Shown in pieces: positions 1 through 64,000 of a stretch of DNA of 64,000 nt. Both the position numbers and the translations under genes were made by a program. The notes under the pieces are model-generated. The model did not search any database. It had not been told where the DNA came from and was given only the letters and a program-made list of their open reading frames with translations. Source of the DNA: Stieleria magnilauensis (GTDB taxonomy: Bacteria; Planctomycetota; Planctomycetia; Pirellulales; Pirellulaceae); the NCBI GenBank assembly GCA_007753675.1, contig CP036432.1:2206394-2270393 (forward strand), in the 5' to 3' direction. The stretch's first letter is position 1. Each line of letters starts with the position of its first letter.

Positions 1-1308
1 GGCCCACCGACCGCTCAAGAAGCCAACTACGATCTGTCGGTCTTCAATGCCAACAACCGAACCAATTCAAACGCCGCGTCTCCCCAGACCGCCAATTCCC
101 AAAATTTCGGTACGCAAAATTTTGGACAAAACTCGACCAGGACGACGGCGCAGCAAGACCTCTTGTATCCGGGAAGCCTGTCCGGTGGAGCTGCATCGCG
201 GCAAACCGCGACCGGTGGTTCGGCATTGGGATTCCCTGCGGCCGATCCCCGCTCGATGACCTCGACCGGGGCGACCAGCGGGAACGCGGCGACCAGCACG
301 ACGCCTCCCAGTGTGCCTTCCAGTTGGACCTACGAACAGATTGCTCAGCTAGGGCAATTGTTTGGGGTCCAACCGACTGATCCGCGGATGGGCGACAAGG
401 CCTTCGTGAACGACCTCTATGCCAGCTATCGAGAGTATTTGGCGAAACAGCAAGCGGCTCAGGCGAGTGCCGAAACGACAGCCAACGCAGCCGCACCGGG
501 GCGCTGGTCGGCCGGAGGCATCGGGGTGGGTGGACAGGCGGGATGGAACCTGCCAGGCGTTCAACCACCGGCCGGAACGTCTCAACCGGGCGGATTGGCG
601 GGGATGGATCCGCGTCTGGCCAGTCTTGATGGCCTCACCACCACGACGGGTGGCGGCACTTGGGGTTCAGAAGACAATTCTACGCGCAGGACCGACGTGG
701 ATCCGCGTTTGTCCCAGAAAGACATCGATGGATTGCCGCCAGGGGCGTGGTCCTATGACAAGTACGGCAATCCGATCGACAAGGAACGTTATGTCTTGGA
801 TCGATTTGGCGAGCGTGTGGATGAGGAAACTCAGTGGGAGCTGACGATCGGTCGAAAGCGTCGCATGGAAGAAGAGCGTCTGGCTAAACTGGAAGCCGAG
901 CGCGTCCGCTCGGCGCTGCCGGCTGATTCATCGCTGGGCCAGCCCAGTGCCAGCGACCGTTTGCTCGGCGGCAATGGAGTCACGGCGGCGGGGTCGTTGC
1001 GACCGCCTGTCGGTGGCGTCAGCGCGGCGGATCGGCCCAACCTTGCCGGCACCGGAGCTGCGGGTGGCGTCGGTCAGCGAGACCCGGGCCAACGAGATCC
1101 CAGCCAGAGCAACCGCCCGCCGTCGGCCGACCAGGCAGGGATCGCGGGTGCGATCGGCAGATCGAACCCCTACGTCAACGTCTTCTTGTTATGCTCGCTC
1201 GTTGCCAACGCGTTCCTGTTCATCTCGTTGCATCGCTTGTGGTACCACCACCGCGATCTGATCGCGTCGAGCCGCATGGCTGCCAGCGGGATGTCTAGCA
1301 ACGACTAG
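1..1308 (+). CDS. C-terminal part of a hypothetical membrane-anchored protein
   Basis: The reading frame is open from the first base, so the true start lies left of the window. The visible 435 residues are low-complexity and rich in Gly, Ala, Ser, Thr, Gln and Pro, followed by a charged helical stretch (KRRMEEERLAKLEAERVRS). One hydrophobic segment near the C-terminus (NPYVNVFLLCSLVANAFLF) precedes a short basic tail, which suggests a C-terminal membrane anchor with a large soluble N-terminal part. I do not recognise the family. The stop codon TAG is the last part of a CTAG that forms the left end of a dispersed palindromic element. Coding status is well supported by length and codon use; function is unknown. 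Confidence 0.75.
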   Translation, partial: GPPTAQEANYDLSVFNANNRTNSNAASPQTANSQNFGTQNFGQNSTRTTAQQDLLYPGSLSGGAASRQTATGGSALGFPAADPRSMTSTGATSGNAATSTTPPSVPSSWTYEQIAQLGQLFGVQPTDPRMGDKAFVNDLYASYREYLAKQQAAQASAETTANAAAPGRWSAGGIGVGGQAGWNLPGVQPPAGTSQPGGLAGMDPRLASLDGLTTTTGGGTWGSEDNSTRRTDVDPRLSQKDIDGLPPGAWSYDKYGNPIDKERYVLDRFGERVDEETQWELTIGRKRRMEEERLAKLEAERVRSALPADSSLGQPSASDRLLGGNGVTAAGSLRPPVGGVSAADRPNLAGTGAAGGVGQRDPGQRDPSQSNRPPSADQAGIAGAIGRSNPYVNVFLLCSLVANAFLFISLHRLWYHHRDLIASSRMAASGMSSND

Positions 1309-1437
1309 TATTCCGTGTCACCTTGCGTTTCGGGTGGGCGGTAGTGGACGAGGCGACGAGTCCTTGCCAATATGCCGACTGCAGAGGACTCGTCGCCTCG
1401 TCCACTACCCGAAAATTTAGCTGAGACGGAGCACTAG
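1305..1437. repeat. Family A palindromic repeat, full-length copy A1
   Basis: This 133-bp element has two perfect 24-bp inverted arms (1341-1364 and 1385-1408, starting GTAGTGGACGAGG) around a 20-base loop. Its flanks are 36 bp (left) and 29 bp (right), and both outer ends are CTAG (1305-1308 and 1434-1437). The left CTAG contains the TAG stop of the upstream gene. Homologous copies lie at 28840-28972, 37618-37782, 46796-47027 and 56095-56227. The GTAG foot of each arm is like that of REP sequences handled by RAYT transposases. No transposase gene is visible in the window. Confidence 0.9.
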
Positions 1438-1471
1438 GCGAATTTCATCTCGACACGCTCAAGACCATCTG

Positions 1472-1990
1472 ATGACGATTGATCTAAAAAGTTTCATCCG
1501 CGACATCCCCAATTTTCCCAAGCCGGGAATCATCTATCGCGATATCGCCCCGTTGCTGCTCGATCCCCAGGCCTTCAAGGCTGCCACCGAAGCCATGGCG
1601 GCACCGTTCGACGGAGAAACGGTCGACGTGGTTGCCGCCGCCGAAGCGCGGGGATTCATCTTTGCCGCGCCGTTGGCGCTGCACTTGAACGCCGGGTTCG
1701 TGCCGATTCGAAAACCCGGCAAGCTGCCCTTTGAAACGCATTCCCATTCGTATGACCTGGAGTACGGCAGTGACGAGTTGCACGTCCACATCGACGGCGT
1801 GCTTCCCGGCCAGCGGGTGATCATCGTCGACGACCTGCTCGCGACCGGCGGCACGATGCAGGCCTGTTGCAAACTGCTGGAACTCTGCCAGGCCGAGATC
1901 TTGGGGTGTTCGTTCCTGATTCACTTGGCCGGGCTAAAGGGCGAAACCAAGCTGCAGCCCTACCGCGTCGAATCGGCCATCGTCTATTAA
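1472..1990 (+). CDS. apt: Adenine phosphoribosyltransferase
   Basis: This cytoplasmic purine-salvage enzyme converts adenine and PRPP to AMP and pyrophosphate. The 172-residue length is normal for bacterial Apt. The N-terminus (IRDIPNFPKPGIIYRDIAPLL) is the classic Apt hood region. The PRPP-binding loop VIIVDDLLATGGT is at residues 116-128, and the family-typical segment IRKPGKLPFET is at 79-89. The ATG at 1472 gives the expected N-terminus. The gene sits between palindromic element A1 and a long minisatellite, so it is probably transcribed alone. Nothing is missing from the active site. Confidence 0.95.
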   Translation: MTIDLKSFIRDIPNFPKPGIIYRDIAPLLLDPQAFKAATEAMAAPFDGETVDVVAAAEARGFIFAAPLALHLNAGFVPIRKPGKLPFETHSHSYDLEYGSDELHVHIDGVLPGQRVIIVDDLLATGGTMQACCKLLELCQAEILGCSFLIHLAGLKGETKLQPYRVESAIVY

Positions 1991-2005
1991 GTTTCGCGTC
2001 GATCA

Positions 2006-2880
2006 TCTTGCTGCTTCGCAGCGCGTGCGGATGCGCCTGAAGGCTGGACACCAACCTGCGCTGGTGTGCAGGCTTCAGCCGCCCGTCTTGCTGCTTCGCA
2101 GCGCGGGAGGATGCGCCTGAAGGCTGGACACCAACCTGCGCTGGTGTCCAGGCTTTAGCCGCTCCGTCTTGCTGCTTCGCAGCGCGGGAGGATGCGCCTG
2201 AAGGCTGGACACCAACCTGCGCTGGTGTCCAGGCTTTAGCCGCTCCGTCTTGCTGCTTCGCAGCGCGTGCGGATGCGCCTGAAGGCTGGACACCAACCTG
2301 CGCTGGTGTGCAGGCTTCAGCCGCCCATCTTGCTGCTTCGCAGCGCGTGGGGATGCGCCTGAAAGCTGGACACCAACGGTTGCTGGTGTGCAGGCTTCAG
2401 CCGCCCGTCTTGCTGCTCCGCAGCGCGGGAGGATGCGCCTGAAGGCTGGACACCAACCTGCGCTGGTGTCCAGGCTTTAGCCGCCCGTCTTGCTGCTTCG
2501 CAGCGCGGGGGATGCGCCTGAAAGCTGGACACCAACGGTTGCTGGTGTGCAGGCTTCAGCCGCCCGTCTTGCTGCTTCGCAGCGCGTGAGGATGCGCCTG
2601 AAGGCTGGACACCAACGGTTGCTGGTGTGCAGGCTTCAGCCGCCCGTCTTGCTGCTTCGCAGCGCGGGAGGATGCGTCTGAAGGCTGGACACCAACCTGC
2701 GCTGGTGTGCAGGCTTTAGCCGCTCCGTCTTGCTGCTTCGCAGCGCGGGAGGATGCGCCTGAAGGCTGGACACCAACCTGCGCTGGTGTGCAGGCTTCAG
2801 CCGCCCATCGTGCTGCTTCGCAGCGCGTGGGGATGCGTCTGAAGGCTGGACACCAACCTGCGCTAGTGTCCAGGATTTCG
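2006..2880. repeat. Minisatellite of about 11 tandem 80-bp units (family F)
   Basis: Units begin TCTTGCTGCTTCGCAGCGCG and start at 2006, 2086, 2167, 2248, 2328, 2408, 2488, 2567, 2647, 2728 and 2808, a period of 79-81 bp. Each unit carries an inverted repeat, CTGGACACCA with TGGTGTCCAG, around an 8-base loop. Some units have a one-base change in the right arm (TGGTGTGCAG). Unit lengths of 79, 80 and 81 bp break any reading frame, so I treat the array as non-coding. A diverged single copy is at 14437-14515. The array occupies nearly all of the space between apt and nadA. Confidence 0.93.
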
Positions 2881-3052
2881 CTGCTCCGCCGCGAATTTCA
2901 ATCGCCGGGCAGCTGGACACCTCCCTGCGATGGACCCACGGGGGAGAAATGGACGGCAATGGGGCGGGTGAATCGACCGAATGGTCAACCTCCCCTACAA
3001 TAGAACCAGTGGCAGGCCGGTTGCTTGTCGCTCGTTCCCCGTCTTTTTGAAA

Positions 3053-4225
3053 GTGAGTCCCTTGACCACGCCAACGCTCCCTACCGTCCCATCCGATCCG
3101 AACACCCACGCGGCTCACCAACTGGCGACCTACAAGACGCTCTCCAGCGAGGAGTTGATCGCGAGAATCACGGCCGTTCGCCAGGAACTGGGAGACTCGT
3201 TGCTGATCTTGGGGCACCACTACCAGCAGGATGAAGTGGTCGAGCACACCGACCTGCGCGGCGATAGTTATCAGTTGTCCGAGATGGCCGCGCAGAGTGA
3301 AACGTGCCGGACGATCGTGTTTTGCGGTGTGCACTTCATGGCTGAAACGGCCGACATCCTGGCCAACCGTCCGGAAAAACTTGCCAGCCGGAACGGGGAA
3401 CGTGTCCGAGTGATTTTGCCGGACATGGCCGCAGGCTGTTCGATGGCCGATATGGCGGCGATTGCCCAGGTCGAGGCGGCCTGGGAAGACATGTCCGAAG
3501 TCATCGACACCGAGCGGGTGATCCCGGTCACGTACATCAACAGCGCTGCCAGTTTGAAAGCGTTCTGCGGAAAACACGGCGGCATCGTCTGCACCAGCAG
3601 CAACGCCCGGGCGGTGCTGGAATGGGCTTTTGAACGCGGCGACCGTGTCTTTTTCTTCCCCGATCAGCACCTGGGACGCAACACGGCCCTCAAGATGGGG
3701 ATCACCGAAGACCAGATGCCGGTTTGGGATCCGTACGAATTGGAACTCGGCGGAAACGATGACCAGGCGATCCAAGACAGCCGGGTGATCTTGTGGAAAG
3801 GCCACTGCAGCGTCCACCAAATGTTCCGCCCCGAGCACGTCGCACAATTTCGGGCACAGCACCCGGGGATCAAAATCTTGGTGCACCCGGAATGTCCGCG
3901 GGAGGTCAACGATTTGGCCGACGTCTCCGGCAGCACGGGCTTGATCATCCGAACGGTGAAAGAAAGTCCGCCGGGCACGAAGTGGGCGATCGGAACCGAG
4001 TTGCATCTGGTCAATCGGCTCAAGGCCGAGCATCCCGAGCAAGAAATCCACTTCCTCAGCCCCGTCCTGTGCATGTGCGCGACGATGTATCGCATCGATC
4101 TGCCCCATTTGTGCTGGGCGTTGGAGAATCTCCGCGAGGGGACTCCGGTTAACACGATCGAGGTGTCTGAAGAGGTGACCAAGTGGAGTTTGGTCGCATT
4201 GGAGCGGATGTTGGCGGTGAAATAG
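3053..4225 (+). CDS. nadA: Quinolinate synthase A
   Basis: NadA condenses iminoaspartate with dihydroxyacetone phosphate to quinolinate in NAD biosynthesis, using a [4Fe-4S] cluster. The three cluster cysteines fit the motifs AAGCSMAD (Cys129), CTSSNA (Cys180) and HPECP (Cys281), counted from the GTG at 3053. The substrate-binding segment ILGHHYQQDEVVEHTD is near the N-terminus. An in-frame ATG at 2981 would add 24 unconserved residues, so I prefer the GTG at 3053; the start is uncertain. Predicted length is 390 residues, near the family norm. The C-terminal CMCATM adds two extra cysteines. nadB and nadC are not nearby. Confidence 0.92.
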   Translation: MSPLTTPTLPTVPSDPNTHAAHQLATYKTLSSEELIARITAVRQELGDSLLILGHHYQQDEVVEHTDLRGDSYQLSEMAAQSETCRTIVFCGVHFMAETADILANRPEKLASRNGERVRVILPDMAAGCSMADMAAIAQVEAAWEDMSEVIDTERVIPVTYINSAASLKAFCGKHGGIVCTSSNARAVLEWAFERGDRVFFFPDQHLGRNTALKMGITEDQMPVWDPYELELGGNDDQAIQDSRVILWKGHCSVHQMFRPEHVAQFRAQHPGIKILVHPECPREVNDLADVSGSTGLIIRTVKESPPGTKWAIGTELHLVNRLKAEHPEQEIHFLSPVLCMCATMYRIDLPHLCWALENLREGTPVNTIEVSEEVTKWSLVALERMLAVK

Positions 4226-4330
4226 CGGCCCCTATGACCGTCAAACCCGGTGCAAACTCGACGAGGGACAAAGTTTCACCACGTTGAATCGGGGCAAACT
4301 GGGCGTTTGATGCTTTTAATGCCGATTTCG

Positions 4331-4360
4331 TTGACAGTTGATTTTTGCGGTAACTATACT
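4331..4360 (+). promoter_or_regulatory. Sigma70-type promoter upstream of the coiled-coil membrane protein
   Basis: TTGACA at 4331-4336 and TATACT at 4355-4360 are separated by 18 bases, close to the housekeeping consensus. It lies in the 305-bp gap after nadA. Initiation near 4367 would give a leader of about 160 bases before the gene at 4531. A 94-codon frame across this gap (4250-4534) has no protein-like character. The rest of the gap shows nothing I can name. Confidence 0.6.
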
Positions 4361-4530
4361 TCCGGGAGTGCGGAATGGCGGTTGATGCGAGGGCATCCTG
4401 CGTTTCTGCAAGGAAAATCCATCGTGGGCACCCGGCTTATCGTCGCTCACCAACCCGGCATTTTGTCGCCTGAACCCTACCAAATTCGACAACGTGTTCG
4501 GACCGCTCCTGTCAAAGGAAAGCTCCTAAA

Positions 4531-5367
4531 ATGACCTTACTTGGGAAGTCGTTTACCGTCATCATTTTCCTGCTCAGCCTGTCCTTCATGGTCTTGGCCC
4601 TGGCGGTCAATGCTTCGCATCGCAATTGGCGCGATGTCGTGTTGGGGCCGAGCGGGTACAAGGAAAAGATCGAGGCCATCTCTCGCGAGAACGAGCAGCT
4701 GGAGGACGCCAAGCAGCGGGCTCAAGCGGCGCTCAGTCGTGAGCAGGTCGCCCGTCGAACCGCACTCGCTTCGTTGCAAACCCAGCTCGACCAACTGCAA
4801 GAAGAATTGCAATTGCGAATCAGCTCGGTCCAGAAGCTCGAAGGCGAATTGTCCAACTTGGCTCAGGTCGACAAGATTCGTGCCGAGGAGCTGCAAACGC
4901 TGACCGACACGACCGCAAACCTTCGCGATCAGGTACGCAAAGAGCAGCAAGATCGCGATGCCTTGTTCGCCCAGACGCTGGTGCTGCAGGACAAACTCAA
5001 CGAAGCTCGCGGTGTCCGCCTCCAATTTGAAACGCGGAATCAGAATCTGCAAAAAGAGCTGACTCGGTTCCGAGAGATCGCCGACCACATGGGGATCGAC
5101 CCCAAAGCGCCACTGGACGGGGCTCCGCCGGAACGCAATGGAAACGTACTGGTCATCAATCGAACCAAGGGTTTGGCCGAAGTCTCGATCGGCATGGATG
5201 ACGGAATTCGACCAGGCCACGAACTCGAAGTCACGCGGAAATCGCGTTACATCGGCCGTTTGAAAGTCCTCAAAGCGACGCCCAACCGAGCCGTCGGCGA
5301 GATCATGAAAGACTACAGCGAAGGATTTATTTTGGAGGGTGACCGTGTCGACACTTCCATCGACTGA
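4531..5367 (+). CDS. Single-pass membrane protein with coiled coil and C-terminal beta domain
   Basis: The 278-residue protein has a transmembrane helix at about residues 7-27, a long heptad-rich coiled coil at about 40-185 and a compact C-terminal domain at about 200-278. That domain contains VLVINRTKGLAEVSIGMDDG followed by IRPGHELEV and ILEGDRV. The layout (membrane helix, periplasmic coiled coil, beta domain) recalls MreC, but I cannot call it MreC. The C-terminal domain resembles part of the larger protein at 12624-14105, so the two may be paralogues. AAAGG-type bases lie before the ATG, and a strong promoter lies at 4331-4360. It is translationally linked to the small gene that overlaps its end. 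Function unknown. Confidence 0.85.
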   Translation: MTLLGKSFTVIIFLLSLSFMVLALAVNASHRNWRDVVLGPSGYKEKIEAISRENEQLEDAKQRAQAALSREQVARRTALASLQTQLDQLQEELQLRISSVQKLEGELSNLAQVDKIRAEELQTLTDTTANLRDQVRKEQQDRDALFAQTLVLQDKLNEARGVRLQFETRNQNLQKELTRFREIADHMGIDPKAPLDGAPPERNGNVLVINRTKGLAEVSIGMDDGIRPGHELEVTRKSRYIGRLKVLKATPNRAVGEIMKDYSEGFILEGDRVDTSID

Positions 5368-5545
5368 GGGTGGCAAACAGCCGCCGAGCGTCTACACCGT
5401 CATGCTGGTGCTTAGCATGGTGTTCTTGTTGATCGCTGTGATTGCCATGTGGATCGAACTGCGACGCTGGGCACCGGATTATTTCCGAACCAGCGGAGCT
5501 AACCCGATGGTGCAGGTCGTCACCGACATCGACCAATACGCCTAG
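5345..5545 (+). CDS. Small single-pass membrane protein
   Basis: This 66-residue protein has one hydrophobic helix (VYTVMLVLSMVFLLIAVIAMW) and a polar C-terminus. I place the start at the GTG at 5345, because GGAGG at 5334-5338 is 6 bases upstream. The GTG at 5339 would leave no spacing. The gene overlaps the end of the coiled-coil protein gene by 23 bases in another frame, which suggests translational coupling and a shared complex (inference). The TAG stop is in CTAGTGCTCC at 5542-5551, the same ten bases as one end of family A. It converges with, and slightly overlaps, the following gene on the other strand. Confidence 0.75.
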   Translation: MSTLPSTEGGKQPPSVYTVMLVLSMVFLLIAVIAMWIELRRWAPDYFRTSGANPMVQVVTDIDQYA

Positions 5546-6333
5546 TGCTCCTTGCGGAGTAGCCAATTCATCAGGGGCGGGCAAATCCGGTCGGCATAGA
5601 CCAGCATCTTACCTCCCAGGCTGAGGATCACTTCGGAGCGACGTTTGCCGACCGCGGCAAGCGTTGCCGCGGCGACGCGATCAGCCGGCCAACTGCCAAT
5701 ACTCTTCGAAGTGGCGTTGGCGTCGGAGTCTACCAGCACATCGAAAAATTCACTCTCGGTCGTGCTCGGACTGACCAAGGTCACCCGGACCGACGTCCCG
5801 GCCAATTCGGCACGCAGCGCATCGCTAAAGCCATGCATCGCAAACTTGCTGGCACAATACTCCGATTTGTCCGGCACCGCGCGATGGCCCAAGACGCTGC
5901 CGAGATTGCAAATCACTGCGTCGTCGCTGGATTTCAGGTACGGTAGCAAACGACGCGTCAGTTGCGCCGGGGCAAAGAAGTTGACCTCCATGATCTTTCG
6001 CAGCCGTGACTCCGTCGCCTCTTCGAAGCTGCCGATCGCGCCGATGCCGGCGTTGTTGACTAGCAGATCCAGTGAGCCACCGCGGGATCGGACCAGCGAT
6101 TCAATTTGATCGTGTGTCGCCGAGTCAGTCACATCACCATGGATCGGCAGCAGCAGATCGTTGTCGCCGTCGCAATGGATCTCTTCGGAGAGCGACTGCA
6201 AGCGATCCGCCCGACGTGCGACCGCGATGACTCGGCAACCGGCCGCGGTGAGCCGCTTGGACAAGCATCGGCCGATGCCGCTGCTGGCACCGGTGACGAC
6301 AGCCAGTTTTCCGCTCGGATTCCAGTGGGCCAA
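5542..6333 (-). CDS. Short-chain dehydrogenase/reductase
   Basis: This is a classical SDR of 263 residues, an NAD(P)-dependent oxidoreductase of unknown substrate. The cofactor loop TGASSGIG is at residues 14-21 and NNAGIG at 93-98. The catalytic triad fits Ser146, Tyr159 and Lys163 (YCASK). The start is a TTG at 6333, supported by AAAGGA 9 bases upstream on the coding strand. The N-terminus at this codon begins directly before the first beta strand (GKLAVVTG). A short hydrophobic C-terminus (MNWLLRKEH) ends the protein. It overlaps the convergent small membrane protein gene by 4 bases. Confidence 0.9.
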   Translation of the reverse strand: MAHWNPSGKLAVVTGASSGIGRCLSKRLTAAGCRVIAVARRADRLQSLSEEIHCDGDNDLLLPIHGDVTDSATHDQIESLVRSRGGSLDLLVNNAGIGAIGSFEEATESRLRKIMEVNFFAPAQLTRRLLPYLKSSDDAVICNLGSVLGHRAVPDKSEYCASKFAMHGFSDALRAELAGTSVRVTLVSPSTTESEFFDVLVDSDANATSKSIGSWPADRVAAATLAAVGKRRSEVILSLGGKMLVYADRICPPLMNWLLRKEH

Positions 6334-6385
6334 GTCGTGGGTCCTTTAACGGATGTTGCACGGCGTTGCCGCTGCTGTGGGGGGG

Positions 6386-6540
6386 CGCAAGCTGGAAGCG
6401 TACGCCACTGCTGGGGACGTAAGCTGGAAGCGTACGCCACTGTTGGGGTCGTAAGCTGGGAGCTTACGTCGCTTTGGAGTCGCAAGCTGGAAGCGTACGC
6501 CACTGTTGGGGACGTAAGCTGGGAGCTTACGCCACGTCGG
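6386..6540 (-). repeat. Family E repeat, five units of about 32 bp after hflX
   Basis: Five units start at 6386, 6418, 6450, 6481 and 6513. They alternate between CGCAAGCTGGAAGCGTACGC and CGTAAGCTGGGAGCTTACG. Read in the hflX direction, each unit is a short hairpin, GTAAGCT..AGCTTACG. The first unit after the gene supplies the last two codons and the TAA stop of hflX. Other copies lie at 10974-10999, 48559-48641 and 61682-61702, always after a stop codon and in the same sense as that gene. They could act as terminators or 3' stabilisers (inference). Confidence 0.85.
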
Positions 6541-7876
6541 TGGCTGGGGTGTCGACGGGCGGTTCAACGGGGGTTTCAACCGGTGCGAAGGTGCCGGTGC
6601 CGGCCGGGCGGATGGAGATTGCCGACTTGCGGGCCGGCCCCATCGCCGCAACGGGCATCTTCACACGCACGTTGACGACGTCGGCACCGAAGTGCTGCGA
6701 AACAATTTCTCCCTTGGCCGCCAGATAGGCCAGCAATTTGCCGTCACCGGGATCGACATCGATGTCCAAATCCAGGAATTCCCGGCCGAGCGCCTCGCCG
6801 ACCGCCTCGGTCAACATCTCAAGTCCCTTGACGCTCTTGGCGCTGACGGGAATCGCGTTCGGGTAGCGATCCAGCACCCGGTTCAGCATCGCCGGCGACT
6901 TGATCGCATCGATCTTGTTGAGCACCAACAGCGTGTCTTTCTCTTCGATCTCCAGTTCGCTGAGCACCTTGTACACGGCGCTGATCTGGTCAAACACGTT
7001 CGGGTTGCTTGCGTCGGCGACGTGCAGCAACAGATCGGCTTGCCGCGTTTCTTCCAACGTCGATTTAAAGCTGGCAACCAAGGAGTGGGGCAGGTCGCGA
7101 ATGAACCCGACGGTATCGCTCAGCAGGACGGTGCCCCAGTGAACCAAGTACCAGCGACGGGTGCGAGTGTCCAGCGTGGCAAACAGCTTGTCCGCCGCTT
7201 GCACTCCCGCCTCGGTCAACGCGTTCATCAACGTGCTCTTGCCGGCGTTGGTGTAACCGACCAGCGACACAGTCGGTGCTTCCTTGCGCGAGGCGACTTG
7301 GCGTTCGCGACGCGATTCGACTTTGCCCAATTCTTGTTTGAGATCGTGGATGCGTTTTTGAGCCAATCGGCGGTCGACTTCCAGTTGCTTTTCACCCGGG
7401 CCACGCATCCCCACGCCCATCGCTTGACGTGACAGGTGGGTCCACATCCGCTTCAATCGCGGCAGCGTGTATTCCAATTGGGCCAGCTCGACGGCCAAGC
7501 GGGACTCGTAGGTTCGCGCACCGGCGGCGAAAATATCCAGAATCAACTCGGTCCGATCCAGCACTTTGGCGCCCGTCGCTTTCTCCAGATTTCGGATCTG
7601 CCCGGGAGTCAATTCGTTGTCAAAGATCACCACGTCGGCTTTGGTCTTTTCGACCAGCAAACGCAATTCCTCGACTTTTCCTTTTCCGAGGTAGGTGCCA
7701 TGTTCAGCCGACGCACGCCGCTGAATCAATTCGCCGACAACTTGGGTGCCAGCCGTCGTCGCCAATCCATGCAATTCCTCCAGCGGATCTTCCGGAGCCG
7801 GCGTGTCGGGCAAGATCAATCGTGCCAAGACGCTTCGTTCCGGAGTGTCATCACTGACTAGATGTTGTTCACGCAC
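6527..7876 (-). CDS. hflX: Ribosome-associated GTPase HflX
   Basis: HflX is a GTPase that binds the 50S subunit and splits or rescues stalled ribosomes. The N-terminal HflX domain (to about residue 195) includes GKGKVEEL and the glycine-rich MRGPGEKQLE. The G domain has G1 GYTNAGKST (207-215), G3 DTVGF (254-258), G4 NKID (320-323) and G5 VSAKS. The C-terminal part after about residue 420 is a Pro/Thr/Val-rich tail (VETPVEPPVDTP). Its last codons and stop come from a family E repeat. The start is a GTG at 7876 with AGGAGG 11 bases upstream. Length 449 residues is ordinary. The gene stands alone. Confidence 0.95.
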   Translation of the reverse strand: MREQHLVSDDTPERSVLARLILPDTPAPEDPLEELHGLATTAGTQVVGELIQRRASAEHGTYLGKGKVEELRLLVEKTKADVVIFDNELTPGQIRNLEKATGAKVLDRTELILDIFAAGARTYESRLAVELAQLEYTLPRLKRMWTHLSRQAMGVGMRGPGEKQLEVDRRLAQKRIHDLKQELGKVESRRERQVASRKEAPTVSLVGYTNAGKSTLMNALTEAGVQAADKLFATLDTRTRRWYLVHWGTVLLSDTVGFIRDLPHSLVASFKSTLEETRQADLLLHVADASNPNVFDQISAVYKVLSELEIEEKDTLLVLNKIDAIKSPAMLNRVLDRYPNAIPVSAKSVKGLEMLTEAVGEALGREFLDLDIDVDPGDGKLLAYLAAKGEIVSQHFGADVVNVRVKMPVAAMGPARKSAISIRPAGTGTFAPVETPVEPPVDTPATDVA

Positions 7877-8306
7877 TTAGGGAAAAGTCCTCCTGAAATC
7901 GTCGGGTCGCTCGGACCCCTCTATTATAGCTTGGCAAGACTGACAACGTCGGCCTGGTGCCGTCCAACAGTGCACCTCGCATACCAACCGGGCGAAAATC
8001 AGCCGCTTTTGGGCGACGCTGTGAAGCATTTTTAGCGGCATGGGGCGTGTCCCCCACCGCGAATCGCTCGCTAAACGCAGGGAACACGTGCTTCACAGCG
8101 GTACCCGTCGGGGCCGGATTGTAAGGCTTCGATGGGTAAACCCCAAAGGATTTTCGGCCGGATTGTTGATCTCGAAATCTGGATCAAACCCTCAAACCAC
8201 AGGCCGTCGATGCCAACCAGACGCGTTCGGCCGGGGAGGGGTTCGCGGCGGACCGGAGAGAAGACGCGATGCAGGCGGATAGCCCACCGAACACAGATCA
8301 CCGGGC
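7877..8306. other. Non-coding spacer holding a diverged family B element
   Basis: The 430-bp gap lies upstream of hflX and downstream of the dehydratase gene. At 8017-8100 a perfect 12-bp inverted repeat (CGCTGTGAAGCA and TGCTTCACAGCG) bounds an 84-bp segment. Inside it, TTTTTAGCGGCATGGGGCG matches the start of the family B element at 26383. On the hflX strand a TATAAT-like box lies at 7923-7928, but the only TTGTCA is 12 bases away, so a promoter call is weak. No plausible gene is seen. Confidence 0.6.
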
Positions 8307-8918
8307 TCAGCGTGGCTTTTTGCGACCGCGTGCTTTGGAGCCGACCAGGGTCACAAAGTACCCCTCTTGGGTCACTCGACCGGTCTCGTCCAGCAATTGT
8401 CTCAGCCAGCGCACCTTGACGGCACGGCGACCGTGGGGCTCGATCTGGACAATCTCGTTGCGTCCCTGAACGCGATCCCCAAAGAAAACCGGGGCGACAA
8501 ACCGCCAGTCTTCCACCGAGACAAAGGCCAGCGTGGATGCTTTGGGATAATTCGTGCCCAGCCCTGCCAACACGCTCAGCCCCAGCAATCCGTGGGCGAT
8601 CGGTTTTCCGTACGGAGAGGCCGATCCCTGATCGCCGTGCAGCGGCGTGTGGTCGCCGGTGAGGTCAGCGAACGCCTGCACATCGCCGTCGGTGATCTCA
8701 CGCGTCTCGGTCAACCAAACATCTCCGACGGCCAAGTCTTCCGCGTACAGCGTCGGATCGGCCGGAGGGAGCGTTTCGAGCGGGGTGGCGGTCGAAACCA
8801 GATGCGTCGTCTCCGGGTCTTCCGCGCTGACAAGTTCGGTTTGTTCCGAATTGATCCGAAAGATCGCTGTCTGTGGATCCGTTTTGGCGTCCGTTTCGTT
8901 GGCAGTTGATTCGGTCAT
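8307..8918 (-). CDS. MaoC-like (R)-specific enoyl hydratase family protein
   Basis: This protein has the hotdog fold of the MaoC/hydratase-2 family, which hydrates or dehydrates acyl thioesters. The signature is FADLTGDHTPLH, with the catalytic pair Asp89 and His94 counted from the ATG at 8918. IAHGLLGLS follows, as is typical. An earlier frame start at 8990 adds 24 residues without conservation. Residues 1-55 are acidic and probably disordered, which is unusual for the family. The C-terminus is basic (GSKARGRKKPR). The substrate is unknown and no fatty-acid or polyhydroxyalkanoate genes are adjacent. Confidence 0.85.
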   Translation of the reverse strand: MTESTANETDAKTDPQTAIFRINSEQTELVSAEDPETTHLVSTATPLETLPPADPTLYAEDLAVGDVWLTETREITDGDVQAFADLTGDHTPLHGDQGSASPYGKPIAHGLLGLSVLAGLGTNYPKASTLAFVSVEDWRFVAPVFFGDRVQGRNEIVQIEPHGRRAVKVRWLRQLLDETGRVTQEGYFVTLVGSKARGRKKPR

Positions 8919-9367
8919 CAGGACTACGGCGATCTCAGGAGACGGAGGGGGGACACGCATCGTCACGTGACGGGCACCATCATGCCGCATGTGGTCCGGT
9001 CTTCCTAGGATTCAAGGAGGTCATTCTTTAGTTTTTTCCCGCATTTCTCGATCTTTTTCGTTTGCGGCGACGGCAACGGTTCGGCCGTCTGGGGGATGTC
9101 GGTAGACTCGGCAAGATGGCGGTTCATGACGTCTCCGCCCCCGAACCGGCCTGTCGATTCAAGCCCCCACGCGTTGGCAAAAGTCCACGCAGCACCCCTC
9201 GCCCACGCGTCGCGCGTGGCGTCATGGCATTGATTTCGGAACATCGATTGAGTCGACAGGCCAGAACGGAGAAGGGATAAGATAGAATGCGACAGGCCCG
9301 CTGCCGTTTCGGCCGGGCGATTGTCGCCTGCTTGCTTTCTTCCCACTCCCCACCCGCATCTCCCGCC
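8919..9367. other. Divergent intergenic region
   Basis: About 450 bp separate the MaoC-like gene (leftward) from the FG-GAP protein gene (rightward). It should contain promoters for both, but I found no convincing -35/-10 pair with normal spacing. There are T-rich stretches at 9028-9060. A leftward open frame crossing 9005-9631 runs antisense into the FG-GAP gene and does not look like a protein. Confidence 0.5.
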
Positions 9368-10627
9368 ATGACCACACGGATCTCGCTCTGTCTCGCTCTG
9401 TTTGCCCCGATTTTGTGCACCTTGCTGGCGACAAGCGGCGAGGCCGATGCCGGCAAACCGGTTGAATTCTCCGTGCGAATGCTCGCGCTCGATGCCAACG
9501 AGGGGATTGCCGCGGGAGACGTCGATGGCGATGGCGTGACCGATTTGGTGGCCGGTCGCCAGTGGTACAAGGGCGGCGATTGGGCGGCGCGACCGCTTCG
9601 CAACATCGATGACTGGAACGGTTATGTGCAAAGCAACGGCGACTATTTGTTTGACGTCAACGGCGACGGCCGGTTGGATGTCATCGCCGGATCGTTTTTA
9701 CCGACCGAGGTCTATTGGTATGAAAACCCCGGCGAGGAAGCGTTGCGATTGGGAAAACAATGGCCGGCTCACCTGTTGAAAGACACCAAGAAGTCGCAGA
9801 ACGAAGGTCAGCTGTTTGAAGACTTGGACGGCGACGGACGGCCCGAATGGATCGTCAACAGTTGGAAAAAGGATTGCCCGATGATGGTCTATCGGTTGAT
9901 CGACCGAACCGGCGATCAGGAACCAGCGGCCGACGACACCAAGGCAGCCGGCAAGCCGGGCGCCAAGAAAGCCGCTGCCAAACCGGAGAACTCGGCCAAG
10001 TATTCGCTTGTCGGCCATACCCTGGGCGAATCCGCCAATGGCCACGGCGTGGCTGTCGGTGATTTGAACGGCGACGGGAAAACCGATGTCTTGGTCGGCC
10101 AAGGTTGGTATGAACAGCCGCAATCGGATCCCTGGGGCCAACCCTGGATCTTTCACGCCGACTGGGATTTGCACAGCTCGTTGCCGATGATCGTGACCGA
10201 CTTGGACGGCGACGGTGATAGCGACGTGATCATCGGCAAGGGACACGATTATGGATTGTCGTGGTGGGAACAAACCGATCCGGACAAGGAAACCGGCAAG
10301 CTTCAGTTTCAGATTCACGAGATCGATTCCAGCTACAGTCAGCCCCACACCCTGGCTTGGGTGGATTTGGATGGAGACGGCAACAAAGATCTGATCACCG
10401 GCAAACGCTATTACGCCCACAACAGCCGTGATCCCGGCGGCAACGAGCCGCCGTGTCTGTACTACTACACCTGGGATCAAGAATCCAAATCGTTCGAGCG
10501 TCACACCATCGACGAAGGTCACGTCGGCTGTGGATTGCAAATCGTCGCCGAAGACCTCAACGGGGACTCCAAAGTGGATATCGCCGTGGCCGGGAAAAGC
10601 GGCACCTATCTGTTGTTGGCCCAATGA
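9368..10627 (+). CDS. Secreted FG-GAP/VCBS repeat protein
   Basis: The 419-residue protein starts with a signal peptide (MTTRISLCLALFAPILCTLL, cleavage likely near ADA-GK). Repeated calcium-loop motifs such as GDVDGDGVTDLVAG, DVNGDGRLDVIAG, DLNGDGKTDVLVG and DLDGDGDSDVIIG are typical of a beta-propeller of FG-GAP repeats. A lysine/alanine-rich linker sits at about residues 190-215. I chose the ATG at 9368 because it opens the signal peptide; the frame is open upstream to 9287. Such proteins act outside the cytoplasm in binding or enzyme scaffolding, but the ligand is unknown. Its stop overlaps the start of the next gene (ATGA). Confidence 0.85.
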   Translation: MTTRISLCLALFAPILCTLLATSGEADAGKPVEFSVRMLALDANEGIAAGDVDGDGVTDLVAGRQWYKGGDWAARPLRNIDDWNGYVQSNGDYLFDVNGDGRLDVIAGSFLPTEVYWYENPGEEALRLGKQWPAHLLKDTKKSQNEGQLFEDLDGDGRPEWIVNSWKKDCPMMVYRLIDRTGDQEPAADDTKAAGKPGAKKAAAKPENSAKYSLVGHTLGESANGHGVAVGDLNGDGKTDVLVGQGWYEQPQSDPWGQPWIFHADWDLHSSLPMIVTDLDGDGDSDVIIGKGHDYGLSWWEQTDPDKETGKLQFQIHEIDSSYSQPHTLAWVDLDGDGNKDLITGKRYYAHNSRDPGGNEPPCLYYYTWDQESKSFERHTIDEGHVGCGLQIVAEDLNGDSKVDIAVAGKSGTYLLLAQ

Positions 10628-10977
10628 GTCCATCCGCCGCCCAGCCGCCGCTCACGCTTCGTCAGGCACAGGACGAGGTGGACCATTGGATCCAAACCAT
10701 CGGCGTTCGCTACTTCGACGAGCTGACCAATTTGGCGCAGCTGGTCGAAGAGGTCGGCGAGGTCGCGCGGATCCTCTCACGCACCTGTGGCGAGCAATCG
10801 TACAAGTCGAGCGATCCACCCGGCGACTTGGCCGATGAGTTGGCTGACGTACTGTTCGTGACGATCTGTCTGGCCAATCAGTCGGGGATCGATCTGACCG
10901 CAGCGCTGCGAGCGAATTTGGAAAAGAAAACCAAACGCGACAACGATCGCCATCGCAGCAACGAAAAATTGCAGTAG
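10624..10977 (+). CDS. MazG-like nucleotide pyrophosphohydrolase
   Basis: This 117-residue all-alpha NTP pyrophosphohydrolase would hydrolyse nucleoside triphosphates to monophosphates with Mg2+. The metal-binding motif is present as EEVGE (Glu42, Glu43, Glu46) and ELAD (Glu72, Asp75). The length fits the single-domain MazG-like/dCTPase group rather than full MazG. The ATG at 10624 overlaps the stop of the FG-GAP protein gene (ATGA), so it is probably translationally coupled despite the unrelated location of that product. Its TAG stop lies in a GTAG that begins a family E hairpin. Confidence 0.85.
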   Translation: MSPSAAQPPLTLRQAQDEVDHWIQTIGVRYFDELTNLAQLVEEVGEVARILSRTCGEQSYKSSDPPGDLADELADVLFVTICLANQSGIDLTAALRANLEKKTKRDNDRHRSNEKLQ

Positions 10978-11060
10978 TGGCGTAAGCTTCCAGCTTGCGT
11001 TGCAGCAGCGCAGGGCATGCTGTGCATGCCGTCTGTCACGCACAGCGTGACCTACGTTTC
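10974..11060 (+). repeat. Family E hairpin and family C palindrome after the MazG-like gene
   Basis: GTAGTGGCGTAAGCTTCCAG starts at 10974, with its TAG being the stop codon of the MazG-like gene. CGTAAGCT and AGCTTGCG form an 8-bp stem (one G-T pair) with a TCC loop. Next, GGGCATGCTGTGCATGCC (family C, 7-bp stem) lies near 11015-11032. GTCACGC..GCGTGAC (a further perfect hairpin with ACA loop) lies near 11035-11051. The cluster fills the space before the convergent methyltransferase gene. Confidence 0.8.
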
Positions 11061-11116
11061 CGTCACAAGTCCGCCGGCGGAGCCGGCGAGGGTGGCAAGC
11101 AAGATGCTTACCCCAG

Positions 11117-11902
11117 TTACTTCTTGCGCAACACGAAAAGGCCTTCGAGCAGCTCTTTGTCAAAGGGTAGCGGATCGTCGATGTCGTAAGCGAAGTCGAA
11201 CGATTGGACCAACTCGAATTGGTCGCTGACTTTTTTGAACAGCCGTTTCAATTGCGTCGGCGTGTAGAGCCGCAAGGGAAACTCGCTTTGGATGCGGATG
11301 ATCTCCCCGCTCGACTTGACGGCTTTCAGTTTGACGCGGAGGGTTTCCAGGCGTTTCTTTTCGTCGGTATGGGGAACACTGATCGTGGTCGTCAGCGTCG
11401 TTCCGGCTTGACTCATTTTAAATCGCTCGACGACCGCTTCGTAGTCTTCTTCGGGCACCAGGTGCATGCCCAAGATATACAAGCCGCCGGTGGCAATGGA
11501 GTCGGCCATGCTGCGCAGGTGGGCGACGGCGTCTTTTTCGGTCAGCAGGTGACGGAACGTGTTGTAGGTGCAAAACGCCGCGTCGAACGGTTGGTCAAAC
11601 TGCAGGTGCGTCATGTCACCCTTGACGCACGTCGCTTGAAGCTTTCGTCGCTTCAGCTTGCGGCGCATGTAGTTCAACATCGCGTCGCTGAGGTCCAGCC
11701 CCGTCGCGTCGTACCCTTTGGCGGCCATCGCCACGACCAGCCGTCCGCTGCCGCAACCGGGTTCAAAAACACGCCGCACCTTGCGCTCGGCAAACCGCTG
11801 GAAGGCTTCTTCAAAAAAAGCGACTTCGACCGGCGTCTCTTCTCGAAACAGCATGTCGAAGTATTGGGGGTGGTCGTACCAGTTTGCCAAGGTGATGCTC
11901 AA
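11117..11902 (-). CDS. Class I SAM-dependent methyltransferase
   Basis: The 261-residue protein has a Rossmann-like SAM fold: motif I VFEPGCGSGRL at residues 45-55, acidic motif II GLDLSDAML, and CVKGDMTHL for the adenine-binding turn. The N-terminus (NWYDHPQYFDMLFREET) is the start of a known group of stand-alone methyltransferases. The methyl acceptor cannot be told from sequence. The ATG at 11902 gives a natural N-terminus. It is likely transcribed after the secreted-protein gene upstream on the same strand (38-bp gap). Confidence 0.88.
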   Translation of the reverse strand: MSITLANWYDHPQYFDMLFREETPVEVAFFEEAFQRFAERKVRRVFEPGCGSGRLVVAMAAKGYDATGLDLSDAMLNYMRRKLKRRKLQATCVKGDMTHLQFDQPFDAAFCTYNTFRHLLTEKDAVAHLRSMADSIATGGLYILGMHLVPEEDYEAVVERFKMSQAGTTLTTTISVPHTDEKKRLETLRVKLKAVKSSGEIIRIQSEFPLRLYTPTQLKRLFKKVSDQFELVQSFDFAYDIDDPLPFDKELLEGLFVLRKK

Positions 11903-11940
11903 GTGGTGTAACGTAACTGCGCCGCCAAAGACGCGGACTC

Positions 11941-12489
11941 TTAATTCGCTCGGCCGCCGTTTTCCGATGCCGGTTCAGGGGAGTTTTCGGCCGCGTTCTC
12001 CGCCGCGTTTTCAGCGGAGTCTTCAGAGAGGGGAACGATCTTCCCGAACAGGTGCCCGCCGTGGTCTCCGTGTTGCCAGGTTCCGGCATAGCGACCGGCT
12101 TGGGGACCGGGCTGAATCAAGACGCGGGCGTCGAAGGTGCCCATGCCGGGGATCCACAACGAATCGAGCGTGATCACCGGTGTATTGCCGGCCCACACGA
12201 TTTTTAGATCCATCGGCAGTTCCTGGTCGACGTTGCCGTACTTGATCCGCGCGGTGAACCGATACAGATCCGCCGCGGGAAGTTTTTCGCACGACTTGAT
12301 CGTGTAGGCTTCGGTTTTCGGCGCCCCGTCCTTTCCATCGACGGTGAACTTGCCGATGAACTGAGTTCCGCTCAAGTACTTCGCCAATCGGGTTTCTCGC
12401 GAGGTTGCTTCGTCGGCAAACGCGGTCCCCGAAGCGGTCAAACCCATCGCCAGGATGGCGAGCGAGAATCGAAAGACATGGTTGGTCAT
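11941..12489 (-). CDS. Small secreted hypothetical protein
   Basis: The 182-residue protein begins with a clear signal peptide (MTNHVFRFSLAILAMGLTASG, cleavage near AFA-DE). The mature part is beta-rich, with paired segments such as YTIKSCEKL and TWQHGDHGGHLFGKI. It ends in an acidic Ala/Glu/Asn repeat tail (ENAAENAAENSPEPASENGG). GAGGTG lies just before the ATG. I do not recognise the family; it resembles planctomycete proteins of unknown role. It is probably cotranscribed with the methyltransferase downstream. Confidence 0.8.
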   Translation of the reverse strand: MTNHVFRFSLAILAMGLTASGTAFADEATSRETRLAKYLSGTQFIGKFTVDGKDGAPKTEAYTIKSCEKLPAADLYRFTARIKYGNVDQELPMDLKIVWAGNTPVITLDSLWIPGMGTFDARVLIQPGPQAGRYAGTWQHGDHGGHLFGKIVPLSEDSAENAAENAAENSPEPASENGGRAN

Positions 12490-12562
12490 GATGGCACCTC
12501 AAAGTGAACAATGGGATGCCATCAGTCTAACGTTGTCGCCGAGCGAAGAGTAAGGGCCGGTC

Positions 12563-12601
12563 GCCAGGCTTTCCCGACGTCGACAGACTGGAAGCCTGTC
12601 C
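12563..12601 (-). repeat. Family D hairpin after the large coiled-coil gene
   Basis: CAGGCTT and a matching CTGGAAGCCTG lie 25-60 bases after the stop of the gene ending at 12624, read on that strand. The segment GTCGACAGACTGGAAGCCT matches 22498-22516 (GTCGACAGGCTGGAAGCCT) at 18 of 19 bases. The left arm here is imperfect. It may serve as a terminator. Confidence 0.6.
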
Positions 12602-12623
12602 CGGTCCTTTTCCCATTGGTTGC

Positions 12624-14105
12624 TTAGGGACTGACGATTTCGTTGGTCCGCTGCACCCGTTCTTTTTGTTGCTTGAACATGTCGGGTAGATCGACGGGTC
12701 GACGACGCGCGGGGCCTGGGACCGGCTCGGGTTGCCAGTCTTCGCCACGCACCGCGGACCCAAACGGCGTGGTCAACGAATCATCGAGCGTCTTGAGATA
12801 GGCCTGTAATTTCCAGGCGGGGATCACGGTCACACCGGCTTCGGTCGCCCGCTGCTTGGCCTCGCCGAGTGCCGCCAATTCGGCGGCGGCGACTTCTTCG
12901 TCACGCCCTTCGATTTGCGGCGATTCACCGACGACCAGGAAGCGAACGCTGGGGTCGATTCGGCCGGTCCGCTCGCCGTTGTCCGCGATTTCCGCACCGG
13001 CTGCTTTGATCATGCCTTCCAGGATGTCGTTGTCGGGGCGTCCATCGTCATCGATATCGATGCCGCCGGCCAAGGCGATGCGTACGGTCCGTCCGGGTGC
13101 CCAAAACGGCGAGTAAACGGCGTCGCCTTCGATGATCGGGTTGCCGACTTGGGGCATCGCCACGACGCGTGCTTCGGCCAAGTGGGGGCCGAGGATCTTG
13201 GTGACCTGGATAGACGCCTTGATGTCGGCGTCTTGAAGCCGCGCGGTGTCATCGCGATCGACCACGCCGAAGGTGATCCCCGGTCGCAACGCGTCGGCGG
13301 AGCCCAGGTTGATCGAGACGATTTTGCCGCCACGGAGGACGTAGCGGATTTCGCCCTGGACGGTTTCGAACCTGCCTCCACGAAGTTTGTTCAGTTCCAG
13401 CTTTTGCGTTTCAATCGTGTTTTCCAGAATTTTGGTCTGGGCGAGCAGGCTGTTGACTTCGGTGCCGGCTTTGCGTTGGAACGCCTGCAGCTCGCGTTCG
13501 CTCTTCGTCTTGCTGTCCTTGGCCTGCTCCATCTTGGTCAGCATGTCGTTTCGATAGGTGGCGAATTGCGTTCGCTCGTCTTCGAGTTGTTTCGCCAGGT
13601 TTTCGCGTTCAGTTTCCGCTTTCTGCTGTGCGGCACGGGCGGTTGCGACATCGGCGGCGGCTTGTGCCCGGATCTTGTTGGCGTCGTCGCGGGCGACCCC
13701 GTACTGTTCGTTGCGGTCGCGGATCGCGTTCATGAAGTAATCAACCAGCGCGCCGTAGTGGCGGTCCTGGATGCCGACGTCTTGGCCGAACACCTGCATG
13801 TCGCTATGGAACTGGGTGGCCAGGGCGTCGAATTCCGGATCGCCACTGCTGCTGTTGGCAAAGGAATCGAATTCGTCCTGGGTCATCTGCTCGGCACCGA
13901 GCATCTTCTGCATCGTGATGTTCTTTTCCTCGGCGTTTTTCAGACCGTTTGAGACGTCGGTCAGGCGAGTGGCAATGGTCGCCCGTTCTTCCGCTTGGCC
14001 GCTTCCCCAACTCCAGAGGATAAAGTTCAGGGCAAGGGAGAGGACCAGCAGAATCAAACAGGTGATTAAGCTGCCGCGAATGACTGAATCGTCGCGTGCC
14101 GCCAT
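12624..14105 (-). CDS. Large coiled-coil membrane protein with C-terminal beta and BRCT-like regions
   Basis: This 493-residue protein has one transmembrane helix (residues about 9-32, SLITCLILLVLSLALNFILW). A coiled coil runs from about 40 to 250. A beta domain at about 255-345 contains IRYVLRGGKIVSINLGSADA, LRPGITFGV and IIEGDAV, which parallels the C-terminal domain of the protein at 4531-5367. Residues about 350-425 (IALAGGIDIDDDGRPDND ... FLVVGE) look vaguely BRCT-like. The tail is Pro/Arg-rich. The ATG at 14105 is preceded by GGAAG. An upstream frame to 14165 adds 20 unconvincing residues. I infer a cell-envelope structural role; function is not established. Confidence 0.85.
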   Translation of the reverse strand: MAARDDSVIRGSLITCLILLVLSLALNFILWSWGSGQAEERATIATRLTDVSNGLKNAEEKNITMQKMLGAEQMTQDEFDSFANSSSGDPEFDALATQFHSDMQVFGQDVGIQDRHYGALVDYFMNAIRDRNEQYGVARDDANKIRAQAAADVATARAAQQKAETERENLAKQLEDERTQFATYRNDMLTKMEQAKDSKTKSERELQAFQRKAGTEVNSLLAQTKILENTIETQKLELNKLRGGRFETVQGEIRYVLRGGKIVSINLGSADALRPGITFGVVDRDDTARLQDADIKASIQVTKILGPHLAEARVVAMPQVGNPIIEGDAVYSPFWAPGRTVRIALAGGIDIDDDGRPDNDILEGMIKAAGAEIADNGERTGRIDPSVRFLVVGESPQIEGRDEEVAAAELAALGEAKQRATEAGVTVIPAWKLQAYLKTLDDSLTTPFGSAVRGEDWQPEPVPGPARRRPVDLPDMFKQQKERVQRTNEIVSP

Positions 14106-14815
14106 GGGAAACTTCCGAGCGAAAAGTGGAGAGGATACGAGAAACCGACTGGATGGACGTCTCACCTACCGGTCGGCGCCATCGAACGAGAGCGGCAAAC
14201 GGCAGGAAATCCATCCACAGAATATTCACAAGTCTGCGTCATTCTAGCATTTCTGCCCGAGAATAACCCAGCTTCCCGGTCCGACTGAGCGGGTTTTAGC
14301 GCGCCCGAGCGGCCAAGACAGGTGATTCCTGTCTGATTGGGCGACATCCGGGGGGCTGAGCGAACAATCCTCGGCGGCAAATCTTGGGCGAGAAATCTCG
14401 GCCGCGGATCAGGGTCAGGTACCAATGGCACGGGCATCAGCGTTGGTGTGCAAGCTTTAGCCGCCCACTGTCGCTGCGAAGCAGCGACCGGGAATCGCCT
14501 CAAGGCTAGACACCATCGGTACCTGCCCCCTGTTCCGCACTCGTCGTCTGCCTCAACTTCCGCGTCGGGTCGGGCGTAAACCGGTTCCATTGAGTCGCCC
14601 GCCTGCGGCTTGTTGGTTAAATCGCGGAACCTTTTGGTGGGCGAGTGGTTAAGATACAAAGAGCACCTCGAGTATCGCCCCCCCGGGCTGGTACGCTGTC
14701 GCTGCTCGTCCAGGCAAGGCCTCACACGCGGCGTGGGTCGACCGCCCCCCTCGCACGTCCGCTGGTGATCAAACGGGCGGAGCCCCTTTCCCCTTTCGGA
14801 ACCCTTCCCAGACTC
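14106..14815. other. Divergent spacer upstream of the gsp operon
   Basis: About 700 bp lie between the coiled-coil gene (leftward) and gspG (rightward). A diverged family F unit is at 14437-14515. Frames crossing the region on either strand (for example 14162-14827 leftward) are Arg/Pro-rich and unlike proteins. Promoters for the operon must lie here, but none stands out. The frame of gspG is open upstream to 14645. Confidence 0.5.
14437..14515. repeat. Diverged single copy of the family F 80-bp unit
   Basis: The stretch GGTGTGCAAGCTTTAGCCGC, then GCTGCGAAGCAGC, then CAAGGCTAGACACCA follows the same order as the minisatellite unit at 2006-2880, with scattered differences. It shows the 80-bp unit is a dispersed element, not only a local tandem array. 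The GTCGCTGCGAAGCAGCGAC core is a longer perfect palindrome than in the array copies. Confidence 0.7.
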
Positions 14816-15280
14816 ATGCAAATCCAATCCATGTCACGTCCATCCTCCCCGTTTGCCGCTTCCACCCGTCGCCGTCGCCATCACCGTCGTGCCGCCCGAC
14901 ACGCGTTCACGCTGCTCGAGCTGTTGCTGGTGCTCGCCATTCTCGTGGTCCTCGGTGGCATCGTCGCGGTGAACGTCGTGGGGACCGGTCAGGCCGCCAA
15001 TGCCGACGCGACGATGGCTCAGATGAAGATGCTCAAGTCGAACATCGACATGTTCCAAATCCGCATGAACAGCCTGCCGCAAACCCTAGAAGAACTCCGT
15101 GACGGACCCTCCGATGCGGCCAAAAAGGCGAAGTGGGTCGCGCCGATCATCACCGAAATCCCCAAAGACGCCTGGGGCAATGACATCGACTACAGCGTCA
15201 ACGGGAACAGTTACGAACTCCGCAGCGGAGGCATCGACGGCCAGAAAAACACCGAGGACGACATCGTCGTGACGCCGTAG
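14816..15280 (+). CDS. gspG: Type II secretion major pseudopilin GspG
   Basis: This is the major pseudopilin that forms the periplasmic pseudopilus of type II secretion. The prepilin peptidase site is RHA-FTLLELLLVLAIL with Glu at +5; position -1 is Ala in place of the usual Gly. The C-terminal region PKDAWGNDIDY ... ELRSGGIDGQKNTEDDIVV matches the calcium-site region of GspG. From the ATG at 14816 the leader is about 30 residues, and ATG 14831 is an alternative. The leader is very Arg/His-rich. It is the first gene of the operon, separated from the rest by a repeat array. Confidence 0.88.
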   Translation: MQIQSMSRPSSPFAASTRRRRHHRRAARHAFTLLELLLVLAILVVLGGIVAVNVVGTGQAANADATMAQMKMLKSNIDMFQIRMNSLPQTLEELRDGPSDAAKKAKWVAPIITEIPKDAWGNDIDYSVNGNSYELRSGGIDGQKNTEDDIVVTP

Positions 15281-15410
15281 GCGGCAAGCATCGTCGTGGC
15301 GTTCGCCAGAGATGTAGAGGGTTCCGCCGCCCGACTTTTCCATCCCGGACACGGCCCCCGCTCCTGAGATGCCACGCCGCCAAGCATTGATTCCTTGCGA
15401 TTTACGAGAT

Positions 15411-15755
15411 GTTAGCGGCAGGGCGCAAGCCCTCCGGTCGCTCATCTGCGATTTGCGAGGTGTTAGCGGCAGGGCGTTATCCCAAATACCGGAGGGCTCG
15501 CGCCCTACCGCTAAGAAACGCTTCACCGCGTTATCCCAAACACCGGAGGGCTCGCGCCCTGCCGCTAAAAAACGCTTCACGGCGTTATCCCAAATACCGG
15601 AGGGCTCGCGCCCTACCGCTAAGAAACGCTTCACGGCGTTATCCCAAATACCGGAGGGCTCGCGCCCTGCCGCTAAGAAACGCTTCACGGCGTTACCCGA
15701 AACACCGGAGGGCTCGCGCCCTGCCGCTAAAAAACGCTTCACTGCGTTACCTGAC
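15411..15755. repeat. Family B repeats with five 54-bp tandem units
   Basis: CGGAGGGCTCGCGCCCT recurs at 15490, 15544, 15598, 15652 and 15706, exactly 54 bp apart, each followed by CGCTAAGAAACGCTTCAC or close. A part-inverted copy, TTAGCGGCAGGGCGCAAGCC, begins the array at 15411. The period is a multiple of three, so a frame stays open through the array into the next pseudopilin gene. Repeats end directly before the ATG at 15756. Related copies are at 8017, 26383, 40906 and 49996. Confidence 0.9.
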
Positions 15756-16391
15756 ATGGTCGCACTTGAGAGAGATCGCACACGAGAACGAGAAAGTGGT
15801 TTTACGCTGCTGGAGTTGCTGTTGGTCTTGGCCATCCTTTCCGTCCTCGCATCGATCGCGATTCCGCAAGTCGCCTGGTTGCTCGGCGACCGAAGGATCG
15901 TCCGTGGGGCCAAATTAATCCGCGAAGAATTGATGCTGGCGCGCGTCGATTCGATGCGGCAAGGCCGGATCTTGATGGTCGATGCGATGCTCGAATCCAG
16001 CCAACTCCGCGTCCAGCCGTATTTCTCCCTGGCCGACTCCGTCAACGCGATCGACCAGACCGGCACGCAGTCGGCTCTGTTGTCCGGCGCCGAACAAGGA
16101 CAGTTTGTTCCGGTGATCCAGGACGAATCGGAAATCCGTCAGGTGGATTTGCCCGACGACGTCGTGGTCAAAAGCGTGTCGGTCGTTTCCGCAGCCCGGG
16201 CGATGGAAATCGAACAGGCAACGATGAGCAACCAAGCCGAAGGATACAGTCAACCGATTTTGTTTTACCCCGACGGGACCACCAGCACCGCCGCGGTGGT
16301 GCTGATGCATCCCGAGCACGGGCAGATCACAATCAAGCTGCGTGGCATCACCGGCGACGTCACGATCAGCGAGGTGGGGGCCAATCAATGA
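15756..16391 (+). CDS. Minor pseudopilin, GspH-like
   Basis: The 211-residue protein has a typical prepilin start: short leader ending RESG, then FTLLELLLVLAILSVLASIAI with Glu at +5. The segment GDRRIVRGAKLIREELMLAR is a GspH/FimT-like helix. I chose the ATG at 15756, just after the repeat array, because prepilin leaders are short. The open frame upstream (to 15369) would add about 129 residues of repeats encoding PEGSRPTAKKRFTALSQ. It overlaps the next gene by ATGA. Confidence 0.82.
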   Translation: MVALERDRTRERESGFTLLELLLVLAILSVLASIAIPQVAWLLGDRRIVRGAKLIREELMLARVDSMRQGRILMVDAMLESSQLRVQPYFSLADSVNAIDQTGTQSALLSGAEQGQFVPVIQDESEIRQVDLPDDVVVKSVSVVSAARAMEIEQATMSNQAEGYSQPILFYPDGTTSTAAVVLMHPEHGQITIKLRGITGDVTISEVGANQ

Positions 16392-16909
16392 TCGTCTCGC
16401 AATCACCGAAACGAGCGTCATCCAAAGCTGCGATGCGACGTCGCGGGAGCGGTTTTTCGCTGCTGGAAATGATTCTGGCGTTGGCCATCCTCGGCAGCAG
16501 TCTGGCCGTCCTGGCGCAAATCGCCGGGACCGGCGTCAGCGCCGCGCGCGAAGCCCGCGCGCTGGTGACCGCCAGGATGATCTGCCAATCCAAATTGAAC
16601 GAACAGCTGTTGAATCTCCAAGCGGGGCAATCACCGACGACGATCGTCGAAGCGCCGGCCGAGTCATTCGACAGCGCGTCGACCGAAACGTTCGTCTACA
16701 CCGTCGAAGTCATGCCCGGCCAACTCGATGGATTGCTTTCGCTACGCGTGACCGTGTTGGCTCGCGCAGGCGACGGCACCGAACAACTGGCCGCGTTCGC
16801 GCTCGATCGCTGGGTGATCGACCCCGCGCTGGGACTGGAAGAAGCCGAGGCGGAAGAAGAGGCGGCGCGTGAAGAAATCGCCAACGGCGGTGAGGAGCCG
16901 CTGACATGA
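16388..16909 (+). CDS. Minor pseudopilin, GspI-like
   Basis: The 173-residue protein has a prepilin leader ending GSG-FSLLEMILALAILGSSLAVL with Glu at +5, as in GspI. TARMICQSKLNEQLL matches the helix after the N-terminal segment in GspI. The C-terminal 30 residues are acidic (EEAEAEEEAAREE), which is unusual. Start and stop overlap both neighbours (ATGA at 16388 and 16906), so translation is coupled across the operon. The protein should be inner-membrane, then incorporated at the pseudopilus tip. Confidence 0.82.
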   Translation: MIVSQSPKRASSKAAMRRRGSGFSLLEMILALAILGSSLAVLAQIAGTGVSAAREARALVTARMICQSKLNEQLLNLQAGQSPTTIVEAPAESFDSASTETFVYTVEVMPGQLDGLLSLRVTVLARAGDGTEQLAAFALDRWVIDPALGLEEAEAEEEAAREEIANGGEEPLT

Positions 16910-17877
16910 TTGCATCGAACCTGACCAAGGCGACTCGGTTCAGCCGTTCCCGGCGACGACGCGGTTTCACCTTGCTGGAACTGTTTTTGACGCTGTCGAT
17001 GGCCGTCGTCCTGATGACGCTGGTCAACGCCGCGTTCCGTTTCTATGCCGTCGACATGGATTCCAGTGACATGGACATGCGGCGAACCATGCTGGCCGCG
17101 GCCGTGATGCAAATGATCGAAGATGACTTGCGGGCGTCGCTGCACCCGGAACCGTTGGACACCAGCGCGCTAGAAACCTTGCTGGCCAGCACCGCCGCGT
17201 CGGCCACAGGCGGTGGCAACACCGGCGATGCGGGCGATCCCGGCGCCGCCGAGGCCGCCGGCACGGACGACCCGGCGCTGGAAGAGGACGTGACCACAAC
17301 GGTATCGGGAGTCGCCGTGCTGCAGACGCCCGGTTTGATCGGAGACCAGTACCAACTGCAAGTCGACACCAGTCGCCTGCCGCGGTTGGAAGAGTATGCC
17401 GTGCTGATGGACGTCGATCCCGGCAACCTGGCCGATTTGCCCAGCGATCTGAAAACCGTGACGTACTACGTTCAGGCGGCCGATTCGATCGGGATCGAGG
17501 ATCCGCTGGCCAAGTTGGATGCGACGACCTCGACGACCGCCGGCGGCTTGGTACGACGCGTCTTGGATCGCTCCGCAACGACGTTCGCATCGACCTCGGG
17601 CAACCTCGCGGCACTCGGCCAGACCGGCGAATTGCTCGCACCCGAAGTCACCGGAATCGAATTCTCCTACTGGGACGGCGTGACCTGGCAAATCGAATGG
17701 AACAGCGACGAACTCGGGGAACTACCCTTGGCCGTGAAAATCCAAATGGTCATGGTCGACCCGCTGGTCGCCGAGAGTGAACAGGAACCACGGGTGTTCC
17801 AGCACGTGGTCAAACTGACGATGGCCAAGATCATCGAAGAAGAAGAGGAAGACGATCTTTCGGGGGTAGGCCTCTGA
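16906..17877 (+). CDS. Minor pseudopilin, GspJ-like
   Basis: The 323-residue protein has the prepilin site RRRRG-FTLLELFLTLSMAVVLM with Glu at +5. It is longer than usual GspJ (about 200), with an Ala/Gly/Asp-rich insert at about residues 95-125 (ASTAASATGGGNTGDAGDPG). The C-terminal half has FSYWDGVTWQIEWNSDELGELP, a typical GspJ strand pattern. It ends with an acidic run. Overlaps are ATGA with the gene before and TGATG with gspK after. Confidence 0.82.
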   Translation: MIASNLTKATRFSRSRRRRGFTLLELFLTLSMAVVLMTLVNAAFRFYAVDMDSSDMDMRRTMLAAAVMQMIEDDLRASLHPEPLDTSALETLLASTAASATGGGNTGDAGDPGAAEAAGTDDPALEEDVTTTVSGVAVLQTPGLIGDQYQLQVDTSRLPRLEEYAVLMDVDPGNLADLPSDLKTVTYYVQAADSIGIEDPLAKLDATTSTTAGGLVRRVLDRSATTFASTSGNLAALGQTGELLAPEVTGIEFSYWDGVTWQIEWNSDELGELPLAVKIQMVMVDPLVAESEQEPRVFQHVVKLTMAKIIEEEEEDDLSGVGL

Positions 17878-19562
17878 TGAATTCACCAACCAAACTCAAC
17901 ACGCAACGTCCACGCCGGCGGCGAGGTTTTTTCCTGGTGCTGGTGTTGTTGGTCGTTGTCGTCGCCACGCTGTCGGTGTACTCGTTCACCGGAGTGATGG
18001 TCGCCTACGATGACGCCGCGTATCTGTCCGGTGACCTGGTCCGGGCCCGTGTGGCTGCCGATTCCGGCGCCGAGGCGATTCGTTTGATTTTGTCTCAACC
18101 CCGAATGATGCGGGACGACATGGGAGGTGTTTACAACAATCCCAACCTGTTCCAGGCGATCGCGGTTTCCAATCAAGACGCCGCCAACGTCTGTGATTTC
18201 TCCGTCCCCGCGCCGGATCTGAATGAGAACGGCATGCTCAGCGGAATCCGATTCGGGTTGCAGGACGAATCGGCTCGTTTGAATCTCAACACGTTGACGG
18301 TCTTGGATGAAAACTCCGAAGGCTTGATGGCCGCGCTCAGTCTGCTCTCGGATCCAGACAGCGGCGACGCGTTGCCCGAGAGTATCGCCACCGCGTTGTT
18401 GTTGGCCTTGCCGGGGATGACCGAAGAGATCGCTGATTCGATCATGGACTGGCTGGACGCGGACGACGAAGTGCGACCCTATGGAGCGGAGCTGGAGTAT
18501 TACAGCGGACTGCCGACGCCCTACGAACCGACCAACGGCCCGATCAGCAGCGTCGAAGAACTGTTGCTGGTCAGCGGGATGACGCCGACACTGTTGTTCG
18601 GTGCCGATACCAATCGCAACGGCGTGCTCGATCCGGACGAACAGCAACGCTTCAACGTCACCGTCGACACGCCCGGTGCACTCGGCTTGGCGGCCTACTT
18701 CACGATCCACGGGCAAGAAGCCAACAAGCAGCGTGACGGCACGTTTCGGGTGAACATCAACGCGGACGATTTGGAAATCCTCTACGAAGACTTGACCGAT
18801 GTCCTCGGCGATGACGTCTACGCCAGTTTTATTTGTGCGTACCGCATGTCGGGGGCACCGTCGACGTCCATCGCCGGAGCGGCACTGCCGGATGCGGCCA
18901 ACGCCGCACCGGATGCCCAACCGGCCAACGACGGAGGCATCTGGACGGCGGACTTGCTGGAGAATTTTGATCTGTCGGCCGGCGGCGGAATCGAGTTCAC
19001 CCAGGTGCTCGATCTGATCGACGCCACCGTCACCGTCGGAGGCGGCGACGACGCGGTGACCTACCGCAGTCCGTTCACGTTGCTGACCGCGGGCATCTAC
19101 CTGCCGCTGATCATGGACAAACTGGTCACCGGCGACACGCCGGCGATGCCCGGTCGAATCAACGTCAATGAATGCCCCGCGGAACTGTTGTACGGCATCC
19201 CGTTTTTGACCGAGGAACAAGTCGGCATGATTCTGGAAGCCCGCGGGACGGAAACCGACGACGAGAACCGGTTCTATGAGACCTGGTTGATGGTCGAGGG
19301 CATCGTGACGTTGGCGGAAATGAGAAACCTGGTGCCGCTGTTGACCGGCGGCGGCGACGTCTATCGGGCCCAGATCGTCGGCTACTTTGAATCGACCGGC
19401 TTGGCCCATCGCCAAGAAGTGATCATCGACGCGACCACCGTGAACCCCAAAATCGTGTCCTATCGAGACCTCAGCCATCTCGGTCGGGCGTTTGATGTTT
19501 CCGTGCTCGGAATCCGCAACACGGCCGCGGTGTCCGGTGACCAACCCGCCGCCTCCCAATAA
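17877..19562 (+). CDS. gspK: Type II secretion minor pseudopilin GspK-like
   Basis: The 561-residue protein begins RRRRG-FFLVLVLLVVVVATLSVYSF; GspK lacks the Glu at +5, as here. RVAADSGAEAIRLIL follows, the typical N-terminal helix. It has two SAM-like helical stretches (LLLALPGMTEEIADSIMDWLD and ELLYGIPFLTEEQVGMILEAR) with the helix-hairpin-helix look of GspK. It is longer than E. coli GspK (about 330). In known systems GspK caps the pseudopilus tip with GspI and GspJ. It overlaps the preceding stop by one base. Confidence 0.85.
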   Translation: MNSPTKLNTQRPRRRRGFFLVLVLLVVVVATLSVYSFTGVMVAYDDAAYLSGDLVRARVAADSGAEAIRLILSQPRMMRDDMGGVYNNPNLFQAIAVSNQDAANVCDFSVPAPDLNENGMLSGIRFGLQDESARLNLNTLTVLDENSEGLMAALSLLSDPDSGDALPESIATALLLALPGMTEEIADSIMDWLDADDEVRPYGAELEYYSGLPTPYEPTNGPISSVEELLLVSGMTPTLLFGADTNRNGVLDPDEQQRFNVTVDTPGALGLAAYFTIHGQEANKQRDGTFRVNINADDLEILYEDLTDVLGDDVYASFICAYRMSGAPSTSIAGAALPDAANAAPDAQPANDGGIWTADLLENFDLSAGGGIEFTQVLDLIDATVTVGGGDDAVTYRSPFTLLTAGIYLPLIMDKLVTGDTPAMPGRINVNECPAELLYGIPFLTEEQVGMILEARGTETDDENRFYETWLMVEGIVTLAEMRNLVPLLTGGGDVYRAQIVGYFESTGLAHRQEVIIDATTVNPKIVSYRDLSHLGRAFDVSVLGIRNTAAVSGDQPAASQ

Positions 19563-19654
19563 CAGCGTCCCAGTAACAGTCCCCCCTAACGATTCCCAGC
19601 CAGCCCTACCGAGACGGACCGTGCGTTTTGACCTTATCGAACTAGACTACCACC

Positions 19655-21286
19655 ATGCCTAAACGAATAGCCCTCGACTATGACGACCGCGAATTGCGGA
19701 TCGTCGTCGCCAACTGCAACGGTTCCAAGGTGCAGGTGACCGATGCACAGGTCATCCCGATCCCCGAAAACGGATCGGTCTCGGAAAAGCTACGGGCCTA
19801 CATCACCAGCGAGGGCCTGCAGAAAACGGAAACGCTGGTCACGATCGGTCGCGGCAAGGCGGAGTTGCGAGAATTGCAGTTGCCGCCGGTGCCCGACGAC
19901 GAGCTTCCGGACATGGTGCGATTTCAGGCCATCCGCAGCTTTGCCTCGGCCAGCGAACGCGCGATCGTCGACTTTTTGGTGACCCGTCGCACCAATGACA
20001 ACAACACGCTGATCGCGGCGGCCGTTTCTCCAGGGGACATGGATCGGGTCCGGGAACTCTGCAAGACGTCAGATCTATTGCCCAAACGCATCGCCTTGCG
20101 TCCGCTCTCGGCCGCATCGCTGTACTTGCGAGGTCAGAAGACGCCGCCGATTTGCGTTTTGATCGACCTGCTCAACGATGACGCGGAAATTGTGATCGCG
20201 CGGGACGGCAAGGTGATTTTCGTCCGCACCGTCCGCTTGCCTTCCGAAGCGAGGCATCGCAGCGGTGCGATCGCAAGTGAGTTGCACCGCACCATGGTGG
20301 CCTGCGGCGAGACCTCGACGCCGGGTCGGATCGTGGTTTGGGGGACCGAGTCGGTGCACGCAGGGGACATCGCGGCGATCAAGAGCACGATCAGCTGTGA
20401 AGACGTCCAAGCGGTCAATCCGTTTGATCTGGTCAGTCTGCAGATCGACCGATCGGCCTTGCCCGAGCACATCGGCCGTCTCGCGCCTCTGGTCGGTCTG
20501 CTCGCCAGCGACGAAACGGCTCCGGAAACGCTGATCGATTTCTTGAACCCACGCAAGAAGCCGGAAGAGGAACCGGATCGTGTCCGCCGCATCTTGATGA
20601 TCGCCGGACCGATCGCAGCGGTTTTCCTGGCGGGATTCTTTATCTACCGGCAATTCGCCCAGTGGGATCGAAAGATCGCCAACGCGACCAACGAAGTCAA
20701 CTTGTTGTTGCCGTCGGCCAAAGCCGCCGAAGAGAGCATCGAGCGGACCGAGACTATCGACCAGTTTCTCGACGGCGACGTCAATTGGTTGGACGAAATC
20801 CGACGGCTGGCTGAAAAAGCACCGCCGAGTGACAAGATGATCGTCCGCAATATCTCGGGCACCGCCAGCATTCGCGGCGGAGGCGGCACGCTCCGCATCG
20901 TCGGCGCCGTTACCGAGCCGAGTGTGATCGACGAATTGGAAGAAGCACTGCGTGATCCGAACCACGGTGTCGTCGGCAAGGGATCGCAAGAACAAAAAGG
21001 CCAAGACACCTACGCGTGGACGTTTACCGAGTCGGTGATGATTTCAGGCGAAACGATTCGCAACACCCGCTACCAGCGGATGGCGGAGCGGATCGCGGAA
21101 GCGGAATCCCAAGCCGCTGACGAACCGTCCACCGCTACCGAAGCACCGGCTGCCGAACAAAGCCCATCCGAAGCGGCCCCATCCGAAGCTCAAGATTCCG
21201 AAGATCAAGAGGCTGAGCAGCAGCCGTCCACCCCCGAGCAGCCGTCCAACGAAAACGCCACCGACACGGCGGAGGTCCAAGCATGA
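19655..21286 (+). CDS. GspL/PilM-like actin-fold and membrane protein
   Basis: The 543-residue protein starts with an actin-like fold (about residues 1-300) of the PilM/GspL cytoplasmic type, including IALDYDDRELRIVVA and CVLIDLLNDDAEIVIARDGKVIFVRTVRL. A single membrane helix follows (ILMIAGPIAAVFLAGFF, about 311-327). A periplasmic PilN-like part runs to about 470. A Glu/Ala/Pro/Ser-rich tail (TATEAPAAEQSPSEAAPSEA) ends it. It looks like PilM and PilN joined, as in GspL. GspL links the assembly ATPase to the pseudopilus platform. 92 bp separate it from gspK. Confidence 0.8.
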   Translation: MPKRIALDYDDRELRIVVANCNGSKVQVTDAQVIPIPENGSVSEKLRAYITSEGLQKTETLVTIGRGKAELRELQLPPVPDDELPDMVRFQAIRSFASASERAIVDFLVTRRTNDNNTLIAAAVSPGDMDRVRELCKTSDLLPKRIALRPLSAASLYLRGQKTPPICVLIDLLNDDAEIVIARDGKVIFVRTVRLPSEARHRSGAIASELHRTMVACGETSTPGRIVVWGTESVHAGDIAAIKSTISCEDVQAVNPFDLVSLQIDRSALPEHIGRLAPLVGLLASDETAPETLIDFLNPRKKPEEEPDRVRRILMIAGPIAAVFLAGFFIYRQFAQWDRKIANATNEVNLLLPSAKAAEESIERTETIDQFLDGDVNWLDEIRRLAEKAPPSDKMIVRNISGTASIRGGGGTLRIVGAVTEPSVIDELEEALRDPNHGVVGKGSQEQKGQDTYAWTFTESVMISGETIRNTRYQRMAERIAEAESQAADEPSTATEAPAAEQSPSEAAPSEAQDSEDQEAEQQPSTPEQPSNENATDTAEVQA

Positions 21287-22458
21287 ACCAACGTGAGAGA
21301 ATGTTAGCGATCTTGGTCGGCGGACTGTTCGTCCTCGGGCTCGGCCAATGGGGATTGACGAAATACCAAACCGCCATCAAGCAGCGGCGGACCCAGTACG
21401 AAAGTCTTCAGGAACGCCAGGTCCAACTGGCCGAACAACGCAACCAAGGCGCGCTGGCCGATCGGCAGATGGGCGAGTACTTGGTGCGATCGGTTTCCAG
21501 CGACGTCGAGCGTGCCCGCAGCGACTATCAGAGCTGGCTGTTCGATGTGATTGAAAATCACAACATCAAAGACGCCAAGGTCGACAGTGGACGGACCGTC
21601 CCCGTCGGCGATCTGTACCAACAGATGACGTTTCTGTTGACCGGCCGCGCCGAGACGCCGGACATTTTTGATTTCATGCACGAGATCCAGTCCAAAGACT
21701 ATCTGCACCGGATTCGCGAGTTTGATCTCAAACCGTCCAAGACCGATTCGGGGTTCACGATCAGCATGACGATCGAAGTGGCTTCGTTGCGGAACGCTCC
21801 CGTCGACGCCAAATCGCCCGAAACAAACGCCTGGCGCGTCGACCCGGATTCGCTGGCCTACAGCGATCCGATCTTGAATCGCAACCTGTTCGAGCCGCCC
21901 AACCGGGCGCCTTCGTACGACGGCAGCCGGACCGTGGAAGTGACCAAGGGACGTAGCGAAGCCGTATCGCTGGTCTTCAAAGACGCCGAACAACACCGGT
22001 TGTCGTATGAATTGGTCGATCCCCCAGAAGTCGTCTCGATCGACGATCGCAGCGGCACGTTGCGCGTCAGCAGCGACGAACTGAGGGAGTTCGACGTGAC
22101 GGTTCGCGTCACCGATCACGGCTACCCCAAACGCACCGTCGAAGAAACGTTGTTGGTCAAAGTCGTCGATCCACCTCCGCCACCGCCGCCCGAAAAGCCG
22201 CCGCTGGAATTCGACGATGCCAAGCAGACCTATCTGACCGGGTTGGTGCAGGGTGCCGAAGATTGGACGGCCTGGATGAACGTTCGGACGCGCGGCACGA
22301 CGCTGAAGTTGCGTGTCGGCGACGAATTTGAAATCGGCAGCGTGCGTGGGGTCGTCGAATCGATCGACGCCGACGCCGTGAAAATCAAGATCGGCGACAA
22401 GACCATCACGCTCACCAGCGGCGGAACCTTAAAATCCGCAGTCGATTCGGTGGAGTGA
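21283..22458 (+). CDS. GspM/PilO-like protein with cadherin-like and PilP/GspC-like C-terminal parts
   Basis: The 391-residue protein has a membrane helix at about 7-25, a coiled coil and a PilO/GspM-like ferredoxin-fold region (to about residue 170, with RAETPDIFDFMHEIQ). A beta-sandwich at about 210-295 (LVFKDAEQHRLSYELVDPP ... VTVRVTDHGYPKRTVEETLL) resembles cadherin-like domains. A proline run (PPPPPPPEKPP) leads to a C-terminal beta domain (LRVGDEFEIGSVRGVVESI) like the homology region of GspC or PilP. Such a composite would join inner-membrane platform and secretin-contact functions (inference). It overlaps gspL-like by ATGA and ends the operon. Confidence 0.78.
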   Translation: MNQRERMLAILVGGLFVLGLGQWGLTKYQTAIKQRRTQYESLQERQVQLAEQRNQGALADRQMGEYLVRSVSSDVERARSDYQSWLFDVIENHNIKDAKVDSGRTVPVGDLYQQMTFLLTGRAETPDIFDFMHEIQSKDYLHRIREFDLKPSKTDSGFTISMTIEVASLRNAPVDAKSPETNAWRVDPDSLAYSDPILNRNLFEPPNRAPSYDGSRTVEVTKGRSEAVSLVFKDAEQHRLSYELVDPPEVVSIDDRSGTLRVSSDELREFDVTVRVTDHGYPKRTVEETLLVKVVDPPPPPPPEKPPLEFDDAKQTYLTGLVQGAEDWTAWMNVRTRGTTLKLRVGDEFEIGSVRGVVESIDADAVKIKIGDKTITLTSGGTLKSAVDSVE

Positions 22459-22468
22459 TCCACCGTGG

Positions 22469-22518
22469 GTTAGGCTTCCAGGCTCGTCATTGCCGCGTCG
22501 ACAGGCTGGAAGCCTAAC
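22469..22518. terminator. Bidirectional hairpin between the gsp operon and the regulator (family D)
   Basis: GTTAGGCTTCCAG (22469-22481) and CTGGAAGCCTAAC (22506-22518) form a perfect 13-bp stem with a 24-base loop, followed by TCATTTTC. It lies 10 bases after the operon's last stop and 10 bases before the end of the convergent regulator gene. It could serve as a terminator for both. Part of it is shared with 12563-12601. Confidence 0.65.
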
Positions 22519-22527
22519 TCATTTTCG

Positions 22528-24711
22528 TTACGATTGCCGATCGAACTTCTTCAGCTTTCGATCCAACGTGCTGCGTTCGATGCCCAGGATCGCGGCCGCG
22601 CGACTTTTGTTGCCATCGGTGTGACGGAGCACGCGTTCGATATGCGATCGTTCCAACTCGGCCAACGAAATCTCGACCGGACTGGACGCGGCGATTGACT
22701 CCGCGTCGCCCGTGCCCGCCGACATGGCCGGCGTCAGCAACAGGTGTTCGGCATCGATCGTCGAACCGCTGTTCAGCACCACCGCGCGTTCGATCACGTT
22801 GCGCAGCTCGCGGATGTTTCCGGGCCAGCGATAATCCAACAGCATCCGTTTGGCCGCGTCGGTGATCGTCGTGATGCGTCGGCCCATCTGTTCGTTGAAC
22901 TGTGCCAAAAAGTGCTCGGCCAACAACAGGATGTCGCTGCCACGCTTGCGTAGCGGCGGGACGACAATCTCGACGACGTGCAAGCGATAGAACAGGTCTT
23001 GGCGAAATTTACCTTCGGCGACCATCGCTTGAAGATCACGATTGGTTGCCGCGACCACGCGGACATCAACTTTGATCGGACTTTGGCCGCCGACACGTTC
23101 AAACGGATGGCCTTCCAACACGCGTAGAAACTTGGCTTGGATCTCTGCATCCATCTCGCCGATTTCGTCCAACATCAGCGTGCCTCCGTCGGCCGCTTCA
23201 AACTTGCCCTGCTTGCGATCGGTCGCGCCGGTGAACGCACCTTTCTCGTGCCCGAACAATTCGCTTTCCAGCAGCGACGGCGACAACGCGGCACAGTTCA
23301 TGCAAACCAGCGGCGCCGAGGCGCGTCCGCTGGCGTGGTGGATCGCCGAGGCGACCAGTTCCTTGCCGACTCCGGATTCGCCGCGGACCAAGACCGTCGC
23401 GTGAGTCGGGGCCACCATGGAAATTTTTTCGATGATGTCACGGACCGCATCGCTCTGGCCCACGATTTGAACTTTTCCGCCGATCTGTTTTTGCAGCGTT
23501 CGGATTTGGCGTTGGGATCGGCGGAGCGAGCGATCCAGTTTTCCGCGGACACGCAGATTCCGCAGCGACTCGGCCAGGATCTCGGCGACAGCCAGAACAA
23601 ATTCCAGATCGCGCGCCGACAACACCGTTTCTTTGTCGGTCGTCAGCAGGTGCAGCATGCCCAACAGGTTTTCTTCACGATCCCTGACGGGGGCCAAGAT
23701 CATGCTGACCGCATCGATCTCGCCTTGGCTGTTTTCGGTTGCCAACGTTCGGTCACCGGAAACGTTTCGGGCCAAGATCGCTTGTCCGTCCGGGCCGATG
23801 ACGCTGGCGATCGCGGTATCGGCCGGACGTCGGTAGCTGCTCGATCCCGGTGCCGCATCATTGGAATGACGCGTCGCAACCAAGGTCAACATCGACGGAT
23901 CCGGCCCCGATCGCGGGTTGGCTTGCCGGCCGTCGGTGGATGGGTTCTGCGGCGGTTGGTTCTGAGTCTGCCGGCGTTTTTGTGAATCGACGACGAATGC
24001 GCCGGCGCTTCGAAACGGGATCGATGCGGCCAGGCGGTCCAGGACCAAATCGATCGCTTGGGCAGCGGTTTCCGCACCGGCCAGTTCGAAAGCCAATTGC
24101 AGCAGTGTCGCGCGGGCCTTTTCGGTCTGCACCAGTGCCCCGGGTTGGGCGGGTGATTCGATGACCAATGGATCGCTGTGCAAGTATTCGCTTTTGGCGC
24201 GACGATCGGTGATCGACGCCGCTTCCATCGCCAGGGTCAGGTGATCTTCGGTCGCCCCGGCGGGTCTGGGCGAGGCGACGGGCCCCTCGGCGGACTGAAT
24301 CTGGTGAACAAACTGCAGCGAGAATCCGGCGATTTCAATCTTGTCGCCGTCGGACAGGGCCGTCGGAGCCTGGATCCGCCGGCCGCCGAGAAATGTTCCG
24401 TTTCGGCTGCCCAGATCCTCGATCATCCAGCCCGCCGCTGTCGACCAGACCCGAGCGTGTTGGCGGCTCGCTTTTTCGCTGCGGATCGCGATGTCGTTGG
24501 TGCTGGACCGTCCCAGAATGACTTGTCCGGGTGCGGAGAGTCGAAAAACGTCGCTCCAACGCCCCGCCGACTGGATCACCAGGTATCCGCCATCGATGCC
24601 ACCCACGGGGGTGCTCCATTGGCCGTTTAAGGCCGAAACCCCCTTCAGCGGCAGACGGTTGGGGCCCGAATCGTCGTCGTGGGGCGGCAAGGTGAGGCTG
24701 CTGTCGCTCAA
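22528..24711 (-). CDS. FHA-GAF-sigma54 AAA+ activator
   Basis: The 727-residue regulator has an FHA domain at about 50-120 ([21 protein letters not shown]) that binds phosphothreonine. A GAF-like domain follows at about 200-390. The sigma54-interacting AAA+ domain spans about 415-650, with Walker A GESGVGKE (near 441) and the sigma54-contact loop GAFTGA (near 490). A Fis-type helix-turn-helix ends it ([23 protein letters not shown]). It probably activates sigma54 promoters in response to Ser/Thr phosphorylation. It converges with the gsp operon; its targets cannot be read from the sequence. Confidence 0.93.
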
Positions 24712-24793
24712 AGTGCTCTGATTCCCTGGAAGTCGCTCGAAGAGGCTGGAGTCGATTGGATGCCGAATAGTTTATCAGATCACCGGGTCGAAC

Positions 24794-24822
24794 TTGCGAC
24801 TCGAATGGGCGGCAACTATTCT
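24794..24822 (+). promoter_or_regulatory. Possible sigma70 promoter for the secreted protein gene
   Basis: TTGCGA (24794-24799) and TATTCT (24817-24822) are 17 bases apart, a moderate match to the consensus. Initiation near 24829 gives a leader of about 100 bases to the ATG at 24929. The pair lies in the divergent spacer between the FHA regulator and this gene. Support is from spacing and sequence only. Confidence 0.35.
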
Positions 24823-24928
24823 CTTATGCAGTCTAGGCCGCCTCCCAACCGACTTTTCCGCCGTACGATGACGCGTCTTTGCGAATTGCCGGCGTCTAAA
24901 ATCCAATTCCATTCGGAGTAACTTTTCG

Positions 24929-26281
24929 ATGAAACTGAGCCAAGCTCGATTCATGATCGCGATTGCGATGAGCTGTCTCGTTGCAGTCGCCTCGCAGACC
25001 AACGCCCAGTTCGGCGGTGGCGGATTCGGCAACAATGTTGGCGGTGTCTCGATCGATCCGACTGGTGTGGTCCGGTCTGCGACCGTCCAAGAAAAACAGG
25101 AACTGGTCAACCTACTTCGCGACCAAGTTACCGCGCCAGTGGGCGATCTGACTGCGGCAGCGGATCTACGGATGGTGTCCCTCTCTGGGCTGCAGCAGGC
25201 AATTGAGCAATCAATTGCGACCGGCGATCTACTGCCGGCCGAGATTCGCTACATGGCCGGGCTGACGGGGATCCAATACGTGCTGCTCGATGAGCAAAAC
25301 AACGACTTGATCCTGGCTGGACCGGCCGAACCCTGGACCCTGTCGGAAACCGGCAGCGTCGTCGGCACCGAAACCGGCGCCGCGATCCTGCAGTTGGAAG
25401 ACCTGGTGGTCGCGCTTCGCAACGTCGAAAACTCGCGTGCCCAAGGCATCAGCTGTTCGATCGAACCGACGGCCGAAGGCCGGCAACGTTTGAACGCGTT
25501 TCTCGGTCGCATGAAACTCCGCCCCGGCCAGAACCCCTCTGCCCTGGAAGCCGGGATGAAGCAGGCATTCGGACCGCAGATGATCAAGTTGAACGGCATT
25601 CCCGCGACCAGCCGCTACGCCTGCATCCTTGTCGCGGCGGATTATCAAATGAAACGGCTGGCGATGGCGATTGAAGATTCACCCGTCAAAGGGCTTCCCA
25701 GCTACCTGCAACTCGCCCGCAACACCTCTCACGCCGGCAGCATGAATCCTCGCTGGTGGATGGAATGCGAGTACGACAGCTTGACGCGTAACGAAGAAGG
25801 CACGGTTTGGAAATTGACCGGTCAAGGGATCCGAACGATGACCGAACAAGATGCCATTGCCGCCGACGGCACGGCAACCAGTGCCGGAAAGTCCGACAAG
25901 CTGGCCGAGAAATGGGCCACCTCGATGACCGAACGCTTTGAGCAATTGGCCAAAGAAATGCCGGTCTTCGGTGATCTGCAAAACCTGATGGATCTGACGG
26001 TCGCTTCGACGCTGATCGTGCAAGAACAGCTCGAAAATCGCTCGGGACTGGAATTGGTCGTGCTCCGCGATCAAGAAATGCTGGAAATGCCGACGTTGGA
26101 CGCGCCTCAAACGATCGCACCAGAGTGCAGCTTCATCAAGGGACGAAGCGGCTGGGTCGTGACGGCATCCGGTGGCGTTAGCATCAACGCCTTCCAAATC
26201 GTTCATGACCAGCAAGTCGACACCTCGCTGACGAACCAAGTCGCCGCCTCCCGATCCAGCACCTGGTGGTGGAACAAGTAG
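24929..26281 (+). CDS. Secreted planctomycete protein, probably DUF1598 type
   Basis: The 450-residue protein has a signal peptide (MKLSQARFMIAIAMSCLVAV, cleavage near TNA-QF) followed by a Gly/Phe/Asn-rich segment. The core (PAEIRYMAGLTGIQYVLLDEQNNDLILAGPAEPW) and the later RNTSHAGSMNPRWWMECEYD resemble the planctomycete DUF1598 family as I remember it; I could not check this. GGAGTAAC lies before the ATG. Function is unknown. The TAG stop is the end of a GTAG that starts a family C repeat array. A promoter may lie at 24794-24822. Confidence 0.8.
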   Translation: MKLSQARFMIAIAMSCLVAVASQTNAQFGGGGFGNNVGGVSIDPTGVVRSATVQEKQELVNLLRDQVTAPVGDLTAAADLRMVSLSGLQQAIEQSIATGDLLPAEIRYMAGLTGIQYVLLDEQNNDLILAGPAEPWTLSETGSVVGTETGAAILQLEDLVVALRNVENSRAQGISCSIEPTAEGRQRLNAFLGRMKLRPGQNPSALEAGMKQAFGPQMIKLNGIPATSRYACILVAADYQMKRLAMAIEDSPVKGLPSYLQLARNTSHAGSMNPRWWMECEYDSLTRNEEGTVWKLTGQGIRTMTEQDAIAADGTATSAGKSDKLAEKWATSMTERFEQLAKEMPVFGDLQNLMDLTVASTLIVQEQLENRSGLELVVLRDQEMLEMPTLDAPQTIAPECSFIKGRSGWVVTASGGVSINAFQIVHDQQVDTSLTNQVAASRSSTWWWNK

Positions 26282-26376
26282 GGCATGCTGTGCGTGCCAA
26301 GTAGGGCATGCTGTGCATGCCAACACTCACGTAGGGCATGCTGTGCATGCCAACGCTCACGTAACGCATGCCGGGA
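26278..26376 (+). repeat. Family C GTAG-headed palindromes, tandem
   Basis: GTAGGGCATGCTGTGCATGCC or a close variant starts at 26278, 26301, 26330 and (degraded) 26361. A further copy is at 26503-26523. GGCATGC-TGT-GCATGCC is a perfect 7-bp hairpin. The first copy begins on the TAG stop codon of the secreted protein gene. A related copy lies near 11015. The GTAG plus hairpin layout is like that of REP elements. Confidence 0.85.
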
Positions 26377-26382
26377 AGCATT

Positions 26383-26500
26383 TTTTTAGCGGTAGGGCGC
26401 GAGCCCTCCGGTGTTCCGGCAACGATGAGGGACCGGAGGGCTTGCGCCCTGCCGCTAACACCGCGTCAAACGCAAGGAATTTAACGCTTCACTGCGTTGC
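26383..26500. repeat. Family B palindromic element
   Basis: TTTAGCGGTAGGGCGCGAGC is followed, after CCTCCGGT and a 23-base loop, by ACCGGAGGGCTTGCGCCCTG and CCGCTAA, so arms of about 27 bp are inverted with few mismatches. The tail AACGCTTCACTGCGTTGCCC matches the repeat array at 15411-15755. It is the clearest single copy of family B. It is embedded between family C copies. Confidence 0.85.
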
Positions 26501-26542
26501 CCGTAACGCATGCTGTGCATGCCGATGGGCCTGGACGGCCGG

Positions 26543-28714
26543 CTAGGCCACGTCGCCCAGGTCCAAGCGTTTGCCGTAGCGGCGCATCAGTTGTTTCTTG
26601 AGCGCGTCCCACTTCGGGTCGGACAGCTCTGGATCTTCGTCAATCGTTTGCTGGGCGATTTCGCGTGCGACTTGCAGCACGTCAATGTCGTTCATCAGAT
26701 CGGCGATCCGCAGCGGGGGCATGCCGCTTTGCCGTGAACCGAACACGTCACCGGGACCACGCATTTTGAAATCGGCTTCGGCGAGTTCAAAGCCATCGCT
26801 GGTGCTTTCTAACACTTTCAATCGCTCGAACTCTTCCGGCGATTGTTCACCGTCGGTAAAGACGCAGACGTGTCCGGCGTGTGTGCCGCGTGAGACTCGC
26901 CCGCGGAGTTGGTGAAGCTGGGCCAATCCGAATCGCTGGGCCCCCAAGATGGTCATCACGGTTGCATTGGGCACATCGATCCCGACTTCGATCACCGTCG
27001 TGCTGACCAACACGTCGGTCTCGCCGTCTGCAAACGCCTCCATCACCGCACGCTTCTCGTCACTGGACAGTCGGCCGTGGAGCAACCCGACCTGGTACTT
27101 TGCCAGGGTGCCCGTGCGAAGCTCTTCGTAGACAGTCTCGACCGATGAGACATCTTCGTCGGTCGCCGAGTCTTCGTCGGGTACCTCGACGTCATCTTGA
27201 GTCGGCGAGGCCTGAGCACTGACGCGGGGAGCGACGATGAAGGCTTGTCGGCCTTCATCGAGTTGTTTTTTGACAAACGTCCACCAACGGTCACGCCACT
27301 CGTCGCGACCCAGGTAAGTGTTCACGCTGCCGCGGCCCGGCGGTTTTTCACGCAGCGTCGTCAAGTCCACGTCGCCGAAGATCGTCATCGCGACCGAGCG
27401 CGGGATCGGCGTCGCACTCATCACCAGGTAATGGGGGTCGACCCCGCCGCTGCGAAGTTGAACACGTTGGCGAACGCCGAACTTGTGTTGTTCGTCGATC
27501 ACGCACAGACCCAGATTCTTGAACTCGATGCCGTACAACAGGGCTTGGGTACCGACGAGCAGATCGATTTCTCCGGACGCCGTTTTGCGAAGCGTCTCAC
27601 GCCGCTCTGCCGCGGTCAGCGAACCGCACAGCAGCCCGATGCGAACGCGACTGTCGGCCAGCATCCGGGTCAGGGTTTGGAAATGTTGTCTGGCCAAGAC
27701 CTCCGTCGGCGCCATCAAGACCGCTTGATGGGAATGACCGACGGCCAACATCATCGCGTAAATCGCGACGACCGTCTTGCCGCTGCCCACGTCACCCTGC
27801 AGCAAGCGGTTCATCGGAAACTGGCGGCCCATGTCGCGACCGACGTCTTTCATCGCCGCTTTTTGGTCGCCCGTCAGTTCAAAAGGGAATCGATTGATGA
27901 TTCGCGCGTCCAGCATCGCCGAGGCGGGCAGCGGCGTGGACCGCAGGTCCGTGGTCAGTTTGCGGCGCCGCATCGCCAATGCAAGTTGCATGACCAGCAG
28001 TTCTTGAAAGACCAAACGCGTTCGCGCCGCCGCCAAATCGTTTTGATCGGCGGGCCAATGAATGCTGCGGACCGCGGTGCAAATATCCGGCAGCGGCAGC
28101 CGAAGATCGATCTCGGCCGCGCGCAACGCAGCGGTCGCCTGGTCGCGAAGATCAACCGGCAAGACTTCGGTGAGCGTTTCGCACAGACCGTCGATCGCCG
28201 CATTGACATAGTGCCGCATCTCGTTTTGTTTGACGCCTTCGGTCAGCGGATAGATCGGCAGGATTCGTGGCTTCTTGATTTCCCCGTCGTCTTCCAGCAA
28301 CGTCACCTTGGGGTGCACAAATTCCCATCGCAAACCGTTCAGCTTCGGTTCGCCGCTGATCATGACTCGACGGTCAAACGTGATTTGCTCGGCGCGAAAC
28401 GGCTGGTTGAAAAAGACGATTCGTACCGCACCGGAATCGTTTTGAACGACGGCCCCGAAAATCGATTTACCGGGCGTCCGGGAGACGATTTCGGCGTCGA
28501 CGATCGTGCCGACCAACGAAGCGGATTGGCCTTCACGCAGCTGGTCGACTCGGGCCGGCGGTGCAGGGAATTCGTAGCTGCGGGGAAAACAAAACAGCAG
28601 ATCACCCGCCGTCCGCAACCCGATTTTGGCAAGCTTCTCGGCGCGCAACGAACCGATCCCGGGCAAGAACTTCGCCGGCGTGCCGAGAGTCGTTTCGATC
28701 GAATTCTCCGTCAT
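26543..28714 (-). CDS. recG: ATP-dependent DNA helicase RecG
   Basis: RecG remodels stalled replication forks and branched DNA. The N-terminal wedge/OB domain precedes the helicase core. The core has Walker A GDVGSGKT (near residue 310), DEQH in VIDEQHKFGVRQR (motif II, near 405), MSATPIPRS (motif III) and QLRGRVSRG (motif VI). Length is 723 residues from the ATG at 28714, slightly longer than usual because of an acidic insert (DDVEVPDEDSATDEDVSS) in the second RecA-like domain. An in-frame start at 28744 is possible. The gene ends next to family C repeats. Confidence 0.95.
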   Translation of the reverse strand: MTENSIETTLGTPAKFLPGIGSLRAEKLAKIGLRTAGDLLFCFPRSYEFPAPPARVDQLREGQSASLVGTIVDAEIVSRTPGKSIFGAVVQNDSGAVRIVFFNQPFRAEQITFDRRVMISGEPKLNGLRWEFVHPKVTLLEDDGEIKKPRILPIYPLTEGVKQNEMRHYVNAAIDGLCETLTEVLPVDLRDQATAALRAAEIDLRLPLPDICTAVRSIHWPADQNDLAAARTRLVFQELLVMQLALAMRRRKLTTDLRSTPLPASAMLDARIINRFPFELTGDQKAAMKDVGRDMGRQFPMNRLLQGDVGSGKTVVAIYAMMLAVGHSHQAVLMAPTEVLARQHFQTLTRMLADSRVRIGLLCGSLTAAERRETLRKTASGEIDLLVGTQALLYGIEFKNLGLCVIDEQHKFGVRQRVQLRSGGVDPHYLVMSATPIPRSVAMTIFGDVDLTTLREKPPGRGSVNTYLGRDEWRDRWWTFVKKQLDEGRQAFIVAPRVSAQASPTQDDVEVPDEDSATDEDVSSVETVYEELRTGTLAKYQVGLLHGRLSSDEKRAVMEAFADGETDVLVSTTVIEVGIDVPNATVMTILGAQRFGLAQLHQLRGRVSRGTHAGHVCVFTDGEQSPEEFERLKVLESTSDGFELAEADFKMRGPGDVFGSRQSGMPPLRIADLMNDIDVLQVAREIAQQTIDEDPELSDPKWDALKKQLMRRYGKRLDLGDVA

Positions 28715-28839
28715 CGAAGCCGAGTATACCGAAGCGGCCGTCACCGATGAACCTTGTCCCCATTGCGGCCCGCCTTAAACGGCGCGAAGAAAGCTGGGGA
28801 GCTGGAAAACGTGGGTGACGCGAAATGAGTGCGACCATG

Positions 28840-28972
28840 CGATATTTTCTTGCCACCTTGCGTTTCGGGTAGGCGGTAGTGGACGAGGCGACGAGTCCTT
28901 GCCAACATGCCGACTGCAGAGGACTCGTCGCCTCGTCCACTACCCAGAAATTTAGCAAACACGCACCGCTAG
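28840..28972. repeat. Family A palindromic repeat, copy A2
   Basis: The 68-bp core is at 28876-28943 with perfect 24-bp arms. The 29-bp flank ends in CTAG at 28969-28972, which contains the TAG stop (read leftward) of the giant protein gene. The 36-bp flank on the other side carries CACCTTGCGTTTCGGGTAGG as in A1, but its outer end is degraded (CGAT in place of CTAG). The loop has the same direction as in A1. Confidence 0.88.
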
Positions 28973-31900
28973 CCGATGGACGTCGACCACAGGTCGATCC
29001 AATCCATTTCCGCGGAGTCCGATTCATCGTCGTCCTCCTCGCCCATCACGTCGGTCAGTGCGTCAATGGCCTGGTCGACACGATTGGGATCCCAATTTGC
29101 CCAGGGGGCGGGATCAGCCGGTGACAACTCGGACGGCTTGATCGGGTCAGCCATCAACGGCGACAGCGAGTTGGATGTCTCACCACCAGCCGGTTCGGTC
29201 ATTGACGCCGCATCGGGCCCGGCCGGTAGGGTTCCAAACCGCGGTGATTCTCCTTCGCTTCCGACCTGGGCGGCGAGAGAGTTGATGATCGCGAGCGCGT
29301 CACGACTGGTCGCCAACCCGTCGCCGTTGACGTCGTAGAATTGGTACGAACTCATCTCCGGCAGCGTCGGCAACTCATTCTGACCGTCAACGGCCAGGCG
29401 ATTGATCGTAATCAACGCGTCGATCAGACTCACTTCGCCGTTCCGGTTGACGTCGAAACGGTTGAAGGGGTTCTGCCAAACGGAGCCGCTGGACACATGG
29501 ATGGTGGCGTCGTCTTTGACCAATCGGTGCGTGGCGTAACCGGCGACCTTGATAGGCGTTTCGAACCGCCAACCATTTGCCAACGTCAATTGGTCCTCCG
29601 GTCCGACGTTGATGTGTAGCGAGTTGTTGGCATCGGTCATCGCGATCACCGCCGGAGCGTCCAAGTCGAGTGCCTGGCTGGCCGAATCGGTCAAATCAAG
29701 TCGTTCGATGTTTCGCAACACCACGCCACCGGACAGCTCCGGTGGAAGCAATCCACCGGCGAACAGCGTGACCGTGTCATAACCGTCTCCGCCGTCGACC
29801 TCGCCACCGGTCATTTCGGACAATGCAATTTGGTCGTTACCGTTGCCAGACCGGATGGAGACCTGCGTCGGATCGGGCAAGGATTCGACGAAGATCGATT
29901 CGCTGCGGTCGCCGGTTTCCAACGTAGCCCCACCGGGATCTCCGACAGCGGTGCTACGCAGCGTTTCGCCGCTAATCTCGTCGATCAGAACAATTCGATC
30001 TCCTTCCTGACGGATCCTGAGGTCGCTGAGGATCGAGTCGATGTGGACGACACCGATGATTCGTCGACTGGCTTCGGCGTAGACCGGGTCACTTGGACCT
30101 CGATCAACGTTGACATAAACCGATCCGATCAGGTTCCGGTCGGCAACAAAGTCGAGCGGGGTGCTGACCACGACGACCTGGGGCTGATCCCAATTGTCGG
30201 GCGTGAACGTCAAGACCGAGGGGGTGAACACGGCCTCGGGCACAGCCGCGCCGTCGATCGAAATCTGCACCGGAGAAAGCGGACGCGTTTCGAGCGCCAA
30301 CGAGAACGGGTCATCCAATCCGAATTCGTTGACGATCGTCGAACCGTCGGTCTCCTCCAGCCAAATCCAAGCCACGTCGTCGTCGATCACATCGACAATC
30401 AGCGTTTGTGGTTCCAGCTCATCAAACGCGACGCCCGACGTCACTGTCGCGGTCAGCGTCACTTGAGTGTCCCCTTCAGAAGTGAAGTCGTTGATTGCGG
30501 TGGCTTCCAGAATCTGTGGGATCGACCAATTGTCGGGCGTAAAGGTCAACTCCGTCGTCGAAACGTCCAATTGCGACGGGGCACTCGACGCGATCGCAAT
30601 CGTGACGTCACTGATCGGTCGAACCGACAGTGCCAACGACGTCACGCCGGGCGCGGCGCCTTCGGTAACCCGCAAATTCGAAGTCAGAAAGTCAAAACCG
30701 GCGACCTCGTCATCGAGCACCGAAATCGTGACCACTTCGTCGGGATGCCCGGCACCGGCAAACGTCAGATCGATCTCGCGCGTGCCATCGACGACCTGGT
30801 TGTCCATTGCGGCGATTTCAAACGCGACCGTCGGTCGACCGGGAAGGAAGGTGATCGAGGAAGGCAGTTGCAGCACGTCGGCGACCGACGGCGTGATCGA
30901 GACGGTCATCCTCTGGAGCGTGTTGCGAGTCAATCTGGCGACGCTCCGTCGGCTGCCTTCGACGAGATGGGGCGAATCGATCAACAGACGCATTTCCGGA
31001 GTGTCGTTGTCCTGGATCGTCTCGGTCAACGTGTCGGCAATGTAGCCTGCCGATGCCACGGTGACATCAACCTGTTGATCACCAGCGACGGTCGGGTTGT
31101 CGACGACCTCCGCGGTGAAGAAGACCTCCGTTTGCGTGGCGCCGAAGCGAACACTTGCCGGCAGCCTCAGACTGCTAAACGCACCGCCGCTGATCACCAC
31201 GACCGCTTCGCCCTCCGGGGCGGGACGCGTGACCCGATAGGTGGCCGTGCCGCTCGATTCGGTCAAGGGGTCTCCGAGACGGGTGAGCGTCAGTTGCTCG
31301 TGATCGGTGATGGTCAGCTCCGTTCGGCTCAGTTGGTACCCCGTCGCCGATGCAACCACGGAGACGATTTGGTCGCCTTCCAATTGATCGTTGTCGATCG
31401 CGGCAGCAAAGAAAGGTCGTGAGAGATGACTTCCGTCATCGAATTGCACCGCCCCCGGCACGGCCAGTCTGCCCGGGCTGGTCGACGCCAGGGTTGCCAC
31501 CGTGTTGCCACGCGGGTCACTGCGACGCACTTGCATCTCGATGGTGCCGCCATTTTCCGCAATGGAATTCGATGCGGTCACCAAGGTCAATTCTTCGTAG
31601 TCGGTCACATTGACGGTGTCCGTCGCGGTGATGTATCCCGGGCCGGACGCGGTGACGGTTCCGACACGAATGGCATCGAGCGTGGAATTGTCATTGGCGG
31701 TGATCACAAAGGGATCCGACGTTGCCGCACCATCGGCAAACGTGATCGTCGCCGGCACACTCAACAATCCGGCCGGCGTGGTCCCGATCGTTGCCGTCAG
31801 CGGTTGGCTGGTATCGGTGCGTGTCAGCCGCGCTGTCGCCGTGCCGCCATTTTCACGGATGGAATCTTCGTCGATGATCAACGTCAGTGGCTCGTAGTCG

Positions 31901-34900
31901 AGCACGTCGAGGGTGGTTGCTGCGTCAATCATCCCGACGCTGAACGTGGTGATCGTGACGCTTTGAGTGCCATCAAGGATCTGGTTGTCACGACCGGTGA
32001 GCGTCACCGTCGCTTGAGTCTGCCCGGCGGGAATCGTGATGCGAGTGGACGAAAGCAACAGTTGGTCGGAGCGTGAGACCGCTAGGTCGACCACTGCGGA
32101 TTGGCGGGCATCCAATCGTGTCAGCGTCAGCGTGACCGATGCGGAATTCTCAAACACCGTACGGGAACTCAACCGCATGCCGAAGGTCTCGTAGTCGGTG
32201 ACTTCGACAAACGCGACATCACTTTGGAAATTGCTGGCCGTCGCCGTCACGCCGACGAACTGGGGTCCGTCGAGCAGGTCATCGTCGACACCGAACACGG
32301 GAACCGTGACCGAGTCGACGCCGGCCGGGATGGTCACAAACGACGATCCGAGTCGCAATTCGGTGTTGTCCGACACAGACAACGAAACGACGATCGGCGT
32401 CGACAAATCGGCGTTGCGACGGTGGATGGTGGCGATCGCCCGGCCGCCGTTTTCGCTGATCGATCCTGGATTGATTTCGATGTCCAACAACGGACGCGAG
32501 ACCGAGAACGCCGCCCGGAAGTCGCCGCCGGCGATGCCGTTGCCCGACGGTTTCTTGTCCCAGAGAAACAGGCTGTCATTGCCTGAGATCGCATTGCTGA
32601 GAAACTCACCGTCGAGCAGATCGCCGGTGGAGTTGGTGATACCGCCGGCGTCGCCGTTGATCTCCAACAGGTAAAACCCGGCACGCAACGACTGGCCGAA
32701 TTCCAAGGTTGCTACGTTCCGTGATGGATCCCAACCGATCAATCCATCGGCGTCCGGCACCACCACATCGTTACCGTCGAAAAACGTCGCATCATCGCTT
32801 TGCAGCAACGTAAAGTTATCGGCGGTCAACGTTCCGAGATCCAGGTTCCCGGAAAAGGTGACGTCGAGCGACTCGATCGAATCATCAAAGACGTGGGTCC
32901 CCGGTGTGACCGAGACGTCAGTGACTGACGGCCCGTGGATGAATCCGCCGACGTCGACGCGGCGACCGGGCCGGATCCAATCGAAATGCATTTCGTTGCC
33001 GCCAGCGGTTTCCTGGTACTGGATCCGAACCTGGTAGGTTCCGGCAATCAACCCGGGCGTCAATTCGCCGGACAAGAGCGGTTGGTTGCTGCCCCAGCCG
33101 TTGTCAAACAATTCGCCCGAATCAAACGATCCGCTGCGATCCAGGTCGATCCAAAATCGGCTGCTGTCGTCGCTCCGTGTCAGCAACTGAACTCCGTCTT
33201 CGGGCACGACGACATAACCGTCCCATTGGACGGAAAAGTTGTCCCAATTGTCGTCGTCACCGCCGGTGATTCCGACCGTCGAACGAATGCCGAATTCCGA
33301 ACGCAGAAACGAAACCTTGGGATCGATGCGGGTTCCCGATATCGTCTGCGTCGCTCTCCAGTCCATCTCGTCAACGGTGCGGAGACTGGTGTTGACGTAG
33401 CTACCGGTCAGCCCGGGGTTGCTGAGTGCTGCGTCGGTGAACAGGTTCGCTTCAGCGACGCTACCAGAAACCGTCACCAATTCGAACAATCGCACGTCGT
33501 GTCCGGCGACGTCTACCAAGTCCGCTTCGATGCGATAGCGTCCCGAATCGACCACGCCACGCGAGTAGAGGTTCAACGTCGAATTGAAGGTCGAATTAAT
33601 CGCTTCGTAGGTCGCGTCCAGTTCGGTCAAGGTGTCATCGGCGTTGTCGAACACCCCATCCGGACCGGTGCCCCGCAGCGTGTAGGTTGCCGAATGAACG
33701 CTGGGCATACTCAATTGATCATTCATCCGCACGACAAAGCGACTGGCGTTGTACGGGTCTCGAATGTACGAGACGCTTTGAACCCGCGCCGGCGTGGTGT
33801 CGGTCCCGCTGATCGTCAATCGGGTGACAAAGTCCTCGGCCGGCGAGGTCGCGCTGCCGCTGCGATCGGGGAACGCGTAATCCGCTTGCACCAATCCGTT
33901 GAGCGGGTTGCCGGCCAGGTCGGTGATGCCGCCGGTGCCGCTGACCAACCGGATGGTGTAGTTACCCGGCGTCAGCGGCGAGTCGGCCGTCCAGACGACG
34001 GTCGAATCGAGTGGATTGAGGACGGCGGTCCCTGCGATCACGCCCGCCGACGAATCGCTGACGACGATGTTTTCCGGCGTCAGAGTGGTTTCGTCTAGGA
34101 CGCTGTCAAAATAGAACGTGATTTGCCGGGTGCTGTTGACGACGTCGCCGTTGTCGGGGTGCATCGCAAACACCGTCGGACCGACCGAATCGATGGCACG
34201 CCCCGGTGTGACTTTCAGTCGGTAGTTCCCGGCCGAGCTCAACTTGCCTTCGATGCGAACGGTGATGGTGTCGTCGCTGGCAAAGGTCCAATCCAGAAAC
34301 GGATCGACACTCTTGATCCCGCTGTTGCCGTCGGTCGCATCGTCGCTGGTCGCAATCAGCGACCCGTCGGACAAAAAAATCGACATCACGCTGTCGAGCG
34401 GGTATTGGAATTCCGCGGAATCGATGTCGAACGTCAATCGTTGGCCGGTGGCCACATCGACGGTGTACTGGTCGACATCGCGGTCGCTGTCGATCATTGC
34501 GAACACGACCACGCGGTCGTTCTTGGTCGCGTCGGCCGGCTCATCGACCACCGACAGTGTTCCTTCCCAATAGTTCGTGATCGCCAGTTCGTTATCGCCG
34601 TCGCCGTCGAGATCCGCGACCGCTCCGACCGCTTCGCCGTTGCCGGTTTGAATGGAGATCGGTCGGGTGAAGGTTCCGTCGGGGCTGCCCAGTTGAACCT
34701 TGAGTGTGTTGCCGAACCCGCCGACGATCAGATCTTCGAATCCGTCTTGGTCGATGTCATCGGAGGAGATGAAGTGTGTGGTGATTCGCGTGTCGTGAAA
34801 CGCGTCGAGGACCGGCAACCCCGACGCATCAGACAGGAACACGCGCACGGCCCGGTCCTCTCGATACACGACGGCCAGGTCGTCCCGTCCGTCATTATTA

Positions 34901-37407
34901 AAATCGTCCGACGTCACGCTTTCGGGTCCGTCCCCGGTCGCAAAAACGACGGGACGATTGAATCCGCCCGCTCCGTTTCCGTACCAGAGCGTCAGGTCAT
35001 CGCTGGTGAGGTTGGTGCTGACCAAGTCTTGGTTGCCATCGCCGTCGAAGTCCCCCGAGGACACACCGTGGGGTGCCGTCCCCGTCGACAACTGTTCCAG
35101 AAAACTGAACCGCCCGTCTCCGTTACCGGTGTAAACGCGGATCGAGTTATCGTTGCGGACCGTGGTGGCAAAATCCAGGACGCCATCGTTGTTCAAATCC
35201 GAAACGTGCAGCCCGTTGGGATTGCCGAACAGGGGATAATTGAACGCGGGAGCAAACGTGCCGTCGCCGTTGCTGATCAACACGGAGACACGTTGGGCGC
35301 CGTTGACGATCATCGCGATGTCGTCGTCACCATCTTTGTCGAAGTCACCGACTTCTAACACATCGGTCCACCATCCCAGGTTTCCGCCGGCGGCGATCGT
35401 CAACGGAGCCCCCAGGGTGCCGTCGGCGGCGGCGATGAAGATCTGCAAGCTGTCGTCGGTGTCACTGGACATGACGATGTCGTCTCGACCGTCATTGTTA
35501 AAGTCACCGGCGGCCACATCGGTCGGCCGATCGCCGACATCGTGAAGGGCGGTCGGCGAGTAATCGATCGACATTTCCCGCAAGTAGCTGTCCAGGGAAA
35601 CCTGGCCGGCACTCTCGGTTTGTTCAGAGACGTAGACTTGGGAGCCCGGTTGAAGGATGAAATCCAAGTAGTCGCGGACGTCATAGACTTGATTGCCCGG
35701 ACGCCGCGAATCGGTTCCTTGAAAGGCATAGGTGCCGCCGACCGGTAGATATTCGGTTGTCCCGACATACGACATGAAGGCTTGGACGTCACGGGCGTGC
35801 GGCAGACCGGTCGCGTGACCGAACTCGTGGTTCACCGTCGTGGTGGTCAACCGCCGCAAGGCCGTCGCGGAGGTTTCCCTGGCACTGTTGACGGTGTTGC
35901 CATTGCTGCTCCGCACACCGCGATAGCCGCCGCCGAAACCGCCCGCTCCGATGTCGCCGAAATTGCCGATCCCCGAGGCGACGCGTTCTTTTCCCGCCGC
36001 AGGTTTGACGCGAGTCGCTTCGGCATCGTAGACGCCGTAACGTGAATCGAAGGTTCCGAGGTAATAATCGATCGCTTCGGGAACGGCGTACGGTGCGACG
36101 CGATCAAATCCCAGATACGCATCGGTGCTGTCGAAGTCCATGAAGTGAACGGCGTTGTCCCGCTGCAACGAAAAATCGGTGATCGTCACATACTCGACCG
36201 CGTAGGCTCCCGTACCGATCGGACTGTCGGCGAGGACCTCCAAGAAGTAGCTGCCAGGCACCAGGGCATCGTCGACCTCGGTCGAGATCCGGCCGTTGGG
36301 CGAATAGATCAGCTCTTGCCCGAAAGCGTTGTAGAGCCGCATTTCTTTGCCGCTTTCGACGATTTGTTCGCTGCCGCTGAGCTGCAGATCGAACCGCAGA
36401 AATTCGATGTCGTCGATTTCGAATTGAAAGAAATCGCGATCGGAGGGACCATCAAGGATGCCGACGAAGTTTCCTCGATAGGACGTGGTATCGAGCTGTC
36501 CGGCTGTTTCGAAGGAGTCGCCGAGGTCGGGGAATGCCTGAGCATCGTCGACCAGATCAACGACCATCGCGTAGTCACCGGAGACGGGGCCGGATGAGTT
36601 TGCGCCCGAGAGCGCGACGAAGACTTGCTGGTCGTCTTGGATTTGCAGAACGATTCCGGTTCCCGATTGGTTTTCGCCGATCACGTTGCCCAGCGAATCG
36701 AGAACCTCGACCGCCGGACTGGTTGTTTGTAAACCGGCAAAGGAAACCACCAGTGTTTGACCGGCCGAAGCGCTCACTGAAAAGACGTCTTGTTCGCTGG
36801 CGTCGGCGAGTTGTCCGATGACTTTTTGGCCGAGCAGTCCGTTCAAACCGTCGGCCACCGCGAGCGTGCCGTTGGGTTCGGATTCAAAATTCGCCGGCGC
36901 CCCGGTGTAACTACTTTGCATGCCGTAGGGGCCGACGAAGGTGCCGAAGACGTTTTCCGAACCGACGCGGATGAAGTACTGGCCCGTCGCCGGGGCCACG
37001 AACCGCGCGGCGTCCCCGTCATCGGACGTGACCAGCGTGCGTCCGCTCGAATCCAAGATCTCGAGTCCGGGAGGCAGCGTGGGACTGAACAGGGGCGCGT
37101 TGACGTTGAACGTGTTGATCGAAAAGCGGTCGCCGCGATTCAAATTGACGCGAAAGAAATCGACGTCACGCGTGGAGCTGATGGTGCCTTCTAAGACGTC
37201 GCCGCGGGGCAGGGCGGTGGCGGAAGCCGGCACATCATTGGGCTCGATTTCGGCCGCCAGCAGTTGCCGTTTTTCGAGCGTTTCCGCCTGCAGTTTTCGA
37301 CGCATCCGATGTCGGGACGCCGCATTGCGGGGGCGAGTGAGTCTTCGCGCAGCAGCAGCAGCAGGCGGACCGGCACCCCGGTCGGCGGATTTGGAGAACA
37401 AAGGCAT
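28969..37407 (-). CDS. Giant secreted multidomain protein with metzincin site, FG-GAP, PA14, Calx-beta and dockerin
   Basis: The 2812-residue extracellular protein starts with a basic segment and LEKRQLLAAE (about 44-53), a LExRxLL-type planctomycete surface signal. PPC-like pre-peptidase domains follow to about 400. A metallopeptidase site HEFGHATGLPH (527-537) fits HExxHxxGxxH, with a Met-turn-like MSYVG at 545. FG-GAP repeats span about 620-940. Then come another PPC-like unit, an SbsA-like Ig domain (about 1075-1170), a PA14-like domain (about 1350-1480) and a long row of Calx-beta repeats (about 1640-2340). An RTX-like GGDGYD region is near 2540. Two dockerin-type calcium loops (FDVNRNGEVSLIDALITI, YDVNGDGLATSRDALAII) lie near 2650-2700. 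An acidic tail ends it. It is probably a surface adhesin/protease. Confidence 0.92.
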   Translation of the reverse strand: MPLFSKSADRGAGPPAAAAARRLTRPRNAASRHRMRRKLQAETLEKRQLLAAEIEPNDVPASATALPRGDVLEGTISSTRDVDFFRVNLNRGDRFSINTFNVNAPLFSPTLPPGLEILDSSGRTLVTSDDGDAARFVAPATGQYFIRVGSENVFGTFVGPYGMQSSYTGAPANFESEPNGTLAVADGLNGLLGQKVIGQLADASEQDVFSVSASAGQTLVVSFAGLQTTSPAVEVLDSLGNVIGENQSGTGIVLQIQDDQQVFVALSGANSSGPVSGDYAMVVDLVDDAQAFPDLGDSFETAGQLDTTSYRGNFVGILDGPSDRDFFQFEIDDIEFLRFDLQLSGSEQIVESGKEMRLYNAFGQELIYSPNGRISTEVDDALVPGSYFLEVLADSPIGTGAYAVEYVTITDFSLQRDNAVHFMDFDSTDAYLGFDRVAPYAVPEAIDYYLGTFDSRYGVYDAEATRVKPAAGKERVASGIGNFGDIGAGGFGGGYRGVRSSNGNTVNSARETSATALRRLTTTTVNHEFGHATGLPHARDVQAFMSYVGTTEYLPVGGTYAFQGTDSRRPGNQVYDVRDYLDFILQPGSQVYVSEQTESAGQVSLDSYLREMSIDYSPTALHDVGDRPTDVAAGDFNNDGRDDIVMSSDTDDSLQIFIAAADGTLGAPLTIAAGGNLGWWTDVLEVGDFDKDGDDDIAMIVNGAQRVSVLISNGDGTFAPAFNYPLFGNPNGLHVSDLNNDGVLDFATTVRNDNSIRVYTGNGDGRFSFLEQLSTGTAPHGVSSGDFDGDGNQDLVSTNLTSDDLTLWYGNGAGGFNRPVVFATGDGPESVTSDDFNNDGRDDLAVVYREDRAVRVFLSDASGLPVLDAFHDTRITTHFISSDDIDQDGFEDLIVGGFGNTLKVQLGSPDGTFTRPISIQTGNGEAVGAVADLDGDGDNELAITNYWEGTLSVVDEPADATKNDRVVVFAMIDSDRDVDQYTVDVATGQRLTFDIDSAEFQYPLDSVMSIFLSDGSLIATSDDATDGNSGIKSVDPFLDWTFASDDTITVRIEGKLSSAGNYRLKVTPGRAIDSVGPTVFAMHPDNGDVVNSTRQITFYFDSVLDETTLTPENIVVSDSSAGVIAGTAVLNPLDSTVVWTADSPLTPGNYTIRLVSGTGGITDLAGNPLNGLVQADYAFPDRSGSATSPAEDFVTRLTISGTDTTPARVQSVSYIRDPYNASRFVVRMNDQLSMPSVHSATYTLRGTGPDGVFDNADDTLTELDATYEAINSTFNSTLNLYSRGVVDSGRYRIEADLVDVAGHDVRLFELVTVSGSVAEANLFTDAALSNPGLTGSYVNTSLRTVDEMDWRATQTISGTRIDPKVSFLRSEFGIRSTVGITGGDDDNWDNFSVQWDGYVVVPEDGVQLLTRSDDSSRFWIDLDRSGSFDSGELFDNGWGSNQPLLSGELTPGLIAGTYQVRIQYQETAGGNEMHFDWIRPGRRVDVGGFIHGPSVTDVSVTPGTHVFDDSIESLDVTFSGNLDLGTLTADNFTLLQSDDATFFDGNDVVVPDADGLIGWDPSRNVATLEFGQSLRAGFYLLEINGDAGGITNSTGDLLDGEFLSNAISGNDSLFLWDKKPSGNGIAGGDFRAAFSVSRPLLDIEINPGSISENGGRAIATIHRRNADLSTPIVVSLSVSDNTELRLGSSFVTIPAGVDSVTVPVFGVDDDLLDGPQFVGVTATASNFQSDVAFVEVTDYETFGMRLSSRTVFENSASVTLTLTRLDARQSAVVDLAVSRSDQLLLSSTRITIPAGQTQATVTLTGRDNQILDGTQSVTITTFSVGMIDAATTLDVLDYEPLTLIIDEDSIRENGGTATARLTRTDTSQPLTATIGTTPAGLLSVPATITFADGAATSDPFVITANDNSTLDAIRVGTVTASGPGYITATDTVNVTDYEELTLVTASNSIAENGGTIEMQVRRSDPRGNTVATLASTSPGRLAVPGAVQFDDGSHLSRPFFAAAIDNDQLEGDQIVSVVASATGYQLSRTELTITDHEQLTLTRLGDPLTESSGTATYRVTRPAPEGEAVVVISGGAFSSLRLPASVRFGATQTEVFFTAEVVDNPTVAGDQQVDVTVASAGYIADTLTETIQDNDTPEMRLLIDSPHLVEGSRRSVARLTRNTLQRMTVSITPSVADVLQLPSSITFLPGRPTVAFEIAAMDNQVVDGTREIDLTFAGAGHPDEVVTISVLDDEVAGFDFLTSNLRVTEGAAPGVTSLALSVRPISDVTIAIASSAPSQLDVSTTELTFTPDNWSIPQILEATAINDFTSEGDTQVTLTATVTSGVAFDELEPQTLIVDVIDDDVAWIWLEETDGSTIVNEFGLDDPFSLALETRPLSPVQISIDGAAVPEAVFTPSVLTFTPDNWDQPQVVVVSTPLDFVADRNLIGSVYVNVDRGPSDPVYAEASRRIIGVVHIDSILSDLRIRQEGDRIVLIDEISGETLRSTAVGDPGGATLETGDRSESIFVESLPDPTQVSIRSGNGNDQIALSEMTGGEVDGGDGYDTVTLFAGGLLPPELSGGVVLRNIERLDLTDSASQALDLDAPAVIAMTDANNSLHINVGPEDQLTLANGWRFETPIKVAGYATHRLVKDDATIHVSSGSVWQNPFNRFDVNRNGEVSLIDALITINRLAVDGQNELPTLPEMSSYQFYDVNGDGLATSRDALAIINSLAAQVGSEGESPRFGTLPAGPDAASMTEPAGGETSNSLSPLMADPIKPSELSPADPAPWANWDPNRVDQAIDALTDVMGEEDDDESDSAEMDWIDLWSTSIG

Positions 37408-37617
37408 CGTTGCGGGATCACGGTGGGGAATGACGAGGAAGCAATGAAGAGTGGGGATGGCCCGAGTTTAGCTAATCCGCGGCGCCGATGTTGCAATTGG
37501 CGTCCACCCACCCCCCCGGAAATGCCCAGAGTCCGCGTAACCCGCCGGCGAGATGGCCGAGTATCCCCAAAGGATTTCAGAGAGTAGCCGGAGGTGTCGC
37601 TGCGCTCACCCTACGCA
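37408..37617. other. Upstream region of the giant gene
   Basis: About 210 bp between the giant gene start and the family A copy. No clear promoter, hairpin or frame is seen on the leftward strand, though the giant gene's promoter is expected here. Confidence 0.4.
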
Positions 37618-37782
37618 CACGTATTCCGTGTCAGCTCAATTTTCGGGTAGTGGACGAGGCGACGAGTCCTTGCCAATATGCCGACTACACAGGACTCGTC
37701 GCCTCGTCCACTACCCCAAAACAGGACTCGTCGCCTCGTCCACGACCGCCTACCCGACACGCAAGGTGACAAGAAGCACTAG
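37618..37782. repeat. Family A palindromic repeat, copy A3 with an extra arm
   Basis: The 68-bp core is at 37647-37714, followed by a second right-hand arm at 37723-37746. The 36-bp flank then ends in CTAG at 37779-37782, which contains the TAG stop (read leftward) of the GcvH-like gene. The left flank ends in CACG in place of CTAG, followed by TATTCCGTGTCAG as at A1. Duplication of one arm shows local growth of the element. Confidence 0.87.
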
Positions 37783-38279
37783 AAGTTCGCTTGCCCCTTG
37801 ATCGTTCGCTGGGCGACTTTCCACGCTTCGGTCAGGTGATCGGCATACTGATCCGGCGACAGCAAGACGCCCGAGCCGTCGGGGGCGACGTCCAGTTCGA
37901 TCATCCATCCGGCGCCGTAGGGATCGGCGTTGATCAGGGAGGGGTCGGAAAGCACGTGTTCATTGATCGCCGACAGCGTGCCGGCGACGGGCGCATACAG
38001 ATCGCTTTCCGCCTTCTTGCTTTCGATCGCGCCGATCATCTGACGGTGCTCGACCGCCGACGGAGCTTCGACTTCCCAGTCCAGAAAGTAGACGTCTTGC
38101 AACAAGCGAACGGCGTAGGCCGACAACCCGAACCGCCACGTGCTGCCTTTAGAACCTGAGCCGGGCTCGATGCATTGAGCCCACATGTGGTTCTTGGCGT
38201 AATGGCGGTCTCGCGGAAACGTGGCTTCGAATTCACCCATCGCAAAGGTGAATGATTCGGTGCTACGTGTATCGGACAT
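37779..38279 (-). CDS. GcvH-like lipoyl-domain protein
   Basis: The 166-residue protein resembles the H protein of the glycine cleavage system. The lipoyl hairpin IESKKAESDLYAPVAG aligns with the GcvH lipoylation site, giving Lys89 as the lipoyl lysine from the ATG at 38279. SDPSLINADPYGAGWMIEL is the conserved GcvH end of the domain. It is longer than E. coli GcvH (129) at both ends. No gcvT or gcvP is adjacent. It begins 17 bases inside the end of the upstream radical SAM gene, so the two are translationally linked. It could be a paralogue with another carrier role. Confidence 0.82.
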   Translation of the reverse strand: MSDTRSTESFTFAMGEFEATFPRDRHYAKNHMWAQCIEPGSGSKGSTWRFGLSAYAVRLLQDVYFLDWEVEAPSAVEHRQMIGAIESKKAESDLYAPVAGTLSAINEHVLSDPSLINADPYGAGWMIELDVAPDGSGVLLSPDQYADHLTEAWKVAQRTIKGQANF

Positions 38280-39579
38280 TCTGATGTTCCGGCTCAAAGA
38301 ACACTGGCAACATGGCGTCGACTCGCAGCAACCCGTAGCGGGTCAACTCGACGCGGTCCCCGCTGATCGTTGCCCAGCCGTCTTCGACATACTTGTCCCA
38401 TTCTGATTTCCATCGCTCAAGAATGTTGACGCCGAATTTGTTTTGGAAGTAATTCACTTCCAGGTACCCGAGCTTGAGCATCAGGACCATCTCGCGGATC
38501 AGACGCTGGTGATCGGTCGGAACGTAGCCGCGTCCCAGCGGCAGCGAACCCGATTCGACCGTCGACAGGTATTGTTCCAGCTCGGCGACGTTCTGGTAGT
38601 GCACGCCGCTGACGTGGCCGAAGCTGGCGATTCCGGTGGCCAGCAAGTCGGCGCCTTTGAACAGATTATCGCGGTACGAGAAATTCACCTTGGATGGATC
38701 TTTCACAACCGTGTAGGCGCTGCTGATGCTGTAGCCGGCGTCGAGGAATTCGTTGAACGCGTAATCGACCCAGGCACGCTTGGTGGTCCAATCGGCCACG
38801 GGGCTGGTCGTGTGGTTCTCCAGCATGTCCTTGCTGATCACGGTGTTGAAGGGCAACTCCATCTGATAGATCGTCACGCTTTCGGGCGACATGTCGATGG
38901 CTTGACGAATGTTGTCCTTCCAGTTGTCCCAGGTTTCACCGACCATTCCGGAAATCAAGTCGATGTTGACGTTCGGGAACTCGGCTTCGGCGATCCATTC
39001 CCAGGCCCGAAACACCTGTTTGGACAAGTGGGCACGTCCGTTCTCCTCGAGCAGCTTGTCCGAGAAATTTTCGACACCCAGGCTGAGCCGCGTGACGCCG
39101 AGTTCTTCACGCAGTGTTTTGACCTTCGTTTCGCTCAGCGTTCCCGGTTCGCATTCAAACGTCACCTCTTCGGCGCCGTCCCAGGTGATGTGCTGGCGAA
39201 GTCGTTCGGCAAGTTTCGTCAGTTGCTTCGGCGAAAGGAAGCTGGGGGTGCCGCCGCCGAAGTAAACGAAGCGGAACGGGCGGTCCTTCATCACCTCCGT
39301 TTCGCTGACCATTGAGATTTCATTGCACAAGGCATCGACGTAGCGCTGGACTTCCGGCGCGGTCACGTCCGTGAAGACTTTGAAGTAACAAAACTTGCAA
39401 CGCTTTCGGCAAAACGGGATGTGCAGATACAGCCCCAGCGGTGTGGTTTCGACTGCGGGGCTATGCAGCGCCGAAACGATTGCCTCCAACGCGTCCTTCT
39501 TCCATTGGCTGTAAGGCGGATAGTTCGAAATAAAGTAGCTGCCGACTTCAGTTTTCGAATCACTAGCGGCGGACGACAT
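38263..39579 (-). CDS. HemN/HemW-like radical SAM protein
   Basis: The 438-residue protein has the radical SAM motif CRKRCKFC (Cys57, Cys61, Cys64; CxxxCxxC) after YLHIPF, which is the HemN/HemW pattern. FGGGTPSFLS, TFECEPGTL and SLGVENFSDKLLEENGRAH are also family-typical. The second SAM-site Cys of HemN (CxxxCxxCxC) is replaced by Tyr-Phe, more like HemW or other family members. A C-terminal HemN domain follows. Possible roles are oxygen-independent coproporphyrinogen oxidase, heme chaperone or an uncharacterised radical enzyme. The overlapping GcvH-like gene suggests it may act with a lipoyl protein (inference). Confidence 0.85.
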   Translation of the reverse strand: MSSAASDSKTEVGSYFISNYPPYSQWKKDALEAIVSALHSPAVETTPLGLYLHIPFCRKRCKFCYFKVFTDVTAPEVQRYVDALCNEISMVSETEVMKDRPFRFVYFGGGTPSFLSPKQLTKLAERLRQHITWDGAEEVTFECEPGTLSETKVKTLREELGVTRLSLGVENFSDKLLEENGRAHLSKQVFRAWEWIAEAEFPNVNIDLISGMVGETWDNWKDNIRQAIDMSPESVTIYQMELPFNTVISKDMLENHTTSPVADWTTKRAWVDYAFNEFLDAGYSISSAYTVVKDPSKVNFSYRDNLFKGADLLATGIASFGHVSGVHYQNVAELEQYLSTVESGSLPLGRGYVPTDHQRLIREMVLMLKLGYLEVNYFQNKFGVNILERWKSEWDKYVEDGWATISGDRVELTRYGLLRVDAMLPVFFEPEHQNVRYT

Positions 39580-39681
39580 GGGCAGGCTATTTCAAAGAGC
39601 GTAGAAATCAGTGAACGGCGTTCTCGGTCAACGGTGTCGTTGATCGACAGAGATTATTGTAACCGGTCGTCACCCCCACGG

Positions 39682-40770
39682 TCATCGGTGCTCTCGCTGA
39701 CGGATCACCTGGATCGCCCGCTCAAGATCATCCGGAAGGGGGGCTTCGAAGGTCATCGATTCGCCGCTTTGGGGATGACAAAGTGTCAATCGACGCGCGT
39801 GCAACGCCTGCCGATCGAGAACCTCGGGGCTGCCGGCGACGGTGCCCCGTCCCTGCAGCCAAGATTCGGTCGCGACGGCGTGCCCCGCGTAGAGTCGGTC
39901 ACACAGGATCGGGCAGCCCAGGTGGGCCAGGTGGACACGAATCTGGTGGGTGCGGCCGGTTTTGGGGCGGACCCGAACGAGGGTAAAGCGACCGATCCGC
40001 TCCATCACCTCGTAGAACGTGCTGGCCGGTTTGGTGGTCGGGTGATTTTCCCGAATCGCCATCTTGTCACGTTGATACGGATGCCGCCCGATGGGGGCAT
40101 CGACGACGTCGCGATCGCGGTCGAGTCGTCCGACGGTGATGGCGAAGTATTCTTTTTCGACTTCGCGATCATGCCACTGCTGGGCCAGCGCCATGTGAAC
40201 GGCGTTGGTCTTGGCGACGACAATGACGCCGCTGGTATCGCGGTCCAGCCGGTGAACAATCCCCGGTCGCGTCGGGCCGCCGACGTCGGACAGGCACTGG
40301 AAGCGATGCGCCAGCGCGCTGGTCAACGTCCCTTGCCAATTGCCGCGGGCCGGGTGCACCACCATCCCCGGCGGCTTGTTGACGACGACAAACCCGTCGT
40401 CTTCGTACAACAGGTCCAGCGGGATGTTTTCCGGGACCACTTCATCGGAGAACGCTTCGGGCAACTGAAAGCGGATCGTCTGTCCAGCCTTGATCCGAAA
40501 ACTGGGACGGACCGTTCGCCCATCCACCGCCGCTTGATCCTCCTGAACCGCCTGACGGATTTGTGTGCGGCTGTAGCCGTCGCAGGCGCTGGTTAGAAAC
40601 AGATCGATACGTTGATTGGCCGCCGAATCGGGGACGACGAAATCCCGGAAAACCGGATCGCTCGATTCGTCGTCGAGGGCCTCGTTCAGAGCTTCGTCAT
40701 TCGAAACTTCGTCGCGGGGTGGCTCGTCGCTGATGGCAGCGTCTTCGTTAGAAAGTGACTCGGACTTCAC
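39682..40770 (-). CDS. RluA-family 23S rRNA pseudouridine synthase (RluD-like)
   Basis: The 362-residue enzyme would convert uridines to pseudouridine in large-subunit rRNA. An S4 RNA-binding domain at about 52-105 (QRIDLFLTSACDGYSRTQIR) precedes the catalytic domain. HRLDRDTSG at 173-181 contains the catalytic Asp176. SGRTHQIRVHLAHLG-like sequence (TGRTHQIRVH) follows. The S4 domain and length favour RluD-type. The N-terminal 40 residues are acidic. The start is a GTG at 40770 without a clear Shine-Dalgarno, so a later start is possible. Confidence 0.9.
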   Translation of the reverse strand: MKSESLSNEDAAISDEPPRDEVSNDEALNEALDDESSDPVFRDFVVPDSAANQRIDLFLTSACDGYSRTQIRQAVQEDQAAVDGRTVRPSFRIKAGQTIRFQLPEAFSDEVVPENIPLDLLYEDDGFVVVNKPPGMVVHPARGNWQGTLTSALAHRFQCLSDVGGPTRPGIVHRLDRDTSGVIVVAKTNAVHMALAQQWHDREVEKEYFAITVGRLDRDRDVVDAPIGRHPYQRDKMAIRENHPTTKPASTFYEVMERIGRFTLVRVRPKTGRTHQIRVHLAHLGCPILCDRLYAGHAVATESWLQGRGTVAGSPEVLDRQALHARRLTLCHPQSGESMTFEAPLPDDLERAIQVIRQREHR

Positions 40771-40905
40771 GCGAGGTGGATCAATGGATCTTTGATTCTG
40801 TATGAGTATCGCGGCGGAGTCGATGGGGAGAGGAACGGCCTAGGCGTCTGGGTCGGTCCGGTGGGGGGCCGATCGTCATCCACACCGAGCGGGCCGTTGT
40901 TGTTC

Positions 40906-40973
40906 GCGGCAGGACGCGAGCCCTCCGGTCTTACGAGCCAAAACTGGACGGCTCGTGGCCTGGCGGTGAAGCC
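40906..40973. repeat. Diverged family B element
   Basis: GCGGCAGGACGCGAGCCCTC at 40906, and GGACGGCTCGTGGCCTGGCG at 40946, are imperfect inverted arms of the family B palindrome. The rest of the gap between the pseudouridine synthase and TPR-like genes (about 290 bp) shows no gene. Confidence 0.65.
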
Positions 40974-41061
40974 CGCCTCTGTCAGCAAGGGGCCATGCGG
41001 CGCCCCTCGCTTACGCGTCGCACCTGGCACCAGCGCGCCGCTTTCACCGCATCGAATTCCG

Positions 41062-41997
41062 CTACTCGGCCGATTCGTCGGACGTGTCTTCCGGTTTCTC
41101 GTCCACCTTCTCGTCGCTGGTCGTTTCCGGCTCGGTCGTTTCCGGCTCGGTCGTTTCCGGCTCGGTCGTTTCCGGCTCGGTCGTTTCCGGCTCGGTCGTT
41201 TCCGGCTCGGTCGTTTCCGGCTCGGTCGTTTCCGGCTCGGTCATTTCCGGCTCGGTCGTTTCCGGCAGTTCCAGCCCGCCTTCGATCGGGGCGCTGGGTT
41301 CGTCGGACGACTTCAAATCGTCGCCCATGTTCAGATCGGGGAGGTCCAAATCGGGCAGATCGGGAAGCGAGGACGCACCGGGAAGTTCTGGCGGCAGGGA
41401 GGGGTCAGCCGGCGAGAAGTCTTGGTCGGCGAACCATGCCAAGAACTCGACGGTGTCCGGGTTGGAAAGGCGGTCGATGCGTTCCTGGGCCACCGCAACC
41501 ATGGCTTCGGACTCGTTGGCGTCGACGGTTCGCTTGTAGGCGTCGATCGCCTCGTCGATTTCGCCCAGCGATTCGGCGGCCATGCCCAGGCCAAAATTCG
41601 CCCGGGACAACAACAGCGTTTCTTTCGATGCCGCTCGGGCGTCGCTGAAGTGATCCTTTGCCTGCGACAGCAAGGTTTCGGCTTCGTCGCGGTCTTGGTA
41701 CAGCGAGTTGATGCCTTGGGCCAAGCTGTCGTTGCCCTGGAACAGCAGCGACCAAGCGGCCGCGACGGTGTCGGGGTACTGGGACGCAACCTCGGGGTTT
41801 TCCATCAGCAACTGTAACGTCGCGTCGCTGCGTTTGGCGACTTCGCCGCTGGAGTAAAGCCCCACGGCGATCAAGGCCACAATGACGATCACCACGGCCG
41901 TCAGGATGAGCTTGGAATAGGGCTCAATCTTCTTGTAAAAGCCGGCCAAATTTTCGGCGACGATGTTCTGTTCCAGTTGTGCCTGGCGATCTTTCAT
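41062..41997 (-). CDS. TPR-like membrane protein with TTEPE-repeat tail
   Basis: The 311-residue protein has a membrane helix at about 28-50 (KLILTAVVIVIVALIAVGLY) after a soluble N-terminus. TPR-like helices follow (LSRANFGLGMAAESLGEIDEAIDAYKRTVD, about 130-160). This plan resembles YfgM-type ancillary proteins of the Sec/chaperone pathway, but identity is uncertain. The C-terminal 90 residues are acidic, with nine five-residue TTEPE-type repeats. The periplasmic side would hold the TPR and tail. It is likely transcribed alone. Confidence 0.8.
   Translation of the reverse strand: MKDRQAQLEQNIVAENLAGFYKKIEPYSKLILTAVVIVIVALIAVGLYSSGEVAKRSDATLQLLMENPEVASQYPDTVAAAWSLLFQGNDSLAQGINSLYQDRDEAETLLSQAKDHFSDARAASKETLLLSRANFGLGMAAESLGEIDEAIDAYKRTVDANESEAMVAVAQERIDRLSNPDTVEFLAWFADQDFSPADPSLPPELPGASSLPDLPDLDLPDLNMGDDLKSSDEPSAPIEGGLELPETTEPEMTEPETTEPETTEPETTEPETTEPETTEPETTEPETTEPETTSDEKVDEKPEDTSDESAE
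41121..41262 (-). repeat. 15-bp tandem repeat coding for TTEPE
   Basis: About nine near-identical 15-bp units (CGTTTCCGGCTCGGT on the top strand) lie inside the TPR-like gene. They encode Thr-Thr-Glu-Pro-Glu; one unit has Met in place of the first Thr. Unit number may vary between strains by slippage. Confidence 0.9.
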
Positions 41998-42200
41998 GAG
42001 TGGTCTTGTCCGCGTTGTCTAAGCGAGACGAGCCGATTGCGGTGAGGGAACGAGTTGGAAGCGTGGAGCTGGGCGAGCGTCAATGTCGCACAAGTGTCGA
42101 TCGCGAAGTATAGGAGCGACAAAAACTTATCGTCAATAGAAGGCGCCGCAGAGGCGGCGACATCCATGCCATTTGCCGCAAGTCCCCCAGCTAGCCAACG

Positions 42201-42572
42201 CTACCGCTCGGATTCGTCCACCGCGTGCTCACGCAGCTCTTCCAGCGAGGCAAACTCCAAGGCCGAGACATGGGTGGCGCGGAGCACCACCTGCGGGGCC
42301 TGGCCGGCATCGTAGGCTTCTTTCCAGCGTGCCGCGCACAGGCACCAGCGGTCGCCCGGTTGCAGTCCGGCGAACCGGTAGAGCGGATTGGGGGTGCTGA
42401 GATCGTTGCCACGCGACTTGCTGAATTCCAAAAATTCTGCGGTCATCACGGCGCAGATCACGTGCAGACCGGCGTCCGACGCGCCGGTGTTGCAGCATCC
42501 GTCACGATAAAAGCCGGTCATCGGGTCGGTGCTGCAGGTCTCGAGGTCAGTTCCAATAACGTTTTTTGCCAT
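42201..42572 (-). CDS. DUF2237 family protein
   Basis: The 123-residue cytoplasmic protein is full length for DUF2237. Conserved features are TGFYRDGCCNTG, DAGLHVICAVMTAEFLEFSK, SRGNDLSTP and GDRWCLCAARWKEA. Several conserved Cys (CC at 26-27, CLC near 77-79) could bind a metal, but this is not shown. The function of the family is not known to me. The ATG at 42572 gives the standard N-terminus (MAKNVIGTDLETCS). It is divergent from the helicase gene. Confidence 0.85.
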   Translation of the reverse strand: MAKNVIGTDLETCSTDPMTGFYRDGCCNTGASDAGLHVICAVMTAEFLEFSKSRGNDLSTPNPLYRFAGLQPGDRWCLCAARWKEAYDAGQAPQVVLRATHVSALEFASLEELREHAVDESER

Positions 42573-42813
42573 GGGGTCAGGTTCGAAGGATCGGGCCAGG
42601 TGTCGCGCATCACACTACGGATGTGATTGTAGCGAGTCGGTCGCCGCGGCGTGGGGGGTGACGTCCGGGGTTCACGCTGCGGTTTCTCGACTTCGCTTGC
42701 ATTCTGCCAACGCGATGAACGATCGGTGGTTTTAGCGTCATGGCCTTGGAGTGGTTTTTCGCTATATGATGACGACGTTTCGTCCGCTTTCTCTTCCCGC
42801 CAGTCGACCCGCC

Positions 42814-45207
42814 ATGGATGCTCCCCACAGCGACGCTTTGCTCCGCGAACTGACAGCCCCGCAATGCGAAGCGGTTCAGCACGTCGACGGGCCGATGCTG
42901 ATTTTGGCCGGCCCGGGCAGCGGAAAGACGCGGGTGGTCACGCACCGGATCGCATATCTGTTGTCCCAGAACATTCCGGACTGGCAGATTGCGGCGTTGA
43001 CGTTTACCAACAAAGCCGCCGATGAGATGCGCTTGCGGTTGGACAAACTGGCGCCGGGGCAAAAGGTCTGGATGGGCACCTTTCACCGTTTCTGTGCCCA
43101 GTTGTTACGGCGTTATGCGTCGATGGTGGGGCTGCAAGAGAATTATTCGATTTACGACACGTCGGATTCGAAGCAGGCGATGAAACGTGCGACCGAAGCC
43201 GCCGGAGTCTCCACGACCCATGCGTCTCCCGATCAGATCGCCAACGTGATCAGCAAGGCGAAAAACAAGCTGATCACGCCGGATGTCATGGAAGGCCAGA
43301 TGCTGTCGCCCAAAGAAACGGTGGCCGCCAAGGTGTACCCGGTTTATCAGCGCCAGTTGCTGACGGCCAACGCGGTCGACTTTGATGACCTGCTGTTGCA
43401 CGTCGCCAATTTGTTGCGGCACAGTCCCGAATTGCGGGGCGAGCTGGACCAGCGATTTCGCTACATCCTGGTTGACGAATACCAGGACACCAATCTGGCT
43501 CAGTACGCGATCGTCCGGGCGCTCTCGATCGATCACCCCAACCTATCGGTCACCGGAGACCCGGATCAATCGATCTATGGCTGGCGCGGTGCCGACCTGA
43601 ACAACATCCTGGATTTTGAAAAAGATTACCCCTCGGTCAAAACGGTTCGGCTGGAACAAAACTATCGCAGCACGCCCAACGTGTTGCGGGTCGCCGACCA
43701 ATTGATCCGTCACAACCGACGCCGCAAACAAAAGAACCTGTTCACCGACAACGACGAAGGGGAACCGGTGATCTTGCGGTGGTTCGAAAACGGCTATGAG
43801 GAGGCCGATTCGATCGCTGATGAGATCGTCGCCGCGATTTCGTCTGACCTCGCCCGGCCCAACGATTTTGCAATCTTTTGCCGTATGAATTCGCTGACGC
43901 GGTCACTCGAACACGCACTCCGCGGCCGTGGCGTTCCCTATCAAATCGTCAACGGCGTCGAGTTCTATCAGCGGAAAGAAATCAAGGACGTCTTGGCGTA
44001 CCTGCATCTGGTCAACAATCCCGGTCACGACGTCGCCTTGACGCGTGTGATCAACACCCCAACGCGAGGAATCGGCGCCAAGACGGTCCAGCGGATCCAG
44101 GCGTTTGCCGACAGCCACAACATCCCCATGTTGGAAGCCGCTCGACGCGCCGAGCAGATCGAATCGCTGGCCAAACGCAGCGTCACAATGGTCAAGAAAT
44201 TTGTCACGATCTACGACCGGATCGCCGCCCGCGCGACCGCTCCGCTGGAGGAGTTGATGCGGTGTGTGGTTCAAGAGTCGGGGTACGACAAGTTTTTGGA
44301 AAAGAATTCCGACGATGCGGACGATTCCAGTCCGCTGGGAAACGTCGACGAATTGATCAGTGCCGCAGTTGACTTTGATCGTCGACATCCCGACGACGGA
44401 TCGCTGGAAGCGTTTCTGGAACAAGTCGCACTGGTCAGCGACACCGATGCCTTCGAGGAAAACGACCAACGCGTCACCCTGATGACCCTACATGCCTCCA
44501 AGGGGCTGGAATTTCCGCGGGTCTTTATCATCGGCGTCGAAGACGATTTGCTGCCCCACAAACGATCCAAAGAGGACGACGCGCAATTCGAAGAGGAGCG
44601 GCGGCTCTTGTTCGTCGGTATCACCCGCGCCAAGCAATGGTTGCAACTGAGTTGTTGCAAACGTCGCATGATTCGCGGCGACACGCGACCGGTGATCGCC
44701 AGTCCGTTTTTGAACGAGCTGCCGTTGGAGGAGATGAAACGCATCGAGTCGACGGTGCAGCGAAATTATTTTGATCACGACATCGACCAGAGCGGCGGCG
44801 GGGATTGGGATTTGCCGGAAATCCAAATCCGCGACGAGGTCCAAGCAGACGTGTCGTTCGATTTCGGAGCCAATCAAGACGAAGACGTGTTGTCGGCGGA
44901 CGACCAGGCCCGAGAACCCGCGCCGACGTTTGATGCGGTCGCCGAAGAATCGTCGCCGCAGGAGGTCAAGTCGCAATCGATCCCCGAGATCGGTGCGCTC
45001 AAAACGGCCGCGGATTTGATGTCGGGCAATCGACCGCCGCTGACGGCGTTTCGCGAAGGCACCACGGTGCGGCATTACGACTACGGCGAAGGGACGATCC
45101 TGGCCGTCAGCGGACTCGGCCCCAAACGCATGGCACGCGTCCAGTTCGCCGACGGAGAGCACAACTTTCGACTCGCCTTCGCCAAGTTGGAAGTCGTCGG
45201 CCCGTAG
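42814..45207 (+). CDS. UvrD/PcrA-type DNA helicase
   Basis: The 797-residue superfamily 1A 3'-5' helicase acts in repair and replication. Q motif TAPQCEAV is followed by Walker A AGPGSGKTR (about 31-39). Further motifs are VDEYQDTN (II), GDPDQSIYGWRGA (III), LEQNYRS (IV), TLHASKGLEFPRVF (V) and ITRAKQWL (VI). The C-terminal 100 residues are acidic then basic, with the conserved PcrA-like end GTTVRHYDYGEGTI ... MARVQFADG. I chose the ATG at 42814; the frame is open upstream to 42751. It is monocistronic. Confidence 0.93.
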   Translation: MDAPHSDALLRELTAPQCEAVQHVDGPMLILAGPGSGKTRVVTHRIAYLLSQNIPDWQIAALTFTNKAADEMRLRLDKLAPGQKVWMGTFHRFCAQLLRRYASMVGLQENYSIYDTSDSKQAMKRATEAAGVSTTHASPDQIANVISKAKNKLITPDVMEGQMLSPKETVAAKVYPVYQRQLLTANAVDFDDLLLHVANLLRHSPELRGELDQRFRYILVDEYQDTNLAQYAIVRALSIDHPNLSVTGDPDQSIYGWRGADLNNILDFEKDYPSVKTVRLEQNYRSTPNVLRVADQLIRHNRRRKQKNLFTDNDEGEPVILRWFENGYEEADSIADEIVAAISSDLARPNDFAIFCRMNSLTRSLEHALRGRGVPYQIVNGVEFYQRKEIKDVLAYLHLVNNPGHDVALTRVINTPTRGIGAKTVQRIQAFADSHNIPMLEAARRAEQIESLAKRSVTMVKKFVTIYDRIAARATAPLEELMRCVVQESGYDKFLEKNSDDADDSSPLGNVDELISAAVDFDRRHPDDGSLEAFLEQVALVSDTDAFEENDQRVTLMTLHASKGLEFPRVFIIGVEDDLLPHKRSKEDDAQFEEERRLLFVGITRAKQWLQLSCCKRRMIRGDTRPVIASPFLNELPLEEMKRIESTVQRNYFDHDIDQSGGGDWDLPEIQIRDEVQADVSFDFGANQDEDVLSADDQAREPAPTFDAVAEESSPQEVKSQSIPEIGALKTAADLMSGNRPPLTAFREGTTVRHYDYGEGTILAVSGLGPKRMARVQFADGEHNFRLAFAKLEVVGP

Positions 45208-45267
45208 GCTCGCGCCATACGGCTGATCATCGTTTGAGATCGGCCGATTCGCCGTTCCGTTTGATTC

Positions 45268-46716
45268 TCACGAGCCCGTGTAGCGCGACAGGTCACCCAG
45301 GTTCAGCGTGTCGTTCATTTCGGCTTGCAGCGTTTCCAGACGCGAGAACAATCGCTTGACCGTCTTGGCATGCTCTGCCGAACCGGCCAGATCGTTCATC
45401 TCCTGCGGGTCCTGCTTCATGTCGTACAAGCGGATCTTGTTGGCAACGGGGTAAACGATCAGTTTGTAATTTTCGGTACGGATACTGCGTTGTTTATCCA
45501 AGTAGGCGCCGTAGACGACGTCATAGGGGCTGTCGGCACCGCCGAGCATCGGCAACAGGCTGTTGAATTGGACGTGTTCGGGTTGCTTGATGCCGGCCAA
45601 TTCCAAGGTCGTCGGCATGATGTCTTGCAGGTACACGGGGTGGTCGATCGATTGGCCCGCTTTGGCGTCCGGCCCGATCACCATCAACGGCACTCGGACG
45701 CTGTGATCGTACAGGTTTTGTTTGCCCATCAAGCCGTGCTGTCCGCAGGCCAGGCCGTGGTCGGCGGTAAAGAAGATCCACGTGTTGTCCTCTTTGCCGG
45801 TCGCTTCGACGGCATCCAGAATCCTGCCGATCATGGCATCCATGTGCGTGATGATTGCGTAATATTCTTGACGGTTTGTCTTGACCGCTAACGGCGTGCG
45901 GGGGAACGGGGCGAGTTTTTCATCGCGCAGTTTTCGCCCGGCCGCCATCGCTTCGGCGTACGGATATTCGGGCAAAAAGTTCTCCGGCAGCTTGACCTGG
46001 TCGACCGGGTACTTGGCAACGTATTCGGCCGGCGATTGACGCGGATCGTGCGGGGCGTTGAAGGCCAGGTACATGAAGAACGGTTGGTCGCCGGAACCGG
46101 CCTCGCTGAGGAAATCGACCGAGTGATTGGCAACCACTTCACTCCAGTGCGTTCCGCCTTCCCAAAACCCGCCGAACTTGGGATCACTCGGAGACCAGGG
46201 ATCGGTCACTTCGCCAGTTTCCGGGTCAACGAGTGGGCGGTTGTAGCCGGCCGGCGTTTGGCTGGGCATGCCGCCGCGGACATCACGTGCGACGTCAAAG
46301 GATTTTTGGGCGTCGGCCCGGCAATGCCATTTTCCGGTCATGTACGTTCGATAGCCGGCGGCTTTCATGTACTCACTCCACCACCGCCCCGCTTCACGTT
46401 CCTGTTCGGCGGCTTGATAAACCGGTTCGGCGTCCCAGAGGAATCGCCCGGAATTGAGCATCATGCGGCTGGCGACACACACCGCACCCGACCACGAACC
46501 CATGTTGTAGGCGTGGGTGAAGGTGGTGGCACGCTTGGCGATCCGATCCAAATTCGGTGTTTCGACTTCCGGGTGCCCAAACGCAGCGACGGTGTCGAAA
46601 CATTGGTCGTCGGAGAAGATGAACACGATATTGGGAGGTTCAGCCGCGCTCGCACCCGGCGTGAGCGAAAGACACCAGACGGTGGCGACAAGGAAAAGTA
46701 ACGCGAGTCGTGACAT
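45268..46716 (-). CDS. Secreted sulfatase
   Basis: The 482-residue protein has a signal peptide (MSRLALLFLVATVWCLSLTP, cleavage near ASA-AE). It fits the type I sulfatase family, hydrolysing sulfate esters. Metal ligands Asp36-Asp37 (FSDDQ) and TADHG are present. The formylglycine motif is CVASR with Cys80, an Ala variant of CxPSR. HGLMGKQNLYDHSVRVPL is also family-typical. A formylglycine-generating enzyme is needed but not in the window. Planctomycetes carry many such enzymes for sulfated polysaccharides. The true substrate cannot be told. The frame is open to 46758. Confidence 0.92.
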   Translation of the reverse strand: MSRLALLFLVATVWCLSLTPGASAAEPPNIVFIFSDDQCFDTVAAFGHPEVETPNLDRIAKRATTFTHAYNMGSWSGAVCVASRMMLNSGRFLWDAEPVYQAAEQEREAGRWWSEYMKAAGYRTYMTGKWHCRADAQKSFDVARDVRGGMPSQTPAGYNRPLVDPETGEVTDPWSPSDPKFGGFWEGGTHWSEVVANHSVDFLSEAGSGDQPFFMYLAFNAPHDPRQSPAEYVAKYPVDQVKLPENFLPEYPYAEAMAAGRKLRDEKLAPFPRTPLAVKTNRQEYYAIITHMDAMIGRILDAVEATGKEDNTWIFFTADHGLACGQHGLMGKQNLYDHSVRVPLMVIGPDAKAGQSIDHPVYLQDIMPTTLELAGIKQPEHVQFNSLLPMLGGADSPYDVVYGAYLDKQRSIRTENYKLIVYPVANKIRLYDMKQDPQEMNDLAGSAEHAKTVKRLFSRLETLQAEMNDTLNLGDLSRYTGS

Positions 46717-46795
46717 GGAGCGAAATTCCGAAGAGGAGAATGGAAATCGACGTTGCATTATACGATAGTCGCTGGCGGCGAATGCGATGTGTGAC

Positions 46796-47027
46796 CTAGC
46801 GATCCGTCTCAGCTAAACTTTCGGGTAGTGGACGAGGCGACGAGTCCTCTGCGTTCGGGTAGTGGACGAGGCGACGAGTCCTGTTTTGAGGTAGTGGACG
46901 AGGCGACGAGTCCTATTTTGAGGTAGTGGACGAGGCGACGAGTCCTCTGCAGTCGGCATATTGGCAGAGGACTCGTCGCCTCGTCCACTACCGCCTACCC
47001 TGACAAGGAGTACCAGTGCTCCGGCCA
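46796..47027. repeat. Family A repeat, copy A4 with four left arms
   Basis: The arm GTAGTGGACGAGGCGACGAG starts at 46825, 46859, 46891 and 46923, then one right arm ends at 46991. The 29-bp left flank starts with CTAG (46796-46799), here not a stop codon. The loop is in the reverse direction to A1-A3. The right flank is shortened by about 11 bp, and its end reads CTGG in place of CTAG on the other strand. It lies between aroA and the sulfatase gene. Confidence 0.88.
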
Positions 47028-47098
47028 CATTTAGATTTAGGGTACCGCGGAGAAGATCAGGCGGTAACTTGCCAATCACCCTGCCAGTTCCACGACCA

Positions 47099-48499
47099 TC
47101 AGCGCCAGCGGTGGGGGCGGCCGATCAGTGTTTCCAGATCGGCAAAAAACTCGGGATAGGTTTTTCCGGTGCAGGAAGGGTTGAGCACCCGGACGCCTTT
47201 GGCAGCCAGTCCCGCCAGCGAAAGACTCATGGCCATCCGATGGTCATGGTAGGTTTCCAGTGTGGCCGGCCTGATCCCGTCGCCGGGCGGATGAATCGTC
47301 AGCCCGTCGTCGTGTTCGTCGATGGTCGCGCCGAGTTTTCGCAGTTCGCAGGCCAGATCACCGATGCGGTCGGTTTCTTTGAACCGGTTGTGGGCGACGC
47401 CGCGAACGCGCGTCGGGCCGTCGGCAAACAGGGCGACCACGGCAAGCGTTTGGACGGTATCGCTGATTTGGTTCATGTCCACGTCGATGCCACGCGCGGC
47501 ACGACCGGAAATGGTCATGCCGTCGCCATCATGATCGAAGCGGCAACCCATCTGCTCAAGCACGCGGCAAAATCCCACGTCGCCTTGCATCGCGTCGGGA
47601 GTCAGCCCCAACACGGTGACTTCGCCCCCAGTGATCGCCGCGGCGGCCCAGAAATAACTGGCAGCCGACGCATCGGGTTCGATCGCGTACTCGACGCCTT
47701 GATAACCTTCGCCGGACACATTGACACGCAACGAGACCGTCTCCACCGCGTTCAGGTCGATTTCTTCGATGTCGACGCTCGCCCCAAAGGAACGCATGAC
47801 CGCCGCCGTCATTTCGATGTAGGGTCGCGAGACCTGCTCGCCGATCACATTGATTTGGATGTCGCCGACAGATTCAGCACCGTTGGCACGCGCGCGCCGA
47901 GCGTGCAGGGCCACCGGAGCGGCCATCATCAATCCGCTCAGATACTGGCTGCTGACACTGCCGCCGACGCGTATCGCTTTGTCGCTCCATCCGCGGGAAC
48001 GAATCGCCACCGGTGGGCATCCGCCGGGGGATTGCGTGATGATCGAACCGAGTTGGACTTCGGCAAGGGCGTCGACCAAATCCGCGATCGGCCGTTGGTG
48101 CATGCGTTGCACGCCCGACAAGTCGTAGTTGCCGCCGGCCGCCGATAGGGCAGCGGTCAGAAAACGAATCGAAGTGCCACTGTTGGCGATGAACAATTCA
48201 TGGGTCACGTCGGTGTTCGTGCTGCGGGTCGACGCGTCGACTTGAATCGTTCGCCCGGCTTCGGAAACATTGATCGAAACGCCGCAGGTGCGGAGACTGT
48301 CGATCATCACCGCCGTGTCTTCGCTGCGTAACGCTCCCGATAGCGTGGACTGACCCTCAGCCATCGCGGCGCAGATCAGCGCCCGATTGGTCAAACTCTT
48401 ACTGCCCGGAGGTCGAATCGCTCCGCGGATGGCGCCGCCCGGTTGGACAGAAACGCTTGTCGGTTCAGGGGTCAGGGTGCTCGTCGGCTGGTCGGGCAT
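47099..48499 (-). CDS. aroA: 3-phosphoshikimate 1-carboxyvinyltransferase (EPSP synthase)
   Basis: AroA joins phosphoenolpyruvate and shikimate 3-phosphate in the aromatic amino acid pathway. The N-terminal signature PPGSKSLTNRALI (30-42) binds both substrates. GNSGTSIRFLTAAL (here ANSGTSIRFLTAAL) and FKETDRI (RVRGVAHNRFKETDRIGDLA) are conserved. Length 466 is slightly above the norm because of a 25-residue Ser/Thr/Pro-rich N-terminus. The ATG at 48499 is the best start. Other aro genes are not nearby. Confidence 0.95.
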   Translation of the reverse strand: MPDQPTSTLTPEPTSVSVQPGGAIRGAIRPPGSKSLTNRALICAAMAEGQSTLSGALRSEDTAVMIDSLRTCGVSINVSEAGRTIQVDASTRSTNTDVTHELFIANSGTSIRFLTAALSAAGGNYDLSGVQRMHQRPIADLVDALAEVQLGSIITQSPGGCPPVAIRSRGWSDKAIRVGGSVSSQYLSGLMMAAPVALHARRARANGAESVGDIQINVIGEQVSRPYIEMTAAVMRSFGASVDIEEIDLNAVETVSLRVNVSGEGYQGVEYAIEPDASAASYFWAAAAITGGEVTVLGLTPDAMQGDVGFCRVLEQMGCRFDHDGDGMTISGRAARGIDVDMNQISDTVQTLAVVALFADGPTRVRGVAHNRFKETDRIGDLACELRKLGATIDEHDDGLTIHPPGDGIRPATLETYHDHRMAMSLSLAGLAAKGVRVLNPSCTGKTYPEFFADLETLIGRPHRWR

Positions 48500-48558
48500 T
48501 GCATTTTCAGGGCGCGCGAAAGGGGACAGCGGCCCAGTATCGCTTGCTGGCCAGAATT

Positions 48559-48641
48559 CGCAAGCTGGAGGCTCTGGCTAGAAATCGCAAGCTGGAAGCG
48601 TACGCCACCGGAGTCGCAAGCTGGAAGCGTACGCCACCGGG
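48559..48641 (-). repeat. Family E repeat after the small membrane protein gene
   Basis: CGCAAGCTGG units start at 48559, 48586 and 48615, the last two followed by AAGCGTACGCCACCGG. Read leftward, the element starts three bases after the TAA stop of the gene at 48642, in the same sense as that gene. It separates this gene from aroA. Confidence 0.82.
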
Positions 48642-48914
48642 TTAGATCGCCAGGGCGCCTTCGCGGCTGGGGACGGTGAACACACCCAACACCATCGAAG
48701 CCAGCGTCAGGGTGTGGATCAACCAGACGTCATCGAGACGCATCACGGTCCGCAGCGTCACCAGGCTGATGATCACCAACGCGATCAGGAAACGGCGTTC
48801 GGCACGTCGCAACGCGTCGCCGACAGACAGCTTGGTCGACAGCAACGCCCACAACCCAAACATGGGAAGCGCGAGGGCATTGACCACGGCGAAAAACTGG
48901 GGCAATTCGAGCAT
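48642..48914 (-). CDS. Small membrane protein of unknown function
   Basis: The 90-residue protein has about three hydrophobic segments (FFAVVNALALPMFGLWALL, FLIALVIISLVTL, LIHTLTLASMVLGVF). I chose the ATG at 48914 (MLELPQFF). The frame is open to 48950. A basic loop DALRRAERR follows the first helix. The family is not recognised. It may share a transcript with aroA downstream, separated by family E repeats. Confidence 0.7.
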   Translation of the reverse strand: MLELPQFFAVVNALALPMFGLWALLSTKLSVGDALRRAERRFLIALVIISLVTLRTVMRLDDVWLIHTLTLASMVLGVFTVPSREGALAI

Positions 48915-49162
48915 GACGATCCCTCGTCCGGCAGAGTGTTTGAAAAGCAAAAAAGAAAAGGATTTCCTAACGCTGCTGAGGATCGCAGGAGGAGACCTCG
49001 CAATGGAAGCCGGACTTGAGCGAAAATTCCAAGATTCGCCAAAAAGTTACAACCGATTTCCATAGACGCCGCGTTCCGGGCGCCTCCACAATGGGGTGTG
49101 GCGATGACGATTCGATCGACGGCTGATCGAATCATCAGAACATCAATGGAGGGGGAGAGGTG
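48915..49162. other. Divergent spacer
   Basis: About 250 bp between the small membrane protein gene and the nucleotidyltransferase-like gene. A purine-rich GGAGGGGGAGAGG just before 49163 is a strong Shine-Dalgarno site. No promoter pair or repeat stands out. Confidence 0.5.
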
Positions 49163-49987
49163 ATGTCAGAAGCAAAAGGGACGCGGTGTGGCCAGCGTAT
49201 CGTCGCGGTCATTGATCTTGGGGATCACCAACTGGGTGATGACAGTTTGTCCGGCGGTGCGGCGGCCGAACGTGAAGACCGACGGGTCGATCAGCCGCAT
49301 CCGATCCAGCGGTTCGCCCATCGACGACTTGCCGGGCAACCCCTGCTGTTACGGATGGCGGCGCGGTTGAGCGAATGCCAATGGGTCGATGAGATTTACG
49401 CGGTGGGCTGCAACTTGCCGGATTCGATGACGCAACTAAACAGCGCCGTCATCCGCCCGCTCAGTCTGCCGACGTGCCATTTGGTGGAACGGGTCGGCAC
49501 GATCGTTGATCGCACGATGCCCACGTGGGTGTTCTATGTTCCTGCCAACCGGCCGTTTATCGACGCCGCCTTGGTCGACGGATTGTTGTCCAAGGCATCG
49601 AAAAGCCAGCAGGGCGACTACTTCGGCTACACGTCGACATCTCAAGGACGAACCCCGATGGAGCATCTGGGGTTGGCCGGCGAGGTGTGTCACGCCGATG
49701 CGATCCGGCGGCTGCGACGAAACGCCGATCGCTTGTCACCCAGCCAAACGATTGCCGGATGCCTGGAGGATGCACCCGGCAACTATGAGCTGAGCTTTGT
49801 GCCCGTTCCCGACGAACTGGACCGCTGCGGCCTGCGGTTCGCCATCGAAGACGAGCACGACTGGGACGAAGCGCACCTGGTCTGCGAATCCGTCCGAGAA
49901 GTCGATGCCGGATGGCAGCAGGTCGCGCGGTTGGTCAGCCAAAAGGAGCATCTGCGAGACGCGACACCCAGCGTCGATTCAATTTAG
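49163..49987 (+). CDS. Nucleotidyltransferase-fold protein, SpsF/cytidylyltransferase-like
   Basis: The 274-residue protein has segments like those of sugar/acid cytidylyltransferases: GQPLLLRMAARLSECQWVDEIYAVG, IRPLSLPTCHLVERV, VFYVPANRPFIDAALVDGLL (the acidic substrate site region) and later RDATPSVDSI. The N-terminal nucleotide-binding loop (GxGxSxRxPGK) is absent; in its place is VAVIDLGDHQLGDDSL. It may thus be a non-catalytic or diverged member. A strong purine-rich Shine-Dalgarno lies before the ATG (a GTG at 49160 is possible). A long repeat array follows its stop. Confidence 0.6.
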   Translation: MSEAKGTRCGQRIVAVIDLGDHQLGDDSLSGGAAAEREDRRVDQPHPIQRFAHRRLAGQPLLLRMAARLSECQWVDEIYAVGCNLPDSMTQLNSAVIRPLSLPTCHLVERVGTIVDRTMPTWVFYVPANRPFIDAALVDGLLSKASKSQQGDYFGYTSTSQGRTPMEHLGLAGEVCHADAIRRLRRNADRLSPSQTIAGCLEDAPGNYELSFVPVPDELDRCGLRFAIEDEHDWDEAHLVCESVREVDAGWQQVARLVSQKEHLRDATPSVDSI

Positions 49988-49995
49988 CAGCGAAG

Positions 49996-50558
49996 GTGTT
50001 AGCGGAACGGCGCGAGCCGTCCGGTCGCGCTTCAAAGACATCGTGAAAGACCGGAGGGCTCACGCCCTGCCGCTAACGATGAACTCCCAGCGTGTTAGCG
50101 GAACGGCGCGAGCCGTCCGGTCGCGCTTCAAAGACACCGTGAAAGACCGGAGGGCTCGCACCCTGCCGCTAACGATGAACTCCCAGCGTGTTAGCGGAAC
50201 GGCGCGAGCCGTCCGGTCGCGCTTCAAAGACATCGTGAAAGACCGGAGGGCTCGCGCCCTGCCGCTAACGATGAACTCGCAGCGTGTTAGCGGAACGGCG
50301 CGAGCCGTCCGGTCGCGCCTCAAAGACATCGTGAAAGACCGGAGGGCTCGCACCCTGCCGCTAACGATGAACTCCCAGCGTGTTAGCGGAACGGCGCGAG
50401 CCGTCCGGTCGCGTTTCAAAGACACCGTGAAAGACCGGAGGGCTCGCGCCCTGCCGCTAACGATGAACTCGCAGCGTGTTAGCGGAACGGCGCGAGCCGT
50501 CCGGTCGCGCTTCAAAGACACCGTGAAAGACCGGAGGGCTCGCGTCCTGCCGCTAACC
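49996..50558. repeat. Family B array of six 96-bp units
   Basis: GTGTTAGCGGAACGGCGCGA recurs at 49996, 50092, 50188, 50284, 50380 and 50476, exactly 96 bp apart. Each unit has inverted arms: GTTAGCGGAACGGCGCGAGC and CGGAGGGCTC...GCCCTGCCGCTAAC. The arms are imperfect (AACGG against CAGGG), unlike family B elsewhere. The period is a multiple of three, so frames stay open in several directions; these are not genes. Units differ by few bases, which suggests recent amplification. The array ends before the gene at 50634. Confidence 0.92.
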
Positions 50559-50633
50559 AACAACACCCCGTTGGGTGTGGCACTGGGCTTGCACCGTCGG
50601 CTCAGCATTCAACTTTCGCCCCTGACGACGAGT

Positions 50634-51668
50634 CTAACTGCGGAGCATGACACCGACGGCTTGCAGGTAGCGTTCGACGACGTCCAGTTCGACATCGCGC
50701 CACTCGGCCGCTTTGTGCCGCAGGATGGCCAGTTTGAGCGACTCGATGGCGTCGTTCAGGTCATTGGGCAACTGGGGCAGTCCGATGAAGGGTTGAACCG
50801 GTGCCGCGGGGGCTTCGGTTTCCGATCCATCGGCTTGAATGCCGGCTTCGCCATCCTTGTTCTGGCCCGCCAGGGATTGCAGTTCTTCTTCGTCGCCGAA
50901 GTCGGGGCCTTCGAACGTGGGACCGGATTCAACGCCGCCGCTGTCGTTGTCGTATTCGCGGTTCTTTCCGTCGCCTTGCGCCGGTAGCGTGACGTCTTCG
51001 TCGGTGTCGACCTCCACGATTTGGCTGTCGGTCGGGCGGTTGCTGTCGACCGCACCTTCGGCCTGCCAGCGTTTCTCACGCATCACCGAAATGCTCCACT
51101 TCTCATTCGCGGCGCCTTCCAGCCACAGCGGAGCGTCTTCCCAGTCCAGGGCCGCCAGAAAGTGGCTCCAGTACAGCCCCTGATAGCTCTGATAGGAATC
51201 GTTGAATCGCTCATAGACCCGGCGGAGTCGCCCGACGTGTGGAGCGGTCACACCGCCGACGCGTCGCGACCAGGCGTCATCGGAGTATTGGGTCGCATCG
51301 ACACCCGATTCGATCAACTCGTTTCGCCACTGGCTGATGATCCGGCCTTTTTCCCAATTGGTCGTGCTGATCAATTGATTCCATTGACCGACAAACGGCT
51401 CGGCCAATGCGCTCGCCCGCTGCAAGTCTTCTTCGCTGACGGTTTCATCGCTGGCTGTTTCCTCGCTGGGGGCGGTCGGCTCCTCCCAGGCAGCTTTGGC
51501 GGCATCCAGATCGGCGTCCTGGATCACTTCGTCGGCCGTTTCGGGAGCGTCCACGGGCGGTTCGGCGGCGGAGGCGGCGGGGTCCGTCGGCCCTGCCGAA
51601 GGCTCCGCGATCGTGTCGGTAACTTGAGATTCCGTTTCGTTGGCGGAAGAGAGTTCGTCCTGAGGCAT
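50634..51668 (-). CDS. Unassigned acidic protein with a conserved helical core
   Basis: The 344-residue protein starts at the ATG at 51668 (MPQDELSS). Residues 1-85 are acidic and Ala/Glu/Pro-rich. The core at about 90-195 (GQWNQLISTTNWEKGRIISQW ... YWSHFLAALDWEDAPLWLEG ... NEKWSISVMREKRW) is helical and Trp-rich. It is a little like the helical regions of DUF1016/DUF3102-type or ParB-like proteins, but I cannot assign it. An acidic linker then a final helix (LPNDLNDAIESLKLAILRHK) end it. A DNA-binding role is only a guess. Confidence 0.75.
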   Translation of the reverse strand: MPQDELSSANETESQVTDTIAEPSAGPTDPAASAAEPPVDAPETADEVIQDADLDAAKAAWEEPTAPSEETASDETVSEEDLQRASALAEPFVGQWNQLISTTNWEKGRIISQWRNELIESGVDATQYSDDAWSRRVGGVTAPHVGRLRRVYERFNDSYQSYQGLYWSHFLAALDWEDAPLWLEGAANEKWSISVMREKRWQAEGAVDSNRPTDSQIVEVDTDEDVTLPAQGDGKNREYDNDSGGVESGPTFEGPDFGDEEELQSLAGQNKDGEAGIQADGSETEAPAAPVQPFIGLPQLPNDLNDAIESLKLAILRHKAAEWRDVELDVVERYLQAVGVMLRS

Positions 51669-51931
51669 CAGCGTCCGAGTGGTAAAAATGTCGTGTGGAG
51701 ATGATTTCGTGACCCAGTCACAGTGGTTGCACACGCTAACGAAAGAAACCGCGGCTGAAAAACGGTTGGCGGCTCGAGAACGCCTGAGTCGACGATTTTC
51801 CGATTCACACACGCCGTCTGGGCAAACTTTGACATGTGGAAAGCCTGTCGGGGACTCACCGTTTGATTTGGCGTTTTCCACTCGGTGCGGTTATTCTGTT
51901 GGCCCCACCACCACCACGCCCACCGCTCGCA

Positions 51932-54604
51932 ATGAAATACGCCTTCGTCTTTGCCACAGCCATCGCTGTCGCAGGCTTCACCACCGCTCCGTCTTCCGCC
52001 GCGGACGTCTCGCCCACCGCGCCATCCGATGGGAAACAAGCCCCGAAGATCGCTCCTGAAGAAGAAGCGTTCTTCGAGTCAAAGATTCGTCCGTTGCTGA
52101 TCGAGCACTGCTACGAATGCCATTCGCGCCAATCCGGCGAATCGTCCGGTGAGTTATTCGTGGACGCTGCCGACTCGCTTCGGACCGGCGGCACGTCCGG
52201 CCCCGCCCTGGTGCCCGGAGACCCGGAGGCGAGTTTGATGATCAAGGCCGTCCGGTATGACGACGCGGAGTATGAAATGCCGCCGACCGGAAAGCTCGAT
52301 GAAAGCGAAATCAAACTGTTGGAGCAATGGATTCAGATGGGGGCGCCCGACCCCCGCAATTCGATCGCCGAGCCGCCGCAAAAAACATCGCCGATGGACA
52401 TCGATCCTCGGTCCCACTGGGCCTTCAAAGCCCCCCAACGGTTTCGCGGTGACGTCGCTGTCGGCGAAGACGATTGCGACGTGATGGACGCGATCGCCAG
52501 AGCCTTGGCAGACGACGAGGGGGTTGCGCTTTCCGATCGATGCGACGACCAGACGTTGATTCGGCGTCTCTACCACGACTTGACCGGGTTGCCGCCGACG
52601 ATCACCCAGATCAATGCCTTCGTGGCCTCCAGCGACACCGACAAGCATTTCCGTTTGGTCGATCAGCTGCTCGCCTCGCCGCAGTTCGCCGAGCGATTCG
52701 CCAGGCATTGGATGGACGTTGCGCGATACGCCGACACGATCGGGTACGCTTTGGCGGGCAAGGAGCGTCGGCTCCAGGGCAGCGATCGTTATCGCGATTG
52801 GCTGATCCGGGCGTTTGCGACCGACATCCCGCTGGACCAGATGATACGTCTGCAATTGGCCGCCGATCGATTCGATCCCGCCAACAAAAACGGCGATTTG
52901 GATGCGATGGGGTTTCTGACCGTCGGCCGCCGGTTTCTCAATCGCTACGACACCATCGACGACCGGATCGACGTCATCACGCGCGGGTTGATGGGCATGA
53001 CTGTCGCCTGTGCACGCTGTCACGATCACAAGTTTGATCCGATCCCGACAACCGATTACTACTCCTTGCTCGGCATCTTGCAAAGCAGCGAGACTCCCGA
53101 AGACGCCGCCAGCCCGCTGGCCCTGGTCGACCGCGCGAAACCCGCCGACAGCCACGTGTTCCTCCGCGGTCAGCCCGGCAATCGAGGTGAAACGGCGCCA
53201 CGCCAGTATCTGACCGCGCTACGAAAACCCGACGAGCCGCGGTTCACCGATGGCAGTGGTCGGCGCGAGTTGGCCGAACGGCTTGCGTCGCACGAGAACC
53301 CGCTGGTCGCACGCGTGTTCGTCAACCGAATCTGGATGCATCTGATCGGCCGACCGATCGTTGATTCAACCAGTGACTTCGGTGTCCGCACCGAGGCGCC
53401 GCCGTTGGTCGATGTGCTGGATGAACTGGCAGCGGAGTTTGCGGAGCATTGGAGCGTCAAGCGGCTGGTTCGACGCATCGTGACGTCGCGGGTGTATGCC
53501 CAATCGGCCGAACCCGCCGATGACCGAGCGCTGCGTCTGGATCCCGAAAACCGTCTTGCGGCACGCGGGAACCGTCGGCGCCGTGATTTCGAATCCCTGC
53601 GTGATTCGGTGCTCGCGGTCAGCGGGCGACTCGATCGCACCATCGGCGGCCCGCCGGTCGAGATTCATTTGGCTTCGCCCAGCCCGCGACGAACGCTCTA
53701 CGCCATGATCGATCGCCAGAACCTGCCGTCGTTGTTCCGGACGTTCGATGTTGCCAGTCCCGACGCGCACACACCCAAGCGGTTCTTCACCACCGTGCCG
53801 CAGCAAGCGCTGTTCTTGATGAATCATCCACAAATCGGCGCGTTTGCGCGGTCGCTGGCCGAGCAAGTCGAAACGAACCGCCAGGACGCTGCGGCGCAAG
53901 TCGATCGCATGTTCGAACGCATTTTGTCGCGTCCACCGAGTGCAGGGGAGCGTGGGACGTGCGTTGCGTTTTTACGGCAGCCGGCCGGTCAGCGCGAGCA
54001 GAGATTCAATCCCCAGCTCGCCTGGCGGTATGGAACCGCGCCGGCGAACGCGGAGAGCCGCGTGACCGAGTTTCGTCCACTGGCGGTGTTCAGTGGGGCG
54101 ACGTGGCAGGACCAAGACAAGTTGCCCGCAACGAGCGAACTCGGCTACGCGTCGATCGGTGCCGAGAATGGACACCCCGGGCGCAAGCATGCCGTCGTGC
54201 GACGATGGACCGCACCGGCCAGCGGTCGCGTGACGATCAGCGGCATGGTGGGGCATCGAAACGATCAAGGTGACGGCGTCGAACTGGCGATCTGGGTCGG
54301 CGATCGTCGGCTGTGGCGAGAAAACCAGAAGAGCAACAATCGTCCGTTTCGCAACTTAAGCGCCGACGTCGCCGCTGGTGAAACCGTCGATTTTGTCGTC
54401 TCCCCGCGAGCCTCAGATAGCTTCGATTCGTTTTTCTTACGGTGTCAGGTGTCGCTCAAAAGTGATCACGGCGAATACTTCGAAGGCGATTCGAAACGCG
54501 ATTTTGCGGGGCCGATCGAACGGGGCAACGAAGAACCCCTGAGCCGTCTGGCGCAACTCGCCCAGACCTTGCTGCTGTCCAACGAGTTTGTGTTTGTGGA
54601 TTGA
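51932..54604 (+). CDS. Planctomycete cytochrome-like protein (PSCyt1, DUF1549, DUF1553)
   Basis: The 890-residue secreted protein begins with a signal peptide (MKYAFVFATAIAVAGFTTAP). The PSCyt1 domain has heme motif CYECH (Cys60-His64) and EMPPTGKL. The DUF1549 part has RLYHDLTGLPPT, FARHWMDVARYADT and a second CARCH (Cys360-His364, in CARCHDHKFDP). The DUF1553 part has NRIWMHLIGRPIV and QALFLMNHP. A beta-rich insert of about 140 residues (HAVVRRWTAPASGRVTISG ...) precedes the usual end LAQTLLLSNEFVFVD. The frequent DUF1501 partner gene is absent. The role is unknown. Confidence 0.9.
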   Translation: MKYAFVFATAIAVAGFTTAPSSAADVSPTAPSDGKQAPKIAPEEEAFFESKIRPLLIEHCYECHSRQSGESSGELFVDAADSLRTGGTSGPALVPGDPEASLMIKAVRYDDAEYEMPPTGKLDESEIKLLEQWIQMGAPDPRNSIAEPPQKTSPMDIDPRSHWAFKAPQRFRGDVAVGEDDCDVMDAIARALADDEGVALSDRCDDQTLIRRLYHDLTGLPPTITQINAFVASSDTDKHFRLVDQLLASPQFAERFARHWMDVARYADTIGYALAGKERRLQGSDRYRDWLIRAFATDIPLDQMIRLQLAADRFDPANKNGDLDAMGFLTVGRRFLNRYDTIDDRIDVITRGLMGMTVACARCHDHKFDPIPTTDYYSLLGILQSSETPEDAASPLALVDRAKPADSHVFLRGQPGNRGETAPRQYLTALRKPDEPRFTDGSGRRELAERLASHENPLVARVFVNRIWMHLIGRPIVDSTSDFGVRTEAPPLVDVLDELAAEFAEHWSVKRLVRRIVTSRVYAQSAEPADDRALRLDPENRLAARGNRRRRDFESLRDSVLAVSGRLDRTIGGPPVEIHLASPSPRRTLYAMIDRQNLPSLFRTFDVASPDAHTPKRFFTTVPQQALFLMNHPQIGAFARSLAEQVETNRQDAAAQVDRMFERILSRPPSAGERGTCVAFLRQPAGQREQRFNPQLAWRYGTAPANAESRVTEFRPLAVFSGATWQDQDKLPATSELGYASIGAENGHPGRKHAVVRRWTAPASGRVTISGMVGHRNDQGDGVELAIWVGDRRLWRENQKSNNRPFRNLSADVAAGETVDFVVSPRASDSFDSFFLRCQVSLKSDHGEYFEGDSKRDFAGPIERGNEEPLSRLAQLAQTLLLSNEFVFVD

Positions 54605-54822
54605 CGGAGCTACCGATCTCGCGGGTGATCGCGAACACGAATCGGCTGATTTCAATCGCGGCATCTGCCGTCTGGTGACAACGAGCCACAGGCGTAGAGG
54701 AGCAATGTCGTCATGACGACACGCCCCGCGGACTGACCTTTCCCTCTGCCATCGACTCTTCGTAGACTGCGGCTTTCATGGACGAAAGTGCCAAGGTGAT
54801 ACGAACCACAGAGGGAAGTGAG

Positions 54823-55107
54823 ATGTTTCGGACGCTTGTGATTCTGGGAGTTTTGGCTGTTTGCGCCTTCATGGCCGGATGGTTCACGATCCAACGTGAT
54901 GAAAACGAGACGACCATCCGATTCAATCGAGAAGAAATTCGCGAAGATGCCTCCAATGCGATCGCCAAAGGCCGTGAGCTGCTCGATCGCGCCGAGGACC
55001 TACCGGAAACCGAAGAGTTGATTCCTCAACAGGCGACTCGCCCGATGACACCGCCTTGGGAACAACCCTACCTGGACGACGCATCGGCTGCGCCGCGGCA
55101 GTATTAA
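54823..55107 (+). CDS. Small single-pass membrane protein
   Basis: The 94-residue protein has one membrane helix (LVILGVLAVCAFMAGWF) followed by a polar, acidic region with a helical segment (REDASNAIAKGRELLDRAEDL). I chose the ATG at 54823, because GAGGGAAGTGAG lies directly upstream. The frame is open to 54778. The C-terminus is Pro-rich. The family is not recognised; a small stress or envelope protein is possible. Confidence 0.72.
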   Translation: MFRTLVILGVLAVCAFMAGWFTIQRDENETTIRFNREEIREDASNAIAKGRELLDRAEDLPETEELIPQQATRPMTPPWEQPYLDDASAAPRQY

Positions 55108-55450
55108 TGCTTCGGCCCTAAGATTCCATCTTGACGAAGCATTCCAGCTCGTTCACCGGACCAACGTTCGGAACCAATCCCACCGATGGCAGCGCGCACC
55201 CACGGATTTTTTTCCCGCTGTCATCCGCGGGTTCGCGCCGCCATCCGCGGGCCAAGTCATCGTATCATCGTTCCGCAAGTTACAGCCTGCCCCGTTTTCC
55301 GCTCCAAGTTCCGAGTCGTCGATCTTGTGAGAGAACCGGGTAGCTGACAGCGCTCCCGTGGCGGGCGGATTGGGATACAATCTCAACCTTGTGGATTCCA
55401 TTTTGCGGACTCCAACGTTTTGAGATTGATGTTGAGCAGGAGTGTCGATC
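55108..55450. other. Non-coding spacer
   Basis: About 340 bp. A TACAAT box is at 55376-55381, but no -35 element with normal spacing is seen. AGGAG at 55438-55442 is the Shine-Dalgarno site of the next gene. Otherwise I see nothing in it. Confidence 0.5.
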
Positions 55451-56098
55451 GTGACGAAAGATCCCTTCGCGGTGCCCGATGACGAAGCCAATCCGTTTGC
55501 GATTCAGCGGCCGGTTGCCGCGGACGCCGCGCTCAATCCCTACGCTCCCACGTCGCACGTGTCCGAGACCGAAGGGTTAGAGTCGGATGTGGAATCGTAT
55601 CGGCGGCGTTACCTCAACCACGAGGCGTCGATCAAATCGGTCGGGATCCTGTATCTGATCCCCGGCGTGCTGCTGCTGGTCTTTTTCGTCGCAATGGCAG
55701 GAATGGCGGCGGTTTCGCTGCTGGTCGACGGCAATGGGATGCAAGGCATGGGGTTGGTCGAGGCGGCGTTGGTGGTCGGGCTGTACGGTGGTCTAGGGGC
55801 GGTGCAGATCTATACCGGCCTGGGACTGCGACGATTCAAGATCGCCGCGCGCCGATTGGCGACGGTGTTCAGCACTATCGGACTGCTCATGTTTCCGATC
55901 GGCACATTGATCAACGGTTACATCCTGTACCTGCTGCAAAGCCAGAAAGGGAAAGTCGTCTTTTCCGAATCGTATCAGGACGCGATCCGTCGCACACCGC
56001 ACATCAAGTACCAGACGTCATTGATCGTCAAAGTCTTGGTCGTGATCTTGATCGCGGTGATGACCCTGGGGATCGTCGCGATGTTTCTCGGCACCTAG
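55451..56098 (+). CDS. Multi-pass membrane protein of unknown function
   Basis: The 215-residue protein has a soluble N-terminus (about 60 residues, with NPYAPTS-like motif) and four hydrophobic segments (ILYLIPGVLLLVFFVAMAGM, GLVEAALVVGLYGGLGAV, VFSTIGLLMFPIGTLINGYI, SLIVKVLVVILIAVMTLGIVAMF). The start is a GTG at 55451, 8 bases after AGGAG. The NPY-P motif followed by helices recalls planctomycete DUF-type membrane proteins. Its TAG stop lies in the CTAG end of family A copy A5. Confidence 0.75.
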   Translation: MTKDPFAVPDDEANPFAIQRPVAADAALNPYAPTSHVSETEGLESDVESYRRRYLNHEASIKSVGILYLIPGVLLLVFFVAMAGMAAVSLLVDGNGMQGMGLVEAALVVGLYGGLGAVQIYTGLGLRRFKIAARRLATVFSTIGLLMFPIGTLINGYILYLLQSQKGKVVFSESYQDAIRRTPHIKYQTSLIVKVLVVILIAVMTLGIVAMFLGT

Positions 56099-56227
56099 TC
56101 GTCTATCGCAGCTCAATCTTCGGGTAGTGGACGAGGCGACGAGTCCTCTGTAGTCGGCATAGTGGCAAGGACTCGTCGCCTCGTCCACTACCGCCGAGCC
56201 GGAAACCAAGGTGCGGCGGGATTTTAC
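56095..56227. repeat. Family A palindromic repeat, copy A5
   Basis: The 68-bp core is at 56124-56191. The 29-bp flank on the left begins with CTAG at 56095-56098, which contains the TAG stop of the membrane protein gene. The loop is reversed relative to A1. Right of the core, CACCTTGGTTTCCGG (other strand) is a diverged form of the 36-bp flank; its outer end lacks CTAG. Confidence 0.85.
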
Positions 56228-56347
56228 GGGCGGCGAGACTGGAGCCGCGACTTCGAGTAGACCATGATCATTTTGAGGGTGCAGGAGAGGAGTACCGCGA
56301 TCATTGGATCAATTTCCTGGAAAGGCGAGCGAATGGGGGAGGGAAAA

Positions 56348-56399
56348 AGGTCCGCTCATTCTCGTCAGGAGGAGGGAACCTGTGAGAATGAGCGGACCT
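56348..56399. terminator. Long perfect hairpin between convergent genes
   Basis: AGGTCCGCTCATTCTC (56348-56363) and GAGAATGAGCGGACCT (56384-56399) form a perfect 16-bp stem. A 20-base loop contains a further CAGG/CCTG pairing. It lies between convergent genes at 55451-56098 and 56494-59091. A bidirectional terminator is likely, but there is no T-run. It is not like the other repeat families in the window. Confidence 0.55.
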
Positions 56400-56493
56400 G
56401 GCAGTTGGAGTCCGAATCAAAGTGCCTGCCGGCAGGATGGAGAAGACCGGCTTGATTCGTCGTGTTTACCGAAAGCGTTCTTGAAGACTTCGT

Positions 56494-59091
56494 TTATCGC
56501 CGATTCGAGTCGTCCTGAGTTCCACGATGAAGGGCAACCTCAGTCACGTCGTTTAGGTGATCAGAAAGATCATCTAGAACACTTTGGGCCACGCCGACCC
56601 ACTGCCTGAACATGGCGTCTGCCTGGGCGAGCTGTTCTGGCGTGAAGGGCTTCGCCTTGCCCTCCGCCGGTAACTGCTCAGCGGCCTCGGCTCGCGCCAA
56701 CAATTTAGCTCCACTACCCGGGATCGGTTTCGCGGGTTGTGCGTTCGCCGGCCATACCAGGGCCAGTTCGCTTGCCACCCGCGTTGCCACTCGGTCACCG
56801 CCCACCACCAGCGATGCCAATCGTTTCCCGACCCGGTTGGGGCGGAGCCATTGGTCAGTCACGTTTGCGTCTTCCATCGCAACACTGACCTGCCACATCA
56901 CATCTTCCAACAAACAATCCGGAGACCCGACATATCCGGGCACCTCCTCCACGATTTCCTCACCTTGGGGAAGAGAGGGATTCGCGGCAACCAACTCCAT
57001 CGACTCAGCCGGTGGCTCGGGCTGGTCAACGTCTGAGACCACTTCCTCTTGCATCGGCTCGGCGTCCGCGGGTGCTTCCTCCGCGGCATCGGCGACGAGC
57101 GTTTCCACTTCCACCGTGGGCTCGGGCTGCTCAACTTCGGCGACCACTTCCTCTTGCATCGGTTCGGCGTCCGCGGGTGCTTCCACCGCGGCGTCGGCGA
57201 CGAGCGTTTCCACTTCCACCGTGGGCTCGGGCTGCTCAACTTCGGCGACCACTTCCTCTTGCATCGGTTCGGCGTCCGCGGGTGCTTCCTCCGAAGCGTC
57301 GGCGACGAGCGTTTCCACTTCCACCGTGGGCTCGGGCTGCTCAACTTCGGCGACCACTTCCTCTTGCATCGGTTCGGCGTCCGCGGGTGCTTCCTCCGAA
57401 GTGTCGGCGACGAGCGTTTCTACTTCCACCTCGGGCTCGGGCTGCTCAACTTCGGCGACCATTTCCTCTTGCATCGGTTCAGCGTCCGCAGGTGCTTCCT
57501 CCGCGGCATCGGCGACGAGCGTTTCTACTTCCACCGGTGGCTCGGGCTGCTCAACTTCGGCGACCATTTCCTCTTGCATCGGTTCGGCGTCCGCGGGTGC
57601 TTCCACCGCGGCGTCGGCGACGAGCGTTTCTACTTCCACCGTGGGCTCGGGCTGCTCAACTTCCGCAACCACTTCCCCTTGCATCGGCTCGGCGTCAGCA
57701 GGTGCTTCCTCCGCGGCATCGGCGACGAGCGTTTCCACTTCCACCGTGGGCTCGGGCTGCTCAACTTTCGCAACCACTTCCTCTTGCATCGGCTCGGCGT
57801 CCGCGGGTGCTTCCTCCACGGAGTCGGCGACGAGCGTTTCTACTTCCACTGCGGGTTCGGGCTGCTCAACTTCGGCGACCGCTTCCTCTTGCATCGGCTC
57901 GGCGTCCGCGGGTGCTTCCTCCGCGGCGTCGGCGACGAGCGTTTCCACTTCCACCGCGGGCTCGGGCTGCTCAACTTCGGCGACCACTTCCTCTTGCATT
58001 GGTTCGGCGTCCGCGGGTGCTTTCTCTGCGGCATCGGCCACGAGCGTTTCCACTTCCACCGTGGGCTCGGGCTGCTCAACTTCGGCGACCGCGACTTCTT
58101 CGGCTACAAGTGCGACGGGCTCGGTCGAGGAGATCGTCTTTTGTGCCAGCGGACTCCAACCAGGCTTTCGCATCAGATCCAGTGAGTGGATGCAGAAGGG
58201 TTGCAGCGAGGGCGAGTACAGCCCATCGGTCCAAACGACTTGGCGATCTTGGGGCTTGTCCGCCGCCGGCGTGTCCTCGGAATCGTTGGCATCGACGTCG
58301 CTGGCTTGCGATGCTGCGGCTAAATCTTCGGCGGCCAAGTCATACGGCTGATACGCTTCTTCGATGGTCGCAATGACGGCGGAGCTTCCGATCAAGGGCC
58401 GGGCGACGGTCACCGACAGGGCGGGTTTACTGTCCTGCACCGCAACCGATTCATTCGCCGGGCCGGCGACCTCGCCATCGAAATCGACGACGGGGATGAA
58501 CCCGTTGAAGTCTCCGTTACCGAGGCCCGCAACGAAGGCTTTCCCGTTGTCAAACCATGCTTGAAAGGCTTTGATTTCTTGCGGTGTATGACTGCCATCG
58601 GGACCGATCATGGCGAAGGGCTCGGTCCACTGGCTGAGCGGGATGGGGTTTCCCGCCGACGCCGCTGCCGCGATCGTCGCGAGCGTCGAATTGAACTGGC
58701 TGGATGTCCGCGAGGCGTTGGATTTGGCGAGATCGGACGTTTCGGGTTCGATGTTTTTCGGAGCGTCGGACGGCTTGCTTTCAGCCGGCGGCAGGATGCC
58801 TGCCAGCCAGGTGTCAAAGTTGCACGTGTCGATCGTTAATTGGTCTTCCGCGGAGACCGTCAAGAATTGGGGTGTGGTTGCCTGGGAGGCGAGCTTGCCA
58901 ATCGCAACCGATTCTTGGCTGAAGGAGCTTTGCGAGAGGTCTTCGACCCAGCCTCGCAAGTCGCTGCTGTCGTGGGTGTCCTCGGCGACCGAGGTCTGTG
59001 AGGTTTCGAGAAAGCCTGCGGTGGTGGCTGTGACTAAACAGAGCAGCGCATATCGGCGAAGCCGTTTTCGTAGCGATCGAGAGATTGTCAT
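56494..59091 (-). CDS. Secreted repeat protein with ten 35-residue units
   Basis: The 865-residue protein starts at the ATG at 59091, with GGAG about 10 bases upstream and a signal-like start (SLRKRLRRYALLCLVTATTAG). Residues to about 330 form a globular part. Ten units of 35 residues follow (coding 57035-58090), each like EVETLVADAAEEAPADAE; they are acidic and probably extended. The C-terminus (about 700-865) returns to globular sequence with ELALVWPANAQPAKPIPG and LAQADAMFRQWVGVAQSVLDDL. The frame is open to 59184. The family is unknown. The repeats resemble spacer or surface stalk regions. Confidence 0.83.
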   Translation of the reverse strand: MTISRSLRKRLRRYALLCLVTATTAGFLETSQTSVAEDTHDSSDLRGWVEDLSQSSFSQESVAIGKLASQATTPQFLTVSAEDQLTIDTCNFDTWLAGILPPAESKPSDAPKNIEPETSDLAKSNASRTSSQFNSTLATIAAAASAGNPIPLSQWTEPFAMIGPDGSHTPQEIKAFQAWFDNGKAFVAGLGNGDFNGFIPVVDFDGEVAGPANESVAVQDSKPALSVTVARPLIGSSAVIATIEEAYQPYDLAAEDLAAASQASDVDANDSEDTPAADKPQDRQVVWTDGLYSPSLQPFCIHSLDLMRKPGWSPLAQKTISSTEPVALVAEEVAVAEVEQPEPTVEVETLVADAAEKAPADAEPMQEEVVAEVEQPEPAVEVETLVADAAEEAPADAEPMQEEAVAEVEQPEPAVEVETLVADSVEEAPADAEPMQEEVVAKVEQPEPTVEVETLVADAAEEAPADAEPMQGEVVAEVEQPEPTVEVETLVADAAVEAPADAEPMQEEMVAEVEQPEPPVEVETLVADAAEEAPADAEPMQEEMVAEVEQPEPEVEVETLVADTSEEAPADAEPMQEEVVAEVEQPEPTVEVETLVADASEEAPADAEPMQEEVVAEVEQPEPTVEVETLVADAAVEAPADAEPMQEEVVAEVEQPEPTVEVETLVADAAEEAPADAEPMQEEVVSDVDQPEPPAESMELVAANPSLPQGEEIVEEVPGYVGSPDCLLEDVMWQVSVAMEDANVTDQWLRPNRVGKRLASLVVGGDRVATRVASELALVWPANAQPAKPIPGSGAKLLARAEAAEQLPAEGKAKPFTPEQLAQADAMFRQWVGVAQSVLDDLSDHLNDVTEVALHRGTQDDSNRR
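57035..58090 (-). repeat. Ten 105-bp coding repeats
   Basis: A unit with CTCTTGCATCGG (Met-Gln-Glu) and GAGCGTTTC (Glu-Thr-Leu) recurs every 105 bp, ten times, inside the secreted repeat protein gene. Units differ mainly in the codon after PEP (Thr, Ala, Pro or Glu) and in the AAEEA segment. The high nucleotide identity suggests recent duplication or gene conversion. Confidence 0.92.
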
Positions 59092-59933
59092 CGTGACTTG
59101 CTCCTTCCATAAGAAGGACTCCATCCGTACTGGATTGGGAATTCCAATGGCGAACCGCGGGGGAACGTTCAAGTGTGGGGGCATGCACTAGTCGCGTCTG
59201 GAAGAGACGCGTTCCATCCCTACTGCATTGCCATCCTTCGGGTGAAGGATACTGACCGAATCGCGATCGCGTTTAACTGGGAGTCCTTTCCTGAATGAAA
59301 CGGGGTGTGGTTGGGCGGGAAGTGGTTCGCGGTGAACCGTGTTCATGAGGCCTGCCGAAGCAGGAGTCGTCCGAGTCAGCGACGGGGAAGCATTGCCGCT
59401 TGGCGACATAAGCCACTATCGGGAACTTTGCGTTCTGGGTCCCCTGTTGTGACTGGTAAAAGATTGAGATTCACGTGACCGCATCCGGTTGTGCCGGTGG
59501 AACGCGATGGACGGAAAACGAGGGGGAGGCGTCTTAGGTTTCAGGTTTCAGGTTTCAGGTTTTTGACTTCGAAGGGGACAGTGCGTATCGTTGACTTGCC
59601 GCCTTGAAGTGCGGCTAAAGGAATCTGAGGCCATGGCAGCGACTGAGTTGCTTTCTGCGTAGGGAACGCACGATGGGCCGCGACAAAATCGAGATCAATC
59701 GGATGATTTCTTTTCGTCGCAACTTGACCGACCGGCTTAAACCGAACGCTTCGTGTTAATGCGTAGCGATCGCAACGCCTGACCCGGTTACCCATCAGAC
59801 GGTTTTTTGACCGGGCATCTTTTGTGTCCTATATTCGCGTGGCCGCCCGCTGTGGGTGTCTGACGCGGCCGTTTGACAGATCGCCCCCTCCCGGCGTCCC
59901 TGTCGTCCTTCCCTCCCCTCCTGAAGACACCCC
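59092..59933. other. Divergent non-coding region
   Basis: About 840 bp between the repeat protein gene and the S41 protease gene. It holds a hairpin CGCGTCT-GGAAG-AGACGCG at 59193-59211 (in the leader of the leftward gene) and a 7-bp tandem (AGGTTTC four times, last unit changed) at 59536-59563. Frames at 59188-59409 and 59541-59795 leftward have no convincing protein features. No promoter pair is clear. It could contain an unseen small RNA. Confidence 0.5.
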
Positions 59934-61670
59934 ATGGGCCGAATCGGTATGCCAATCAATGCACGGGTTTTTCAGTCGCGACCGGTCTGTCGACCATCAA
60001 GCACAGCCGGCAAGTGGACATCGTCGATGACACTGCTCTGCCTGTTTGCCCTGATGTTCCAAGGCGGGCTGACGGCGACGGCACAGCAGCCATTGGCCGC
60101 CGAGCCTGCGGCCGAAGCCATCGAGCAAGATGGTCTCAGTCGAACGATCGCCCGCGGCGCGTCGTTGGAGCGGGAACGACGATGGATTGAAGCGGTCCGC
60201 CACTACGAGCAGGCGTCGCGTGAGTTCCCCGATTCGCGGCATCTCTATCAACGGTTGGTGATCAGCCGATTGCACTACGACGTCAATCGCCGCTATGCGG
60301 ACAAGAGTTTCGTCGCTTCGGCCCATTCGATGAGTGTCTCGCAAGCCCTGGATCTGTATTCCGAAGTCTTGGCGAACTTGGACACGCACTACGTTGAATC
60401 GGTCGATTGGTCGCGGATCCTGTTGCATGGAACCGCGGCTCTGGAGATCGCGTTGACCGAAGACCGATTTGTTCAAGACGCCTTGCCGGGCAAAGACCTG
60501 GGCATGCTGCATGAGTTTCAGCAAACGATCCATCGCCGGATCGCCGATCGGCCGTCGGCAAACCGATTCGATCTGCGAGCGACCGTGGCCTATGTGGCGG
60601 AACTCGCCCGCCAGGACATCGGGATCAACCCGACGACCGTCGTGCTGGAATACGTCAGCGGTGCCATCTCGACGCTGGACCCTTACACACGGTTGCTGTC
60701 CGGCGACCAGTTGGACGACATGTTCTCCAACATCGAAGGCAACTTTGTCGGATTGGGCATCGAGTTGGAAACGGATGAAAACTCGCTAAAAATCCTGTCG
60801 GTGATTCCGGGCGGCCCGGCCGAAGAAGCGGGGCTGCAACCGGGCGAGCGGATCGTTCGGGTCGAACAAGCTGAAACGCATCTTTCGGATCCCGAGATCG
60901 CCGCCGACCTGCTGCGAGGTCCGGAACACACCTACGTTTCGATCACGTTGCAAAATCAGCAAGGCGAACGCCGCGATCTGAGAATCCAGCGGCGTCGCGT
61001 CGAAGTCCCCTGTGTGGAAAATGTCCACATCGTCGACCCCGCCACCCGGATCGGCTATCTGCGTCTGACCAATTTCCAAAAGACGACCACACGAGACATC
61101 GAACGTGCACTTTGGAGTTTGCATCGCCAAGGCATGCGAGCGTTGGTGCTGGACGTCCGCGGCAACCCCGGCGGTCTGCTATCGGCCGCGGTCGAAGTCG
61201 CCGATCGATTCCTGAGCAACGGACGCATCGTGACCACCCGCGGACGCAACTCACGCGAAAACTTTGACTACGTCGCACACCGGCCCAACACCTGGGATGT
61301 TCCCCTGGCCGTCTTGATCGATTCCGACAGTGCCAGCGCCAGCGAGATTTTTGCCGGAGCGATCTCGGACAGCCGACGTGGGATCCTGATCGGCGAGCGG
61401 AGCTACGGCAAGGGCAGCGTCCAAGGCATCTTCAGAATGCAAACCGCGAAATTCGGACTGTGCCTGACGACCGCAAAGTTCTATTCGCCCAAGGGGACCG
61501 CGATCAGCCAAAACGGTGTGACGCCCGATGTGAAGGTCGAGTCTCCGTACATCGCGGCACGTCCCAACGATCGCGGGCAAGTGACGCTGGACCACGAAGA
61601 CCTGGTGCTTCAAGAAGCCATCGAAAAGCTGTCCTCGGGCAACAACCTGATCAGCCAGCGGACTCCCTAA
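59934..61670 (+). CDS. S41 C-terminal processing peptidase with PDZ domain
   Basis: The 578-residue protease would act in the periplasm or envelope. A signal-like segment (MTLLCLFALMFQGGLTATAQ) lies at residues 32-51, so the true start may be ATG 60027, with ATG 59934 or 59949 giving a longer N-terminus. A TPR-like N-terminal region follows. The PDZ domain is at about 245-330 (IEGNFVGLGIELE, GGPAEEAGLQPGERI). The catalytic domain has VLDVRGNPGGLL, the Ser motif DSDSASASEIF (about 463-473) and the Lys motif SYGKGSVQG. It ends near a family E hairpin. The target is unknown. Confidence 0.9.
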   Translation: MGRIGMPINARVFQSRPVCRPSSTAGKWTSSMTLLCLFALMFQGGLTATAQQPLAAEPAAEAIEQDGLSRTIARGASLERERRWIEAVRHYEQASREFPDSRHLYQRLVISRLHYDVNRRYADKSFVASAHSMSVSQALDLYSEVLANLDTHYVESVDWSRILLHGTAALEIALTEDRFVQDALPGKDLGMLHEFQQTIHRRIADRPSANRFDLRATVAYVAELARQDIGINPTTVVLEYVSGAISTLDPYTRLLSGDQLDDMFSNIEGNFVGLGIELETDENSLKILSVIPGGPAEEAGLQPGERIVRVEQAETHLSDPEIAADLLRGPEHTYVSITLQNQQGERRDLRIQRRRVEVPCVENVHIVDPATRIGYLRLTNFQKTTTRDIERALWSLHRQGMRALVLDVRGNPGGLLSAAVEVADRFLSNGRIVTTRGRNSRENFDYVAHRPNTWDVPLAVLIDSDSASASEIFAGAISDSRRGILIGERSYGKGSVQGIFRMQTAKFGLCLTTAKFYSPKGTAISQNGVTPDVKVESPYIAARPNDRGQVTLDHEDLVLQEAIEKLSSGNNLISQRTP

Positions 61671-61681
61671 ACGCCAAGTGG

Positions 61682-61702
61682 GGTAAGCTTCCAGCTTGCC
61701 CT
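61682..61702 (+). repeat. Family E hairpin after the S41 protease gene
   Basis: GGGTAAGCTTCCAGCTTGCC begins 11-12 bases after the TAA stop of the protease gene, in the same sense. GTAAGCT and AGCTTGC form a stem with a TCC loop. It lies in the gap to the convergent glycosyltransferase gene. Confidence 0.75.
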
Positions 61703-61782
61703 CCACTGTTAGGCCCGGTGACGGTACGGCCTGGTGACGGAGTCGATGTACCCGAATCAACGGGATCAAGTCCAAGCTCACT

Positions 61783-62526
61783 TCACCGCAGCGTCATGGC
61801 CAATCGCAACATGAAGCGGACCGAGCGGACGGCTTCGGCGAAGGTCAATTTGCTGTGTCCGAGTTCTCGCTCGGTGAACGTGATCGGGACTTCCGACATC
61901 TTGCGTCCGTCGCGGTGCAATTTGACCAGCAACTCTTCAAGCACGGCATAACCGGTGCATTGCAGCGAATCCAAGTCCATCGCATCGAGCGCCGACGTGC
62001 GATAACAACGCATCGAGCCGCTGCAGTCCTTGACCGGTAATTTCAAAAATGCCGTGGCAAACCGGTTGACCAGTTTGCTCATCAATCGCCGCCGCAACGG
62101 CCAACCGACGATCTCGCCACCGGGCACGTAGCGTGACCCGATGACGACGGCGAGGTCCTGATCGGCCCGCGCGCGTTCGACCAGATCGGGCAACTGGGCC
62201 GGGTCATGACTTTGATCGGCGTCCAGGTTGACAAAAAAACGATAGCCCCGAGCCACGGCGTACTTCATCGCGTCGACGATGGCGGACCCCAGTCCACGCT
62301 TGTCGCGGCGGACAATCAGCTCAATCCGAGGATCCGATCGCTGGGCTTCGCGAACCAAATCGGCCGTGCCATCGGGCGAGTTATCGTCGACCACCATCAG
62401 GCAGGCGTCCGGAAAGGCACGTCGCAAGCCGACCAGCATTGCCTGGATATTCTGTGATTCCTGATAGGTGCAAATCGCGATCAGAAGGTCGCTCGGAATC
62501 GATCGGCTGTTCGGGGAGTCGTCCAA
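61783..62526 (-). CDS. Dolichyl/polyprenyl-phosphate mannose synthase-like glycosyltransferase
   Basis: The 247-residue GT2 family enzyme transfers a sugar from a nucleotide sugar to a polyprenyl phosphate. Nucleotide site VVDDNSPDGTADLV, metal-site LDADQSHDP (DxD-like), GSRYVPGG and CSGSMRCYR are conserved as in DPM1-type enzymes. There is no C-terminal membrane region, so it is the soluble form. GxCTY... (IAICTYQES) begins the fold. Its product would serve lipid-linked glycosylation in the envelope. It is separate from the ExeA-like gene by 163 bp. Confidence 0.9.
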   Translation of the reverse strand: MDDSPNSRSIPSDLLIAICTYQESQNIQAMLVGLRRAFPDACLMVVDDNSPDGTADLVREAQRSDPRIELIVRRDKRGLGSAIVDAMKYAVARGYRFFVNLDADQSHDPAQLPDLVERARADQDLAVVIGSRYVPGGEIVGWPLRRRLMSKLVNRFATAFLKLPVKDCSGSMRCYRTSALDAMDLDSLQCTGYAVLEELLVKLHRDGRKMSEVPITFTERELGHSKLTFAEAVRSVRFMLRLAMTLR

Positions 62527-62689
62527 GACGAGTAGCGATTGGAAAAAAACCGGGGGCGGGTGGATTCATTGCAGATTAAAACCACCGCGCTGGTCTGACA
62601 AGGGACTGGGGCCGAGGGACGGCAAGATCGCCGGATGGGGCGGCCACCAGGCGCGCCCCAGAGGGTGTCGAAGCGTCCCGGGCAAACCC

Positions 62690-64000
62690 TCAGGCTTGAT
62701 TTCGCATCTTTTCGAGCATTTCGCGATAGTCGACCGACAACTTCGGCGCGTCTTGATCGGACGCCTGATCGATGCGATGCGAGCCACCCGCGGAGGCCGG
62801 TTTGATGATCTTGCGGTCCACGTCGATGTCTTCGGTGATCCACAACAGGTCGGTGTCATCCAGCACCGCGGAATCCTCCGCATCGGCACCTTGGCCGGGT
62901 TCGTCGTACCAGACCACACTTGGAAAATCTTTGCCGGCCTCGGCGACCGGTTCGCCCGCCGTCGCTTCCGACAGTCCGCCCGGTGGCTCCTCCAGCAGCT
63001 CGGCGGGTGCCGAGTCCTGGATCATTCCCGGTTCTTCGAAAACTGCCAGCGAATCAATCTCGGAATACCGCGAAGCCGTGTTTTCGGAAACAAACTGGCT
63101 GAGCCCGACGATCTGGGAATGCAACATCGTCTCCAAGTCGACTTCGGACGACTCGTTCGGCTTCGCTTTGACCTGTGCGACTCCGACTTCGATGTTTTCT
63201 TCGTCCTCGAATTCGCCGAACAGCGAGACCGGATCAGGAACGACCGACACGGCGGCATCGGTGGGCTCGGATTCGATCGATTCCTCGGGTTCGTCAACCA
63301 ACGCTTCCGCCTCCGCAACGGTTGCTTCGGCAGGCTCGGCAGGCGTCGATTCGATCAGATAGTGATCGTCGGCGTGGACCGCCGGATCGCTCAGCTCTCC
63401 GAACTCGACGACCGAACTTTCCGGTTGCATGCGGGGCTCTTCGATCATCGGGCTGGGCAATTGTTGCAAGCTTGCCCATGCCTTGTTGACGGTGTGTTCA
63501 TCGATCAGCGTCTCGCCCAACTCGGCGGCGCAATCGATCGCTTCGGTCATCAAATGGTTGATCAACCGGGGGACGCCGCTGGTGGCGTGGTAGATGGCTG
63601 AGATCGCATTGTCGGCGATGGTGTCATCGGACGACGCGTCACAAACTTCGATCGACTGGCGGATGTACTGCCGCGTTTCCTCGGCATTGAGCGGATGCAG
63701 ATAACACCGTGCGGTCACACGTTGCACGAACGGTTCCAAGGAAGGTGCCGTCAGCGTGTCATCCAGCTTGACGCCACCGGCGACGACGGCGCTGACCATC
63801 GGTTGCCCGTCGCGCATCAGATTGGTCAGGCGTCGAATCGCTTCCAAAACGTCGGTCGTCAAGGAGGCGGCTTCGTCGATGACCAACAGCGCGCCGTGTG
63901 GTTTTGCGTCGGGGCCGCAAAGACGATCATGGATCATCAATTCGAAATCGTCGCGTTTGCCGGTTTCCAAGGGCACGCCGAGACGGTGCAGCAAAAATCG
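62690..64000 (-). CDS. ExeA/GspA-like AAA ATPase, N-terminus beyond the window
   Basis: The gene runs off the right edge; the visible part is 436 residues. Walker B is in ALLVIDEAASLTTDVLEAIRRLTNL; the Walker A must lie outside. LHPLNAEETRQYIRQSIEV and SGVPRLINHLMTEAI are typical of ExeA-type ATPases, which help assemble the type II secretion secretin. The C-terminal 230 residues are acidic and unordered, in place of the peptidoglycan-binding domain in ExeA. It ends MLEKMRNQA. It may serve the gsp operon at 14.8-22.5 kb (inference). Confidence 0.85.
   Translation of the reverse strand, partial: RFLLHRLGVPLETGKRDDFELMIHDRLCGPDAKPHGALLVIDEAASLTTDVLEAIRRLTNLMRDGQPMVSAVVAGGVKLDDTLTAPSLEPFVQRVTARCYLHPLNAEETRQYIRQSIEVCDASSDDTIADNAISAIYHATSGVPRLINHLMTEAIDCAAELGETLIDEHTVNKAWASLQQLPSPMIEEPRMQPESSVVEFGELSDPAVHADDHYLIESTPAEPAEATVAEAEALVDEPEESIESEPTDAAVSVVPDPVSLFGEFEDEENIEVGVAQVKAKPNESSEVDLETMLHSQIVGLSQFVSENTASRYSEIDSLAVFEEPGMIQDSAPAELLEEPPGGLSEATAGEPVAEAGKDFPSVVWYDEPGQGADAEDSAVLDDTDLLWITEDIDVDRKIIKPASAGGSHRIDQASDQDAPKLSVDYREMLEKMRNQA

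Follow-up and report, generated by a model that had tools for sequence, protein, structure and literature searches.

Short palindromic elements with IS630-like ends mostly lie behind stop codons at CTAG sites in Stieleria magnilauensis

We analyzed a 64,000-nucleotide stretch of the Stieleria magnilauensis genome (the window) and followed its family-A palindromes across the genome and into relatives. Our results make it very likely that family A is an IS630-type MITE that is moved in trans and inserts at the TA of CTAG. In this model, family A would be a non-autonomous MITE with diverged IS630-family (Tc1/mariner-like) terminal inverted repeats, and an IS630 transposase would mobilize it in trans. 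The element would begin after the TA of a CTAG, and a second TA would arise on its far side, presumably by TA duplication. A CTAG or NTAG stop would be rebuilt beside the gene in this way, leaving the protein unchanged. Between the IS630-type ends would sit an exchangeable palindromic core resembling a REP pair (GTAG plus a hairpin).

Family A in the window and across the genome

The first-pass annotation had described five family-A loci in the window, all of which we recovered with a single correction (Table 1). A4 had been drawn out to position 47027; its right end is in fact a CCAG, and the later bases belong to a second, degenerate element that is probably older than A4. The arms do form GTAG-type inverted pairs but are 25 bp long (GGTAGTGGACGAGGCGACGAGTCCT and its inverse), not 24 bp as first described, and the 36-bp and 29-bp flanks correspond to two kinds of end, which we named P (36 bp) and Q (29 bp). 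CTAG was present at the ends claimed (A1 left and right, A2 right, A3 right, A4 left, A5 left), and at A1, A2, A3 and A5 it includes the TAG stop of the adjacent ORF. A4 lies off any stop, between two minus-strand genes (sulfatase and EPSP synthase). The RNA of A1 (1309-1437) was predicted to fold with -73 kcal/mol (z -8.5), and an Rfam search of the window at gathering thresholds gave zero matches.

Table 1. Family-A elements of the window and the reading frames that adjoin them
Feature	Position	Strand	Description
A1	1305..1437		Family-A element (probable MITE); CTAG at both ends (1305-1308, 1434-1437); P left, Q right
A1 arms	1340-1364 and 1385-1409		
ORF at A1	163..1308	+	381 aa, no Pfam match; TAG stop 1306-1308 inside left CTAG
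A2	28840..28972		P left (decayed, CGAT); Q right, CTAG 28969-28972
ORF at A2	28969..37407	-	2812 aa; TAG stop within A2's CTAG
A3	37618..37782		Three arms; Q left (CACG); P right, CTAG 37779-37782
Gene at A3	37779..38297	-	GCV_H domain; TAG stop within A3's CTAG
A4	46796..47016		Five arms; Q left, CTAG 46796-46799; shortened P right, CCAG 47013-47016; intergenic
Degenerate second-element end	47013..47043	+	Abuts A4; same superfamily; 4 mismatches vs superfamily end consensus
A5	56095..56227		Q left, CTAG 56095-56098; P right decayed (GTAA, inward reading)
ORF at A5	55442..56098	+	218 aa, no Pfam match; TAG stop within A5's CTAG

Across the 10.77-Mb genome, the family-A arm gave 271 + 183 matches at up to three mismatches and its reversed control gave 0, an abundance far above chance. 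From the listed share of the 454 arm matches we gathered at least 97 loci, an incomplete collection. Among the matches listed, 98 arm groups were distinguished, with both ends recognised in 56, one in 32 and none in 10. P was paired with Q in 56/56 of the two-ended copies among those listed, in both orientations (31 vs 25). Two-arm groups had both arms facing outward in 48 of 51 cases and in tandem in three, and 86 of the 98 groups started and ended with outward-facing arms (again among the matches listed). Family A shares with RAYT-REPIN systems the combination of a GTAG tag and a palindrome in inverted pairs.

The simple form of family A is ~125-130 bp long and has no transposase gene; arrays are longer. 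Similar ends also frame many unrelated cores belonging to other element families, and such ends around different REP-like hairpins had matches in 34 of 241 Pirellulaceae genomes. We saw no superfamily end pairs 500-5000 bases apart in the loci gathered before the IS630 search. A pattern scan of IMG/VR for the ends returned ten matches, 0 with a facing pair, and we read these ten as chance. Two of the four matches in the genome-contig search (L292 and L293) also looked chance-like by eye.

Empty sites and the excess of stop codons

The first-pass annotation had proposed comparing empty sites in close relatives. We chose 37 ends adjoining ORFs of 150 codons or more, in elements whose other end was recognised; 32 were run together and L125 separately, with L151, L187, L190 and L192 left out. 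Relatives could be matched to 27 of these ends, which belong to 26 elements, and at L183 a family-A arm lies nearby in relative G006. At 24 of these 27 stop ends, at least one near relative has a stop at the matching place (TAG in 20, CTAG in 15), and at three (L160, L171, L179) none was found in a relative. Near-exact empty sites, with at least 9/12 flank bases matching, were observed for eight distinct elements (ten rows, with L146 entered twice and L182 excluded as it is flanked by the end of another element). The empty sites hold one CTAG or NTAG. The CTAG is therefore the gene's own and is followed by the element, past which stands a second copy that is often altered. The reading frame was untouched by insertion, as had been suggested. 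Ownership of the CTAG by the gene had been named as a finding that would count against the original reading; it does speak against a CTAG carried by the element alone, and it supports CTAG as the target.

In the window, the ORF at A1 ends at the matching place with GTAG in G006 and CTAG in G001, with no arm nearby, and the ORF at A2 ends with CTAG in G006, also with no arm nearby. CTAG stands at the matching place of the A3 gene in G006, G003, G001, G013 and G005; we found no family-A arm within 450 bases of this site in G006 and G001, and the G003 record stops 38 bases on. At the A5 site, G001 has CTAG followed by GGCTTGCGAGACTGGA, in which 9/12 of the first bases equal those past A5 here.

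In the 35 listed copies with one stop-bearing end, the tetranucleotide at the distal side was CTAG in 16, CGAG in 10, CTCG in 3 and another in 6. The distal copy was CGAG or CTCG, despite a CTAG in the relative, at 4/8 of the near-exact empty sites. Plain TA duplication does not predict the CGAG and CTCG copies (13/35), which count against our preferred explanation; misincorporation during gap repair was considered as their cause and dropped. Six TTAG or GTAG stop ends have a recognised other end, and the four bases were repeated distally in 0/6, which fits TA duplication and disfavors a 4-bp CTAG duplication, unless the first base mutated later.

Stop overlap exceeded chance, as the first-pass annotation had proposed to check. 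Among the copies listed, 50 two-ended copies with TAG (56 minus 6 without TAG at either end) fell 37 on a stop, 13 in intergenic DNA and 0 in coding DNA, against 16, 93 and 58 of the unique background CTAG sites (OR 16.5, p=4e-13; 17, 95 and 61, OR 15.9, before double-counted places were removed). Gene calls came from our own scripts with a codon-score caller. This replaced a longest-ORF caller, several of whose coding calls were contradicted by empty sites (e.g., L146, L153) and which gave 31 stop, 7 intergenic/edge and 12 coding vs 23, 39 and 92 (OR 7.5, p=1.4e-5). Among the copies listed, the stop lay at Q in 32 ends and at P in 19. In other genera, the excess was 6:14 vs a background of 6:63 (p=0.024), for the 20/28 loci with a facing end pair (L291 and L308 are one element). 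The eight IS630 copies of this genome lie 5 on a stop, 2 intergenic and 1 coding, and 11 copies of a different IS630 in G001 lie 1, 7 and 3. CTAG itself is rare here: the window has 29, where base composition would predict 230 and a second-order model 59. The surplus of stops beyond CTAG availability may reflect target preference, purging elsewhere, or reuse of element-bearing sites.

The overlap could also be passive: with CTAG as target, insertions within genes would die, and stops would simply be where CTAG persists in non-coding DNA. The scarcity of CTAG, the rebuilding of TAG expected on insertion and the reuse of sites adjoining older elements favor such a process, which may coexist with our preferred explanation. 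However, stops are only 16/109 of the non-coding CTAG vs 37/50 of the elements among the copies listed, and recent IS630 copies are alike in this respect, with a stop in 5/7 of the non-coding ones (p=0.002); we therefore consider passive overlap rather unlikely. Alternatively, the element might supply the TAG to genes that end slightly early, as Di Nocera et al. (2013; PMC3733652) report that the termini of GTAG REPs often do. The 3/27 ends for which no stop was found in a relative would suit this reading, but the relatives' stops at the other 24 refute it for most tested copies, and as an account of family A it is highly improbable.

IS630-like ends and the transposase

The same genome carries an IS630-family insertion sequence in eight 1,230-bp copies, of which seven are identical and one has a single difference. 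All eight are flanked by CTAG...CTAG, with ends TGGTGCGTCAAAGTCTAATTTTAGGGTAG and TGGTGCGTCAGCTTCAAGAATTAGGGTTGG, and two of their reading frames match HTH_32/HTH_23 and DDE_3. A ninth DDE_3 match of the genome (L358) is without the IS left end and was excluded from the copy count. We compared the IS ends with consensus ends of our own picking. The left end was identical to Q at 19/29 positions (0/1000 shuffles as good), to P at 17/29 (8/1000) and to the superfamily end at 21/29 (0/1000). The right end resembles family-A ends more weakly (13-14/30; 3-47/1000). Family A has terminal inverted repeats like those of an IS630 in its own genome, strongly at the IS left end and less so at the right. 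A PF13358 search at E<=0.001 found no IS630 in G006, G003, G002 and G013, all of which carry the arm, so another transposase, or one since lost, must be assumed in these four relatives.

The first-pass annotation had instead suggested targeting by a Y1/RAYT-type enzyme. The search for RAYT genes that it proposed did turn up six Y1_Tnp genes in this genome, but without family-A repeats alongside: a scan reaching 1.5 kb from each recovered neither the arm nor P nor Q, and a scan of 28 Y1 loci of relatives, taken out of many more Y1 matches, recovered neither the arm nor Q, at set mismatch limits. None of these 6 + 28 loci showed a cognate RAYT gene with family-A repeats around it, the arrangement of RAYT-REPIN systems. 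The scan was able to detect links of this kind: it picked up family-B repeats flanking L006 and a copy of GTAGCCTAGGGCAACGCCCTAGGAA on each side of L003. Taken with ends that resemble those of the same-genome IS630, this indicates that the family-A enzyme is probably not a RAYT.

A Y1/RAYT single-strand transposase would insert 3' of NTAG without target duplication, and the distal CTAG, CGAG or CTCG would be the element's own right cleavage site. The GTAG tags of the arms are consistent with this, as are the few distal-end types (6 of 35 other than these three) and the empty sites of L107, L152, L153 and L186, which place the element immediately behind TAG and show that its distal end differs from the target. 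TnpA-REP enzymes are also described as requiring GTAG and cleaving at CT (PMC8266576). Against it, the ends are IS630-like and inverted repeats of each other, similar ends hold many unrelated cores, and the repeats are absent from the Y1 loci scanned. IS200/IS605 elements are typically asymmetric, in that their left and right ends differ and the target adjoins just the left one, whereas family A occurs in both orientations with the stop at either P or Q. We judge a Y1 mechanism improbable. A RAYT may have shaped the REP-like, GTAG-tagged core in the past, because the inner arms look like REPs.

Relation to known systems

Beyond the IS630-type MITE itself, we suggest tentatively, and with less than even confidence, that one pair of IS630-type ends may serve throughout the Pirellulaceae as a chassis for exchangeable REPIN cores of many families, preferring stop codons and placing a strong hairpin directly behind a gene whose protein is unchanged. 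If true, a transposon would spread at low cost in a gene-dense genome by targeting a scarce palindrome that frequently coincides with a stop and rebuilding that stop. IS630 MITEs would become linked with REPINs, another kind of bacterial repeat, and delivery of REP-like hairpins behind genes by a different transposon would become testable.

IS630 itself prefers the TA in CTAG, according to the title of Tenzen and Ohtsubo 1991 as cited in PMC2170065, and family A resembles it in this preference; unlike family A, it has no stop-codon link mentioned in the literature compared. MITEPsy1 of Pseudomonas syringae is a 100-bp MITE that duplicates CTAG or YTAA, but it is listed as probably IS5-type, and the portion of its description compared here mentions no stop-codon excess (PMC3189936). 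RUP of Streptococcus pneumoniae, an IS630-derived MITE, is described as short, with IS630-type ends, a TA target and proposed movement in trans (PMC2229807, PMC3049150), all as in family A. Family A differs from RUP in its target, a CTAG that is mostly a stop codon, and in its REP-like palindromic core, which differs among families whose ends are similar. GTAG REPs and REPINs with a RAYT likewise combine GTAG with a palindrome, form inverted pairs and often lie near gene 3' ends in the account of PMC3733652; in family A, however, IS630-type ends enclose the pair, and the TAG belongs to the gene.

Family A copies and their ends

The first-pass annotation had described five loci of the family A hairpin element in the window (A1-A5), and all five are present. 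Each joins one P end (36 bp) to one Q end (29 bp), and family-A ends start at a tetranucleotide that is frequently CTAG. Inside the ends lie a 25-bp arm and its inverse, multiplied in some loci; the predicted RNA fold of A1 reached -73 kcal/mol (z -8.5). Across the genome (10.77 Mb in one contig, of which the window covers 64 kb), the arm gave 454 matches at ≤3 mismatches, versus 0 for the reversed control. We retrieved 97 loci, a subset of all copies. Both ends were recognised in 56 of 98 arm groups, and P paired with Q in 56 of 56. Judged by eye, sequence conservation stops at the tetranucleotide, which was CTAG in 38/73 P ends and 40/71 Q ends; CGAG, CTCG and TTAG were the next most common.

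Stop codons at element ends

The proposed overlap with stop codons held genome-wide. With a codon-score gene caller run after the flanks were rejoined, 37 of 50 family-A sites lay on a stop, 13 were intergenic and 0 coding, whereas background CTAG sites comprised 16 stop, 93 intergenic and 58 coding (odds ratio 16.5, p=4e-13). The background was drawn from these loci and the window; it took every place once and left out the element sites. The odds ratio was 14.0 without divergent regions (doubly counted places still included) and 7.5 with a cruder gene caller, which called 12 of the 50 sites coding; both callers were simple scripts rather than curated annotation. The effect is weaker in other genera of Pirellulaceae, where 20 framed elements gave 6 stop and 14 intergenic sites against a background of 6 and 63 (p=0.024).

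We then compared stop ends with the relatives G006, G003 and G001, at least one of which was available for 27 ends (26 elements). A stop codon occupied the matching place in at least one relative for 24 of the 27 (TAG in 20, CTAG in 15); the remaining three (L160, L171 and L179) showed none at the position to which we extrapolated. The gene at A3 also terminates in CTAG in G006, G003, G001, G013 and G005, and no family-A arm was found within 450 bases of this site in G006 or G001. Near-exact empty sites were recovered for eight distinct elements. At L099, the empty site reads CTTCTAG|TGGGG and the occupied site CTTCTAG-element-CTAG|TGGGG. At L146, both relatives have one TTAG that serves two convergent genes, read as TAG by one gene and as TAA by the other; in this genome both genes retain their stop, at opposite element ends.

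Bases 3' of CTAG at 38 stop sites were enriched for T, G, C and T (23, 26, 20 and 18 of 38), which is the start of another element end; some stop sites were therefore hit more than once. A4 itself adjoins another element's end. Repeated use of sites may account for part of the stop-codon excess.

Candidate enzyme

A Y1/RAYT-type enzyme, suggested from the window sequence, is probably not responsible, since we found no family A beside the six Y1_Tnp genes of this genome and the ends are IS630-like. Of nine DDE_3 matches in this genome, eight belong to an IS630-family unit of 1,230 bp that is bordered by CTAG on each side; seven of these copies are identical and the eighth has one difference. 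The unit's ends, the left more than the right, resemble those of family A; five copies occupy stop codons, two are in intergenic DNA and one is in coding DNA. G001 carries a different IS630, with other ends and TA at each border, and 1 of its 11 copies lies on a stop; the contrast is suggestive, given the few copies. An extract of PMC2170065 describes IS630-family insertion at TA with duplication.

What still speaks most for a Y1-type enzyme is the distal tetranucleotide, at the element end away from the gene's stop: of 35 copies, 16 have CTAG, 10 CGAG, 3 CTCG and 6 another sequence. CGAG and CTCG each differ from CTAG by an A:T to C:G change, and L107, L152, L153 and L186 have CTAG in a relative and CGAG or CTCG distally here. 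This uniformity looks too great for random decay. Separately, a family B repeat flanks the Y1_Tnp gene L006 of this genome, likely a RAYT with its REP.

Varied cores and known systems

The IS630-type outer-end consensus matched 34 of 241 Pirellulaceae genomes and 14 of 68 genera (≤3 mismatches); reversed controls gave 0 matches. By eye, these ends enclose very unlike palindromes (see table), and in G019 family-A-like arms lie next to another flank type in 9 of 15 loci, so ends and cores combine variously. These combinations may have arisen when a REPIN inserted into a MITE, or through recombinational replacement.

Cores within superfamily ends (judged by eye) and other repeats observed
Feature	Locus or window position	Detail
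Core, family-A-like arms	L316, L318	
Core, family B repeats	L310	
Core, AAAAGGGGTCAGG arms	L321	
Core, AAAGGTGTC arms	L295, L304	
Core, GTAGC-type arms	L301, L302, L305, L312	
Core, family-C-like arms	L296, L319	
Interrupted family-A-like arm	L317 (G019)	then ORF resembling transposase, by eye
Possible superfamily end	55145, minus strand	very degenerate, 8 mismatches
Family B repeats (GTTAGCGGCAGGGCGCGAGCCCTCCGGT)	15396-15731, 26383-26459, 49996-50557	partly tandem arrays
Strong tandem repeat	56904-58148	105 bp, 10 copies
Strong tandem repeat	2006-2965	unit about 80 bp
Y1_Tnp gene	L003 1112-2066	GTAGCCTAGGGCAACGCCCTAGGAA on both sides
Motif similar to GTAGCCTAGGGCAACGCCCTAGGAA	L356	adjoins one IS630 copy

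Overall, family A is probably a MITE of the IS630 type; its core is REPIN-like, and its excess at stop codons is strong. Among titles and opening abstract text of the open-licence papers searched, we found no paper on CTAG-targeting elements at planctomycete stop codons. The nearest statements found, each in an extract of its source, are that GTAG REP termini frequently supply a TAG stop (PMC3733652), that in 36 instances pneumococcal BOX repeats encode the stop (PMC3049150), and that the duplication made by MITEPsy1 is CTAG or YTAA (PMC3189936).
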